DNA of 64,000 nucleotides from Craspedostauros australis (Eukaryota > Bacillariophyta > Bacillariophyceae > Mastogloiales > Achnanthaceae), in assembly GCA_026770025.1 (NCBI GenBank), contig JAMXDE010000017.1, positions 124,001 to 188,000 of the forward strand, written 5' to 3'. Both the position numbers and the translations under genes were made by a program. How positions within the stretch are numbered: the first letter of the stretch is position 1; every line of letters begins with the position of its first letter. This document shows positions 1 through 64,000 of this stretch, one piece after another. The notes below the pieces were generated by a model. That model saw nothing but the letters and a program-made list of their open reading frames with translations, was not told the origin of the DNA and ran no database searches.

Positions 1-1647
1 GCTCGGACAAGTTGGTTGTCGACGTCATTGTTGGAACAACGAAGACAACACGACTTGGACGTGTCTCGGAAATAGCGATACACAAAGCTGATGGTATCAT
101 TGTACAATACATGGAGTAGTCAACAGAGTACATGTGAAGTTCTTACAAAGCGCTACGCATCATACCTGACAAATGCAATGGGACTCGTTTTTAGTCCTGG
201 GAAATGTGCGGCATAAAATTGCGGTAAATGAGTGAATTTTCCCAGCATCGGTCAATGCTTCCACTATTTCCCCTGCTCCCTGGAGCAGCCGTTGATTCAT
301 GTGCTTCGGTTGACCGATTGAGTATGGAAGAATCTGTACCACATGGACTGGTGTCCATGCGCACCCAGGAACGATGACTTCCGTTGCTGATGTTCGCGCC
401 GCTACCAGAAACGCACAGGCTTCCGCCTCTTTTGTTGGCGACCTTGAGATCAGGATGGCGTGTCCAACAGGGAGAGTGTGTGGAGTTGTATGAGCTTGTT
501 TGTGATATCGTACCCATGAGATACGACCACCCATGGCATGTCCCCCAACCGGTGCTGGGCTAGTTTGGAAATGGTCAAGTGGAGATGATGGTTGATCAAG
601 GATCACAAATACGAAGAATCGATGTTCTTTGACCCGCTGCAACCAAGGCGCCTTTCGCGAAGTGCTGAAATGGCGTTTTCAACGCACACGTCTATCTGCG
701 TCGATGCGTCGATGCGTTGATGCGTTGATGTAGGACATCTATCACGAAAGCAAACGAATCACGAAACTTTCGGTATGGCTGCGTGCCCGTGGACAATCGG
801 CGCGTTCAATGGGAGGTACGTGGCAGCAATCGAGTATCGGGACTAGTGCAGACACATCCATGTTTAGTTCTGGTGGAGGCTGTGCCTGCAGCCAATTCTA
901 CGATCATATATGTGCTCACTGACGCATCGAGGATCCTCCACGACAAGTCAGAATCATGTCCTCCTTTGTTCATTACCCCTCGTTCTGGTTGTTCTTGTTG
1001 CCTCCCACTCGTGCAGACGGAGCCAACAACGCCACAACACTATGTACACGCGCTCCCTGAATTTCCACCGTTTGAATCTGCTGCATTTTTCAATGGTGAG
1101 ACAAGACGATCAATCGTGTTTGTGGCCAGCGAAATGCGAGCAACTTCGAATGGGTACAGCACTCTGATTCATCTGCAATCACTCTCAAGTACACTCATCC
1201 ATGCGTCCGTCCATCTGCTCGTTCGATCATGTTCTTCCATTGCGGCCCGATCGCTCCGCATTCATGTTCTGGCATTGTGCTGCATTGAATTGCGTTGCAG
1301 CGGGACATGGTGTGATGTGTGCCATGTCCCCATTGTGCGCACAGGAAAGGAGGATCCGCCAACCACAGAGATGGGTGAGGCGTCCCGATGTTCTGATGTG
1401 CCATGTTTCCACGATTCGAAAGATTCTCCTCGACCCCCACGATCCGAACACTTCCGCAATCCGAAGAGGGGACAAGATCTGACATGATGCACAGAGCTCA
1501 AGAGACGGAGGCCTCCCCGTTCGCATGCATCAGAAGCCAAATCCAGCCAAGAACCAAGACGCAGCAACAACAAGAGCAACAGCCAACAGGAATAAGCGCA
1601 AGAACAATCGTGGAATCGCGAGGACAAGACCTCCGCAGCTATCGACC
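1..1647. other. No supported gene; left-edge intergenic region
   Basis: Open frames exist on both strands (for example 642-160 minus and 783-1487 plus), but none shows a recognisable domain, and they overlap each other in several frames. A short tandem run of a CGATGCGT-like 8-mer lies near 695-733. The last 120 bases are read in frame with the downstream gene but look like 5' untranslated sequence. Confidence 0.5.
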
Positions 1648-2880
1648 ATGCCCTCTTCCTCGCCAATCGTCTTCTTCGTCGGGTCGTACACCCAGGCCGA
1701 AGGCCATGTCCCCGAAGGCGATGGAGCTGGCATCTACTGCTTCAGCCTGGATCGCAAGACAGGAGAATTGACGCTGCAGTATAAGACGAAGAAGACTGTC
1801 GGTCAGGATCTGCACAATCCCTCGTACCTTCAGTATGACAAAGCAAGGCAGGAGCTGTACGTTGTGGAGGAGATCTGCTCAGGCAAGGACCTGTCGAAGG
1901 TCACGCCCCGATTGCTGGTCTACACAGTCCAGAACGCCGACAAGGAAGTCAGCCAGCTGATGATCACATCCGAAGTCGACGTGCCACGGATCGCCAACTG
2001 CTACGTGATGCACCATGACAACCAGCTCTGGGTTGCATCGTACGGTTCCGGCTGCGTGCTGCAGTACCCCATCCTGCCAAAGGAGGAGCAGGTGCAGCAA
2101 AATGGGGCGGACAAGGCGCACAGCAACACGGCCCAGCTCTTCACGACTGACGTGGAGCAGTACAGCTACAAGGGCCACGGACCCAACATCGAGCGTCAGG
2201 ATATGTCGCATGCTCATCACGTGGCCATGTCTCCCGACAAGCGGTGGGTGTACGTGTGCGACCTAGGGAGCGACGCCATCTGGTGCCACGATCGACGCAA
2301 GCCGCTCTCGTCGGCCGATCCGCTCAAGATCAGCACGCCAAGCGGATCGGGCCCGAGGCACCTGGTCTTCCACCCGACTCTGCCGAAGGTGTACGTCGTT
2401 GCCGAGCTCACGGGCCATCTGCTCATGTACCAGTACCACCACAAGACGGGAGAATTGGAGATGAAGCAGGACATCAGCACGTACCCAGCCGACTTTGACG
2501 GAGAACCGAGCGGCGCCGGCATCCGCATGCACGCGTCTGGCAAGGCCGTGTACGTGGGCAATCGCAATCACAACAGCATCGCTGTCGTTGCGCTCGATAC
2601 GACCGGTCGCGTGATCCTGGACGCATCCGGCACGAGCGGGTCCACATCCGCGAAAGGAGATGCTGGCAAATCCCGAATTCCGCGGATCCAGTGGGTATCT
2701 TGCGAAGGTGCCTGTCCTCGTGACTTTGCCATCGACCCATCTGGCCAATGGTTGGTCGTTGGGAATCAAGATAGCGATACGCTGGCCATCTTGAAGATCA
2801 CCACGCCGACCCACGTGGACGAGGATAGCGTCGAAGTGTACGAATGCAAGACGCCGTCGTGCATCGCCTTTGCGAACTGA
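1648..2880 (+). CDS. Lactonase-family seven-bladed beta-propeller protein (6-phosphogluconolactonase-like)
   Basis: The 410-residue product resembles the YbhE/Pgl-type lactonase family, whose known members hydrolyse 6-phosphogluconolactone or cyclise carboxymuconate; the substrate here is not visible. The opening PIVFFVGSYTQ strand and the repeated blade units support this: HHVAMSPDKRWVYVCD near residue 190, GPRHLVFHPTLPKVYVV near 235 and CPRDFAIDPSGQWLVVGN near 356. Length is close to that of bacterial and fungal relatives. The frame is open for 41 codons upstream, but that stretch is low in hydrophobic residues, and the ATG at 1648 directly precedes the first blade. No signal peptide, membrane segment or intron is evident, so a cytosolic enzyme is likely. 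Confidence 0.85.
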   Translation: MPSSSPIVFFVGSYTQAEGHVPEGDGAGIYCFSLDRKTGELTLQYKTKKTVGQDLHNPSYLQYDKARQELYVVEEICSGKDLSKVTPRLLVYTVQNADKEVSQLMITSEVDVPRIANCYVMHHDNQLWVASYGSGCVLQYPILPKEEQVQQNGADKAHSNTAQLFTTDVEQYSYKGHGPNIERQDMSHAHHVAMSPDKRWVYVCDLGSDAIWCHDRRKPLSSADPLKISTPSGSGPRHLVFHPTLPKVYVVAELTGHLLMYQYHHKTGELEMKQDISTYPADFDGEPSGAGIRMHASGKAVYVGNRNHNSIAVVALDTTGRVILDASGTSGSTSAKGDAGKSRIPRIQWVSCEGACPRDFAIDPSGQWLVVGNQDSDTLAILKITTPTHVDEDSVEVYECKTPSCIAFAN

Positions 2881-3733
2881 GAGCTGCGCAGTCGTACGAG
2901 AATTGATGTCAATGACGAGGCATGGCATGTCTTGCGCACGAGTGCTCGAGTGGTCTCGAAGGGATGGTGCATGCGACCTCCGCGGAACGAGAGGCAGCCA
3001 GAATGAGAGAGAGAGAGAGAGATGTATGGCCGCACGAGGACGAGCAGAGCACTCTGGTGAGAACGTGGAGGGCGACAGAGAACAGTTTGATGTTGCCACG
3101 ACTTGGCCCTGTGCGGTCAAATGGAGCGAAAGCGATTCGGCACAGACCTGGGGTGGGCCAGAGCCATCATTGTCGTGGTCGCTGCCGCAGCTCCTTTCTC
3201 CCATGTGCTTCGCGGCCAGGAATCGCGCAAGGGGGAAAAGGTAATGCTCGATCCTGCTCAGAGCCACGATTGCCTTCAACCCAAGGTGCTTGGGTTTGGA
3301 ATTCCACCAGGTACACTTGTACACAAGTGTGCGTGGTGCGTTCTCGCCCAAGATTGTGATATTTTGTTGTCGAAACAGTCTAATTGTGGTGTCGTTTCTG
3401 GAGTCGCCCGCGCAGACTTCTACTTAATGTTTTTTCGTCAATGACACAATGTCGTGTCGCAGTTACATAATGTTACATGGACGTGGGTAACGCTGATTCA
3501 ACACAAAACGAACAATCAGGATAGCACAGGAAAACGTCCCGCCCTGATTTGACATCGACCTCCCCGTCGGCTGAGCCGGAGCGCCAGTTGATGAACGCTT
3601 GTGTCTCTGGCCAGCGACGCCAGCGACGACAGCAAGAGCAAATCGAGCGGCGCGCCCACACAAAATCTGGTTGAGAGAACAGAAATCGAATCGGACAAGC
3701 GCACCCAAAACAACATCGCCAAAAAGTTTCACC
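2881..3733. other. Intergenic region with a GA dinucleotide run
   Basis: No open frame here has a recognisable domain. A short GA microsatellite lies at about 3006-3022. The last hundred or so bases are presumably promoter and leader of the small gene starting at 3734. Confidence 0.5.
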
Positions 3734-4034
3734 ATGGCGGATCAACCCGAGGACATGTTCGAGCGGGAGCAGGACGAAGTAGATCCATCTTTGGAGGCAT
3801 TGACTGAGGCCGACTTCGACACCGGCTTGGCCTGGGACCTCGACGTCGAAGCAGAGGAGGCGGCGAACAGTAAGTCCAAGTGGTTCTGTCCTCACGCGCG
3901 CATGTTCGTACACGACGAGTCATCGACTTACTGACAATTCCTCCTCGCTCTCTTCACTGCCGGCTCTCCGCCACCGCCATCTTGGAACACACACAGAGAT
4001 TTTTGACCGTTGCCAAGAGGACGGTGCAGGATGA
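3734..4034 (+). CDS. Predicted small acidic protein, two exons (hypothetical)
   Basis: I read exon 1 as 3734-3869 and exon 2 as 3997-4034, joined across a 127-nt intron with donor GTAAGT and acceptor ACACAG. This gives a 57-residue, strongly acidic protein (MADQPEDMFE start, ending CQEDGAG). The ATG lies in a CACCATGG context. Without splicing the frame also ends soon, at 3934. No domain is recognised. Downstream exons are possible, because a GGTGCAGG sequence close to the proposed stop could act as another donor. The start context and splice signals are seen; that it is a gene is inference. Confidence 0.4.
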
Positions 4035-5140
4035 AGAAATACGAGAAGACGCAAAGATGCGGCAAGCAAGCTCTTCGCCTCCCGGCAGAAACGCACCTGT
4101 TAAAGAGTGCACCATGACGGGCAGGCGTAGCGCACAACAAGGTACACGACCTCGGCGACTTTGGTTGGGTCGTTGGAGGGACTCCTTGCGCGCGCCACAG
4201 GGCTGGCCATTTGCAGCTCAACGCTTGTGGGAATGACAGAGCAACAGAGGTCGCCGACGCTGCTGCTGGTGCAGCGAACGGCAACTCCGCATCACCACAC
4301 GGAAACGAAATGACGATGAAGCCTTGCTTGGTCCAGACTCGAGGTACAGCTAGGCATTCCGCATGCGGTAAAAGCAATACTCATAGATGCGCAGGTTTCC
4401 GACGTCCACACCCATCTTTCCAAACACTCCATTGTCACTTCCATTGCTGCCCTCGTGCTGTGTGGCACTTGTACATCGGGATGTACTTCTTCCGATGACG
4501 GAGTTCGATGCGTCACCGCTTTCAATGACGCCTGTTGACACCAAGCCAGGCGTGTTTTCTTCTTGACATCAGAGATTCGCCAAGCACGCGGACAGATTCT
4601 CAAAAACGAGAACGCATGAGAGCATCGCAATGAACGGAGAACAACGAAGATCATGGTCCACGTCTCAAAAACTGAAGCACACAAGCACCACGCGCACATC
4701 TAAACGATGCAGCAAGAAGTCGCGTGTGTTCTTTGCAGTCAAACACTCGCACAAGGTTGGTCGTCACGCGCATGGTGCCTCTATCTTTTTAAATACGGGT
4801 GTTGTGAACACCGTGAGTTTTGCACCGCGGGTTGGACGCGACCCGCGGCGGCTGTTGATTTCTGAAGATGCGGCGACCATCCGTGGATTGTCGGCGACTC
4901 TCTCTCTCGTCCTTGCCATTCGAGGTTCCACGACTCCTTGAGTTGCGAACATTGTTCCATCCACGCACGCTGTGCTATTACTCACGGCCATAGCATGACG
5001 CGGTGGACCTCTGACCATCAACATGGTACATAGATCTGCGCCGCCGCGCGCAACCCATCTCTTCCCAAAGAAGCAAGCACTCAATTCCTGCCTGGATTCC
5101 ATCCACATTCGTGGACATGCACCGATTCCTTGTGCAACCA
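4035..5140. other. Intergenic region, nothing recognised
   Basis: Only short overlapping frames occur on both strands, without domain similarity, repeats or RNA-gene signals that I can recognise. Confidence 0.5.
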
Positions 5141-5527
5141 TCATACCTTCGACGCTTCATCCTTCAATCGCTCGAGCTGCTCGTGCTGTTCGTCCGACAG
5201 ATCGAACGACGACGGCAGATGCTTGCCGAATGACACGCGCTGCGCCTTCTCATTCAACAGCGCCGACGGCTCATCCAGCATGCCGCTCTGAATGCTGTGT
5301 TGCTTGCGCGCCGTGGACTGGATTTGCAGCAGGTACTCCTGCCACGCCGCCATGAATTGATCGAGCTGATGCGGTTGCGTCACGGACTTGTGCTGCTTGA
5401 ATTCCGACCGCACGTATCTGTCACCCAGCTTCTGCAATTTGGGCGGCATGAATTTGCGATGCGATTTGCGGATCGATCGGTACAGGTGGATCGCGGCCGT
5501 GTTGGCGGCGGTTGCGGGTGGTGTCAT
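5141..5527 (-). CDS. SDHAF3: Succinate dehydrogenase assembly factor 3-like LYR protein (ACN9 family)
   Basis: A 128-residue single-exon protein. It has an LYR motif at residues 15-17 (AIHLYRSIRK), followed by the family block with KFMPPKLQKLGDRYVRSEF and a helix ending FMAAWQEYLLQIQ. SDHAF3/Sdh7 proteins act in the mitochondrial matrix, where they protect the iron-sulphur subunit during assembly of complex II. Length agrees with the family (about 120-135 residues). The N-terminal ATG gives a short Ala/Thr-rich leader before the LYR helix, which may serve for mitochondrial import. The acidic C-terminal tail (about residues 90-128) extends past the conserved part. No other start competes. Confidence 0.85.
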   Translation of the reverse strand: MTPPATAANTAAIHLYRSIRKSHRKFMPPKLQKLGDRYVRSEFKQHKSVTQPHQLDQFMAAWQEYLLQIQSTARKQHSIQSGMLDEPSALLNEKAQRVSFGKHLPSSFDLSDEQHEQLERLKDEASKV

Positions 5528-6267
5528 GGCGGGGTGGAGTGGATTTGTCGTGGTCGTGACTCTTTGCTGATTGCACGGATGCTCTGCGTGCTATATTCCA
5601 ACCAGTGATGATGGAATAGAGGAGCGTATTCTGCTGCAGCCTCTTGTTGCCAACAGCGCGCGGTCCAAAGCGATGAATAATTCCCCAAGATGATTGTCTC
5701 CGTTTGTGCTTCTCGCGATGTGTTCGTATCTTCGTTTTTGTGCTGGTCAACGGCGGCAATCGAACGGCACCGAACGAAGCGCCGCCATGGTCGATCCACC
5801 GTTCTGACGTGGTCATTTTCGGCTGCAACAGATTTTTGGCGCCAAATCTTCATCGGTTATTTTACACGGGGGTCTTATATCTAACATGTCGTATTTATGT
5901 CTCATACGACACAACATGTCACACAGAACAATTCGGAGGGAGATGTGGCGAAACGAATTTGGTTTCGACGATGGCGCTTGTCAGGACAGCGGTTCCGAAT
6001 GCATGCGCAACACACAAAGAGAGCCATCTTGTTGTTGCCTGCTCCACTCTATTCCACAACCCACATCCACAAGGATAACATCATCTGGATCCTTTCTCGG
6101 ATACTGTGGATGCGAGCGCAACCAGCGAAGGCACAAGAAGAAGTCGCGGCAAGGTGGAGATCCATTGTGGAATCGTACCACAGAAGAGCATCAGAGAGAG
6201 AGAGAGACAGAACCCAAACAGGAATCAACAGAAACAGAGATAGCTTAATACGATCTTGACGGACACC
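5528..6267. other. Intergenic region between divergent genes
   Basis: This presumably holds the divergent promoters of the SDHAF3-like gene (minus) and the small membrane-protein gene (plus). Open frames are short and unrecognised. A GA run lies near 6190-6210. Confidence 0.45.
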
Positions 6268-6507
6268 ATGGGTCCCCAATCGATTCATCCAGAGCAGCCA
6301 TCCGGTGCACCGCCTCGTTCCAACAACAATGGACAGAAACGAGGAGATATCGAATCGCAAGTAGCCAAACCAAACAGCATCGCACAGCGGCAATTCCTCA
6401 TGATGAAGTTGGTGACGGGAGTTGGTTTGGTGGTGCTGGCCATCGTGGTGTGGCGCATTTACGAATGGCGCCAAGATTGCGACGATGAAGCACATGATGG
6501 GAATTGA
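6268..6507 (+). CDS. Small single-pass membrane protein, unrecognised
   Basis: A 79-residue frame starts at an ATG in CACCATGG context. A polar Pro/Asn/Gln-rich N-terminus (residues 1-45) precedes one hydrophobic helix, VTGVGLVVLAIVVW (about 50-66), and a short acidic tail. No family is recognised. The stretch GDIESQV just before the helix matches the first part of the juxtamembrane motif of the nearby LRR membrane proteins (GDIETQV in the gene at 31980-29719), which suggests common descent or a shared docking site. The match is short, so this is only suggestive. Confidence 0.5.
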   Translation: MGPQSIHPEQPSGAPPRSNNNGQKRGDIESQVAKPNSIAQRQFLMMKLVTGVGLVVLAIVVWRIYEWRQDCDDEAHDGN

Positions 6508-7480
6508 AGGCTGGATTGGAAGACAACAATCCACGGAACATCGGGTACGTCGTATACGAGTAGTGGAAAGATCAGTGTCACACATAATACAATAGATCGT
6601 ATTCTATTATATAATAACACCATACATACATGATGTACACCATGAATACTCATTCAAAATGAAAGCTTATCGGCAGTCTGTTGATTACGGCACCACATGA
6701 TGAAGAAGGCCCGGGAAGGAAGACAGAGGTGCGATTGTGCAAAACGGAAAGAGAGAAGACTTCAATGCTTGGGCCTTCGTCTCCATGTCTCAGCCGCCAC
6801 ACTCTGCAGACACAAACCGACGACAATGATACAAATAGCTTGGACATCCACAACCAATTGACGTTGGTCTTGATGAGTTGTACCGTCATCCATGTTTGAT
6901 CAGGTGTGGAAGCAGCTGTCGATGAGATGACGCAGAGTTGTGATTTCGGTGCGCCAACAGACACGGTTGGCGACATCGAGTCGTGTCAAATTGGATGATG
7001 TGAGGAATCACTGATACTTGTGCAGCGAAGGTTTCCACTTTGCGCCCAAGACGAAAAGCGCAAACAGCCATCTTGCTGAGGTGCTGTGTTGGACGAAGCA
7101 ACGAGGGCAGCGTCGACAGGAGCCAAATGAGAACAAGCAAGCAACAAGCACAGAAGACCACATCAGAGAGCACATCAGAGACCAAACGGGTAGTGCGCCA
7201 TCTTCACAACCACTGCTCTACTCTACTCTACTATCCCAATACTCTACGACCAACGGCCTATTCCACTACGCTTGTTCCACCACAGCTCATAGTAGTCGAT
7301 CAATACTTGCCCAGACGTTGTACACAAGGAAGAAACTCGAAGCGAACAGTGTCAGCAGAGAGCGCAGTATCGATTCCGTCTCAGACTTCACTTGCACAGA
7401 GCAATCTATTGTCCTGTATTCTATTGTATTCTATTGTATAATACGATCTATTATATTCCATTCGAACACAATCATCCACC
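6508..7480. other. Intergenic region upstream of LRR gene A
   Basis: No recognisable coding region. CTACT-type repeats lie near 7210-7240, and TATTCTATTGTA repeats near 7417-7455 lead into the ACCATGG start at 7481. The latter are AT-rich leader or promoter sequence. Confidence 0.5.
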
Positions 7481-9682
7481 ATGGACGACAGGAAACCCTC
7501 GCCATCGAAAGCAGGGACGAAGCGCGAGATCGATGCATCTGCTGCTGCGGAAGACGGCACTGTTGACAACGATGACCGCGGCAGCGCTGAGAGCTTCAAT
7601 GGCCCCTCCGCTTCCAAGCCGTTGCACGCAGCCATGCAGCAGCATCCCGATGACAGCCAACTGCCCAGCACGGCCATCACGGTGGATCTGACAGGTCAGG
7701 TGGTGCGACGCGAGTCCAAGCCACGCGAGTTGGCGGCCGCACGTCTATCATCCAGCAAGACGCGATCGCCGGCCGCTGCGTCCAAACCAAACGCCATCAA
7801 GGGCGATATGCCACAGATCATGTCGTCGCAAGACTACGCCACAACAGCGAACCTCTTTGCATCGCCCGATCCCAACATGACGCAACCCATCATCACGCCC
7901 GGCGCCGTGCGTATATCGGCGCACGGCTTTGATGTTACGGACACCAACACGACGGCGGATGTCGATGCACCTTCGCAGCAGCAAACAGAATCGGTCGACG
8001 CACCGTTGCAAGCCGCCGTTCAAGAAGCCACGGCGGTCAATGCCACGGCCCGCGACGATATCGAACAGCAAGTGCGACGACGCATTCTGGGAGAAACGGT
8101 CGAACCGTTGCGTGTCGAAGTTGTGCGCAATACCGTGGAAGACGACACGCCAGCTGAACCCACTCGTTTGGAACAAGCCTTGCAACTGCATGACGCGCAC
8201 GAAGCCGCCGTGAAGTCGGATCTGGAGCAGCGCAAACGGCTTGCCATGAGTATCGGTGTTCCGTGCTGTATTTTGACGTTCTTTCTGTTCGTCCTGGCCA
8301 TCGTCTCCGCCTTCGTCGATCTGGGGGATATCCATCGCAGCGGCGATGATCATTCCAATGCCGTGTACAACGGCGATGCCAACGGTTTCGACATGACCAG
8401 CAGCAGCAGCAGCAGCGATGACACAGCGCCCATGATCAATTACACTACGGAAATATTCGAGTTTCTATCGAACCACACCAGCGATCCCAACACGTTATTG
8501 GATGCAAATTCGGCGCAACACAGCGCATTGCAATGGTTGCAATCCAGCCAGTCGGTCTTTCGCGAACCAACCTCCAACGCGGTGGATCTACTGCAACGTT
8601 ACGCTTTGGCCACGCTGTATCATGCCACGCACGGCAACAACTGGACGCGCAATGACAAATGGCTCACCGATGCATCCATCTGCGTCTGGTATCCCGCCGC
8701 GTTCGGTCAGTGCGATGACGACGACATCCTCATCAGTCTGGCGCTGCGCCAAAATCAACTCGACGGCGCGATACCACCCGAGATCGGGCTCCTCTCCGGT
8801 ATGACGGAACTCTCGCTGTCCCTCAACAATTTCGCGGGCACGCCGCTGCCGACCGAGATCGGGCAACTCATCAACCTCGAAGAGCTGCGCGTTGCGAGCA
8901 ATGAATTGGTGGGCAACTTTCCGACCGAAGTTGGTGCATTGACGCGTCTGCGATCCATCCGAATCGAGCGCAACGACTTCGATGGGAGTCTTCCGTCGGA
9001 GCTTGGGAAATTGATCCATGTGCATCACTTGACGATGTCGCGCAACGATTTCGTGGGCGAATTGCCGACGATGTTGGGGCAGCTCAACAGCCTTCGTAAG
9101 TACCTCGATTGTGTTGCATAGGGATTGCGTGAAAATGAAATTGCGCTGCAGCGGAGCTGTTGTGTTATCAAATGTTCCATGCTCTGCTCTTCCTCACACG
9201 ACCAATCAACGCCGTCGCTGCCCAACTACATTCAACGATGTTTCGAACCCAATTTTACACATGCAGGCCGTTTCGATGTCTCGTACAACAATTTCACAGG
9301 CCCAATCTCTTCCCACTTCGCGAATTGGAGATTCGCAGAACAGCTCCGTTTCCATGGGAACCAATTCAACGGCTCCGTCAGCCATCTCTGCAGCATCAAC
9401 GAAACGCGGTATGAAATTGGTGTCCCGTCCGATGTGCGATTTGAAATCTTCATCGATTGCGAGATGCTGGAATGCACGTGTTGCATGAGCTGCGATAGTA
9501 ACGGGCCTTGTGGTCGCGGCCCGTCACGAGGCCCGGGTGGTGGGTCCTGCGATGCCAACGATGGTGACGGCGGCGGCGGCGGCGGTGGGGGCGGTGGTGG
9601 AAATGGCGGCGGTGGTGGAAATGGTGGTGGAAATGGTGGTGGCAAAGGCGGCGGAGGTGGTGGAGGCGGAGGTGGTGGTTGA
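7481..9682 (+). CDS. LRR type II membrane protein A, with glycine-rich C-terminus
   Basis: Exons 7481-9095 and 9267-9682 flank a 171-nt intron (GTAAGT...ATGCAG, phase 1) and encode 676 residues. In order: disordered N-terminal region with VDLT (68-71), NLFA (124-127) and the family juxtamembrane motif (192-211, starting DIEQQVRR); transmembrane helix 254-279; extracellular DPNTLLDANS...ALQWL segment (335-353); YALATLYHATHGNNW with WL and paired Cys (374-411); LRRs from about 416; and exon 2 with the last repeat and the ECTCCMSC cluster. A run of roughly 50 Gly with a few Asn and Lys follows, which the paralogues lack. The start is a CCACCATGG. The orientation (N-terminus inside, LRRs outside) is inferred. 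There is no kinase domain, so signalling would need partners. A role in surface recognition is likely but unproven. Confidence 0.85.
9563..9680 (+). repeat. GGN trinucleotide repeat coding for poly-glycine
   Basis: Imperfect GGC/GGT triplets with interspersed AAT encode the Gly-rich tail of LRR protein A and run right up to its stop codon. Imperfect trinucleotide expansions of this kind vary easily in length. Confidence 0.85.
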
Positions 9683-10134
9683 AAATCCGCACAATCGCTA
9701 CTCACATCCAGCCCAACACAAACAATAGAATAGTGTAATATGATGTGTTTGCATGACTTAATAGTCTTCATTTCGATACCATGAAGGGATGGGTGCCCTC
9801 TCTCGAGCGAGATCATGACCTTGCATTCGTCCTGTTAGGTCGTCTCCTCTCTATCGGTGCATAATCATATGCGCTGCGTCCACAGCTTCATTTCGAACAT
9901 CTACCGTTTCTTATCTAGACATTTGCGGACGGGCGCATGACAGACGATGACAAGGTTCGCCAACCAAACACGCAAATTTGATGTTTGATGGGTTGATGTC
10001 GGCACTTCACACATCACCAAAATACGAGCGGAGCCGTTCAAAGAATCATCCAACGACCGGGTCACATGGCAGAGAGCACCATACTCGTACTCATACTCAT
10101 GCAATAACGCTGTGGTACGCAGTGCAAAGTGACC
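9683..10134. other. Intergenic region between LRR gene A and the BMT5-like gene
   Basis: No recognised coding or RNA feature. It should contain the terminator of the LRR gene and the promoter of the methyltransferase gene. Confidence 0.5.
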
Positions 10135-11763
10135 ATGGTGGCATTCCATCAGATGTTGACCAGCCTGCTCGTGTGCCATCGCAGATGCGCAAGATTACCG
10201 CCATCATGGACGGCGGCAGCGTCGTCAACGGCATTGTCATTGGTTTCGACGCATTCGAGCCAGTCACAAAATGATCGAAACTGGCACAGAACACACCACA
10301 GCACCTTCCTCACATCGGTAGCGACCGGTCCTGAGTCAAGATGCTACAGCAGCAGGATCGGATGGAGCAACAGTGTCAACATCTATGGTCGTGTAAATCT
10401 ATGGAAAGGATGCGGATCGTTCGGACGTTATTCCGTGCATCTCGCCTCGGCGACGACAGCCGATGTTCTGCCAGAATCATCCGATGGATCATCTGATTGC
10501 CGCACGTTCGCATCGAGTGCGAAAGCCGGAGCAGAAGATGACACGACACTCAAGAGATGGTTGGTGGTCGGTGATGGCGACCTTTCCTACAGCTCCTCGT
10601 TACGATCGTTGAGTCAGGAGCACGACGCACGAGATGGTTCTGCAAACGAGAATGCGGCATGCTACCATCTCACAGCCACCGTGCTGGAAGATCAAGAGAC
10701 CCATCATCGAGTGTATCGACAATCGGAGAATCACGCAGATCGTATTCTCCGCGATTTCGATGACATGGAAACTAGTCGCAGCAACAGCAGTGGCGACAGC
10801 GACAGTAGCGAAGATGCATCCGCCGTCAAACCGCTCATTCGAGCATCGACTGTACAATTCGGTATCGACGCCACCAACTTACCCAGCCACTTTCCCGACA
10901 CCAATCAGACATTCGACCGAATCGATTTCAACTTTCCACATTGGAGGGGAAAACAGAACAATCGCTACAACCGTCAGCTCATTGATGGGTTCCTGAAGAG
11001 CGCCGCCGCAGTGCTTACGATGCCATCGGCGGAGAACCCCAGCGGTGGCGAGATCCGCATTGCGTTACGTCGGCATCAAGGCGGCATGGAGTCGAAGTCG
11101 CTTCAGGATTGGAAGCAAAGCTGGTTGGTTCCGGAATACGCATCAAATCACGGCCTTCTGCTGCACCGGATAGACGAATTCGATCCCAACTACGACGTGT
11201 CATCGTATCGTGGCAGCGATCGGGCATTCAATGTTGGGGAGTTGCCACAGCGGTACATCCTTGGGTATCCGCGGTATTTGGGGACGGACGAAAGCGATGG
11301 GGCTATGAAAGATGGCATTGACGACAATGCCGGTCACAACAGCGGGACCGCACCATCGATTTGTGCGTCATACCAGATGAGCTGCCGGCACGAGATGCGA
11401 CTGAGACTTGACAGGAAGACTCACGACGAGAACCGATCATGCCCGCACAGCTGGGACGACCTGGTGGAAGGGCCTGCCGTCTTCGAACTTCTCAAGAGCT
11501 TGGCACCTGAGGGAATCCGACCCGAGGTAGTATTTCGACGGCTGTTCGAGGATGGTCGAAAGGCTGGCCAATCGTCGTTATTGGTGTTCATGGTCTGCTA
11601 CAGTGGCGAATCGAAGCCGTTGGCAAGGGCCAAGGCTGATATCATCCGCGTGGAGGCAGAACGCATCGTGAAGGAAGAATGGGGGATTTCCATCGCCAAG
11701 GCCGGTGGCATGGTGAGCAAACCATTTCCGTACTATCTGCTACCAACCTTCAAGCGCAGCTGA
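10135..11763 (+). CDS. BMT5-like (DUF2431) rRNA uridine N3-methyltransferase family protein
   Basis: A 542-residue single exon. The Rossmann-like BMT5 domain starts at RWLVVGDGDLSYSSSL (about 141-156), continues through LTATVLEDQE and the FGIDATNL strand, and contains the family block FDRIDFNFPHWRGKQNNRYN followed by a helix into GEIRIALRRHQGG and a W-containing loop. Yeast Bmt5 methylates a uridine of 25S rRNA using S-adenosylmethionine; plant and animal relatives (FDXACB1 type) share the fold. Acidic/Ser inserts (about 205-235) and a C-terminal region of some 130 residues, ending SKPFPYYLLPTFK, extend past the core. The first 60 residues are rich in Ser, Thr, Arg and His with few acidic residues, which may indicate organelle targeting or a downstream true start. 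ATG 10135 lies in GACCATGG context. Confidence 0.78.
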   Translation: MVAFHQMLTSLLVCHRRCARLPPSWTAAASSTALSLVSTHSSQSQNDRNWHRTHHSTFLTSVATGPESRCYSSRIGWSNSVNIYGRVNLWKGCGSFGRYSVHLASATTADVLPESSDGSSDCRTFASSAKAGAEDDTTLKRWLVVGDGDLSYSSSLRSLSQEHDARDGSANENAACYHLTATVLEDQETHHRVYRQSENHADRILRDFDDMETSRSNSSGDSDSSEDASAVKPLIRASTVQFGIDATNLPSHFPDTNQTFDRIDFNFPHWRGKQNNRYNRQLIDGFLKSAAAVLTMPSAENPSGGEIRIALRRHQGGMESKSLQDWKQSWLVPEYASNHGLLLHRIDEFDPNYDVSSYRGSDRAFNVGELPQRYILGYPRYLGTDESDGAMKDGIDDNAGHNSGTAPSICASYQMSCRHEMRLRLDRKTHDENRSCPHSWDDLVEGPAVFELLKSLAPEGIRPEVVFRRLFEDGRKAGQSSLLVFMVCYSGESKPLARAKADIIRVEAERIVKEEWGISIAKAGGMVSKPFPYYLLPTFKRS

Positions 11764-14326
11764 GGAGGCGCCCACCGAAGCATCTTCGCCAAACTGATGA
11801 ATGGATCGCGATGGAGAGGAAGATGCCTGACGAAGCAACTGTTGGAGCCGTGAGGCATGACAAAGCACATCGCATCGGCACGTGCTGCTAGCTCATAGAG
11901 TACACCAGTACCAGGCAGATGCCACGCATCCAACTCTACCTGGGCCAGAGGGACATGAACCTTTCGTCCAACCTCCACGTCAGCCAAAGCTCCTACGGAT
12001 CTGCAGATCTTTTCGAGCTGCGAAGGTCCACAGGTTGGATGCAAAAGCCGTGGTGCGAACACGATAAGTGCGCAACATGTCGTTGCAGTTGTCGGAACCG
12101 CGTTGGGCGTATGGTGTTGGCGTGCGAGGGTGTCTTGTGTGGTTGACGTGATAATCATCTGTGCAGAGCCAGTGCGTCTTCATGCCAGAGAAATAAATTC
12201 TGCATCTCCTCGCAGCTTCAACATCGTCGCTGGCGCAACAGCATTCTCGACACCATGGTGAGGGCAAAGGAAGTCGATTCCACGGCAGCTCGGTACCTTG
12301 GCAATAATTGCGACCACGGTGTAGTTCCCCTTGAATATGTCTACGCTTTTCAAGCGCCTCTGCAAGGACTCTGGAGGCTGTGCCGCGGTATGAACTTCTC
12401 TGTTCGATTGTACGACATTCGTACAACGAAAACATTCCAAGATGCTGCACCCCTACGAGGTGCGACGATGTCATGATGGTCGATGGGCTGCGACCTTGGA
12501 CCTTCTCTTGACGAGAGGAGCACTTGCATTTGATGCCTTGGCGACTGGTTTGGGGTGACGTCTCAGACATTCTGAATTGGTTTGGTGTGAGCGGGTTGAT
12601 TGTCTCCACTTCTCCTGCACCTCGAAGTCATGCAGACGTGGACACCCATACTCCCGTCATGCTGCGCGAGCTCAACCTCCGGAGAGTCGATCATGTTGAC
12701 ATGATGACGAGAGGCATCAGAAGACAGTACAAGTGAGAGGTCATCGTTGGCGCCATCTTGTTGACACATTGGTGAGACTGCGGCGCATGGATCGCCGTCC
12801 CCATCAACAAGTGGGAGGCGATACGTCTCGTGCAGGGGCAATCCAGGCTCCCGGGCTCCGCCACTGGCACTGAAAAGATCTATTTGATACGACAACTGTT
12901 GTACATGGCTCCAAAAGCCTCCTGACGTGTTGGGAGAAGGAAGGATGCGCGACACAAGAAGACCATGGCGGCAAGCGAGATCTTCGTCGGTCGCTGGACC
13001 GGGGCTTTTTGTAGCTGTCCCATGCTCGCAGCCACGGGACCACCGTATTCTACCTGGAAATGTGCTGTTTCCGCCTCTCATGTACAAGTATCCGTGATAG
13101 TGGGGTTGTGTGCCGCTTGCACACTCTGCATTCACTGTCGCCCTGGAGAGAAGGGGGAGGAGAGAGTAGTCAGCGAGGACGCCATCCAATCTTGTTCCAA
13201 TGTATCTGACGGGGTATTGGTCATTGTCTGGCATCTACTCTACCACTTCTCGACTCTCCAAATACGAGCTGTCACACATCGCACATTCGGAGATCGCAGA
13301 ATCCTCCAAAAGAGAGGTGCGGACCACATATTATCATGGGAAAGTATTGTAGAATAGTCAGGTTCGTGTGGCAGATTCAACATCATCACCACTGGCGTTC
13401 ACCGCGACAGCAACCTTCCCTCCATTGGTACCTTTCCCACAATCATCGTCATCATTGTTGCTGTCGTCGCCATCGTCCACAGCAACTCACTGGACGCGAA
13501 ATGAACAACGACCACACACCCACAGAGAGCGAGGATTCGCGGGCTGCCTTCTCGTGGGGTATGTGATCTGTTTGTTCTTTCTTTCGTGTGAAGCAGCGCA
13601 AAAATGTGGCGGGGGAACTTCTTGTCTCTTCTGTTTCCTGTTGGGAGTGTTCTCTATTCTGGATTTGTGTGGGCAGACGCGTATTTCACGAGCCAAAAAT
13701 AGAATACTCCAATCAAGAGCAAATGACTCCGCAGAGGCCGGAGTATCAGTCACTTCTGGGGATTGTTTTGTCGCTCGTGCTTGGGACTTGTGCCCGAAGA
13801 CTTTATCGCCCTTGGAGCGGCCTGTTTCGTCCGCCACAATTCGATGCTGCACGAGAACTTTTGTCGCGACGCAGCAGGGTTTTATCCTACCCGAGAACCA
13901 CATGATCATAATCGTGTGGCACCAACCATCCAGCTTTCTTCGCCTCTGGCGCTCACGACTCGTGGTGGCGCATGCTGTATTAGCGCCATACTCACACACA
14001 CCTCAACTTGACACCAACGCCAGAGTTAGACAGGTGTTGGACAGGATTTGTGCGTCCACCGTCCAGTCTTGAGCTTCGTTGGCCACCAAGACCATCGAGC
14101 AATGCAACTGTCACCACACCCGGAAAACGAGGGATCGACGCGTCCGTCGCACAGAGGCTTTTGGAGTTCGCCAAAACCATAATTCCACCAAGCAACCAAA
14201 AGCAACACTGCTGCACTCCACGGCCTCGCCTCCTGCACAAGAGAGCATCCGTTCTTACGTTCCTGTATCTGAGCATCTGCATACCTACCCATACTAGCGC
14301 GCATAGCATAGGTCATACATCACACC
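11764..14326. other. Long region without a supported gene; doubtful ORFs on both strands
   Basis: On the minus strand, 13043-12804, 12440-12180 and 12158-11733 share one frame, the last two separated by a single stop. Another frame runs 13234-12563. None has a recognisable domain, so they may be exons of an unknown gene or a decayed one. On the plus strand a CACCACT-rich stretch precedes an ATG at 13501 (MNNDHTPTESEDSRAAFSWG), with a possible GTATGT donor at 13559. A hydrophobic segment, LLGIVLSLVLGTCARRLY, occurs in an open frame to 13905, but I could not join the two in frame with good splice signals. Confidence 0.3.
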
Positions 14327-17300
14327 ATGGGTCTGGATGAGTTCATTTCCATGGCGGAAAGCGTCGACGAGGACTTCATCCTCAACGATGAGGCGAACAA
14401 TAGCAAGCGCGATGATGACGACAATGACAATGATAATGACAATGATAATGACAACGATGGCGGCAATGACAATGGCAATGACAACGACAATGGCAATGAC
14501 AACAACAACGACAACGACAACAACAATGATGCCGGCGGCAGCGACCACAGCTTGGGAGCGCACGACGATGTGTTCGACTCACAGCTCGAGGCCGACAGCC
14601 ACAACAGCAACATGTCCATCAGCCATCATGGCTCGTCTACGTCCAATTCGAGCGAACAATCCAGGATCCACCTGGCGCAAAGGGAGACGAAGCGCGTCTT
14701 CTGGGTGCGTGTCGTCGTATGCTGCGTTCTGCTGCTGGCCACGGGCAGCCTCAGCGCGATCATGTACCTGTCCATCCGAGACAGCGTCAACGAGAACTTT
14801 GACCTCAAGTTCCGTGACCAAGCAGCCACCATCCTCAATTCCTTCGAGACCCATTGGTTGGAAGGACTCACGGCGTTGGACACGATGTCCATCTCGATTC
14901 TGAGCCACGTTCGAGCCATCCGAGAGAAAGGCGCAGCGTCCACCGCTACACCATCGAGACTGCCGTCGCCATGGCCGATGGTCACAATACCGGATTTCGA
15001 ACGACGCGCGGCCGTCACACGTCAGCACGGCAGATTTACCACGCTGACTCTGTGCATGCTTGTTCACAATGAACAGCGCAGAGACTACGAGGCATACGTG
15101 CAGAACAACCTCGATTGGATTCCCGCTGGCCGCGTCTACGAAGCGCAGACCAAACAGGCCGAGTGGCAGTTTGGCAACTTCCACAAGCAGGAGGACGCGG
15201 CGGGCGGACGGCGCATGGAAGCAGAGCACAAAACGCTCATGACGCGTGGCCCTGTCCAAGCAAGTCACTTCAACCCGCACGGCACGTCCGTCCGTCATTT
15301 GGACGAAGCACAGAATGTAAATGTTGCAGAAGAAATATGGACAGTCGGACCGACGGGGTATTTTGTGATGCCGGATACGAACGAGACCGTGGACGACGGT
15401 TTTCTTCCGTACGTTGTGGCGTGGCAGAACGCCCCCGCAGATCTTTACGTCAATCTTGACCTGGGCCGTTTGCCGACAACCTCCGAGACCATGTGGTTGG
15501 CGCACGATACCCGATCCTTCACCGTGGAAAAATCCAGCTTCCTCTCCGACACGCTGGAAACGGAAAAGGGGAGGTCGTTGCCAGATTCACCGACAACGGG
15601 AATGCGGTATCCGCTCATCGACACCATGGAAGATCCCGTCACGGGCGAGATGAAAGACGTGGTCGTCGCCATACTGGGAGGTACGATCTTCTGGGATGCG
15701 TACATGCAAGTCGAGCAACTCCCGTCCACCGCCAACCACATGTACATCGTGCTCCGCAACTCGTGCGACCAAAGTTTCACGTTCCAGGTGCAGGACGGCG
15801 ATGTCTTGTTCATCGGGGAGGGCGACTTGCACGAGTCGAAGTTCGATGACTACCTCGAGGATTCATTCTCCATGCAGGATCTGTCTGAGGGAATCCAACT
15901 CTTGGGGTATGGCAACGTGACCCTCAATACGGACTATTGCCCCTTCACGCTGGACGTGTACCCCAGCCAAAGGATGAAGGACGATCACACATCGTCTTCG
16001 AACCGCCCATGGATGTTCACGGGGCTGGTTGTGGCTGTCTTCCTCATCACTTCCTTGATCTTCCTCGGCTATGACCGACTTGTGGAACGCCGCCAAAACA
16101 TCACGCTGGATTCCGCGAGGCAGAGCCATGCAATCGTCTCTTCGCTGTTCCCAAAGAGCGTCCAAAAACGTCTCTACGAGGCCAGCAACCTCGAGGTTGT
16201 GAAAGGCCACGGCGGAGCACGTCGACGCAACAGCTTTGGGCTCGGCGATCCGTACAAAAACCAAATGATGACCCAGAAGATCAAGATCAAGGACTTCATG
16301 GCCAACCGCAACTCGTTGGCAGACCAAACGGACGAAGCAACGAAGGACAGATCGGTCGACGCTCTGCTCAAGATGTCCAGCGCTGGCTCAAGAATGGCCG
16401 ACAGCGTGCGCGATCTCGATGCTGCGCTGGTCGACAAGTCGTTGAAGGGCAGATCGAAGCCCATTGCTGATCTCTTTCCCGACACGACGGTCCTCTTCGC
16501 TGACATTGCGGGCTTCACGGCCTGGTCCTCCACGCGCGAACCGTCGCAAGTCTTCACTCTCTTGGAGGCAATTTACGGCAGCTTCGACCGTCTGGCCGAA
16601 CGTCGCAAGGTCTTCAAGGTGGAAACCATCGGCGATTGCTACATGGCCGTCACTGGTCTGCCGGACCCGCAGGTCGAGCATGCCGTCATCATGTCTCGGT
16701 TCGCCTGTGCGATCCTGTACAACATGCGCAAGATCACGCGCGAATTAGAGGTGGAGCTGGGACCCGACACCAACGAGCTGTCGATCCGCATCGGCTTGCA
16801 TTCTGGTCCTGTCACGGCCGGCGTCCTGCGAGGGCAAAAGTCCAGATTCCAGCTCTTCGGCGATACGGTCAACACCGCCAGTCGCATGGAGAGCACGGGT
16901 GCTCCAAACCAAATCCAATGCTCCCAAAAGACTGCCGATATCCTGACGGAGTTTGGCAAAGGTGGTTGGATCGTCCCACGTGAGGATATGGTGGAAGTGA
17001 AAGGGAAGGGGACCGTCCAGACGTAAGTTGTTGTCGTGTTGTTGCGATTGCTGTTATTCTCTGCGGAGAATTGGTTGGTATTGAATCCGTAGCGCTCTGA
17101 TTCGTTCGCATCCATCAAGATTTGATACGCATTGCATTGCATGCCCACTCTCGCGACACACACACGATGTCACTCACACATTCCAAACCATCGCGTCCAC
17201 TAAATACTATCCACAATCTCAAATCGGGGTTATCACGATATTGCGCAATTTGCCTCCGCACGTGCACCATCTGCAGGTACTGGCTTCGGTTCCGTCGGAA

Positions 17301-18831
17301 TAAGTCAAAGGGCGGCGGCTCTGGCGACACAGTTTCCATGGGATCTTCAAAGCAGTCCTACAAGAGCACCCCGACCGCGATCACCGAGACGATGAAATCA
17401 GACAAGCAAACAAACATGGACCGTTTGCTGGAATGGAACGTCGATCTTCTGTTGGGATTGCTCGGTCGTGTTGCGGCCTCCAGATCACCAGCACCGACAC
17501 CGGCACCGTCGGACCCGCTGACAAAGGCCAATGCCCGGAGCAGCAGTCTCTTGACAGGAACAGCTGAGTCCAGCTCGCGACGCCAACAAACATCAACCCC
17601 CGGGACTTCCAGTGAGACGGCCAGCACGGATGGCAGCGGCGACGAGTCGCTCAACTCGCAAGAGAGCGAGGAGAAGGAAACCGTGCTGCCTCGAGACGAG
17701 TATCGGGAGTCGATCCAGCTGCCCCGTTTCAACAACGGCACGCAGACCCAGAGCGTCGGCGACCTGGATAGCTCCCACAAGGAGCTGGTGAGCGATGAAG
17801 TGCAGGATCAGCTGCGTGGATATGTGACGCGGATTGCCGGCCTCTACCAGGACAACCCGTTCCACAACTACAACCACGCCAGCCACGTTACCATGTCCAC
17901 GAACAAGATCTTGATGCGCGTCGTGGCCAGCGACAAGCACACGCTGTACTCCAACAACGAAGAAGAGGGATTCATCCGAAGCATGGACGCGTCCACCAAT
18001 TCCACATCGTCCACATCTCAGGAGTTTTCCGACCGCGCCGCCAAGATGCACGATTACACGTTCGGGATCACATCGGACCCTCTCACTCACTTCGCTTGCG
18101 TCTTCGCAGCGTTGATCCATGACGTGGACCACCCGGGAGTTTCCAACTCGCAGCTGACGCGCGAAGAGCATGAACTCGCCGCCAAATACAAGGAGAAGAG
18201 CATCGCGGAGCAGAACTCCATCGACATCGCGTGGGATATCCTGATGGGTGGCGATTACCCGGCTCTTGTGGAATGCCTGTTCGCCAACGAGGCGGCGAAG
18301 AGCCGATTCCGCCAGCTGCTGGTGAACATCGTCATGGCGACTGACATCTTCGATCCCGATCTGGTGAAGCTGCGTAACAGGCGATGGCAGAAGGCATTCG
18401 CTTCGTCATCGCAGGACGAGATGACCAAGGACGATCTGATGGACCTGAAGGCGACCATCGTGATCGAGCACATCCTGCAGGCCGCCGATGTGAGCCATAC
18501 CATGCAGCACTGGCACGTGTACCAGAAGTGGAACCACCGGCTGTTCCAGGAGATGTACAGGGCGTTCATGTCGGGCAGGGTCCCGCTGGATCCTTCGCTG
18601 GGTTGGTACCAGGGTGAGCTGTGGTTCTTCGACAACTACATCATTCCGTTGGCGCGGAAGCTGAACGAGTGCGGAGTGTTTGGCGTGTCCGGCGACGAGT
18701 TCCTGAACTACGCGATGATGAACAGGTCCGAATGGGAGCAGAAGGGAGAGCAGATCGTTGAGGAGATGAGGAACGACTACACTCACGAGAGTGCCAAGGT
18801 GGAGAAGGAGAAAGAGGACCTCCAAATCTAA
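14327..18831 (+). CDS. Membrane nucleotide cyclase-phosphodiesterase fusion 1
   Basis: Exons 14327-17022 and 17277-18831 join across a 254-nt phase-2 intron (GTAAGT...CTGCAG), giving 1416 residues. N-terminal acidic Asp-Asn tract (about 29-68); TM1 126-148; extracellular sensor region 149-562; TM2 563-581; linker; class III cyclase domain 718-899 with metal aspartates D726 (FADIAGF) and D770 (ETIGDCY), substrate residues E766 and Q842, and catalytic N849 and R853. After the intron, TYWLRFRR completes the cyclase end. A Ser/Thr-rich linker leads to a class I phosphodiesterase with HNYNH (H1095), HDVDHPG (H1180) and DVSHTMQHWH (D1303). One protein would thus make and degrade a cyclic nucleotide at the membrane. 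Bifunctional guanylyl cyclase/phosphodiesterases are known from diatoms, including a pheromone-responsive one in Seminavis robusta. GMP versus AMP specificity is uncertain. Confidence 0.9.
14411..14530 (+). repeat. GACAAT-type hexanucleotide repeat coding for Asp-Asn
   Basis: Imperfect GACAAT/GATAAT/GGCAAT units encode the alternating Asp-Asn tract near the N-terminus of the cyclase-phosphodiesterase. The second fusion gene has no such tract. Confidence 0.85.
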
Positions 18832-19470
18832 GTCAACGGCGAAAGGTGAAGCAGCTGGTGCCGCCGGATGGGGTGATGGTACGAATAGATCATGTAAATA
18901 GAAGGACACAAGTTTGATGACTCAATCATGTCATGGAACGATCTTGTGGGTGTAGTCGTATGGGATTGAATACAGCGTTGTATCATCAGCATTTTCGATG
19001 ATGACAATGATGACGATGAGGACGATTGGACAATTGAGACAGATTGCTCCTTGTCTGTCTGTCTGTATGTCTGTCTGTATCATAGCTGTTTCTTGTCTGT
19101 CTGTGTGTCGAATTCAGAATCGATCGATTGACATTATATTAATCAAATATATTGTCTGTACAACGTCCCGTTGCGCCCGCGACGAAACAAGAGAGATCGC
19201 CAAAATGATGACGAAAGGCACAATGACCACAACGCGGCACAAAACGAACAAAGGAGGAAACAAATTGCGATTTCGCAACATCCGACAATTCATAGCACAA
19301 TTCATAGCACAATTCATAGCTCGTACGTACTTTGAGGAGCCCCATCACACACATCACGAGCGCGAGCTGCTTCATCGTTCGCTTCAAGAAAAGAGCACCA
19401 TCCGTTGCTCGCGTTGCGTCGATCAACTCCACGGTCAACGTTGCAATAAACGTGCTTCGACGGCTCCACG
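18832..19470. other. Intergenic region with short tandem repeats
   Basis: It contains a TGTCTG-rich stretch at about 19047-19105 and three exact copies of a 12-mer, ACAATTCATAGC, at 19285-19320. No gene is recognised. Confidence 0.6.
19285..19320 (+). repeat. Three tandem copies of a 12-bp unit
   Basis: ACAATTCATAGC is repeated three times without mismatch, about 150 bases before the sulfatase start, probably in its promoter or leader. Confidence 0.9.
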
Positions 19471-21805
19471 ATGATGCTGAACGCGAAAGACGGGAAGAAG
19501 GCAATGGCGGGCATTTCCGCGCCAAAGGTGAAATCAGCACCATCGTCAGCATCCTCCATCACCATGGCCAAACCACAAGGCAAACCACGTGCATTGAGGA
19601 AGAAGGACCCGTTGCTGACCATCATGGTGTTCGTCTGCGCGATGACCGTCGCTGTGATGTGCTGGAAGACATCGCAGCTGCATCATGACGATCGGTCGCA
19701 GAGCACCTTCGTGCCACCCGTATCGATCGATCAGGCATCCAGCAACAAGATCGCCCGGCCCGCGCCTGGTATCGATCGGCAGCTTGACAGAGCTCCACCG
19801 CCGCAATCGATACAACATCGACAACAAACTGTGGATGACCAGAAGAAGCCGTTCACAAAGTTGACGCCAAATGTGGTGTCCGACGCTGCGGCAGCATCCA
19901 CCAAGGCTTCCAAGATGCCGACCAAAGAGCAGCAGCAGCAGACACAACAACGACAAAGACCGCAGAAACAATTCACGGGTGATAAGCCGATGAATATTGT
20001 GCTGCTGTATGCAGATGATTGGAGCTTCACGACGCTGGGTGCACAGGGCAACAACTTCGTCAAAACTCCGACCATAGATCGGATGGCAAAGGACGGCATG
20101 CTGTTCGAGCAGAACTGCGTCACCACATCCATCTGCATGGTCAGCCGTGCCACGCTCTACACAGGACAGTACGCATCGCGTCACAAGACGTGGGCCAGCT
20201 ACAAGAACCTGACCATGTACGAAGACGACAACTGGGAGAACACCCTCTATCCCATGCTCAAGGCATCGCCGCACAACTACCACGTCGGCTTCTTCGGAAA
20301 GTGGCATCACACCCCGCCGCCCAAGAAAATCGACACCTTCGACGAGCATCGGTTCTACGAAGGCCGCCACTACAAGACGAGAGGCAACGTCACGAAGCAC
20401 ATCACGCAATGGAACGAGGAGGATGGCATGGGATTCCTCGAGCAACGTCCCAAGGATCGCCCCTTCATGCTCACGATCAGCTTCTTCGCCACGCATGCTG
20501 AGGATGGCACGCAGGCGCAGTACCGACCCATGAACAGCAGCATGTGGATGTACGCCAACTCCGAGGTCCCCGTGCCCAAGACCTTTACGGATCGGCATTG
20601 GGACGAGATGCCGTCTTTCTTCAAACATCCCAAGAACATCGGGCGCAAGCGTGCCGTGAGTCGGTACTATCCGGAGGAGCGGTATCAGGCCATGATGAAG
20701 AACACGTACCGCATGGCGACCGAAGTGGACACGGTCTGTGGCAGGGTCATGGACGAACTGGAACGGCAAGGAGTGCTCGATGAAACTTTGATCATCTTCA
20801 CGACAGGTACGAGTGCGATGTGTGGTTGCGGAGCACAATTGGAGACGAACATGCTCTGCTCTCTTGCTGCAGTTGTATACGCTCCTCTTGTACTTGATTG
20901 CTTGCTTCATGTATTCATGCCTCTTCCATCTTCACCGTTCGCTTTTCTCACAACATCATCCTTGTTCATGGTCGCTGGGAATATTGACATACTTTTTCAC
21001 ACACGCACACACATGCATGCATGTACGCTTGTATGCATGAACCGAATGTTTGGAACCAATGGATGGTTCAACCAATTGCTTCTACCCTTTTGCTTCCGCA
21101 GACAATGGCAACTTCCATGGTAAGCTACATATGACTCGCTTGCATTCTGTTCATCTTTTCGCATGTTGGTACCTATACTGCAGTCGCAATGAATGTCACC
21201 TCTACTGTGTGTGCTATGGTACTCTCGTGCCTGTTCCTCTCCTAGTATGTCAAGGATATCGTTATGCTCACACAGCCTTCATAAACACATTCGCCGCGAT
21301 GGACGAAAACAATGGCACAGGACAACATGGCTTGGCTGAGAAATGGTTTGCCTACGAGGAGTCGCTTCGAGTGCCTCTCGTCATCCGAGATCCTCGCATG
21401 CCGTTGCAAACACGAGGAATCCCCAGCGATGATTTCACCCTCAGCATCGATCTCGCACCAACCATACTGAGCGCGGCTGGTATTGAGGTGCCGGAGCGCA
21501 TGCAAGGTCGCGATATTGCTCAGCTGTACCTGGATCCAGCGAAGAGCAAGGCGGACTGGAGGAAGGAATTCTTCTACGAATGGATCGGCACCACGGATGC
21601 CTTCCCGACGAACTATGCGTTGGTGCGCAAGGACAAGAAGTACATCCTGTGGCCGCAGTTCGAGTACGAGCAGGTCTTTGACCGCAACAAGGATCCGTTC
21701 GAAGAGTTTGACCTTGCCAACGAGACTGACAGCAAGCTGAAAGAAGCGATGAGGATACGAATGAAAACGCTGCAGCGGGAGGTCATCGCAGGGGCCAAGA
21801 TGTAG
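19471..21805 (+). CDS. Membrane-anchored sulfatase (alkaline-phosphatase superfamily)
   Basis: Exons 19471-20806, 21102-21119 and 21321-21805 give 612 residues. Introns are 295 nt and 201 nt, both phase 1 with GT-AG ends; the middle exon is only 18 nt. The product is a type II membrane protein: basic N-terminus, helix 48-65 (PLLTIMVFVCAMTVAVMCW), a Gln/Pro-rich stalk, then the sulfatase domain. Visible family marks are NIVLLYADDWSF with metal-binding D182/D183, the nucleophile site C222-M-V-S-R226, GKWHH, and the late metal site D446-N447-G, which the micro-exon encodes. Family members hydrolyse sulfate esters after conversion of the Cys to formylglycine. The substrate is unknown; sulfated polysaccharide is a guess. 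The usual Pro of C-x-P-S-R is Val here. The gene lies between two convergent cyclase-phosphodiesterases. Confidence 0.85.
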
Positions 21806-22195
21806 CGATGGTAGATTGGAAAAAGGCGCGAAGTTCGGCGAGGCAGAAATCCGCTAGCACCTATGGCAGCACTGCAAGTATCTACCATACTCCTGTGCCA
21901 GCGGCACATCCAACCATGCAACAATGGAAAGACGGGAGAGTCGGACTCTGCGACAGCTAGCAATACATGAAAATTATGTGTATAATACCATGCGTGCACT
22001 CACTACCAACAATCGAGTATGCACTATCTCTCGCTGGAGTCCACCACAATCATCTAATAGAATCATATAACTGGTCTTCCTTTATTCAACACTTTACGTG
22101 TAACTATGTACTATACCAAAACCCTGGGCTCCTGCGATGCAGATACTCGTACGTAGAGCATGCAAGCACGAAGCGTCCGTTGCTTCGTTCGCTTT
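21806..22195. other. Convergent 3' intergenic region
   Basis: Some 390 bases separate the stop of the sulfatase (plus) from the stop of the second cyclase-phosphodiesterase (minus). No gene is recognised, so it should hold two terminators. Confidence 0.6.
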
Positions 22196-25100
22196 CTACT
22201 CCTTGTCATCTTCCCCGTCAAACTCCCGCTTCATGGCCGCGACAATCCGTTCGCCCTTCTGCGCCCACTCCGATCGATTCATCCTCGCGTAGTTCAAGAA
22301 CTCGTCGCTGGAAACGCCGAACACCCCGCACTCCTTCAGCTTCTCTGCCAACGGGATGACATAGTTGTCAAAGAACCACAGCTCACCTTTGTACCACGAG
22401 ACGGATGGATCTCCCTGCAACCTCCCCATCTGATACGACGTGTACATCTCGAAGAACAATCGACGGTTCCACTTCTGGTAGACATGCCAATGCTGCATAG
22501 TGTGGCTGACATCGGCGGCCTGGAGGATGTGTTCGATGACGATGGTCGCCTTCAGGTCGACGCTCTCGCTGCTGTCACTGCGAGTTCCGTTCGCGAATGC
22601 TTTCTCCCAACGCTTGTTGCGCAGGGCCTTGAGCTCCGGATCGAAGATATCCGTCGCCAGCAAGCTGTTCACGAGAAGCTGACGGAATCGATGTTGATCC
22701 TCCTGCGTGTGGAACATGCAGTTTCGCAGATCTGCAAAATCCTTGGTCATGAAGAGCCCCCAGGCCAGATCGAGGGAGTTTTGCTCGGCCACGCTCTTCT
22801 TGTTGTATTTTGCTGCCAAGGGATCGTTCTCTTTGATGAGCTGCCCGTTGGAGACGCCTGGGTGGTCCACATCGTGGATCAGCGCAGCAAAGACGCAGGC
22901 GAAGTGAGTGAGCGGATCCGACGTGATGCCGAAGGTGTAATCATGCAACGTCGCGGCTGCCTGGTTGACGGTGGAAGGCCGCGTCTCGCAGCCTTCGGCG
23001 GAGACGACGCGCATCAGAATCTTATTCGCAGACATCGTGACGTGGCTGGCATGATCGTAGTTATGGAATGGATTCTGACGATACGAGCATGCGATCTGTG
23101 TGATGTAGTCCTTCAGCTGCTGATGCACCTTCGGGCCGAGGTCGATGGAATCCGGATCCAGAGGCGGCATGGCTGAGGTTGCATCGAACCGTGGCATCTT
23201 GATGAATTCTGCGTACTCTTCGCGCGGATGCTTGGCCTTCGCAGCGCCTTGGTCTGTTGCCTTGGAGGAGGCCGAGCCTCGGTGCTTCAGATCGGGCATG
23301 AGCGCTGTTGCGATGTAAGATTTGCGCTGCTGCTCCTTGATGCTTATTTGTCTCACCACGACCCGTTTGAGCAGCCTCGACAGCAGATCGACGTTCCAGT
23401 TGACCATGCGTTGGAAGTTCAAGACCGATGGGCTCGCGTCCTGCTCATCACGCCCAGGCACGAAGCCGCTGAGCTGCAACGCTGGGCGTGATGTCGGCGG
23501 CTTGACGAATTCCTGCGATGGACCGGACGCGGCGAGCGCCCCCACGCGCTTGGATGCCACCCAGAAACTACGCATACCGGATGAACAACATCGGAGTATA
23601 GAAAGAAATGCAACAATATAAGGAGTATCCGAGTGAGTGCATCTGCAGGCTGCAACACCAAATCCAATCCAATCCAATCCAAACCACATCGCAGATCAAG
23701 CAAGCAAGCACGCACGCAAGCGATCCACCAACCAACGAATCAACCAACCAACCAACGAATCAACCAACCAACCAACGAATCAACTTACGTCTGAATAGTT
23801 CCCTTGCCCTTGGCATGAATCTGGTCCTTGCGAGGTGTAATCCAGTGCGGCTTGCCATGATGGGTGAGGAGGTCAGCTGTCTCTTGCGTGCATTGGATGT
23901 GATTGGGAAGCCCCGTGCTTTCCATCCGACTTGCCGTGTTGACGGTGTCTCCAAACAGCTGGAATCGCGACTTTTGGCCACGCAGCACTCCAGCCGTCAC
24001 CGGTCCCGAATGAAGGCCGATGCGCATGGCCAGCTCAGTGGTGTCGGGCCCAAGTTCAACTGCCAACTTGCCGGTGATGGTGGCCATACGTTGGAGTGCA
24101 GCGCAGGCGAACTTGGCCATGATGAGGGCGTGATCGGGCTGGATGTCCGGCAGCCCCGTCACTGCCATGTAGCAATCGCCGATCGTCTCCACCTTGAAGA
24201 CCTTGCGACGGTCGGCGATGGCATCGAATGCACCGTAGATGGATTCGAGCAGCGTGAACACTTGCGAGGGCTCTCGGGTCGATGACCAAGCTGTGAATCC
24301 CGCGATGTCCGCAAAGAGCACCGTTGTGTTCGGGAATAGATCAGCGATGGGCTTGCTCTGAATTCCGCCGTGGGAGCCTTGGCCGGTGGTCGACGACGAG
24401 GGGGAATCATCCTGGACGGTGGACTTCGTCGACTCGCGGTTGGTGGAAAGGAGGTTCCTCAGCTTGGCCTTTTGGGTCGTCAGGATGGCGTGGGATTGAC
24501 CGCCATTGCCAGCGGCCTGTCCATCACTGGCCCTGCTCGGCCTGTTCTTCGCATCCTTTTCGCCGTTGATGTCCTCGAAGAGACGCTTGCGAACGTTTCT
24601 GGGGAACAAGGATGATACGATGGCGTGGCTCTTCGCCGCGCTGTTGACGACCACACGTTGGCGTCGCTCGACGAACCAATCGTAGCCGACGAACATGAAC
24701 GATGTGAAGATGACGACGGCAACGACCAACCCGGTGTACAGGAACGGGTCCTCGTCCGTCACATACCGTTGCCTCATTTGATGCGACGGGTAGATGTGCA
24801 GAGAGTACTTGCAATAGTTGTCGGAGAAGTTGACGCTCGAGAAGCCGATGAACGGCACCTCGAATCGCCCAAAGTTGTAGTCGCCAGGACTGTCGTTGTA
24901 CGATCCCTCCTGGAAGATATCCTCAAGCACGAAGACTTCCTCGAAGTCGTCGAAATCTTGAGAGTGCAGATCACCTTTGGCCTGGAAGAGGATGTCGCCG
25001 TCGATTACGGTGAACGTGAAACTCTGGTCGCAGGCGTTCTTCAGGACGACGTCGATGCCCTCGGCAGTCTCCGGCAATTGCCCGACCTGCATGTACGAGT

Positions 25101-26808
25101 CCCAGTACATCGTGGCGGAGAGGACCCCGACAGCTTCGTACACGGCTTCTGCCGCAGTGCCGTCAGCGTTGGCGGACTTCGCCTGCTCCACCCGCTGCAC
25201 GAGCGGGTATCGGATGGCCGATGCTGGGGAGTCGGCCGCATTCTTGCCCGTCTCGGAGTCGATGACGTCCGCCAGAAAGATGGTGTCGGAGACAATCATC
25301 TCCTGATTCTCGATCGCCAGTAAGGTGGTCTTGCCAACTGAGGGATCTGACATCAGGTTGTAGTTGGTGAAAGCATCCACGCGAGAGTGTTGCCAGATGG
25401 GGAGGTACGGACCGCCGGTGTACGGTGCGTACTTGCCACCGCCATTCTCGAGATCCAGCTCCCAAATCCCATCCGCGATGCCATCGACGATTTTGATGGG
25501 CTCGTTTCGGTTGTTGTCCAGCTTTCTGCTTGCGGCAAATTCCTTGTGCTTCGCATCGGAATCGTGATTTGAAAAAGTATCCGGGACTTGAAGTATCCCA
25601 CGACTTGTCAATCCCGAGTAAGATCCGCGCACCTTTTGGTCTTGGTGCGGAAATTGTGATTCCGAAACAAGACCAACAAGATGGCGCCAGGAGTGTGGGG
25701 AGTGAGATGCTCTGGCCTTCTGCGCCGATGATAGCGCTCGATTGTCCCCTGGTGTTGCTGCTGCCGTTGCGGTTGCCGTGATCCCTGCAGAGTTTCCGGC
25801 TGTCTCAGCCTCGGCGTCATCTCCCTCCTCCTTGTGGAAGTTACCGAACTTCCAGCTGTCCTGATCGGTCGCGCTTTCGAACTGTCTCCCACGTGCTACC
25901 CATTCTGTGTTCTGGATGCAGAACTGTTCGAACTTCGCACGGGCATCGTCGTCTGGCACGAAAGGAACGAAGGATAGGGTCGTGAACAGACCGAGGCGTC
26001 TTGCGGCGGCGGCTCGCACCTCGAAGTCTGGCATGACGACCATGGGCCATGTGGAGTTGGCCGATTTGGCGTGGCTGAGGATCTGGATCGCCATGCCATC
26101 CAGGGCTGCCATGCTGGACTTCCAGTGCGTTGTGAAGGCGTCGATGATGGTGGTGGAGTGATCCTCGAAGTGGATTTCGAACTGCTCCTTCTGGCTGCGG
26201 CGCAGAGACCAGAACATGGCGAAGCCCACGAGGGCCGCGGCGACGACGAGGGTGAGGAACATGATCGAGCGCAGCCACCCGACGTGTTTGGATTCTGCGT
26301 TGTGCCTGTTGTGCGGGTCCGTGTATGAGGAGCCCGAGGAGGAGTTCTCGGAGTGGACCCCGGCGCTGTTGGTTGTTTGCGAGGAGGAGAGACCCCCGTT
26401 GCGGCTGTTGTTGTTGGCTGAGTTATGTTCATCGTTGTTGTCGTCATCTGCTTGGTCCACCGAAGAGCTGTACCCAAAGAGCGACCGGCCGACCTGCAGA
26501 TTCTTAGTGGAACCGTTCATTCCACTGCTGGCCGCGGCTGCGCCATCGTGGATGTCGGTCGTCGAATACGACGAGTCGTCGCTGTCGACGTCCTGGAGGG
26601 AGCCTGTGCCGGTGCCGGAGCCCGAGTTGTCCCGTTCAGTTTTGGGCTTCATGGCAGAGAAGATTGTAAGACCGATCCCGCCGAAGATAGACCTGCGTCC
26701 GGTTGACGATGACGTTGATGCTGCGGTGGATACGGACGCCAATCGATCTCCTGCGAAGCTCCGTCGACTCGTGGTCCTTGGCGAATTATGTGCTTCCAAA
26801 GGACTCAT
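22196..26808 (-). CDS. Membrane nucleotide cyclase-phosphodiesterase fusion 2
   Basis: Exon 1 (26808-23789) and exon 2 (23567-22196) join across a 221-nt phase-2 intron (GTAAGT...GCGTAG), at exactly the same codon as in the first fusion gene, giving 1463 residues. The start is the first ATG of the frame (ACACCATGAG). In order: Ser-rich cytoplasmic N-terminus; TM1 (SIMFLTLVVAAALVGFAMFW); long extracellular region; TM2 (GLVVAVVIFTSFMFVGYDWF); SHAIVSSLFP linker helix; class III cyclase with D834 (FADIAGF), D878 (ETIGDCY), E874 and Q950; then a class I phosphodiesterase with HNYDH (H1175), HDVDHPG (H1238) and DVSHTMQHWH. Receptor-type sensing of an external ligand is inferred from the two-helix layout. 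It is a diverged paralogue of the gene at 14327-18831 and faces it across the sulfatase. Confidence 0.9.
23661..23780 (+). repeat. Intronic tandem repeats beside the splice donor
   Basis: An AATCC run (about 23661-23683) and CAACCAACCAACCAACGAAT units of 20 bp (exact copies at 23741-23760 and 23761-23780, with a partial copy before) fill much of the single intron of the second cyclase-phosphodiesterase, up to a few bases from its donor site. Confidence 0.85.
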
Positions 26809-28280
26809 GGTGTCGCCGTTCGAGATTCTTCTCCTTCCCGCGCTGCGTGACAGGTGTGGGAATTGTTGTGTGCACGTGCCGGACTGGTGGATACGAAGGA
26901 GGAGTACGAGTATGGTAACCACGATTGCTGTGGATTTGTTTTGTTGTCCGCCTGTGAGTACACGCACGAGTACGCGTTGTAACTTGCTCTTGCGAATGTT
27001 GTGGGAGTATGGTATGGAGCAAGTTCTCGATGGTGCAAAACAGGGCGGTGGATTTGTTGTGGGATGGAATGTTGGCGCGACAAGGGCAGAAATGAGCTCG
27101 AAACGGAACCGGGGCACTACCGTCCGGTGGAACTGATGTTGTGGGAATTCTTGTGTATTGGTATTCCGCAGCGGTGGCTTGCTCCGTTGGAGTGTGCTCT
27201 CTCCTCTTGCTCGTACCTTGTCCGCTGTGTCTTGGTGGCGCTGCTGTCGTCAGTGTCGCCAGTGTCGCGGTTTCTTTTCTTTTCTTCTGAAGTTGTGTTC
27301 GAGGAGGCGGGGATTGTGGTTGCCGACGTGGCTACGATTGGGATTGAGATTGCGATTTCGTTTCTTGGAGTTCCGTAGGATGGTATGTTGTCGCTGGGAT
27401 CGCAATACAGTGTGAATGCGGTACTTGCACGATCCAGCGGACGATCAATGTCCTCCTGCTCTTTCGTTTATGGAAGCCAAATCTCCGTGGAGCAGTGTTT
27501 GAGCGATTGAGATGGAGATAAGTGTTGCCTGTGGCTGCGGTGAAGGCAACCACAAAACGAAAGATGAAAGACCGTTTCCTCAACGAGACATTAGGATTGA
27601 AGTTTATGTGAAGCAACATCTTTCGCATTTCAGTCGCTGTAATAACCGGGTGAACCTTCCTGTTGGCTGATAGGTCAATCCCAACAGCGTCCTCGTCCGG
27701 GTGGGTATGTTGCCGTACGCGCACATTGCGTGGTGCGAACGGACGAATGCTGCTGGGCAGCGCGGACGGCGACCCAAGGTTGGAAGAGATGGCGGGGACA
27801 AAGAAAAGAGAGTGGGGTCGCCGGGATTCTGCGTCGGAGTGTTGGAAATCGCGAGCATTTATTTCCATTGGGTCTTGGAGGGACATCGATGGAGCCGGTG
27901 GTGCAAGACCAACGACGAAGTTTGCCATTTGCACAAAACGGCATCGAGCATTTATTGTGTGATGGGTCGAATCTCACGTCCATCAAACACGTCCATCAAA
28001 CACGTTCATGTGATCAGTGAACTGATTGGAGAATGGCATGTCGGTGTCAATCCATAATTAATCGAGTTTGGTCTTGACACAAAATCCCCAAGGGACACTA
28101 TGACCGATGTCATCAGATGTTGAATTTCTGAGTTGTGGCGTGAAACAAACATGCACAACGAGGGTAGAAATGGACATCAATGTCTCTTTCAGGTAGTTTA
28201 TGTCTCTTGCGTTCGTTCGCTGCGCGCTAAGGAATCACGAAGAATTCCACAATTGAGGACGTAGCAGTCAAGCAATCACC
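26809..28280. other. Intergenic region upstream of cyclase-phosphodiesterase 2
   Basis: The cyclase frame stays open on the minus strand to 27117 but contains no ATG upstream of 26808, so this is read as 5' leader. Beyond it are only short unrecognised frames on both strands. Confidence 0.5.
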
Positions 28281-28703
28281 ATGGACGAGTTCGATATTAC
28301 TTCCAAACGAAGGCACACGGATGTTCGTGACGAAGTTCGCAAGATCACTCGAAAAGTGTATTTGGCGCTATTCGATGAAGGCAAACCATGGAAAGAGGAG
28401 TTCCGATCAACTGACGAAGCAACGAACGCAATCCAAAGCAAAGCACAATCCGAGAGACACCATTGCTCCCAAGGAGAGAGACAGAGCGAGAGGGAGGGAG
28501 CACCAAGACCACTGACAGACACAAAGCCCTTCGTCTTGAGCGCGTCTGACTCACCCTCTTGTTTCTCCTTTGCCGCCTCTTCCTACTCTGGAGTACCTGC
28601 CTTGTGTTGCCGCGATGGGCCTTGTCAGACTCTTCCATTCCTTGCATGTGTATTGCATGGTCCATTTACTGAGCATGCTGCCCTCATCTCGGGGCGATCA
28701 TAG
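28281..28703 (+). CDS. Doubtful hypothetical protein
   Basis: The ATG is in ACCATGG context and the first 50 codons (MDEFDITSKRRHTDVRDEVR start, basic-acidic, helix-like) look like protein. The rest becomes Ser/Cys-rich and unlike a folded domain, so the true gene may splice out after about residue 50, or this may be chance. No family is recognised. An unrelated frame at 28570-29160 overlaps its end and was not accepted. Confidence 0.25.
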   Translation: MDEFDITSKRRHTDVRDEVRKITRKVYLALFDEGKPWKEEFRSTDEATNAIQSKAQSERHHCSQGERQSEREGAPRPLTDTKPFVLSASDSPSCFSFAASSYSGVPALCCRDGPCQTLPFLACVLHGPFTEHAALISGRS

Positions 28704-29718
28704 CCGTGCCTGGCCTTGTCCGCACTCGCAGCACCAATGCCACTGCGATCAGCACAGATTTCTTTCCTTTTGTCGAACACACCGAACATGGAAGCAGCGG
28801 GGGCCTCGCCGCATCTATTCAGACTTTTGGCACCTCAACTTCGTATTCTTTGGCAGCGCGAAGATGGATGCAGACATGGAGATGGCCGCCCATGCCCATC
28901 AATTCGCATTCGTATCTATGGCACGCTTCCATCTAGATCTGTGCCTTCTCGCATCGCAGCCTGTGATGTGCTCCGACATCTTGTGCTCCTCGTACGCTCC
29001 TGCCATCGGTCAACCCGCAAGGGCACTATCCGAGCGTCAACATTCCCATGATCTCTATGAGTCTGCCGAGCAGGAGTCCTCCCGATTGAATCTGGCTGAT
29101 GTTCTACTCGAAGTTGTGGGTCGCCGTTACCTTGGGGTACAATGGGCATGGGACAGGTAGAAACCTAACAGGCTCGCCATTCGCACGAGTGTGCTTCAGC
29201 CTTGATGGCCCCATTCGTTGAAGTGTGAAGCGGCGCCATGATGGCGCCTTCTGATCATGCTCTACTATTTATCAATTGGCCTGCCATGAGTAAAAGTAGG
29301 TAGAAGAGCGCTCCAAGGTAGAATCTGAAGTATTCTGTACAACTGTTGCCTGTAAAAAAGCTACCGATCGTATCAAGTCCAGAGCATTCTACAAGTATCC
29401 TTGGTCATACTCGTGTGTTGAGATCAAGAGGCAGGGCCAGATTGGACATCAATGTTTGGGCCCATCATTTGAAGCAATCCATACGACCAAGCGCTCTATT
29501 GGCTCGCACCGTGCATTCGAATAGTCGCACAATGCTGCTGCTTCGTGTTGTGCCGTGCTGTGCTCTATGTTGCTCTCTGTCTGCCTTCCCAAAACGAACG
29601 TTTGGCCCATGGTTGCATCTGCCCCCTGCACTTTTACTCCGCCATGGGTTCGAAATACCCCAGGTTGGCATTCTTCCGATGGTTCCATGACACCCAGCAT
29701 CACACCGCCGTTCTCTCT
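28704..29718. other. No supported gene
   Basis: Overlapping frames without recognisable domains. The right end is the 3' flank of LRR gene B. Confidence 0.45.
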
Positions 29719-31980
29719 CTAGCTGCAGCTCGCGCAGCAGGCACAATCGACTTTACAATCCAGCACCAGGATGTCGGTGAGTGATGCATCATCACTCGTC
29801 AAAGAGCGACACATTGCATCCGCGGATCCGGTCAGCCCGTTGCCGTATGCTACAAACGATTGGAGTGTGTTGTTCCATGCCGCGTAAGACTCTGGGATGG
29901 TCCCGTTCAGTTGGTTGCCGTGAAGGTCCACAACCTCTGTGCAGCGACGGGAGGAGAATAGCGCAGTGAAGGAGGGCGTTTGAGAAGGAAAGGTGACAGA
30001 GCCACACAGTCAGAAGACGCATAAGTTTGGAGGGGTGTGCTCTGGCCACGACGTTGACATTATCTCTGACATTGGACCAAACCATCACACAAGCCAGACA
30101 AAAGAAATCTGACAAGCCCCCCACCCACCCTGCAATACAAGTATGTACGGTGCGGTGCAGACAGTCGCCGGGTGCGAGTCGATCGTACTCGTACATCACA
30201 CTACCTACGTACCAATGGAAGGCAAATCACCCAACCCGTCCGGAAGTGCCGAAGCAAGTTGATTCTGGGACAGATCCAACGTTTTCAGGTGCTGGAATTG
30301 GCGATACGTTGCTGGGATCTGGCCAACGAGCTGATTGTTACGCAGCCTGATGATCTGCAAGGTTTCGATGCGGCTCAGTTCCGGTGGCAGGATGCCGCCG
30401 AGGTTGGCATTGCTGAGATGCAGGATTTCCAGTTTGCGCAGTCCACGCAGGGCACGTATCGATGTGGGTTGCAACTGTTGCGAGTACGGGACCTGCACGA
30501 AGTCCTTGTGCTGTCCCAGGTTGTTGCCGTCGAGGTTGAGGACGCGCAGGTCTTCGAGCAAGGCCAGTTCGGCAGGGATGTAGCCGTTGAGGTTGTTGTT
30601 CATCAAGCTGAGGTTGGCGATGTTGGTCAGCGTGGCGGACTGGCCGCAGCGTATGGAGGGTGATATGGACGTCCACCAGCGACACAGCGGCGTACCATAG
30701 TCCAACCAGTTGTCGTTGATGTCCCATTCATCGCCGTTGGTTGCGTAGTAGAATGTCACCATCGCGAATGGATGAAGCACCCTGTGGGAGTATTCGGGCT
30801 CCAAATCCTGCGCTTCTGTGGCAGGGATGAGCCATTGGTACGCCCGGTACGCCGGTGATTCTGGATCCAGCAACGCATTGGGATCGGGCGAGCTGGCTCG
30901 AAGGAAGTCGAACAGATCCTGCTCCAGCTGCGGGAAGGGAACTTCATTGACAAGGTCCGCATCCGTATCATTGACAGGCTGCATCTGCACGTCGCCGTCA
31001 TCCGGTCCATCGCCTTCGTCGCTGTCGGACCTGCTGCCATCACGACTGTCGGTCCTGTTGCTGCCATGGTCATTATCGTTGCTCTCGTCGTTGCTCTCGT
31101 CTGGCGAATCGACGAATCTCTGGTCGCTTCTGGCCGGGCTTCGAGTCGCAATGACAGCACCCAAGACGACCCCGATGATGAGGAATACGCACGACGTGAA
31201 CACGAACAAGATGATGTAACAGCGCCTGTAATTGCGTTCGGATGGGAAACTTTCGCTCACAGGCGGATCCTTGGCATCGTCCATTTGCTTCGAACTGCCA
31301 TCGCGTTGCATTGCACTCACCGCAGTCGCGGCGACAGCGGTATCCAAAATCTCCTGCCGCACCTGCGTTTCAATATCACCGAGCGAAACTGCAGTGGCAA
31401 CGGTGACAGTTGCGGCGCTGCCTGTTGCTCCTCTGGTTGCTGCTGCCGCTGCAGTCGTCCTGGCCGCTCCTTCGTCCTCTTTCTGTGTGTTGCTATGTGA
31501 ATTCTGCGATGATGATGATGATGATGATCTAGACTCGCAGCTGCTAGTGCGTGGGTTGGTGGTTCGTTCCTGACGACTCGCGGTTGGATGGCGCTCAAAT
31601 TCCTCCAAACTCTTCTTGTCGTAATCTAAACTGTCGTTGCTTCCACATCCAAGTTCATGTCCAAGTTCATGTCCACGCCCAAGACCATGCTCTTGGTTGG
31701 TACTTTCCTGGGCGCTGCTAATGCTCGATGGATCGTCCCTGCTGCAGTAGCCACTACTTGTAGCAGGTGTCTGTGTACTTGCTTGGTCCTCATCCGTCAC
31801 TGCCAAGATCTGCTCCGACCACCTGCGCAGCGCCACATTGCTGCGCTGCCGTTGCATCTCCGTTGTTGCGCCGCTGAGCTCATGCTGGACGAGATCATGA
31901 AGCGGTATGTGCGTGATGTTGGCAGCATGGTCGATGCGATTGGCACGCGATGGTGTAGCTTCGCCGTCTGCATGATCCAT
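29719..31980 (-). CDS. LRR type II membrane protein B
   Basis: Exon 1 (31980-30213) and exon 2 (29936-29719) flank a 276-nt phase-1 intron (GTACGT...CTGCACAG), giving 661 residues. Cytoplasmic part: SEQILAVT (55-62), a small HELG-HELG duplication (104-111), Ser/Gln-rich stretches, and the juxtamembrane motif at 202-221 (starts DIETQVRQ). Transmembrane helix about 254-278. Extracellular: very acidic Asp/Asn/Ser spacer, DPNALLDPES...AYQWL (366-384), FAMVTFYYATNGDEW with WL and a Cys pair, LRRs from about 455, and in exon 2 the last repeat (NQLNGTIPESY) and the tail DCKVDCACCASCS. No NLF motif is seen, unlike in the paralogues. A recognition or adhesion role is inferred from the architecture only. 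Confidence 0.83.
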
Positions 31981-33020
31981 GCTTGATGACGCAATGCACG
32001 CGGAGTGGAAGGCTTGCTATCACCAATGGAACACAAAAAGTCCACTGCTCGGAGAATCCCTTCGGCTCTTCCCACACTTCCACTCTGCCCGGTTGGTTGG
32101 TTGTGCAGATACGAGCTGTGATTGACGACGACCGCCATGTCGATGGTGGGGAGGGGGCAGAAGTGTTTGCTGTCAGCACAACGAAATTGGCGCTGAGCAG
32201 AACACATCTCGACGTCTCGCAAACAACCAAGACGATGCGAAACGACTGTTTGGTTGCCCATCATTTTCGCACGATTGTATCCGTGAGTGGCCCTTCACCA
32301 TTCCACGCTGTTCTTTATCGATCGTCATTGATATCTTTCATGTCCGATTGAAGTCCGAGAGACGTCGGGTAGGCTCAATGTAGTCGTACTTGGCATAAAT
32401 GATCTGTCCGAACCAATCAACTATTATTGATGTTGCGTGGAAGAATACGATTCCTTTGACGCGACTGTTCGACTTCGCCAATTTGGTGCATTTCTAGACT
32501 TATCTTTTTAGACTTGTTGCACACTTCTTCACGAGCCATGCTGTTTGTGTTGGTGTGGCAACACCAGCCTGTTTGTTGGACAGCACGACACTAACGTGGA
32601 GTGATATGAAATAAAACAGGGGTTTGAAGAAAGTGTCAGACTTTCTTCTGTATTCAATCAAGTGTTATTGAAACAGTTGAGTACAATAGATTGCTCCGCT
32701 CCACGATCTGCACTCTACTCTATGCTCCACTCGTAGAAGTTGACTTACTTGTGAACAAGCAGTCTTTGATGAGTGAAACACGAGCCCAAACCAAAGCGTT
32801 TGGAGACACAGCGTGTTGCTGGCGTTCCATTGTGCGAAGAAAGACAAGGGCACAGCAAGACACGGGAATTTGGCTGAAACTCTATGCCGTTTGCGTTCGA
32901 CCACATGGACTAATCCCAAAATGCCCCAAACGAAATCTGGGTGGACTCAATGGACCACCATTGAATTTGTAGTTTAACGCATTTAACGTCATTTCGTTTG
33001 AATACCGAACACCTTCCAAC

Positions 33021-33240
33021 GAACACAAGTTCGATGAAAGTACCACCAGTTCGATGAAAGTACCATCACTTCGATGAAAGTACCACCAGTTCGATGAAAG
33101 TACCACCAGTTCGATGAAAGTAACACCTGTTCGATGAAAGTAACACCTGTTCGATGAAAGTACGACCAGTTCGATGAAACTAAGACCAGTTCGATGAAAG
33201 TACCATAGTCCGACAAAGGTCCGGCGAGTCCGATGAAAGC
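33021..33240 (+). repeat. 20-bp minisatellite, array 1 (11 units)
   Basis: Exactly 20-bp periodic units share TTCGATGAAAGTA with a variable CCACCAG/ACACCTG-like half. The first nine units are well conserved and the last two degenerate. Confidence 0.95.
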
Positions 33241-33552
33241 GGACACTCTGCAACACACCCCACAACGGTTCAAGAAACCGACTCGTGTCCGAACAGCCAT
33301 TCTGTTGCAACAAGACCCAATGACAAAAACAAGAGCCCGAAACCTTGTGCCAATCTGTGTCACTCCGCATTACAGAGGAAGAACTCAGCAATCAGCCAAC
33401 CAGTTGGCACACCAACATTCACCAAAAAGAGGAAGCAAAGGCAGCAGGGAATTTGGAGCGTTCCATGCAGAATTGCAATGCAGCTGAAAAGAGAGTGTAG
33501 CCTGTGGTGTGGATAATAGCGAACATGCGATGATTGGGAGACAATACGGATG

Positions 33553-33597
33553 TGTGTTGTTGTTGTTGTTGTGTGTGTGTGTGCGTGTGTGTGTGCG
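33553..33597 (+). repeat. TTG/TG microsatellite
   Basis: A run of TTG followed by TG with occasional TGCG, lying between the two minisatellite arrays. Confidence 0.85.
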
Positions 33598-33690
33598 AGA
33601 TGTGAGATTTTGTGGATGCTCTGATCGTCTCTGCAGACGCTGTGGAGACGGGAAATTGCTGCGTCTCCGTCTGTCATCCGACCGTCACCA

Positions 33691-33910
33691 ACAACATTTC
33701 GATGAAAGTACGCACGTTCCAATGATGGTCGCAACCATTCGATGAAAGTAGTCACGCTTCAATGAAAGTAATACCACTTCGATGAAAGTAACAGGACTTC
33801 GATGAAAGTAATGTCACTTCGATGAAAGTAATGTCACTTCGATGAAAGTAATACCACTTCGATGAAAGTAATACCACTTCGATGAAAGTAACAGGACTTC
33901 GATGAAAGTA
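33691..33910 (+). repeat. 20-bp minisatellite, array 2 (11 units)
   Basis: Same period, orientation and TTCGATGAAAGTA core as array 1, but the variable half is AATACCAC, ACAGGAC or AATGTCAC. The first four units are more degenerate, so decay lies at the inner ends of both arrays. Confidence 0.95.
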
Positions 33911-34371
33911 ACAATACTACTCTTAACGCCTATAACGTCTACTTAACGTCTTGACACACGGGCTTGGTGCCCCCGTCCAGGTCATTGGGGTTTGGGCGTG
34001 GTTGTGAATGGGACCGGACTGATTGGAGTCTTGCGCGCGTGGTCTCTGCGAACTTTCGGCGAAATTCCCGTGTCTTGCAGACAACAGCGCAATCACACCA
34101 CCCACCGGTTCGTTCGCTGTGAAAACGCACACAACTTGTCCTGACCAGCCAAACGCAACGACACAAGAGGCAGAACCACTCTTGGTTGGGGTCATTGTTG
34201 CATTGCGTTTGCTGCATTGGGGATGCTGAAGCTGGCGCTGCATTATCATCACTTCGCCAACAGCAGGAGCACGATTGCTCTGCCATTTCCAGACACACAC
34301 ACACTCACAGACACAGTCACAGTCACAGACACAGTCAACAACAACAACATCGCAGACGGCCGTTGAGCACC

Positions 34372-37128
34372 ATGCAAGATGATGGCTATGCCCGTCAGAT
34401 CCTGGAGCTGACACAATCCTCGCAGCATGGCAATGAGGACAGCGGCGCTTTGAGCAACCACAGCACGGACATCGTGGGTGATCAAGGCACAAGGAGCAAG
34501 ACGAAGAAGAAAGCCAAGGCCAAGCAGAAGGCCAAAATGAAGAAAGTTAGCAAAGCCAAGGGTCAGCCCAACGCGGCAGCCGGTTTGGCGCGAACGATCT
34601 CAGTGGGCGATGTGCAGCCCACAAATCGAGGAGGAAGGGCGACATCACAAGCGTCTGTGGCCGCGAAGCCGGAGTTGGCAGGAAGTACTTCCGCAAGCAC
34701 TGCCGCGTCGACCGGCAAGAAAAAGGCCAAATCCAAGAACAAGAAAAAGTCTGGCGCCAACACGACCAGCGAAGATGGCGCGAAGAAATCCAAAAAGAAA
34801 AAGAAGAGCAAGGCGGGCGCCAACAACGGCACGGACCGAACAGATGCGGACGCCAACAACGGCACGGACCGAACAGAGGCGGATGTCAAGATGGTCGCGT
34901 CTGCGCCATCGAGGGCCAACACGGTGGACGCCACCGGCAAAGTGACGTACCCTCCATCCGCGGTGCCGCGTGACACCAACGCGCAAGATCAGAATGCCAA
35001 AGACCAGAAGGAAAAAGCGATGGCTGGCGGGACGGCTGTGAATTCTGGAGCATCCACCGCGAAATCGTCCAATGGCAACCAAAAGGCGTATGGTGGTGGC
35101 AAGAATGTCGACGACGATGATGATGGCACTGCCAATCTATTTGCATCGAACACGCGTTTGTACGAAGCAGGAGCCGCGCCGCTGGATTCTCTATCCCGAG
35201 CCACGACGGACAGCACCAATTTGTTCGGTGACCGTGCGATGGTAGCACAGCCTGGCGCATTCCGAGTGGATGGTATCGATGGTGCGGCCAACACGATTCG
35301 CGAGATGATGGACGCACCGCGAGGATTGAGACATGACAGCACTCACATGTCGGAGAATAACGACAACGGCGAGACGAATGCCCCGACCGCGCCAACCAGC
35401 GTCAACGCGCAGCAACCGATCCCCGCAGTCTCAGTCGCCCAGGCAATCTGTACCAACGAGATGGAAGAAGAGCTTCGCAACGATATCATATCATCAGCAG
35501 TCGCAGCCACCAGGGTACAGCCCGCGCTGTCGGCCAACAGCAAACACAACAGCGACGAGGATACAGACGATGACGATGATATCGACGATGAAACAGCCTT
35601 CAGATCCCGCCTTATCATGCTTGCTCTTGCTGTCGTTTGCGGTTGCCTCACTGTTCTGGGCATTGTGCTGGGAGTCTTGCTATCGAAAGGGACGTCGTCG
35701 TCGTCGTCGTCGTCATCATCATCCGAGAATGCCAATGACGACATACGCACGACACCGCCCACAATTGCACCGCAATCCGCAGGAACTCTTCGGAATCCAT
35801 TGACGGACAAAGAGGCTGATGATTTGGAAGCTTGGCTCGAGGAGAACCTCCCGTACGATGACACCGTCACATCTGACGATGCGGGAGCATTCAACTGGCT
35901 TGTTTCCGTCAGCGCGCGCGTCGAAGCAATTGGTCAAGGTACCGGCGATCTCCAGCCCTCTGCATCCAACCCACCATTCGATACGAAGGACAGGATCCTG
36001 CAGTATTACGCGCTGGCAGACTTGTACCACACATTCAAAGGCGACGATTGGAACGAGAACGACAATTGGCTCACCACATCTGATGATGCTGACCGGTTGG
36101 ACTACTGCAACTGGCACGGCATCGTATGCTTCGAAGACGATGGTACGAAGAACGTCAAGGAAGTGCGGTTATCTTCAAACAATCTGGTAGGCATTCGATT
36201 GCCCCGGAGCATCGGTCTCTTCTCGCATGCCACGTATTTCGATATCAATGGCAATCCGATCAACCGGGAATCATTGGAGATGCGGGGCCCGGAGGGAGTC
36301 AACCTCTGCCTCAAAGATGGCAACGGCGGTCGTAGGCACAGCATGCGACGCAATCTGCAAGGCACACAGCCCAAACCACAGGGCATTCCCACGACGGTCG
36401 GTTTCATGACGAATCTCGAAGCTCTCCTGCTTGGCGGGTCTGGATTGGGTGGGACGATCCCGACGCAGATGGGGAACCTTATCAAGCTCACGACTATCAG
36501 CCTCCATGATACATACGTGGTGCTGCAGATTCCCAGCGAGATTGGTAGGTTGGCGGAGCTCGCGGATCTAAACCTGAGTACGAACTTTATGTGCGGTCAG
36601 TTACCTTCGCAGTTAGGAGAGTTGTCGAAACTGAGTAAGTGGAGTGGAATGAAGTGGAACCAACGAGACGCGCAGTCCGTTGAGGGCTGGTATGCACAGG
36701 CGAAGCTCCGGCAATATCCACGATGACTTGCATTAAAATTCGCCGCTCGTTGCTCACAGCCTCCCCCCGTGCACGTTCACTCCTGGAATTGAAACCTCCC
36801 CACCGCACACGTGCGCATTGACATCCTACTGTTGCTCGTCCCGACGAACATCCTTCACCAATTTGACTCAATTTCCCCAGCATCAATCAACATCGAGAAA
36901 AACAGCTTCTCGGGGACCATTCCATCGCAGCTCATGAATTGGCCGGCCAGTATCGAGGTATTCATCCGAGCCAACCGATTTTTGCAAGAAGATACTGTGC
37001 AAAACACGTTTTGCTCAACCCAGAAGTTCTTGACAAGCGACGAATTTGCACTGGAGGCAAGCTGCGGTGAACAGGCCTGTTCCTGTTGCACATCTTGTTG
37101 CGCAGATGGGTTTTGTCAGGACGCCTGA
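34372..37128 (+). CDS. LRR type II membrane protein C
   Basis: Exons 34372-36634 and 36881-37128 flank a 246-nt phase-1 intron (GTAAGT...CCCCAG), giving 836 residues. Cytoplasmic part: ARQILELT at 7-14; two Lys-rich tracts (43-63 and 116-147), the second followed by a duplicated NNGTDRT; NLFA (255-258) and NLFG (283-286); juxtamembrane motif at 363-382 (starts EMEEELRN). Transmembrane helix about 414-438, followed outside by poly-Ser. The membrane-proximal segment (AGAFNWL) is shorter than in the paralogues. YYALADLYHTFKGDDW and CNWHGIVC precede LRRs with an insertion of about 40 residues after the first units. Exon 2 ends with CGEQACSCCTSCCADGFC. Start is in GCACCATGC context; the open frame upstream is leader. 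Function is inferred as surface recognition. Confidence 0.84.
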
Positions 37129-38148
37129 AGGTGTTACCGACGTACCGCATCTACCAATGGATGGCGTGATGCACGGAGCATACTCGTAACATAGTAACGT
37201 GGAATGACGGTGATTGGCTACAGGCATGTGTTCGAATAGATCAACCCATGACGTCGCTGAAATGCCAAATCCCGTAGCATACGCAACCAGTCAAAACCGG
37301 TCTTTCCCGAATGTTTGTCTGCGTACATTGCGTTGTTTGCTTTGGAAAGACCAATGAATGCCGTCCGATCGTCACGAAGCAGTGTGCATATTCGACCAAG
37401 AGGACCGAACATCTGCAAGGCTCCAAAAAACTTATAACACTACCTCAGAGCAAAATCGGTGTCCACTACGTATCATATTCTATAATTTTATATAGTTCAT
37501 TAATATGTGAGTGGTTTGGTCGAAAGCCCCGCATGTTGCCACCACTCCAGGACGGACTGCTTCGTGCAAATTCACAACAGTTTCCGCCAACGGACATGGC
37601 AAGGCTTCGAACACAACCGTGGCGTTGATGTCCTGGTCGTGTGCTTCTTTGATCGCATGATCTGTCCACACAATTCTGAAGGACAGAAGATGTGGTTGAT
37701 CGCATACTTCTCAGAATTCAGGAACTCCAATGGCTTTTGGGCCGAAAACACGAGCCGGGCACTGATTGGCACTGATTGGCACTGATTGATACGAACCCTG
37801 TCACTTAATGGTGGGAGATAGACAGTCGTCGCTGGAGAGACTCGAAAGGGGCCTGATCAAGTTTTTTATTGCAATCAGTCGGGCTCGCCGGTGGAACACT
37901 ATCGTATGAGATGCCACCATGAGGCCTGCACTCGTTTGTGCGAGAAATCTGCTCATTTCGCGCATGCAAGGTGGTGTGCGGTGCTGTGGTACGCATGCAT
38001 AATGGATCGAAGATCTCTGGACGCACCACATTAGTTGGTTCAGTGGCGACGGATCAGGTGCATCGTGTAGAGCAAGAGATCAACAAGGCAACTTCATTCG
38101 AGGCGACGTTGTGTAATCAACTCATAGTGAAAGCGGAGGATCTCCTGG
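37129..38148. other. Intergenic region left of the retrotransposon
   Basis: No supported gene. A frame at 37938-38156 ends at the LTR junction, where a TGA is present both with and without the insertion, so there is no sign of an interrupted gene. Confidence 0.5.
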
Positions 38149-38153
38149 AGTCT

Positions 38154-38858
38154 TGATAATCAGCAATTCAATACAGGACAGGCACCAAACACTGCACTTA
38201 CTCCTCCGCCAGGGTGATCAATCCGTCAGGTGAAGCCGGTGTGTTTGGTGATAGTTGTTGCTAAGTTATGGTTGTATCAATTGATGATTGAGTTTGGATT
38301 ATGAGATGATGATCTCCTATTTCTAATGATGGTGCCTATTGCACGGTTTCTAACGTGCTGCTTGATTACCTCATGTTGTATCTCGCAGTCTTTCCTAAAA
38401 CATTGCCCAAGATGGCATGTTGATCTACACGATATCTCGTGTTATCTCCACCTTTGGTCTTTCTTCATCTCTGTCTGATCTTGTCTGGTCTTGATCTCTG
38501 TTTGATCACATATGGATTGATCCGTCTACGTCGGTGGGGTGCATGCATCACCCCTGACGATGTTGTTCTGGATCCTAAATGTTGCTGCCATGTGCTCGAT
38601 GATGCATTCGGCTAGGCTAGACAGGTCAGCATACCATGACTAAAATATAATCTCGATTCCGAGGATCACAATGACCGATCCTCTGACGTCATACGATGAT
38701 GTCAGTGCCTACGTCAGATTCGATGACAGTAGTGACTGAATCTCAATCGTGTATCAAGACTCACTCGACTATACTCTCAAAATCGAGTCGAATCAAAAAT
38801 AATGAATCACGTTTCAGTCATGAGAGATGAGTACCTAATTTCGCTCTAGATGTTGATA
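38154..38858 (-). repeat. 3' long terminal repeat
   Basis: 705 bp, aligned end to end with 45890-46594 and differing at two positions (near 38579 and 38591: A for G and T for C). Its plus-strand ends read TGATAATC...TTGATA, so the termini are not a simple TG...CA pair. Confidence 0.95.
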
Positions 38859-38867
38859 CTCCCCTAT
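38859..38867 (-). promoter_or_regulatory. Polypurine tract
   Basis: ATAGGGGAG on the minus strand directly abuts the 3' LTR, where plus-strand priming is expected in an LTR retroelement. Confidence 0.7.
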
Positions 38868-38882
38868 AGTCGGGAGTCTTGT

Positions 38883-41800
38883 TCATCCACCCAGAGTCTC
38901 TCCTTTCCAGAATAGAAGCGGCCTCACTAACGGCCAGTACTTCGCCCATGGAAGGAACTTGGTCATGACGTCGGCTACGTTTTCCGTTCCGTCTATTTTG
39001 CAGAAATGCAGGATCTTCGCAGCTACTGCGGCACGCACGCGGTGGTACGCCAATGCGTTGTGTCGTTTGGATAACACACTGTTTGGGATGGTGGAGGATG
39101 TGATCACGCTCTGGTTGTCTCCGAACATCCAGGCGGGTCCGTCCAGCGGAATTCCCATTGCACGAAGAGTGAGGCGCATAGCAATCACTTGCTCTGTTGC
39201 CTGTCTTGCCGCGACGAATTCCGATCCATAGGTTGCAGTCTCGACAGTGGTCTGGCGTTTGCTGAACCATTCGATGGGTGTCTGGTTGAGCAGATGGAGA
39301 ACACCAGTTGCAGATTTGCCTGTCACTTTGCAGTGCATGAGATTGGCATCTACAAACGTCGTCATTCGAACTGCCTTGCCTTTGGGTGTTGGATCGTCGT
39401 CTGCGGTCTCCTCTTCGGCGTCACCATACACAGAGTACATCCATTCATGATCAGGAACCTCGAAGAAGCGCTCGTGATCTGGAATTCCCGTTCTGAACCT
39501 GATGGCGGCATCAGAACGCTTTCGGAGATATCCATACACACGTTTAGCACGGTCCATGTGACCAATCCTGGGTTGAGCTCTGAATCTAGACAAAGTCATC
39601 ACAGCTGCAGCAATATCAAACCGTCCCAATGTGATGCACCATTGAAGGGCGCCAATGAGTGATTGGAATTGTCTGGTCTCTACAGGGTTTAGTTCGCGTG
39701 ATGTGTCTAGCTCTGGGGCGTCGTTGTGTTCCATGGGACTGGTGTAGGTCCGTGGAAGCTCCCCATGCACCTGTTCGTAATTCGCCAGCATCCGTTTGAT
39801 GTAGGATTGCGGGCTCATAGTCAGGGTTCCGTCTTTGTCTCGGTCGAAGTCTGCGCCGAGGTGATACTTGATTGGTCCTACACCCTTCAACTTGTACTTG
39901 TACTTGTTGATGAGCGTGTCGAAGAATGACTGTGGGTCTTCCATGACGGCCATCAGATCATCTACGTACACACAGATGTATTCCCAGCATCTACCAGCAT
40001 CCCTCATCCACACATCCGGGTCAGCTTTGCACTGAAAGAACTTCATGTCGCGGAGTGTGTCGGCCAGAGACTCGTGGAATCGAGCACCAGATGTGCGCAG
40101 TCCATAGAGTGCTTTCACAATGATCATCATGTGACCAGCAAACTCTTGGAACTCAGGACCAGCAACGAAACAGATCTTTTCTTTTGTGTATGCTTCTAGA
40201 TAGGCGTTACCAATATCACCCACCATGGGCTTGAGGTTGTTGAGTTCTGCAGCAAGCAGCGCAATCCTGAATGATCTGAGATTGACTACTCCTGCATATG
40301 CCATATCCTTACACGGATCTGTCAAGTGGCCTCCTGCTACGCATCTTGCCTTGTGCCGAAGATCGTGCTTCACGTCATACACCCAGAGGAGCTTGATCTG
40401 CTTGTATCCATCTGGTTTCCGAGCATTCTTTCCGAGATCCTTGAACGTGCCATATTCGTGGAGCTGATCCATTTCTTTTCTCTCAGCGTCTACCCACTTG
40501 GAGTTGCCGTTCTTCTCGTCAAGCTGGCGTGCTTCCTTTCCGTTGCGTGGAACTTGAACACCAAACTTGAAGATAGGACCTTGTGCACGTGTCTTGCGTT
40601 TGCCAGCATTGATGAGACGATTGAGTTTCTTCTTTCTCTTTGCTAGTTTACGGAATCTTTTCCAGCCAGGCAGACCGAGGAGGTTGTTGTCTGCGGCGTA
40701 CTTCGCACAGGATACAGGGTCATCTTTGGCGATCACATCCAGTGGTTCCATGGTCACACTGCCATCCTCCCATTGTACCTTCACATTGTAGGAGGAGCCG
40801 TTGTACTTGCTGTGACTGGAGTGGAATGGACCTTCATGACCGGTGATGGCTTTGAAAACGCACATCTCCCCGTCGCCGATCTCCTGTTCGTGCTGCTGTT
40901 CGATGATGTCAGCTAAATCCGTGTATGCGATGAGTTCTTCGGTGTCATCGTCGCCGTATGCAATCAGCATTTTGATGTTGTCATGGTTGGCTGCGTCTCC
41001 GTCCTTGATCTTGCGGATTACGCGAGCTCTCCACTTGAGTCCATCCTGTTGGTGGAGGAAGGTCAATCCGAGCAGCTCATCAGGACTGAATTTGGGGACT
41101 TTGACTACGCCAGGATCTGATTCTCCGTGTGATGTGGCTACCAAGTCAGATAGTGCATGCACAACGGGTTGTCTAGGTTTAGGCGTGCTGTCACTATCGA
41201 AATCATCTGGATTTACGGTTTCGCTAGCTTCGTCACCCACGTCACCCTCCTCCCCAGAAGCAGGCAGGGGGTAGTCCGCCCGAAGGTTTCGCGCGTCATC
41301 AGACACACGTCGGATGCTCGAGCGTGGCAACAGCCGTTGCGTTGCATCATCCAGTACCCAGAACGTCAGTTCGTCACCCTTGTGCTCGCACGGTCCAGCC
41401 CAGCGTCCACGCCGTTCCTGCGTGGTGCTCGGGAAGGCAGCATTCCCAACCTTGTAGTACACTGGCTCCCACCAGTGGAAGTTGAGGTACTTGCTCACGT
41501 CGGGACGTTGGCCAGTGGCGGCTTGGATGGGTGTGATGTGACCGGCCGTGGACTGTGACAGATGGTTGAGCAGTCCCACGACGTACAAGGTGCAGATGAG
41601 CCAGAACCTGGCAGGGGTGCCAGTTCTGTCCATGATGCCGTTGGTGGTGCGCTTCACATCCTGGATGCGTCGCTCGACAGGATTCTGATGTTGGTGGTGT
41701 GGTTCGGACTGGTGGTCTGCGATGCAGTACTGCCGGAGGATGTCCTTCATCTTGCCTCCGAGTTGTGCTGTGGCGTTGTCAGACATCAACACGTCCATGG

Positions 41801-44348
41801 CACCATGCTCCCGAATGAAGTCCTGCACAACATGGGGAACATAGGATTCGCTTGCCAGAGGGTACGCCGCTGTGAGGCGCGTGTTGGATCCTACAAACAC
41901 CTGTACCATGGTACATCCACCGTGTCCGGGGACTCCGTCATGGTGAGCAGGCGTGTCAGAGAACAGCGTGTCCATGGAAACAACATCGTGTAGTCGGTTG
42001 ACATTGGCTGCGGGGAATCTAGACTTATAGTGCTTACGCATGGGATAACGCTCAGACATGCGATACCACTGGGTAGTACATGCAAGAGTGTCACGCACGC
42101 GGTCTGCTGGAATCCACCCGAAGTACGGCCGTAGCGCATGGAAATCGGGCGCTTTACCCACGATGTTGCGTGGCCCGGCCTTGGTTGCCTTCTCCCCATC
42201 CCCGATCGTTGCAGCGGATTGAACGTACTGAACACACTTGGAGATGGTGATGTCGATGTCGTTGTCGTCGCCTTCGCCGCGTTCGGTTGCGGGAATGTTG
42301 TCCAGATCAGCCTCCCCGTCCAGGACAGATGGGTCCCACTCTTGGTCGGAAGTGAAGAACACGTGTGGCAGATCGTCTAGCTCTGCCTGAGTTGGCCTGT
42401 GCATGTCCATGTATGCGAGGCCTTGACGCACGGTGAGTGGGATGATGAATCCGTCTGGCGTGACGATGGTTTGCCGACCGCCAGGGAGGTTCTTGGGTCG
42501 CTCATTGACATCCAATCCAAACGCCGCGAGTTGATTGGCAGAATGGATGGTGCGCCCTTTCCCGTAGTTGGCGTACTGATGGAACCAACCGATCACCGGT
42601 CCTGAGGTGGTCTGGATGACGGCAGTGGCTGTGACCAGTGCCAGATCCTTGATCTCTGCGTCACCGATTCCAGAAACATCAGCGCGGTTGGACGTGGACT
42701 CCATCACCAGCATGTCCTCACCAACAAGACCGCCGTTCGCACCTCCATCCACCAATGCGCCTTGCACAGTCACGTTCGTGTTGTTGAACTTGTACGATAC
42801 GTTCGTGTGAGACAGGGTGTAGGTGCGACCGTCAATGACGAGGGTAGTCGGCGGGCTCCCGGACGCGCTAGACATGGCATTGGAAAGCATACGGTTGATT
42901 GCTGTTCCAGCGGTAGAACTAGACTCGTTATTGTTACTACCATTGTCGTTGGTCTGAGTGTCCTGTTGGTCGTTCTGGTTGGTTGTGGATCCACTGCGGT
43001 TGGTGTTGTTGGCGGAACGCCTAGGCTTGTCCTTCTTACCACGTCCAGACTTGGCTCGCCGGGCTTGGAGGAAGTCGCTGCGTTGCTTATCCGACAGCTT
43101 CTGGAACTCCTCTCGCGGCAGCCGTTCTCGTGTCTCCTTGCTGTAGTCCTTGTTGGGCTTCCAGAGATTGGGTCCGTCGTCCTTATCCTTCCCGCGCTGC
43201 TTGCGCTGGTCGGTGTTGTTGACTTGGCGCGGCGACTTTGGCTTGTTGGCGTCGTGGCCATCGAGCTGGACAGCGTAGGATCGAACGAGCTCAACGAGGG
43301 TATCGAACTCCATGGTGGTCGTGGACGTGCCGGGTGAGTAGGCCAGAATTGCGGTCTGCAGGTAGTCAGTCTGGAAGATAGACTGGTACAGAGCCTTGTC
43401 GGCCTCGATGGCGTTGGTCAACCACTCCTTCTTCGTTGCGTCGTCGATCGGGTCATCACGCAATGCCTCAAGCTCGTGCACCTTGTGTTGCCACAGGTCC
43501 AGGAACTGCTCACGAGTCTTGCGCCACTGCTTATCCAGCTTGAACTTGATGATGTCGTCGCGGATGCGTCGGATGGTGTTGACAGCAGTAGCACCAGTGG
43601 TGTACTCGCGAACCAGCATGCAGTAGACGGCTTGCCCATCACAGATCGACTCGTACGGAGTGACACACTTCCTACTCTTCGTGGTCTGCAGGTTGGATAC
43701 AAACACGTTGAACAGGAAGGTGGACTGCACCTTGAAGAGCTCGGCTTGTTCATCGGGCGGGGTGTAGTCAACATCGAGAACATTGGAGATGCCATGAGCA
43801 GCAGCAGTGGCACGCAGACGACGATGGAACGTAGCGAAGTACTTGTCATCAGACAACTTGGGATAGTCGCTAATGTTACGTTTGATGCTGCGGTTGAACT
43901 CTGCGGCGAGGTCGCGTCCGGTCTTCTCCGTTGGTTCGGTCTTCGTTGGTTCGAAAGGGAATGCACTGGTGGTTGCGTCAGGCATGGCGGCTGAGGATGC
44001 GGGCGAGGGTGTGAACGTCCGGGCGACATACTCCATGTATGAAGCTGGGTTGAGTTCCCGCCATGTCTCTACAGTGGGACTAGGTTGAACACTGAACCAG
44101 CCAATGGCATTGGAGAATTTCCGGATTGCTACCTTAGACAGTTGGGCTACGTAGTCGGGTTCCGGATCAGATCGCGCGATGGTGGCGTTCATGTCAAGCA
44201 TGTCTTCGCGATGAAGCGAAGCGAAATCCATGATGGTTCGGATCTCTTCGGTATGCAAGATAAGCCATTCGGTAGACGAGTCGTCATATCCGAGAACGCT
44301 GAGGACGTGCGCCAGGATGGTGTCGTTGATTGGGATTGCGTTGGACAT
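38883..44348 (-). CDS. Copia gag-pol polyprotein (Gag, protease, integrase, reverse transcriptase, RNase H)
   Basis: A single uninterrupted 1821-residue frame. Residues 1-360 are Gag-like helices. The next 90 residues are Lys/Arg-rich with no CCHC knuckle. Protease follows with D534 in VDGGANGG (DGGA rather than the usual D-S/T-G-A). The integrase triad is D793, D857 and E892. Reverse transcriptase has the catalytic YVDD at 1461-1464. RNase H begins near FVDANLMHC and ends before a C-terminal WAKYWPLVRPLLF. Gag and Pol are in one frame with no shift or stop between them, so their ratio would have to be set by other means. The stop lies 24 bases before the 3' LTR. Confidence 0.95.
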   Translation of the reverse strand: MSNAIPINDTILAHVLSVLGYDDSSTEWLILHTEEIRTIMDFASLHREDMLDMNATIARSDPEPDYVAQLSKVAIRKFSNAIGWFSVQPSPTVETWRELNPASYMEYVARTFTPSPASSAAMPDATTSAFPFEPTKTEPTEKTGRDLAAEFNRSIKRNISDYPKLSDDKYFATFHRRLRATAAAHGISNVLDVDYTPPDEQAELFKVQSTFLFNVFVSNLQTTKSRKCVTPYESICDGQAVYCMLVREYTTGATAVNTIRRIRDDIIKFKLDKQWRKTREQFLDLWQHKVHELEALRDDPIDDATKKEWLTNAIEADKALYQSIFQTDYLQTAILAYSPGTSTTTMEFDTLVELVRSYAVQLDGHDANKPKSPRQVNNTDQRKQRGKDKDDGPNLWKPNKDYSKETRERLPREEFQKLSDKQRSDFLQARRAKSGRGKKDKPRRSANNTNRSGSTTNQNDQQDTQTNDNGSNNNESSSTAGTAINRMLSNAMSSASGSPPTTLVIDGRTYTLSHTNVSYKFNNTNVTVQGALVDGGANGGLVGEDMLVMESTSNRADVSGIGDAEIKDLALVTATAVIQTTSGPVIGWFHQYANYGKGRTIHSANQLAAFGLDVNERPKNLPGGRQTIVTPDGFIIPLTVRQGLAYMDMHRPTQAELDDLPHVFFTSDQEWDPSVLDGEADLDNIPATERGEGDDNDIDITISKCVQYVQSAATIGDGEKATKAGPRNIVGKAPDFHALRPYFGWIPADRVRDTLACTTQWYRMSERYPMRKHYKSRFPAANVNRLHDVVSMDTLFSDTPAHHDGVPGHGGCTMVQVFVGSNTRLTAAYPLASESYVPHVVQDFIREHGAMDVLMSDNATAQLGGKMKDILRQYCIADHQSEPHHQHQNPVERRIQDVKRTTNGIMDRTGTPARFWLICTLYVVGLLNHLSQSTAGHITPIQAATGQRPDVSKYLNFHWWEPVYYKVGNAAFPSTTQERRGRWAGPCEHKGDELTFWVLDDATQRLLPRSSIRRVSDDARNLRADYPLPASGEEGDVGDEASETVNPDDFDSDSTPKPRQPVVHALSDLVATSHGESDPGVVKVPKFSPDELLGLTFLHQQDGLKWRARVIRKIKDGDAANHDNIKMLIAYGDDDTEELIAYTDLADIIEQQHEQEIGDGEMCVFKAITGHEGPFHSSHSKYNGSSYNVKVQWEDGSVTMEPLDVIAKDDPVSCAKYAADNNLLGLPGWKRFRKLAKRKKKLNRLINAGKRKTRAQGPIFKFGVQVPRNGKEARQLDEKNGNSKWVDAERKEMDQLHEYGTFKDLGKNARKPDGYKQIKLLWVYDVKHDLRHKARCVAGGHLTDPCKDMAYAGVVNLRSFRIALLAAELNNLKPMVGDIGNAYLEAYTKEKICFVAGPEFQEFAGHMMIIVKALYGLRTSGARFHESLADTLRDMKFFQCKADPDVWMRDAGRCWEYICVYVDDLMAVMEDPQSFFDTLINKYKYKLKGVGPIKYHLGADFDRDKDGTLTMSPQSYIKRMLANYEQVHGELPRTYTSPMEHNDAPELDTSRELNPVETRQFQSLIGALQWCITLGRFDIAAAVMTLSRFRAQPRIGHMDRAKRVYGYLRKRSDAAIRFRTGIPDHERFFEVPDHEWMYSVYGDAEEETADDDPTPKGKAVRMTTFVDANLMHCKVTGKSATGVLHLLNQTPIEWFSKRQTTVETATYGSEFVAARQATEQVIAMRLTLRAMGIPLDGPAWMFGDNQSVITSSTIPNSVLSKRHNALAYHRVRAAVAAKILHFCKIDGTENVADVMTKFLPWAKYWPLVRPLLFWKGETLGG

Positions 44349-45889
44349 CGTGTAGCTGGGTGTTGCGAGGACGTGGTCGTTGGTCCAATTTGTTATTATT
44401 ATCGGACGAGTATTTTCCCGCAGCTCCCAGGAAAGTGGTCACACTTGGAAATGACTGTGCCGTCCGCTGTGATGTCGAAGTGTTCGCCGGGATGTGACGG
44501 TGGATTTCTGCGCTTGTCGGAATTCGTCGGGAATGGAAGTGGTGCCGGATGGAAAGCGCCAGTGATGGCGAAGGTGTCAACGGTATCTCAAGTGGACTGT
44601 AGTTGGGTGATCTTGGATGACTGATTGATAAAAACACCCAACGGGACCAAGTGAATTTCCCGATTGACCAAATGCGAAGACGGTGAGAAATGTCAGTCAG
44701 GACCGTATGAATTTCCTGGTTGGATTATTTGTTGGCGCGCGACCCGAAGTCCGATGGATGACTGGGATGGCGAAGGAGTTGTGAACCGATGTGACGCGCC
44801 AGTGATGGTACGAACCGAAGGAATTCGTAGCCAATCAGAAGGTGGACTGAGCGCAAATGGCTGTTGTTGATGGAACGATTGTTGTTTTGTTGGTCTTGAA
44901 ACGATGAAACGTCGCGGATGGATTGCGTGTTGGATGGCCCTGCCCGTTCGGATTTCGTCTCTCCGAGCGCCGTATTCTTGCGCTTGTTCAGCTGTGCTTC
45001 ACCAAGATGTGATGCACCTTTGGTTTTACCCAGTTGGACCTTCGATCCAATCCGTGCCTCCTTTGAGTGCCACGGATCAGCTTGCGATACGTGTTTTAGA
45101 TCTGGCAGCAGCTTGCCCGATGTACCTGATGCTAACAGGATTTTGCACGCTAATGAGCGCGGTGCCCCCCAGGTGCCAGCAACTGCTTTGATTCACCTGG
45201 TTCCACCACTCACGTTTTCATCCAGCTTAAACCAGCCTTTCGGTGTCGTTAGACTTATTCGCGTGATATTGCTATCAACACAATGCTAGCTTTACGGGTT
45301 GCTTCCGCGGTATCTCTACCGATCGCGTTTCTTCCCCAGTCAAGGGCGGACGCTAGTCCGGTTAGCAGTTATCTCTGCGTCCCTTTTGGACGTTAACCGA
45401 TCTCAAGTACGGCTTAGACTTAGTGTTAACGACTGACCAGGTCGCGACAACTCACGGGGAGATTGCCGATAGGTTTCAGAGGGCCTTTCCGCTCCAAGTT
45501 TTTACGTGTATCTTGCTTCACGGGCTTTCACCTTTGTCGATGCTGACCAGGCCAAGTGTTTACGTGTGTCTTGCTTCACGGGCTTGTACACCTTTGTCTT
45601 TTAGCTGACCAGCTATCGTAAGTAATGCAGTGATGCGATACTTGGTTGTTGGGATGAATTACTCCGCCTGCGATATTCGCAACAGCGGGTGAGCCTTTCT
45701 GCACTTTGGCAGGGCAAAGCGGGTGTGGCGGCACGTAGCAATCTGCACACACGAGCAATTGGGTTCGTCGTCACGAACGCGTTGGATTCTTCGGCCGGAA
45801 TCAAAGGAAGGGACAGCGTGATGTCACCAAGGCAGCACAGCGCTTCAGGATTCGTTCATGTACTCCGATAGAGACTGCGACTGTTAATC
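44349..45889 (-). other. Long 5' leader of the retrotransposon
   Basis: About 1.54 kb separates the 5' LTR from the gag-pol ATG, with no frame of recognisable content on either strand. It holds a direct duplication of about 57-61 bases (45494-45550 and 45552-45612, sharing TCTTGCTTCACGGGCTT and ending GCTGACCAG). Packaging or translation signals are possible but not identified. Confidence 0.7.
45494..45612 (+). repeat. Tandem duplication inside the retrotransposon leader
   Basis: Two adjacent copies, roughly 57 and 61 bases, begin CCAAGT and end GCTGACCAG, with several substitutions and small indels between them. Confidence 0.85.
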
Positions 45890-46594
45890 TGATAATCAGC
45901 AATTCAATACAGGACAGGCACCAAACACTGCACTTACTCCTCCGCCAGGGTGATCAATCCGTCAGGTGAAGCCGGTGTGTTTGGTGATAGTTGTTGCTAA
46001 GTTATGGTTGTATCAATTGATGATTGAGTTTGGATTATGAGATGATGATCTCCTATTTCTAATGATGGTGCCTATTGCACGGTTTCTAACGTGCTGCTTG
46101 ATTACCTCATGTTGTATCTCGCAGTCTTTCCTAAAACATTGCCCAAGATGGCATGTTGATCTACACGATATCTCGTGTTATCTCCACCTTTGGTCTTTCT
46201 TCATCTCTGTCTGATCTTGTCTGGTCTTGATCTCTGTTTGATCACATATGGATTGATCCGTCTACGTCGGTGGGGTGCATGCATCACCCCTGACGATGTT
46301 GTTCTGGATCCTAAGTGTTGCTGCCACGTGCTCGATGATGCATTCGGCTAGGCTAGACAGGTCAGCATACCATGACTAAAATATAATCTCGATTCCGAGG
46401 ATCACAATGACCGATCCTCTGACGTCATACGATGATGTCAGTGCCTACGTCAGATTCGATGACAGTAGTGACTGAATCTCAATCGTGTATCAAGACTCAC
46501 TCGACTATACTCTCAAAATCGAGTCGAATCAAAAATAATGAATCACGTTTCAGTCATGAGAGATGAGTACCTAATTTCGCTCTAGATGTTGATA
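45890..46594 (-). repeat. 5' long terminal repeat
   Basis: 705 bp, nearly identical to the 3' LTR. As the upstream LTR in the direction of transcription it should carry the element's promoter. It contains a repeated TGACGTCA-like stretch (plus strand, about 46421-46440), a possible bZIP-type site. Confidence 0.94.
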
Positions 46595-46599
46595 AGTCT

Positions 46600-47341
46600 T
46601 GAAAGATCCACCCCATCTCTCGATGTTCCAACGACGCAAGATCGATGGATGGTAAAGCGCAAACTCATTTGTCACAACATCCTACCTAACCTGCTCGAGC
46701 GAAATCAATTCCATCCAGAGCACTCCACTCTACTCTACTTGAAGCAGTGCTTGTTCAGCGTGATCAATTTGTCAATGTACCCGTATGCCAATGCTGGGGG
46801 CTGATAGCGCCAAGAGACCAACTGGGACATTCAATATTTGATTGGATTATATTAGATTCTAGGAGAGTAGTACTTGAACCAACCAGGATATGATACCCTC
46901 AGCAGAACATAGGGGTAGCATCTAGTGTCGTAGACTGACGACAGTGTTAGTTCGATGGCTCGTTTGCGACGAAATGTCGTTTGCGACGTCGTTGAGCTGT
47001 CTTGCACATGAACTATTCGAGATCGTGATATGCGACCAAGCAGTCTTGGCTCAAACAGGTGGCCAAACTACGACCTCGCGCGAGCTGGCACACAATGCAA
47101 ACACGCCAAACGGAACACTGTGTTTGGATGTCAAGCCGCAGTTGGTGGCGACAGTGGCCGTACCAACCAAGGCAACGATGATGGCCACGATCGCCGCAAA
47201 ACTGCCGTGGGATCATGTTTGATCGCGCTGCTCCTTTGCGTCATGTGGTTGTCTGGCTCACAATTTGATCTCTCGACACAACAAAAGCCTCACCAACACA
47301 CCGACATCACCAAAATCATCGATAACCAGAAACCCACCACC
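46600..47341. other. Intergenic region right of the retrotransposon
   Basis: No supported gene. From 47030 the frame is open into the next gene and includes a hydrophobic stretch (CLIALLLCVMWLSG); it is read as leader unless the longer start is used. Confidence 0.5.
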
Positions 47342-48505
47342 ATGAGTTCCGCCACATCACCCACGCCGGAACAACGAGCAAGGCTCTGCCAGCGCCGTCA
47401 ACACAACGACCCAACCACCATCCATCCCATGCGCGTGATGATTGGCCGTACAACCCTCCAGCTAGAGGGAGAGGTGAGATTGCGTTGTGCTCTCCAACAA
47501 CCGGCTCTGCGCAACGGGGCATTCTTCTTCCACACCAGTCGCAAGCAGGTGGCAGCGACACATCGCCATCTCATCACCATGCACAATGTCAAGGTGACGG
47601 TGATCGAAGCTGACTTGCATGACAGCCATCGTCTACTGGAGATCCAGGATGGGATGCAGGTGCTGATCAAAGCCTTCGAAAATGACCCGCGCCCCAAGGT
47701 CATCAACGACGTCTACCAGCCTTGGCTGCTGGACATGTTGGTGAGCAGCAGCATCGATGTCATGGACTACATCAACATCGAGAGGATGGACACCATCAGT
47801 AGCGAAGCATCTCGCTGGTTGGTGGACCACGCGAAGACTGTGCAGCTGATGCGCTGTACTTTCGAAGACTCGGGGCTTGCGTTCTGCCGTCGCTTGAATG
47901 AGCCATCGTGCGTCGTCGACACAATCAAGTTCCTCGAGACATCCGTGGTTGGCTCAGCTCTCAGCATCGCGGTGGCAAGTTCCACCACATTGGTGAGCCT
48001 GAACATCAAGGACAGGAGACACTTCATCGGAGATGGATTCTGGACGAGCACCGTCAATGGGATCGTGGAGAGTCCAACCATCAAGTCCGTGTTCCTCTGT
48101 GGAAGTTATCGCGACAGCTCCACACTGAAGAATGATATCTGCAGATTGCTGCAGAGTCCACAAGACAGAAAGTTCTCGCTGTTCCTCAGCCCATATGCCG
48201 CTCCGTCCAATGAGAGCCAATCTGAGCTGTGCCAAGCCATCCTGGATGCGCTGCGCGAGAGTCGCCACCTCGTCGACCTGAACCATCTGTTCCCCGTGAT
48301 CAACGTCAACGATTGGAACAACAAGATCAAGCCGCTGATTGAACGCAACAAGGTGATCAGAAGCCTCCGGAATGCAATGGAGTCGGTCCATCACGGCGCG
48401 CCCCCAGATGTGACGATGATCAGCACGCTGCTGGATCACTCGGAGTCCCCCTCACCAGACGACGTGTTTAGGTTCCTCCGCACCACGTTCGCACCATATG
48501 AGTAG
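47342..48505 (+). CDS. Unrecognised 387-residue protein
   Basis: A single-exon frame with ATG in CCACCATGA context. The sequence looks like a real globular protein, with alternating hydrophobic strands and helices and balanced composition, but I recognise no domain. The middle (about 130-290) has recurring units of the type SASxxLxSLNIKD and IKSVFLCGSY that loosely suggest degenerate leucine-rich strands. An in-frame upstream ATG at 47030 would add 104 residues including a hydrophobic segment, making a signal-anchored form. I prefer the shorter form for its start context. It stands alone, next to the retrotransposon. Confidence 0.65.
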   Translation: MSSATSPTPEQRARLCQRRQHNDPTTIHPMRVMIGRTTLQLEGEVRLRCALQQPALRNGAFFFHTSRKQVAATHRHLITMHNVKVTVIEADLHDSHRLLEIQDGMQVLIKAFENDPRPKVINDVYQPWLLDMLVSSSIDVMDYINIERMDTISSEASRWLVDHAKTVQLMRCTFEDSGLAFCRRLNEPSCVVDTIKFLETSVVGSALSIAVASSTTLVSLNIKDRRHFIGDGFWTSTVNGIVESPTIKSVFLCGSYRDSSTLKNDICRLLQSPQDRKFSLFLSPYAAPSNESQSELCQAILDALRESRHLVDLNHLFPVINVNDWNNKIKPLIERNKVIRSLRNAMESVHHGAPPDVTMISTLLDHSESPSPDDVFRFLRTTFAPYE

Positions 48506-49385
48506 CAACGCCCCTCCCAGTTCGTTTGGGTGGAAACACGATCGCTCCCTCCTGGATGGACATTCCAAGGTGGATTTTCATAGCTTCGCCATTGGAAACA
48601 AGCACGAAATATTAGTGTTCGAAGCGAGTACCAGTAAAGTACAATAGGTTGAGCACATGCACGCAAGTTTTACCACACTCCGCCTCGCATTCGCGTCTCT
48701 GTGGTGCCGGAGTCGTTGATCGCATACAGCAAGCAGCTCAACACTGGCGGTCTTGGTCCGATCAGCCTGGAAGCCTTTCATCTGTTCTGCTGGAGGCCGT
48801 CACGCTACTCTCCGGTTTGGCGCATCTGTGGCGCTGCCCGAGGAGATGCGATCATCGAATTGCCCTTTGTGTTGACAGGACGCAGAATAGTCGCCTGCTC
48901 ATCAATGTCAGAGGTGACCCGCACGTGAGACGTGCGTCAATCTCAGTGACAGAATCGAAATGACGAACTTGAAGTAACTCTTCTCATTCTCTTGCTCCCA
49001 TCGCCATATCCGGAAGGAAAGTTTCGGTCCTGTAGCATGTAATGATAGTGGAGTGTAGTATTATATAATAGAATGGATCACAGCGGGCAACATACCGGTC
49101 GTACTGACGGCAAAGCATCACCTGCACCGATTGTGTTTTCTTTCACATTGAACGGAATGCGACAAAATATGTTTCGCTCACAGTCGGCCGGCGCGCGCGT
49201 GTCGTTCCAATCGTTAGGAATTCAAGTCTAGACCACTCCGAATATAGAGAATGTGATAGCAGACAAGACGAAAAGAGAGTAGAGTAGTATTATATCCTGT
49301 TACAATCATTCTGAATTCGCCGACTCTGAAATCTTGGAATTGTGCCATACGTGTACCCCTTTTTGCGCCCAACTTCCACGATGCT
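48506..49385. other. Intergenic region, nothing recognised
   Basis: Short frames only, including 48701-48928 plus, without recognisable domains. AT-rich stretches (TATTATATAATA near 49060) lie towards the convergent 3' end. Confidence 0.45.
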
Positions 49386-50246
49386 TCATCGCCAAGCCGC
49401 TTTGGCGTCCATCACTCCACGTCGGTATGCGAGGCGAGCACTGGATTTGATTGTTTGGTGATACGCAGATGCAATGTCTGCTTCCATGGAAGGGAACTGG
49501 ATGTAGTGGCCGCGGACACCATAGAATCGATGCTTGGACTGCAAGTGCAGCACAGTGGTGATGGATTGCGTGATGCTGTGCTCTATGCGTCGCGCGTTGT
49601 TCGGGACGAAGCGCTCCAGGCCTCGGATGGACGCCTTGCCTTCGATTTCCTTGCATTTCGCAGCGCTCAAGAGCTTCAGCGTCTGCATGATGCGTCGCTT
49701 CGTTTGCTCGTTGTCGTGTTGGCTCCTGTATATATCGGCGAGGATGGCGGGATGGTAGTGATGTCTGGAGGGAATGAGATGGCACGTGACGAGAGGAGCG
49801 AATCGAACGGACTTCTTTGTGCGTCGCGGAGTGCTGCAGAGATGCGGGTGTGGAATGGCATTCGCAGGCGTGACGAAACCTGAAGGAATCTGCCTCAGCT
49901 GCTCGGCTTCAGCGGAGATATGTCGGTGTGTGCGTGGACGCTTCAATGGTGGGCAGAACATGCCACACCTTGGCTCCACGCATTGCTGCTGCTGCTGCTG
50001 CTGCTGTGCACCTTGGCTATCATCGTCATTCTCGCTGCTTTCATCATCAGTGATGGCGATGCTCGCATAGCTGGCCGATGTTGCCATGGCGTTGCTCAAT
50101 CTCGCATTCCGTCTCTTGCGTGAGCGGGTTGGTGTGGGTGGAGATGCGCTTTCATCGACACTTGAGCTTGTGGAATGCTCGTCGTTTGCCTGCGCCGTTG
50201 ACAACTGCATACTGGCAATGGCTTGACTAAGTGAGTGCGCCGTCAT
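49386..50246 (-). CDS. Unrecognised protein with disordered N-terminus and basic C-terminal half
   Basis: 286 residues from the ATG at 50246. The frame is open further upstream, but that part is an Asn/Ile/Ser repeat (ISNISNISN) typical of translated leader. The N-terminal half is Ser/Asp-rich with an SRKRRNAR basic cluster and an eight-Gln run. The C-terminal half, from KKSVRFAPLVTCHLIP, is richer in hydrophobic and aromatic residues and contains IRGLERFVPNNARR and a helical end (YHQTIKSSARLAYRRGVMDAK). I recall a widespread group of diatom proteins of unknown function with an RGLE core, which this could join; that is recollection, not shown here. The basic clusters would allow a nuclear location. 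Confidence 0.65.
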   Translation of the reverse strand: MTAHSLSQAIASMQLSTAQANDEHSTSSSVDESASPPTPTRSRKRRNARLSNAMATSASYASIAITDDESSENDDDSQGAQQQQQQQQCVEPRCGMFCPPLKRPRTHRHISAEAEQLRQIPSGFVTPANAIPHPHLCSTPRRTKKSVRFAPLVTCHLIPSRHHYHPAILADIYRSQHDNEQTKRRIMQTLKLLSAAKCKEIEGKASIRGLERFVPNNARRIEHSITQSITTVLHLQSKHRFYGVRGHYIQFPSMEADIASAYHQTIKSSARLAYRRGVMDAKAAWR

Positions 50247-51475
50247 GATGCTCGTAGTTCTCGTGATGTTGCTGTTACTGATGTTGCTGATGTTACTGAT
50301 GTTATTGATGTTGGTGGTGGAGATGATGTGTTTCTGTGTTTTGTGATCACGCTGTTCACGGAGCTGCCAAAGCAGGGTGTTGCTCCAGACCAACCAGTCT
50401 CCCTCTTTCATCCACAAGGCGGTCTGGCGACCATTACCAAAGCGCACCAAACAGAAGCTGCAATCGTGCACGACCTATGAAGGATTCTCCTCTTCGCTTC
50501 CATTTGTGTGTCAATCGGGCCTCTTGTCTCATCGCGCACAAAACACAACATCAACATGCCGTTCTTCCAACTTTCAGGCCACTCACACTTCAACCTTGAC
50601 GCCGGTTTTCCTTCTTCCACAAACCAGTCGTTGGAGTCAAAGTATCATTTCCGCGTTCTCAAATCACGTCACCTCGCGGAGCAACAACAACGACTTCATG
50701 CCCAACGTGCGCAACATGTGCAACGTGCACAGAGCGCATTCCAACACTCCAGTCGGACACATTGCTCTTGCGAGATCCAGGAAATGAGCCCGTCCCGAAC
50801 GCCGATGATTGTCTCAAATGGATGGATCGTACCAAACGACACCCACAAAAGCGGACTTTGGTGCTTCTGTTTGTTCTCCAACCATCACGAGCGTCGTTCT
50901 GAAAGTGCACAGAGTACGCATGAATTGGTGAATAGACCAGACCAAAAGACAAAAGTAATTGCATGCAGCCACATACTCGTACGACAAGCGAGATCGACGC
51001 CATGTTTGCGGTGCGCATATCGAAAGCAAGATCTGCACACTGCTGCGCATTGCTCCATTCACAGACACAGTTCACCAACTCCCAAAGGTTGGGTTGCTGC
51101 GGCGAGATTTCGGTTTTTCTGCTCACAGCGCGACGTTGCGACATCTGCACAGCTTCATACCCACTCTGGAGAGAGAGGACGAGCACATCCGAAATGGGAA
51201 GAGAAATCTGCGTGAAGTGCATGTACGTTGCTTCGTTTATTTCATGGCAATGCATACCCGAATATCTAGTCTTTGAGGACTGTACGAGTACGAGTGAGTA
51301 ATGTATGGACAGGCTTAGTTTCGGTTCGGGCTATGGCGACGTTTGCACAATGCCAACAAGACCCGACTGCCGTGCGAGAAAGCCTCAGAAAGTGCAAGTG
51401 CGCACAGAAATGGACAAGATCTTGCCCCGGCTATCGCACTGCACTACGACACCGCTGCATTCACGTTGCAACTCT
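50247..51475. other. Intergenic region, nothing recognised
   Basis: Frames on both strands (50508-51215 plus and 51255-50659 minus) overlap extensively and lack recognisable domains. The start holds GTTACTGATGTT repeats (about 50270-50320) in the leader of the minus-strand gene. Confidence 0.45.
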
Positions 51476-52480
51476 TCATCGGCACACGCGCTGAGCGCAG
51501 AATCGGCAGCGTCGGCGACAGCGGTTGCTCTGGCAGTCAGAGTTGCGCTTGCACTTATCACCTCGGCTGCCATCCCAGCAGCGCAGGAACTGGCAGTATC
51601 CCAAGCAATCAGCGTCGCTGCCGCAGCGGGCACCCTCGCGCTTCTTCGAGGTGCAGCGCTTGCCTGTAGCGAATCCATAGCAGGTGAGATCGCCGTTGCA
51701 GTCGGAGTCCTTGCCGCAGCGATCGCCTTCGTCACCTTTGCGGCAGCGCAGGAGATGGCAGTAGCCCTCGCAGTCCTCGTCCTGATCGCAGTAGTCGCCT
51801 TCTTGCCCGAGCACCTTGCAACGCAATAGGCTGCAAGTCAACGGGTCGGGACAGTTGCCGTTGGCGCCGCAGTTGAACGTGTTGGCGGCGAAGAAGTCCT
51901 TGCGTCCCTCGCGGTAGGCCTCGCCGCAGAACTCATCGTTGGTCTTGGGCCTGAGGTCTCCGAATCCTGTGTCCAGATCATCGTCGGTGCATCGTGCCCA
52001 CACGCAGACGTCGTGGACGAGGCAATTCTTCCAGTACCCGTTGCCACTGTCGCCCTGCCCGCACTTGCCGGCGTAGGAGAAGTCCCACTCGTCCTTTGGG
52101 AAGTTGGTCTTCACCGCCACGTCGCTGCAGTTGTCGGGATCGGGTAAGTTGCCACCCACGATGACGTTGATGGGGAACGACGCCTCCCCATCACCCTTAC
52201 GGATGGAGATCGCGACGCAATCCCCAAGGCAGAACCGCTGCGAACATCCGCCATCGGCGCTGCGTGGTGGGATGCGGACGAGCTTATTGCTGTTCGACAC
52301 CATGGCAATGGGATCATCGCACTGATCCACGCCGTGCGGTCCGAAGTTGAAGTCGACGTAGTCATCTGCCTGCACCATTATGTGGTTGGTGGGAGCCATC
52401 ACCATGGCCAGGAAGGCAAGAGCAAGCATCGCCTTTGCGGCCGCGGCGATGTTGCACGAAGGGGTTGCTTTGCTCTTCAT
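51476..52480 (-). CDS. Secreted cysteine-rich protein with Dickkopf-like Cys repeats
   Basis: 334 residues from the ATG at 52480. A signal peptide is clear (KAMLALAFLAMVMAPTNHIMVQA, cut before DDYVDF). The N-terminal domain (about 40-190) has spaced Cys and the sequence GYWKNCLVHDVCVWARC, whose W..C..HD.C arrangement recalls phospholipase-A2-like Cys/His sites but is not enough for a family call. The C-terminal 130 residues are four to five units of the form G-x-x-C-x-x-D-x-D-C-x-G-x-C-x-x-L-x-C, as in Dickkopf-type or other small disulphide modules. The end is very Arg/Cys-rich. It is probably extracellular or wall-associated, with unknown function. The frame extends 18 codons upstream, but the hydrophobic leader favours the start chosen. 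Confidence 0.75.
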   Translation of the reverse strand: MKSKATPSCNIAAAAKAMLALAFLAMVMAPTNHIMVQADDYVDFNFGPHGVDQCDDPIAMVSNSNKLVRIPPRSADGGCSQRFCLGDCVAISIRKGDGEASFPINVIVGGNLPDPDNCSDVAVKTNFPKDEWDFSYAGKCGQGDSGNGYWKNCLVHDVCVWARCTDDDLDTGFGDLRPKTNDEFCGEAYREGRKDFFAANTFNCGANGNCPDPLTCSLLRCKVLGQEGDYCDQDEDCEGYCHLLRCRKGDEGDRCGKDSDCNGDLTCYGFATGKRCTSKKREGARCGSDADCLGYCQFLRCWDGSRGDKCKRNSDCQSNRCRRRCRFCAQRVCR

Positions 52481-53260
52481 CGTTGGTGTCGTATTTGGTT
52501 GAGTCAGAAGCGCGAGTGTACGAGTCGCTCGCAAATGTGCTTGTGTCCGTATCCGTGGTTGAGCTTGTCTCTTTGGTTTGGGGTTGTTGGTTGTTGTGAA
52601 TTGATTTGGTTGCTCTCAGGTTTGTGATGTGTTGTGAGCGTTGCGACCCATTGTTGTCGCGGATTTTGTGAGAACAACCAACGGGCGTTTGTGCGGCAAA
52701 GTAAATAACCTCCCCGCCATCATCGGCACTTGCGTAGAACGCGGAGTGTCGCTTGTGATTCAGCACGACCAAGAAGCACATGCGCCAGCCATGCCTTGCG
52801 GGACCAATTTTGTCCCACCGTTAAATTATTTATCGTCATCCCGTCCTTCCGGGATGTCAAGAACCGAAAACAGCTCCATGTCGGACTAATCTGGATGTCA
52901 CATCATGCAAAACAAGGTACGACAAAAACTACGACAAAACACAAGACCTTCACCGCCACGACAATCCACCCCCGCAACGAGAGAAAAGGCAGTATGAAAA
53001 TTAGGTGCATACTATGTGGAGTGTACAAAGTGTTATTATTATGCATACAAACAATTGGTATAGCTCGTAGGAATCTGCTGGCCACTCGTCTCGGAACTCA
53101 CGCATATCGATTCGAAAGTAAATCCATTCTTCACCTTCCCGCTGTGGTCTTGTTGCGCCCTCGCTCCTGCGACGGACGATTGATTTCGCTGAAGGTACAA
53201 ACTGCGATTCATGTCTTCAATCTGGTCTTGGTCGTGCGGACTTCGAACGATCGGCGCTGG

Positions 53261-53301
<41 letters not shown>

Positions 53302-53384
53302 CTGTATTGCCGTATCCCTGAGGTTTTGTGAAGGAACAATCCAGGCTCCAAGATTGGCAGGAGCATGCGGTACGAGTCAATCCT
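52481..53384. other. Intergenic region with a CT microsatellite
   Basis: No gene is recognised. A pure CT run lies at about 53263-53299. Confidence 0.55.
53263..53299 (+). repeat. CT dinucleotide microsatellite
   Basis: About 18 uninterrupted CT units, roughly 90 bases beyond the stop of LRR gene D. Confidence 0.9.
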
Positions 53385-56100
53385 TTAGTTGCAGTCGGTG
53401 CAGCAGGTGCACTCCGCTCCGCAAACATACTCAAGTTCCGACGCTGGGTTCCGGATTGTGCAGAATGTATCTTCGACCGCACCTGATTGAAGGGGATTCC
53501 CATCCAATTTGATCCACGACATCGAGGATGGCCAAGTTGTGTATGTTTCCGGGATGGTTCCGATGAATCCATTATCCGACAAGTCAACTTTGCCTGCAGA
53601 GGTGGATGTCGAGGTGACATGGCGTACATAGCATTGGGGCAACGAGGAAAGAACGACAGCAATGAGGAGGCGTGGCGTGCAAGCGCAGATAGTGAAAACA
53701 TGATCGCAACATCAAATCAAATCGGTAGAGTGTCGAGACGCGTGAGAGATGATCCGGTTCATGTCTACAGTGCTCCACGAAACACCAGTCATGCAAGCAA
53801 CACAGCAGCAACAACGTCCATCCACCCCTCGACGCACCCGCCGACATGAGTAATCCAGCCACCACCGCCACCACCGCCACCATACCAACAATGCACTTAC
53901 GAATTTCTTGCAGACCTCCCAATTCGTCTGGAAGCTGACCAACCAACGAATTCTTCGGGACGTCAAGCTCGTCCAGCTCCACGAGCCTCCCCAACTCCGA
54001 TGGCAGGGTCCCAACGAGGTAGGAGTCCTTGAAGTAGATCTTGGAAAGTCGCGTGCAGTTCCCGATTTCCGTCGGAATCGTTCCAGCAATCCCAGAGAAA
54101 GAGGTTCGGAGCTCCTGCATGTTGGTCAGCAGACCGATGGTCGTCGGCAGGCCGACCTCGGCGGAGGAATCTCCGACCTGCAAATCTCGCTGTCGCAATC
54201 GAACCCTCTTGTTGCCACCGCCGAAGCTGGTGCGACCGGATTCGAATGGATTTTTGGAAACCTTGAGAGAGGCAATTCTAGTGAGCACACCGATCTCGGG
54301 TGGGATAGTACCTTTCAAGTTGTTGTCTGAAATATCGAAATTGTTGACCAAGCCGTCTCCGTCACACGTGATTCCATGCCAAGTGCAAAAGCCTGCGCTC
54401 GTCAACCAGCCGGTGCTGGTAGTCCAGCTGGTATCCCCTTCGGTGCTGTAGTAGATGCATGCTAACGCGTAACGTTCACGCGCCTTGGCCTTTGCAGGCC
54501 CAGCGTTGACAGGAATGTCATCCTCGGACGAAATCCTGGTCAATGCCAGCCACTCGAATGCTTGGTATTGTGGCGATGATGTATCGTCGAGCGCTCCTGG
54601 GTTGACGGTAGCCATCTCCAATTTGAGCCAATCCAGAAACTTGAAATGATGTGATTCAAGCTCTTGAGGTGCTTCCGTTGGGCCTGCAACTCCGTCGCTG
54701 TCGGTGGGCGGTGACGTCCTCTCACCACCAGCGTTGTCTCCGTTTCCAGTATCGCCGTTGCTGCTGCTGCTGCTCCCACTGTCGGCAGATCCCGTCAAAA
54801 CAAACACGGCAGCGACGATGATGGCGATGACGAGACAAACGCAACAGATCAACAAGTAGAGGAGCGTCGTTCTCGATAGAAGCCCGTCGCCACCACTGCT
54901 GGTGTCGTCGTCCTCTTCCTCTTTCTTCTTTTTCTTTCTGTTGCTGTTGTTGTCGTTGCTATCGCCGTCTGCGTCTGCTTCGTTCACAACCGCCACGTCG
55001 GCATTGAGAGGTTCATCTTCCCGAATGGTCATGACTTGGGTGGCCTGCACAGCATCGCCAATAATGTCCCTTCGGATCTGGTCCTCCAGATCGTCCGTTG
55101 CGACCGCGTTCGCAATCGAGAGCTGGGGCTGATTGGGATTGGCATTTGATGCCTGAGACGTTCTGCTCTCCATGCCTTCGGATGCAACGGACGCAGGTCC
55201 AATTCTTTCCACGCGCGCAGATCGGGCGAGTGGCTGCACGGACGATGCGTCGCTGTCACGATGCGATTCCTTTGAGCTCATCGTGCGCACCGATGGATTC
55301 GTCGTGAACAAATTCTCTTCGTCGCTGTCGCTGCCTGCTGCTTTGAGATCTTCCTTCTCCTTCCTCTGCTTGCTTTCCGTCGGCGCAGGGTTGTTGGAAT
55401 ACATCGCGATCTTGGCATTGACGCCATCCGCATAGTCTTCGCTCATCGGCGGAACGCCCGGTGCTGCCGCGTTCGTTGCGTTGGACGCCACCGTCGCACC
55501 ATCGTCGTGTTGATTCGACAGCACCTGCGGTGACCGAAGCGGCGAATGGGCGGTTGGTCTCGGCGAGACAATTGCGGCAGCCGCCCTGCGCTTCACATCG
55601 GCGTCGGTAAGTTTCCTGCCTCCCGAGGCGCTGTGGCCTCCTGCATTATTCGCACCAGTCTGCTGCATCTTGGCTCGGTGCCGTCGATCGTACGATCGAA
55701 CCTCGCGAGCGCCCACTGTCACGTCGGATGCGCGTCGCGGAGAAACGGGGTCGCTGGCATTTGTTGTGACACTGGCAGTTGTTGTGACACTTGTTGCGAT
55801 GCTCGCAGCAGCGCTCGAGCGATGTCCGGCCGTGAGGTCCAGGATCTGCTGGGATTGTTGGTACACCAGCGAATCCGTCTGCTGTCGCTGCAACTCCGAC
55901 ATCGCTTGCACATCGTCGGCGTGGTCATCCTGTGCAGCAGTGGCGGCCACAGACGGTACTCGTCGCGCTGCTGCTGTTGCCAGTACGCTCGGTGAAGACT
56001 GAAAGGCATTGTCGCTGTCATCCACGACGATCAAGGAGTCGCTGTTCAAGCGGACTCCGGCGCCAAATCCGTCGGTCGGTCTTCGTTGGTTGGATGGCAT
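53385..56100 (-). CDS. LRR type II membrane protein D
   Basis: Exon 1 (56100-53901) and exon 2 (53593-53385, 209 nt) flank a 307-nt phase-1 intron (GTAAGT...CTGCAG), giving 802 residues. Cytoplasmic part: ELQRQQTDSLVYQQSQQILDLT (in part, 69-90), RAKMQQ (142-147), VNAKIAMYS (227-235), DEENLF (260-265) and the juxtamembrane motif at 337-356 (starts DLEDQIRR), then a Lys/Glu/Asp tract. Transmembrane helix 412-436. Outside: NPGALDDTSSPQYQAFEWL (500-518), RYALACIYYSTEGDTSW, WL and C-W-x-x-x-x-C, LRRs from about 587, and in exon 2 the last repeat and CGAECTCCTDCN. It is a close paralogue of the partial gene at 64000-61539 on the same strand. Start: the first ATG before the family-like sequence; upstream frame is leader. 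Confidence 0.86.
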
Positions 56101-59100
56101 GCTGTTCTCGAGAGGGTTGATGGGATTGTGGTTGTTGGTCAACCAGCAACGTCTTCGCCAATCAGTTGCCTTCGCGATGACCTTCCCTTCTTCACTCTCT
56201 GCGGACGAGGAGCCCGTATCTTGGTTTTGTGTTCGTTGTGGCACTTTGTACAAGGATGCAAATTCGCTCCTGTGTGGCAGTTCGGGTGAACGGTGTCTTG
56301 TGTGGTTCTGTTGTCCAACAACAACGAACACAGCGGCAACCACACGCCACGCAGTTATTGTGTTGCGCCGACGTACCTGGGTATGCAGTTTTCCCCGTTC
56401 CGATTCCCACAAAAATACCTTGCGTAATCACGATCAAGTTCCCCTTGAAGTAGATGCGACCAAGCTAGATGTAATGCAGATGCCTCCAATAGAATGTGTC
56501 TCCCAGCATCTATCTCATTCGCAACGTGCCATGAACACCTCGCTATTCACTCCATTCCCAATGTCCCTCCTCGGTAATTCTGCTGCTGCTCCAGAGAGAG
56601 AGAGATATGTCGACCAACGGTCGGATACGAATCCATAGAGCAACCTTCGTTCGCACATACTCGTACACCAATAAGTGCTGGGAGATCAGAACAGGGATCA
56701 TCTGCAGTCTCTCCAAGCAAGCTCATCCCCTTGGTGGTCCTCTATCTATCTCTCCCTCCTTCGACCCTGGTCGTTTGAATGGGTGAGGTTGTCGGCGTGG
56801 TCAGCCTGTTGTTTGTGTTGTGCTCGTTCATGTCTGTCTGTTTGACATGTCGGCTGTCATTTCTGAATTGAGAATCCTCAAAACTGACGCGTCTTGTCTA
56901 AGCACGTTTGAAAATACACTGAAATCGAATATAGACCAAGTAACAAGACAGGAATGGCTTGGATCGCTTCGGAACACGCCAATGACAAATCCAATTTCGT
57001 AGTCGCCACCAGCCTGACTATGACATCCATGGTACTACCTACATACCGCAAAAATGCAGTCACGATAGCACTAGTTGCAGAGTTTTGGCCCGTTTTGCAC
57101 GCTGGTTTGCTCCGAATTGGTTGCTGTTGGGAGAAACAACGCTTATGCACGAAGAGCTATTTCATGACGTCTTCTGATCTGTCTTCTTCATCATGGGGAA
57201 CGGATCCTATGTTGTAAAACACCAATCACAACACATTGTGGAACATCATCAGCTGCGTTGGCAAGTTCCATGATTGGAAACCTACGATCGTGGAAGACGG
57301 TGTTGGTTGATAGTCATTCTGTTTGCTACTTCATTACGTTGGCACTCCAATCCTCTTGGTGTCCGTTCTCTTGCCCAATGCTCTTGGCGCGTCTGTCTGT
57401 TTTGTAGATTGGGTCTCCGACTATGAGTTGGTACACAAGATGCTCTCTCGCTGCTATCGTATTCTCTCTCTCTCTCTCTCAATATCGCGTATTTGCACTA
57501 CACAATACTCCATGTTCGATGCGTGCTCCGCATTCGACACTCCGTTTGTTCACTACTGACTTCTACTCCATGAGTGCTTGCCACTTGAATTCCTCTTTGT
57601 GTATCCATGATCTTGATGCCCTTCAGTCATCGAATCTTTACATTCTGCTCCTGATATGGAGACAGATGTCAACGTGGTGACATGATAACATTCTGTCAAC
57701 ATCAGCTGTCATCCTTCTGCTCTCCAGATGTCATGTTCCATTGGTGATGCAGTGGTCTGTCAGATGATATTGTCATCTGAGGCTTAGTTGGGAGGTGCAT
57801 CGAGCTTTGCTCGATACCATACGTTTCCATTGATGGATGGACAGACGATGTTCCTGATCCTCTCAGAAATCGTTGATTGCAAATTTCCTCCAGAAATTCT
57901 GCTCATTTTCGTGTGTTCCATTTCCACTGTGATTTTGACAAATCACATCATACTATTTACACGAGTGTAGTTTTACCGTCCAAGTACGTATGAGAGAATA
58001 ACGGGTGAACGATGCACATATACACGTACATCCTGACATATACACGCATGTTCATCTCGACAACCAAGGTGGTGTTGATTGTGGCCGATGCTGTGGCTGG
58101 AGTCCAAGTTGTTGGTTGTAGTTGATGTTGCCAATAGCCACAAGTTATTGATCTTCCTGAATGGTCCTACTAGTTGAAGATGCTTGTCTTCGACGATGTC
58201 ACAGAAGAGAACTCTGTTGTTCTCGGAACATGTTTCCTTCTTGCTTCTTGTTGTGCGTGTGCAATTTCGTGATGGATGGGAACAGAAGGATCCAAATCAC
58301 AAAAACCAGAGAGGGATGCGAGCAAGAGGAGACAAACACAGGATTCTATCTCCGGAGAGGGAACCACACATGCTCTCTGGTTCCATCTTGTCACACTGTG
58401 ACATGGCAGCGACATGTTCGTTGCGATTCTGCGTGGTTCTGTGATTTGTCAGTCGTCAGGAGTAGAAGGAGCCGGTCTGAATGGTGTGTCAAGTCTAAAA
58501 TGCCCAGAGTGAGGGCTCTTAGCGTTACAACTGGAGGTGGGTTGGCAGACCTGCCCCATGCACCTATTCGATATTGCATGAACTGTCACAAATATCTTTG
58601 ATCACTTCCGGATCGTGTAGAGTTCTGCGTGGAGTGCTAGGTCTCCCCAGCACAAGAGTGTATCGCCACGAGTGAGGTCAGAGCTCGTCCCCCACATTCT
58701 GTACGAATTCCAAAAATGCTCATCTCAGGTTGTCTCTGGGTGGGTGAGTGTAAAGAAAAATCAACTGTCATCCACCACAAGAGCTTGATGGGTCAACCAC
58801 AGTGAAATTCTGAGCTCATTCTTCTGGTTTCCTTTCTTCCGTTTGCTTCCGTCGCACCTTTCCATCCATTCTCTATTGTTGAGTAGCTTTGCCAGCCTGT
58901 GCATGTGCTCATTCTGCATGCCTATCTTTGCTTCCACAAGGTCCAACTTTTGCAGGGATAACCCAACACCCGGAGCATCACACAGTCGGTCTATTCTTTT
59001 GCTATCGCGGCTGTATGGACTGCTTGGACCTAATGGCTAAGTTCCCGTCGTCGGCCAGGCGCCCGAAACCGGTCTCCAAAATACCACTCGGGATTTCCGG

Positions 59101-59419
59101 CAAACACAAAGCACAAAGATTCTGATGCACAAAGAGCCAAAGAGAGAAAGGGAGGACCATCCGAACAAAACCTCAAAACAACAAAGCACACCACTCAACA
59201 CCATACTCGAGCACACCAACAACAGACATCAAATTGCCACTCATACTCATATTCATGACACAGTGCATGGTACTCATACAAATAAAAGCCATCGAAGACA
59301 CCACCATCGATATTTCTGCCATACTACTAGGCAGCTCAAACTGCACACTTCCTCAACAGCGAATCCAACACCAATCATCCAACGTCGATCACCCATCAAC
59401 CATCGACCATCCTCTCAAA
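56101..59419. other. Long region without a supported gene
   Basis: 3.3 kb with only short, mutually overlapping frames of no recognisable content. A GA run lies near 56595 and a CT run near 57463-57481. The right end is the leader of the ankyrin gene; its frame is open from 59234 but low-complexity. Confidence 0.5.
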
Positions 59420-60478
59420 ATGCCAAATGTTACGAACAAACAACTCATTCATGCTGCCAAGGCAGGTGACTTGTCGGTGTTGAAGGAATGGAAGAAGCAG
59501 AACGAGACGCAGAATAGAGGAGTTGATGTCAACAAGGTTACAGACAACAATGGTTTCACTCCCCTTCATGAGGCATGTTACCATGGCCACCTGGAGTGTG
59601 TGAAATACCTCATCAAATCATGCGGGGCCTACGCCGGCTGCGAAGACAAATGTGATTCCACTCCCCTTCATGGCGCATGCATAGAGGGTCACCTGGAGTG
59701 TGTGAAGTACCTCATCGAATCATGTGAGGCGGACATCACCTGGGAAGACAGCGATGGTTGCACTCCCCTTCATGACGCATGCTGCAACGGCCACCTGAAG
59801 TGTGTGAAATACCTCATCAAATCATGTGAGGCGAACATCAACTGTGAAGACAACAATGGTGACACTCCCCTTCATGACGCATGCTACAATGGCCAGCTGG
59901 AGTGTGTGAAGTGCCTCGTCGAATCATGTGAGGCGGACATCAACTGCAAAAACAACGAAGGTTGGACTCCCCTTCATTCGGCATGCCACGATGGCCGCCT
60001 GGCATGTGCAAAGTACCTCATCGAATCATGTGGGGCCAACATCAACTGCAAAGATATCAATGGTCGCACTCCCCTTCATTGGGCATGCATGAACGGCCGC
60101 CTGGAGTGTGTGAAGTACCTCATCGAATCATGTGAGGCGAACATCGACTGCAAAGACGACGCTGGTTGCACTCCCCTCTATTGGGTATGGTACGGGGGCA
60201 ACATGGAGTGTGTGAAGTACCTCATCGAATCATGTGGAGCGAATATCAATGGCAAAAATAATGATGGTGACACTCTCCTTCATTGTGCATGCCAATGCCG
60301 CAAGATGGAGCTTATCGAGTACCTCATCGAATCAGCCAATGCCGACATCGACATCCAAAACAACAACAACGAAACACCCCTCGAAATGATGGGTGCAGCG
60401 CATTACAACAAATTCAAGATATTGATCATGAAGCGTCCCAGGCACCGCAGCCTACAACTGCAACAACGCTTACAATAA
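59420..60478 (+). CDS. Ankyrin-repeat protein, truncated relative to an ankyrin-BTB ancestor
   Basis: 352 residues from an ATG after CTCAAA. About ten ankyrin units, mostly exactly 34 residues long (pattern DG.TPLH.AC..G.LECVKYLIESC.A.I), run from about residue 43 to 330. The family mediates protein-protein contacts. The Cys in ESCEAN and GACxxG recurs in almost every unit, and the units are very alike at the DNA level, so they have recently duplicated or been homogenised. The frame stops at TAA 60476 within a Gln-rich coiled coil (LQLQQRLQ). The same coiled coil continues in frame after the stop (NEEENEQLQQQL), followed by BTB remnants, so the reading frame was probably longer once. Confidence 0.8.
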   Translation: MPNVTNKQLIHAAKAGDLSVLKEWKKQNETQNRGVDVNKVTDNNGFTPLHEACYHGHLECVKYLIKSCGAYAGCEDKCDSTPLHGACIEGHLECVKYLIESCEADITWEDSDGCTPLHDACCNGHLKCVKYLIKSCEANINCEDNNGDTPLHDACYNGQLECVKCLVESCEADINCKNNEGWTPLHSACHDGRLACAKYLIESCGANINCKDINGRTPLHWACMNGRLECVKYLIESCEANIDCKDDAGCTPLYWVWYGGNMECVKYLIESCGANINGKNNDGDTLLHCACQCRKMELIEYLIESANADIDIQNNNNETPLEMMGAAHYNKFKILIMKRPRHRSLQLQQRLQ

Positions 60479-61510
60479 AACGAGGAAGAGAATGAACAAC
60501 TGCAACAACAGTTGAGACAGCAGTTGAAGCGAAAGAAGAGAATGAACACAAACACAATAGCCACAAGAGAACCACCATCAGCATCGGAAAAGACCGGCTT
60601 AGATCCTTTCATACCGAGAACAGGGCAGACATCATCTTCTTGTGTGGACAGGGCAACGAACAGCAACGAATCAAAGCAAACGCTGAAGTCCTCATGGTCA
60701 CTGTCCCATCCATTGAGACACTGATCGACAAAGCAATCCAACATCAGCACGCGAATGATGACACCCAAGACGGCGCGGCCCCATGCAAGTAACCATCCCC
60801 CTTCCCATTCTTCGACCAAAACATTCCAATACATCCTCCAATGCATCTACACAGGCAAAATACCCTTCAATGACAGCGCTCGTGACAACGCCGCCGCTCA
60901 CATCGGCACTCACGCCAACACTCACCACGATACAGATGCCTCTCACCAGCCAACTCCCATCTTCAATGGACACGACGATCTGCGACAGCTGATCCTTGTG
61001 GCCAACGAGTTCTGCTTCTAGCGACTCAAGCTTGTTCTTGAAGCGGAGTTGGTCCGTAAGCACATCACAAGGGACAACATGATAGTGATAGATGCATTGA
61101 TATTCGCCGATCAACACAACTGCTTGGTGTTGAAGGATGCAGCAATGCGAATGGCAGCTGGAAGTGAGAAAGATATATTAACTCATCCAGATTTCAGCAA
61201 GCTGGTTCCACACCACCAACTGATGTTAGGTATTCATGTCCTGTGCAGTGGGGGAGCTGAGAGTGATGTCATTGATAATGAGCACAGCCACATGTCCATG
61301 TTGCCTCATCATCGTTGGAGCCAATTCAACACACGGGGTACGAACTATTTTCTGGCGCGCTGCAGCTGTCCGGGTACAACAGAATGTACTCGTAGTCAGC
61401 TTGATCGTCTAGTTGCAAAATTTCTTTACCCATGGTGCCCTGATCTACTCCGTGTTTCTCACACTCCTCACGTATTACGTGAATCTTCAAAATCGTTGAG
61501 AACGTCATGA
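60479..61510 (+). pseudogene. Decayed BTB/POZ continuation of the ankyrin gene
   Basis: After the TAA at 60476 the ankyrin frame continues through a Gln/Lys coiled coil to about 60620. BTB-like sequence then appears in another frame (RADIIFLCGQGNEQQ, then NAEVLMVTVPSIETL) and ends at a TAA near 60790. From about 60810 the original frame again reads BTB core, TFQYILQCIYTGKIPF and LRQLILVANEFCF, then a TAG at 61019, then RLKLVLEAELVRKHI and the back-helix DALIFADQHNCLVLKDAAM. Two in-frame stops and at least two frameshifts in one domain indicate decay, though undetected introns could explain some of it. Sequence after about 61215 shows no domain. Confidence 0.7.
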
Positions 61511-61538
61511 CGCCGCCATGGGTTGAGCGGGCGCCTTT

Positions 61539-64000
61539 CTAGTCACACCCAGTGCAGCAGGTGCATTCCGCTCCACACATGAATGACATGGATACAGCCG
61601 GATTGCCAAGGCCGCAAAGTGTTTGCTCGACGGCTCCTTGGTCAAATTCATTACCTCCAAGCGAGATTCTATCCAACGGTGCTGGCCACTTGGTGTACGA
61701 GGCAGGGATGGTACCCTTGAGTTTGTTGTCGGATACAACGAAGGTGGCTGTAGAAGTGACGTTGTTTGCATGTGGGCGGTGATTGATAATGAGATCTCAA
61801 CAGAGGCAAAAAGCAGCAATGTGAGTGAGAATCATAAACTGCACATGGTATGCACATGCAAGTACTCTGCACCATCCGATTGTCGTCCAGAACACCACCC
61901 AACGCGTCCGCAGACAGCAGGGCGGCAGCTCAACCACCGTGCACCAGCACCACTTACAAATCGCAGGAAGGTCTCCCAATTCTGCCGGAAGCTGCCCAGT
62001 CATTGCGTTGTCGTGCAGATCCAAAGTTGTCAGAGCGTTTAGCTTGTCCATCTCGGACGGAATGGTACCCGCAAGACCAGCTTTCTTGAATAGGAATGCC
62101 GTGAGACTGGCGCAGTTGCCGATCTCGGTTGGAATGGGACTGGCGAAATTCGTATAGCCAATCCTTAGCTGTTCCAGATTCGTCAGCAGACCGATCGTTG
62201 TTGGTAGACCAGGTGGAATGGCGGAGATCTCACTTGCCGTTGCGTTCAATTTCGGGTCTCCCGTGATACTGCCGCCGCTAAACGGATTCCTGGCCATGTT
62301 CACAGTCGTCATTGTTGTGAGGATCCCAATCTCTGGCGGAATGGTGCCCGTCAAGTTGTTGCTTGGCATCTTGAGAGCATCAACGAATCCATCGCTGTCG
62401 CAGAAGACGGTGCTCCAACTGCAGAAGTCTGGTTCAAGCAACCATTTGCTTTTGTCTGCCCATGTGGTATCCCCGTTGGTGCTGTAAAATATCGATGCCA
62501 ACGCGTATCGCTGTTTCACATGCGATGCTGTGATGTTCAGATTGCTGTCTGATGAGTCTATCGCACCATCGAAAAAGGCGACGTCTGACAGCAACCACTC
62601 CAATGCCCTGTACTGCGGTGATGATGCATCGTCCAAGATTCCCGGGTTAATGACTGCTGTCTCGGCTTTTAGCCACTCTGAGACTTGCGAACGGAGCACT
62701 TCAGGATCTTTCGTTGCATCCGTCGGACTGCTGGCCTCGGCTTTGTCTTTGTCTTGGTTGTCGCTACTACCCGAGGATAATTCAATAGACACGCCAACGG
62801 CAATGGCGATGAGCACCAGACAGATACCACCGATGAGCATGTGCAGGCGTCTCTTCTTCACCATCTGTTGCTCGCTTGTTTTCTCGCCGATCTCGCTAGC
62901 TTGCTTCATCGTGGTGTTGCCAAGCACAGCGGCGTCGCCATCCGTAGTTCTGTCTTCGCGAATGGCCGTCACTTCCGTGGCATGGACGGCGCCGCCGATG
63001 ATGGTCTGACGGATCTGCTCTTCGAGATCGTCGGTCGCGACGGCATTCGCGATGGACAACTGCACATCACCGACGCTGGATGTCTGGAGTCTCTCCGCTT
63101 CGATCTCGAACGGTCCGGATACCTCGGTTGGGTCTCTGTCTCCGCGAAGCGCGCCAATGAAGCATGGACTGCTGTTTGCGCTGCCCCGTGATTCAGCCAA
63201 ACCAATGACACTGCCGTTCGGTGGAGCGCGAAAGAGATTCTCTTCGTCGTGACTTTGCCGTCTCTTGGCATCGCTTATAGTATCCTCCTCTGGTTCTTCA
63301 TTCTTTTCATTTGGCCCGTTGCCGTCGTGCTGCTTCGTGGGCGTGTCATCGTTGTGAGAATACATGGCGATCTTGGCGTTGATTCCATCCACGTTGCCTT
63401 CCAGCATCTGCGAAATGCCGCTGGTGGATGGATCGGCGCAGCCCCCTGAACGGTTTCTGTCCATCAACTGGTTTGGCAGGATCTTTTTGGCGCGTTGTGC
63501 TGAGCGGGGTGAGGATCCGTGGGTGGCAATTGCGCCAGCAAGAGCCGCGCTCTTGTTTTTGGGAACACCATCACTGCTTTTCTTGATCACGGTGGAGGCT
63601 GTCGAAGCACGGCTCTCTTGTTCCATCTTCGCCCGATAGGGCCGATCGTGCGATCTGGCTTGGCGGTTGTCGGTGGACACAGATGTCGATGGTGCGGACG
63701 AAAAGGAGCGGCTCGATCCACTTGCATTGTCAGCACTTTCATCTGCGGTGGGAATGCCAGACGACGAACCTACCGAACTGCGCCGGGTGCCCACACCGGT
63801 GGTGACAGAGGACCGCCCGTTCTGGTCACTTGTGAGATCAAGGATTTGCTGGGATTTGTGCCGGACCGACGGATCAGTTTGCTGACGTTCCAATTCGGAG
63901 GTCTCCGTCGCATTTGCGCCATTGTCATCGTTGTGATGGTCGCCGCTTTGGTCGGTGGAGGCTGAGATGGTCGTGCTCACGGTTTCTCCTATTGCGACTG
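61539..64000 (-). CDS. LRR type II membrane protein E, 5' end outside the window
   Basis: Exon 1 runs from the window edge to 61958 and exon 2 is 61747-61539 (209 nt), joined across a 210-nt phase-1 intron (GTAAGT...CTACAG). The frame is open to base 64000 with no convincing ATG, so the start lies outside. Cytoplasmic part: SELERQQTD and SQQILDLT, RAKMEQ, INAKIAMYS, DEENLF and the juxtamembrane motif (starts DLEEQIRQ). Transmembrane helix LHMLIGGICLVLIAIAVGVSIEL. Outside: NPGILDDASSPQYRALEWL, RYALASIFYSTNGDTTW, WL with a Cys pair, LRRs, and in exon 2 the last repeat and CGAECTCCTGCD. It shares more cytoplasmic motifs with protein D than the other three do, and the same 209-nt last exon, so D and E are recent duplicates. 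Confidence 0.85.

What the first reader, a model, noticed from the sequence alone, without database searches (positions are those of the whole stretch)
7481..64000. Shared 20-position cytoplasmic juxtamembrane motif in all five LRR membrane proteins
Proteins A-E, otherwise disordered and dissimilar before the membrane, all carry one gap-free motif 40-60 residues before the helix: [DE]-[ILM]-E-x-[QE]-[VIL]-R, two residues, I-[IL], two residues, [AT]-V-x-[AP], two residues, V. Examples start DIEQQVRR (A), DIETQVRQ (B), EMEEELRN (C), DLEDQIRR (D) and DLEEQIRQ (E). The hydrophobic spacing fits one or two amphipathic helices. With no kinase in these proteins, it is the best candidate for an internal docking or oligomerisation site of the receptor family. 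I know of no named domain that matches.
Basis: partly seen in the sequence, partly recalled or inferred. Interest (0 to 1): 0.82.

Follow-up and report, generated by a model that had tools for sequence, protein, structure and literature searches.

The report
Shared tail motif in diatom receptors
A group of diatom cell-surface proteins with very different, floppy inner tails all keep the same roughly 30-residue segment close to the membrane, plus some shorter shared motifs, which suggests a common internal connection point whose partner is unknown.

Summary
All five LRR membrane proteins carry the gap-free motif. Leave-one-out profiles find it at the true site in 8 of 8 strict members, with 0 of 2000 shuffles as high in each. 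Queries from D, H and B found nine genes, all LRR membrane frames; a pattern and a profile over fetched LRR DNA added four. It marks a subfamily: 25 of 25 other LRR frames tested lack it, 12 of them near-copies. It is a conserved island: non-synonymous difference 0.08-0.16 against 0.39-0.59 in linkers, and more identical than the ectodomain in 19 of 21 pairs. No PDB or above-threshold Pfam relative.

Two corrections. The tails share further short motifs in a fixed order. Amphipathic-helix spacing is not supported by hydrophobic moment or periodicity, though AlphaFold2 draws one low-confidence helix over the motif.

Most likely a docking element for a shared cytosolic partner; self-association or trafficking remain possible. 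Conservation in other diatoms could not be tested.

The parts
8030..8131 (+). M4 motif in protein A
7481..9121 (+). Protein A frame: tail, membrane helix 8240-8314, LRRs
7844..7927 (+). A tail motifs NLF (7844-7858) and PGAVR (7898-7927)
31303..31407 (-). M4 motif in protein B
30205..31980 (-). Protein B frame: tail, membrane helix 31150-31221, LRRs; M1-like SEQILAVT at 31795-31818
35428..35532 (+). M4 motif in protein C
34372..36726 (+). Protein C frame from its ATG: M1 QILELT 34390-34413, NLF 35128-35151 and 35212-35232, PGAFR 35248-35283, membrane helix 35611-35682, weakly matching LRRs
55018..55122 (-). M4 motif in protein D
53584..56100 (-). Protein D frame from its ATG: M0 56011-56055, M1 55831-55899, KIAMYS block 55396-55455, NLF 55306-55323, membrane helix 54796-54867, LRRs (the last part of the frame probably reads into an intron)
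62955..63059 (-). M4 motif in protein E
61797..64000 (-). Protein E frame, 5' end outside the window: M1 63831-63899, KIAMYS block 63357-63416, NLF 63231-63248, membrane helix 62778-62846, LRRs

Best explanation
M4 is a short, possibly helical docking element in the cytoplasmic tail of a kinase-less LRR receptor-like subfamily. The LRR ectodomain would sense a ligand or contact outside. The long disordered tail would carry an ordered string of short binding motifs (M1 ILxLT, NLF, PGAxR and, nearest the membrane, M4). M4 would hold a shared cytosolic partner near the membrane, so that many different ectodomains feed one internal pathway. Shown: the motif, its restriction to LRR membrane proteins in this genome as far as searched, its constraint at protein level, and the ordered accompanying motifs. 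Inferred: N-inside topology, disorder of the tail, helix, docking, and a common partner.
For: Non-chance motif. Peptide queries from D, H, B, J and K2 gave 8, 8, 6, 1 and 2 matches up to E 10, each in a frame with LRRs. In a profile run over 2674 open stretches of fetched DNA the hits with E below 0.02 were all LRR frames (that DNA was fetched mostly for LRRs). Constraint against linkers and against the ectodomain, 19 of 21 pairs. Conserved positions include polar ones: Arg 7 in 8 of 8 strict members, Glu 3 in 7 of 8, as expected of a specific interface. Accompanying motifs exceed shuffles: M1 9 of 13 carriers against 0.64 expected, NLF 8 of 13 against 0.17, PGAxR 7 of 13 against 0.03. AlphaFold2 draws one helix over the motif in both runs.
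Against: No partner is known. Helix confidence is low (pLDDT about 50-66) and amphipathic periodicity is not significant. The tail side of the helix is the more positive one in only 6 of 10 members on a simple count. 25 of 25 other LRR frames tested lack the motif, so the wider family does without it. PGAxR is not specific to M4 carriers (13 of the 25 others have it). One genome only.
Confidence: 0.5

Rival explanations
1. M4 is a self-association helix: neighbouring receptors pair through it beside the membrane, and ligand binding changes the pairing.
For: Position 25-79 residues before the membrane helix in 13 of 13 carriers; low-confidence helix; on reading, member I carries an extra 8-residue unit within the motif, as a self-associating helix could tolerate.
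Against: No significant periodicity; an invariant Arg and near-invariant Glu lie among the hydrophobic positions. No multimer prediction could be run.
Confidence: 0.2
2. M4 is a trafficking signal, for example an ER-export signal built on a di-acidic D/E-x-E, recognised by coat proteins.
For: D/E-x-E at the start of the core in 7 of 8 strict members. The class of signal is recalled, from no call.
Against: About 29 columns are conserved, not three; on reading, F, I, K1 and K2 lack the di-acidic core; 25 other LRR frames of the same genome do without the motif.
Confidence: 0.12
3. M4 is a lipid-lying amphipathic helix that pins the tail to the inner leaflet.
For: Regular hydrophobic positions close to the membrane.
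Against: Hydrophobic moment not above shuffles in 8 of 8, and net charge of the core 0 to -3, unfavourable on an acidic inner leaflet.
Confidence: 0.05
4. Inherited similarity without present function: the genes are simply related by duplication.
For: Seven of the 13 carriers lie within about 76 kb on contig C15, and one clade of carriers is not rejected (AU p 0.144).
Against: Among D-G, linkers differ 3.4-4.9 times and the membrane helix 2.5-4.6 times as much as M4 at non-synonymous sites (from; linker alignments are gappy, which may inflate this). M4 is more identical than the ectodomain in 19 of 21 pairs.
Confidence: 0.04
5. AKAP-like helix that docks a protein-kinase-A regulatory-type dimerisation domain.
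For: Hydrophobic offsets -4, 0, +1, +4, +5 resemble those of a recalled AKAP peptide.
Against: The recalled AKAP pattern matches 0 of 8; PF02197 gave 0 matches in the genome, but its controls were silent too, so absence is not shown.
Confidence: 0.03

Closest known systems
Kinase-less transmembrane LRR proteins of diatoms, e.g. MRP2 and MRM2 of Pseudo-nitzschia multistriata (PMC6261938; passages read)
   Same: Membrane region plus LRR domain without a recognisable kinase; proposed there as pheromone receptors or adhesion molecules.
Tandemly duplicated LRR families of Seminavis robusta (PMC7335047; passages read)
   Same: LRR genes expanded by tandem duplication in a diatom.
   Different: No tail motif is described in the passages read; membership not tested.
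Plant LRR receptor-like proteins (recalled)
   Same: LRR ectodomain, membrane helix, no kinase, so a partner is needed to signal.
   Different: Here the tail is N-terminal, before the helix, with the LRRs after it, and 252-577 residues long in A-J (the true start of I was not in the fetched DNA); plant receptor-like proteins have a short C-terminal tail (recalled).

Membership tests
LRR receptor-like protein without kinase | LRR domain | tested here: met
   Pfam LRR_1 over its cut-off in 4 of 5 (A, B, D, E); C stays below cut-off (LRR_14 E 1.8e-05, 24.1 against 40 bits)
LRR receptor-like protein without kinase | Membrane helix before the LRRs | tested here: met
   A strongly hydrophobic stretch before the LRRs in 10 of 10 (A-J); helix drawn by AlphaFold2 in D and C, main blocks pLDDT 78-95. 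That there is only one such helix was not tested systematically
LRR receptor-like protein without kinase | No kinase domain | tested here: met
   No kinase family in the Pfam scan of the five frames up to E 1; the second exons were not scanned
LRR receptor-like protein without kinase | LRRs outside, tail inside the cell | tested here: inconclusive
   More positive on the tail side in 6 of 10; a Cys-rich end C-x-C-C-x-x-C after the LRRs suggests the outside
Known protein domain or solved fold for M4 | Match to a Pfam family or a PDB chain | tested here: not met
   0 PDB sequences up to E 10; Pfam: 5 segments scanned, none over cut-off, one chance-level match at E 0.11
AKAP-type docking helix | AKAP hydrophobic pattern (recalled) | tested here: not met
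   0 of 8
AKAP-type docking helix | RIIa partner domain in the genome | tested here: inconclusive
   0 matches, controls silent
Helix of the C13 LRR cluster (TEEDVADRVKERLEKEF) | Profile similarity to M4 above shuffled columns | tested here: not met
   43 of 100 column shuffles scored as high or higher

The most novel reading that the evidence does not exclude
The tails form an undescribed receptor signalling platform: kinase-less LRR receptors whose disordered tails carry an ordered code of at least four short motifs (M1, NLF, PGAxR, M4), read by shared cytosolic hubs. One candidate is the pair of guanylate cyclase/phosphodiesterase loci interleaved with the receptors in this cluster, which would couple LRR recognition to cGMP in diatoms.
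Probability: 0.15. Interest if true: 0.82.

Novelty: new variant of a known kind. Interest (0 to 1): 0.55.

Why it matters
Diatoms hold large families of LRR membrane proteins, two of them mating-type specific in one species, and how such kinase-less proteins pass a signal inwards is, to my knowledge, open. A constrained tail element common to at least 13 of them in this genome gives a concrete bait for finding that pathway, and the other ordered motifs give further baits.

Tried and rejected
Relation of the C13-cluster helix to M4: alike by eye, but 43 of 100 column shuffles scored as high or higher, so it is not claimed. AKAP docking: pattern 0 of 8, RIIa 0 matches with silent controls. Amphipathic alpha-helix: hydrophobic moment below the shuffled mean in 8 of 8. 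Periodicity at 100 degrees: conservation p 0.057-0.14 (four variants) and 0.18-0.25 (grouped residues, two variants), hydrophobicity p 0.46-0.74; for the best angle after correction p 0.21-0.85 and 0.08-0.46. None is significant. Calmodulin, WH2, FERM and dileucine patterns were weighed from memory only and not pursued. The SUMO-interaction likeness of M0 (SLIVVDDSD) and M1 (ILDLT) is recalled and untested. One origin of the M4 carriers in the LRR tree: the free tree needs 3 changes, AU p 0.144, so neither shown nor rejected (11 carriers against 15 others; F and I were not in it, and of the 12 C13-type rows only 3 were kept). Viral contigs: 43 stretches fitted the pattern, 0 were relatives. 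The NLF-PGAVR stretch of A as query found only A itself, so NLF and PGAxR rest on shuffle counts with patterns chosen after seeing the sequences.
Full report
Setting. The window is contig C15:124001-188000 of a 74.8 Mb genome in 90 contigs. Five frames, A to E, each read as a long tail, a hydrophobic helix and LRRs. An LRR remnant in a later frame ends in C-x-C-C-x-x-C (downstream of A, of B, C and E, of F and of I; none was found for D).

Is the motif real? It is gap-free in all five proteins. With profiles built on the other members, and close paralogues left out of training, the true site is the best site in 8 of 8 strict members (A-H), with 0 of 2000 shuffles as high in each. Of two members outside the training set, J is found (0 of 2000 shuffles as high). 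In I the best site is the start of its helix, but weakly (20 of 2000 shuffles as high), because on reading its motif holds an extra 8-residue unit.

Where does it occur? A 35-residue query from D gave 8 matches up to E 10: A to E, two more genes right of the window (F at C15:191904, G at C15:208288) and H on C11. The query from H gave 8, adding I on C16; B gave 6, none new. J on C1 came from a relaxed pattern over fetched LRR DNA and as a query found only itself. K1, K2 and K3 on C2 came from a profile run over 2674 open stretches of the fetched DNA, at E 0.00067, 0.00082 and 0.018; the next stretch, at E 0.64, is a 67-residue frame at chance level. K2 as a query found itself and K1 only. So single-peptide searches miss distant members and 13 is a lower bound. 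The DNA was fetched mostly for LRRs, so it is a weak test of specificity; the genome-wide peptide searches are the better one. Eleven of the 13 are in the LRR-ectodomain set. F and I are not: F's LRR frame is interrupted by about 1.1 kb, and I shows LRRs on reading.

It is not universal. The ectodomain query returned 152 matches, often several per gene, with 150 of 275 candidates scored. The free tree does not gather the 11 carriers it holds in one clade (3 changes), but a single clade is not rejected, p 0.144.

Is it constrained? Among D, E, F and G the non-synonymous difference in M4 is 0.08-0.16, against 0.39-0.59 in linkers and 0.37-0.41 in the membrane helix; synonymous sites are near saturation in most pairs, so no dN/dS is claimed, and linker alignments are gappy. 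In seven members M4 is more identical than the ectodomain in 19 of 21 pairs; A-C and A-G go the other way, and a block picked for being conserved has an advantage in such a count. F, with its broken LRR frame, is also the strict member with Glu 3 changed to Gln and a changed M1, which fits relaxed constraint but is one case.

What else is in the tails? Contrary to the finding, the tails share more. In D-G there are islands M0 (SDSLI), M1 (ELQRQQTD...QQILDLT), RAKM, KIAMYS and NLF, and M1 with its flank also aligns between B and G above shuffles (58 against a shuffled maximum of 51). Across the 13 carriers M1 occurs in 9 (0.64 expected from shuffles), NLF in 8 (0.17; I has NFF) and PGAxR in 7 (0.03; the pattern allowed other residues for R, as in K1 and K2), in the order M1, NLF, PGAxR, M4 in 13 of 13. 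Among the 25 others the counts are 1, 0 and 13. PGAxR is thus not specific to M4 carriers: 12 of those 13 are of the C13 type. The patterns were written after looking, so the shuffle figures flatter them. M1 of G as a genome query found only D, E, F and G, and the NLF-PGAVR stretch of A only A.

Structure. Two AlphaFold2 runs with five-row alignments (D first, C first) each put one helix over residues 23-48 or 23-49 of the segment, which spans the motif, at block pLDDT about 50-66; the main blocks of the membrane helix scored 78-95. Five rows are a thin alignment. The hydrophobic moment at 100 degrees is below the shuffled mean in 8 of 8. In one search the periodicity of conservation or hydrophobicity peaks at 4.2-4.5 residues, and nothing is significant after correction. 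The invariant Arg 7 and near-invariant Glu 3, four apart, sit among the hydrophobic positions, which argues for a specific interface more than a plain greasy face. That last step is inference.

Known relatives. No PDB sequence and no Pfam family over cut-off covers the motif. Kinase-less membrane LRR proteins are known in diatoms: MRP2 and MRM2 of Pseudo-nitzschia multistriata, suggested there as pheromone receptors or adhesion molecules (PMC6261938, passages). Tandem LRR duplicates are reported in Seminavis (PMC7335047, passages) and LRR enrichment in Nitzschia putrida (PMC9054022, passages). In the listings no title or abstract start shows a paper on such a tail motif; those listings were partial (20 of 54, 15 of 35, 12 of 19 and 15 of 92) and the library holds only open-licence papers.

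Reading. The best account is a docking element for a shared partner, 0.5; self-association 0.2; trafficking 0.12. The window also holds two guanylate cyclase plus phosphodiesterase pairs between the receptors. Cyclase/phosphodiesterase genes respond to sex pheromone in Seminavis (PMC8027222, passages; PMC5485032, passages). A link between receptors and cyclases here is neighbourhood only.

Noticed in passing
window 14327-18831 (+) and 22196-27117 (-): Two guanylate cyclase and PDEase_I pairs, in opposite orientation around a sulfatase frame (19471-21123), amid the LRR genes.
   Followed up: partly
whole genome G000: Silicon transporter family PF03842 rings 88 times, 27 of them above 800 bits: a large expansion, though other matches are fragments and some hold stops.
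   Followed up: no
C15:189127-192005 and upstream, locus L040: Gene F: LRR frame interrupted by about 1.1 kb, with the motif's Glu changed to Gln and M1 changed; possibly a decaying paralogue.
   Followed up: partly
C13, C17, C38, C3, C41 and others: A second group of frames, many of them with LRR matches, carries a different tail helix (TEEDVADRVKERLEKEF) before the membrane, on reading with 8-residue repeats in some; 29 matches.
   Followed up: partly
L040, + strand frame 0: A frame with long SQHxxIAAS-type repeats followed by a transposase-like stretch, next to gene F; likeness to piggyBac is recalled, not tested.
   Followed up: no
window 38883-44348 (-): Copia-type retroelement frame with RVT_2.
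   Followed up: no
window 59234-60478 (+): Frame with many ankyrin repeats.
   Followed up: no
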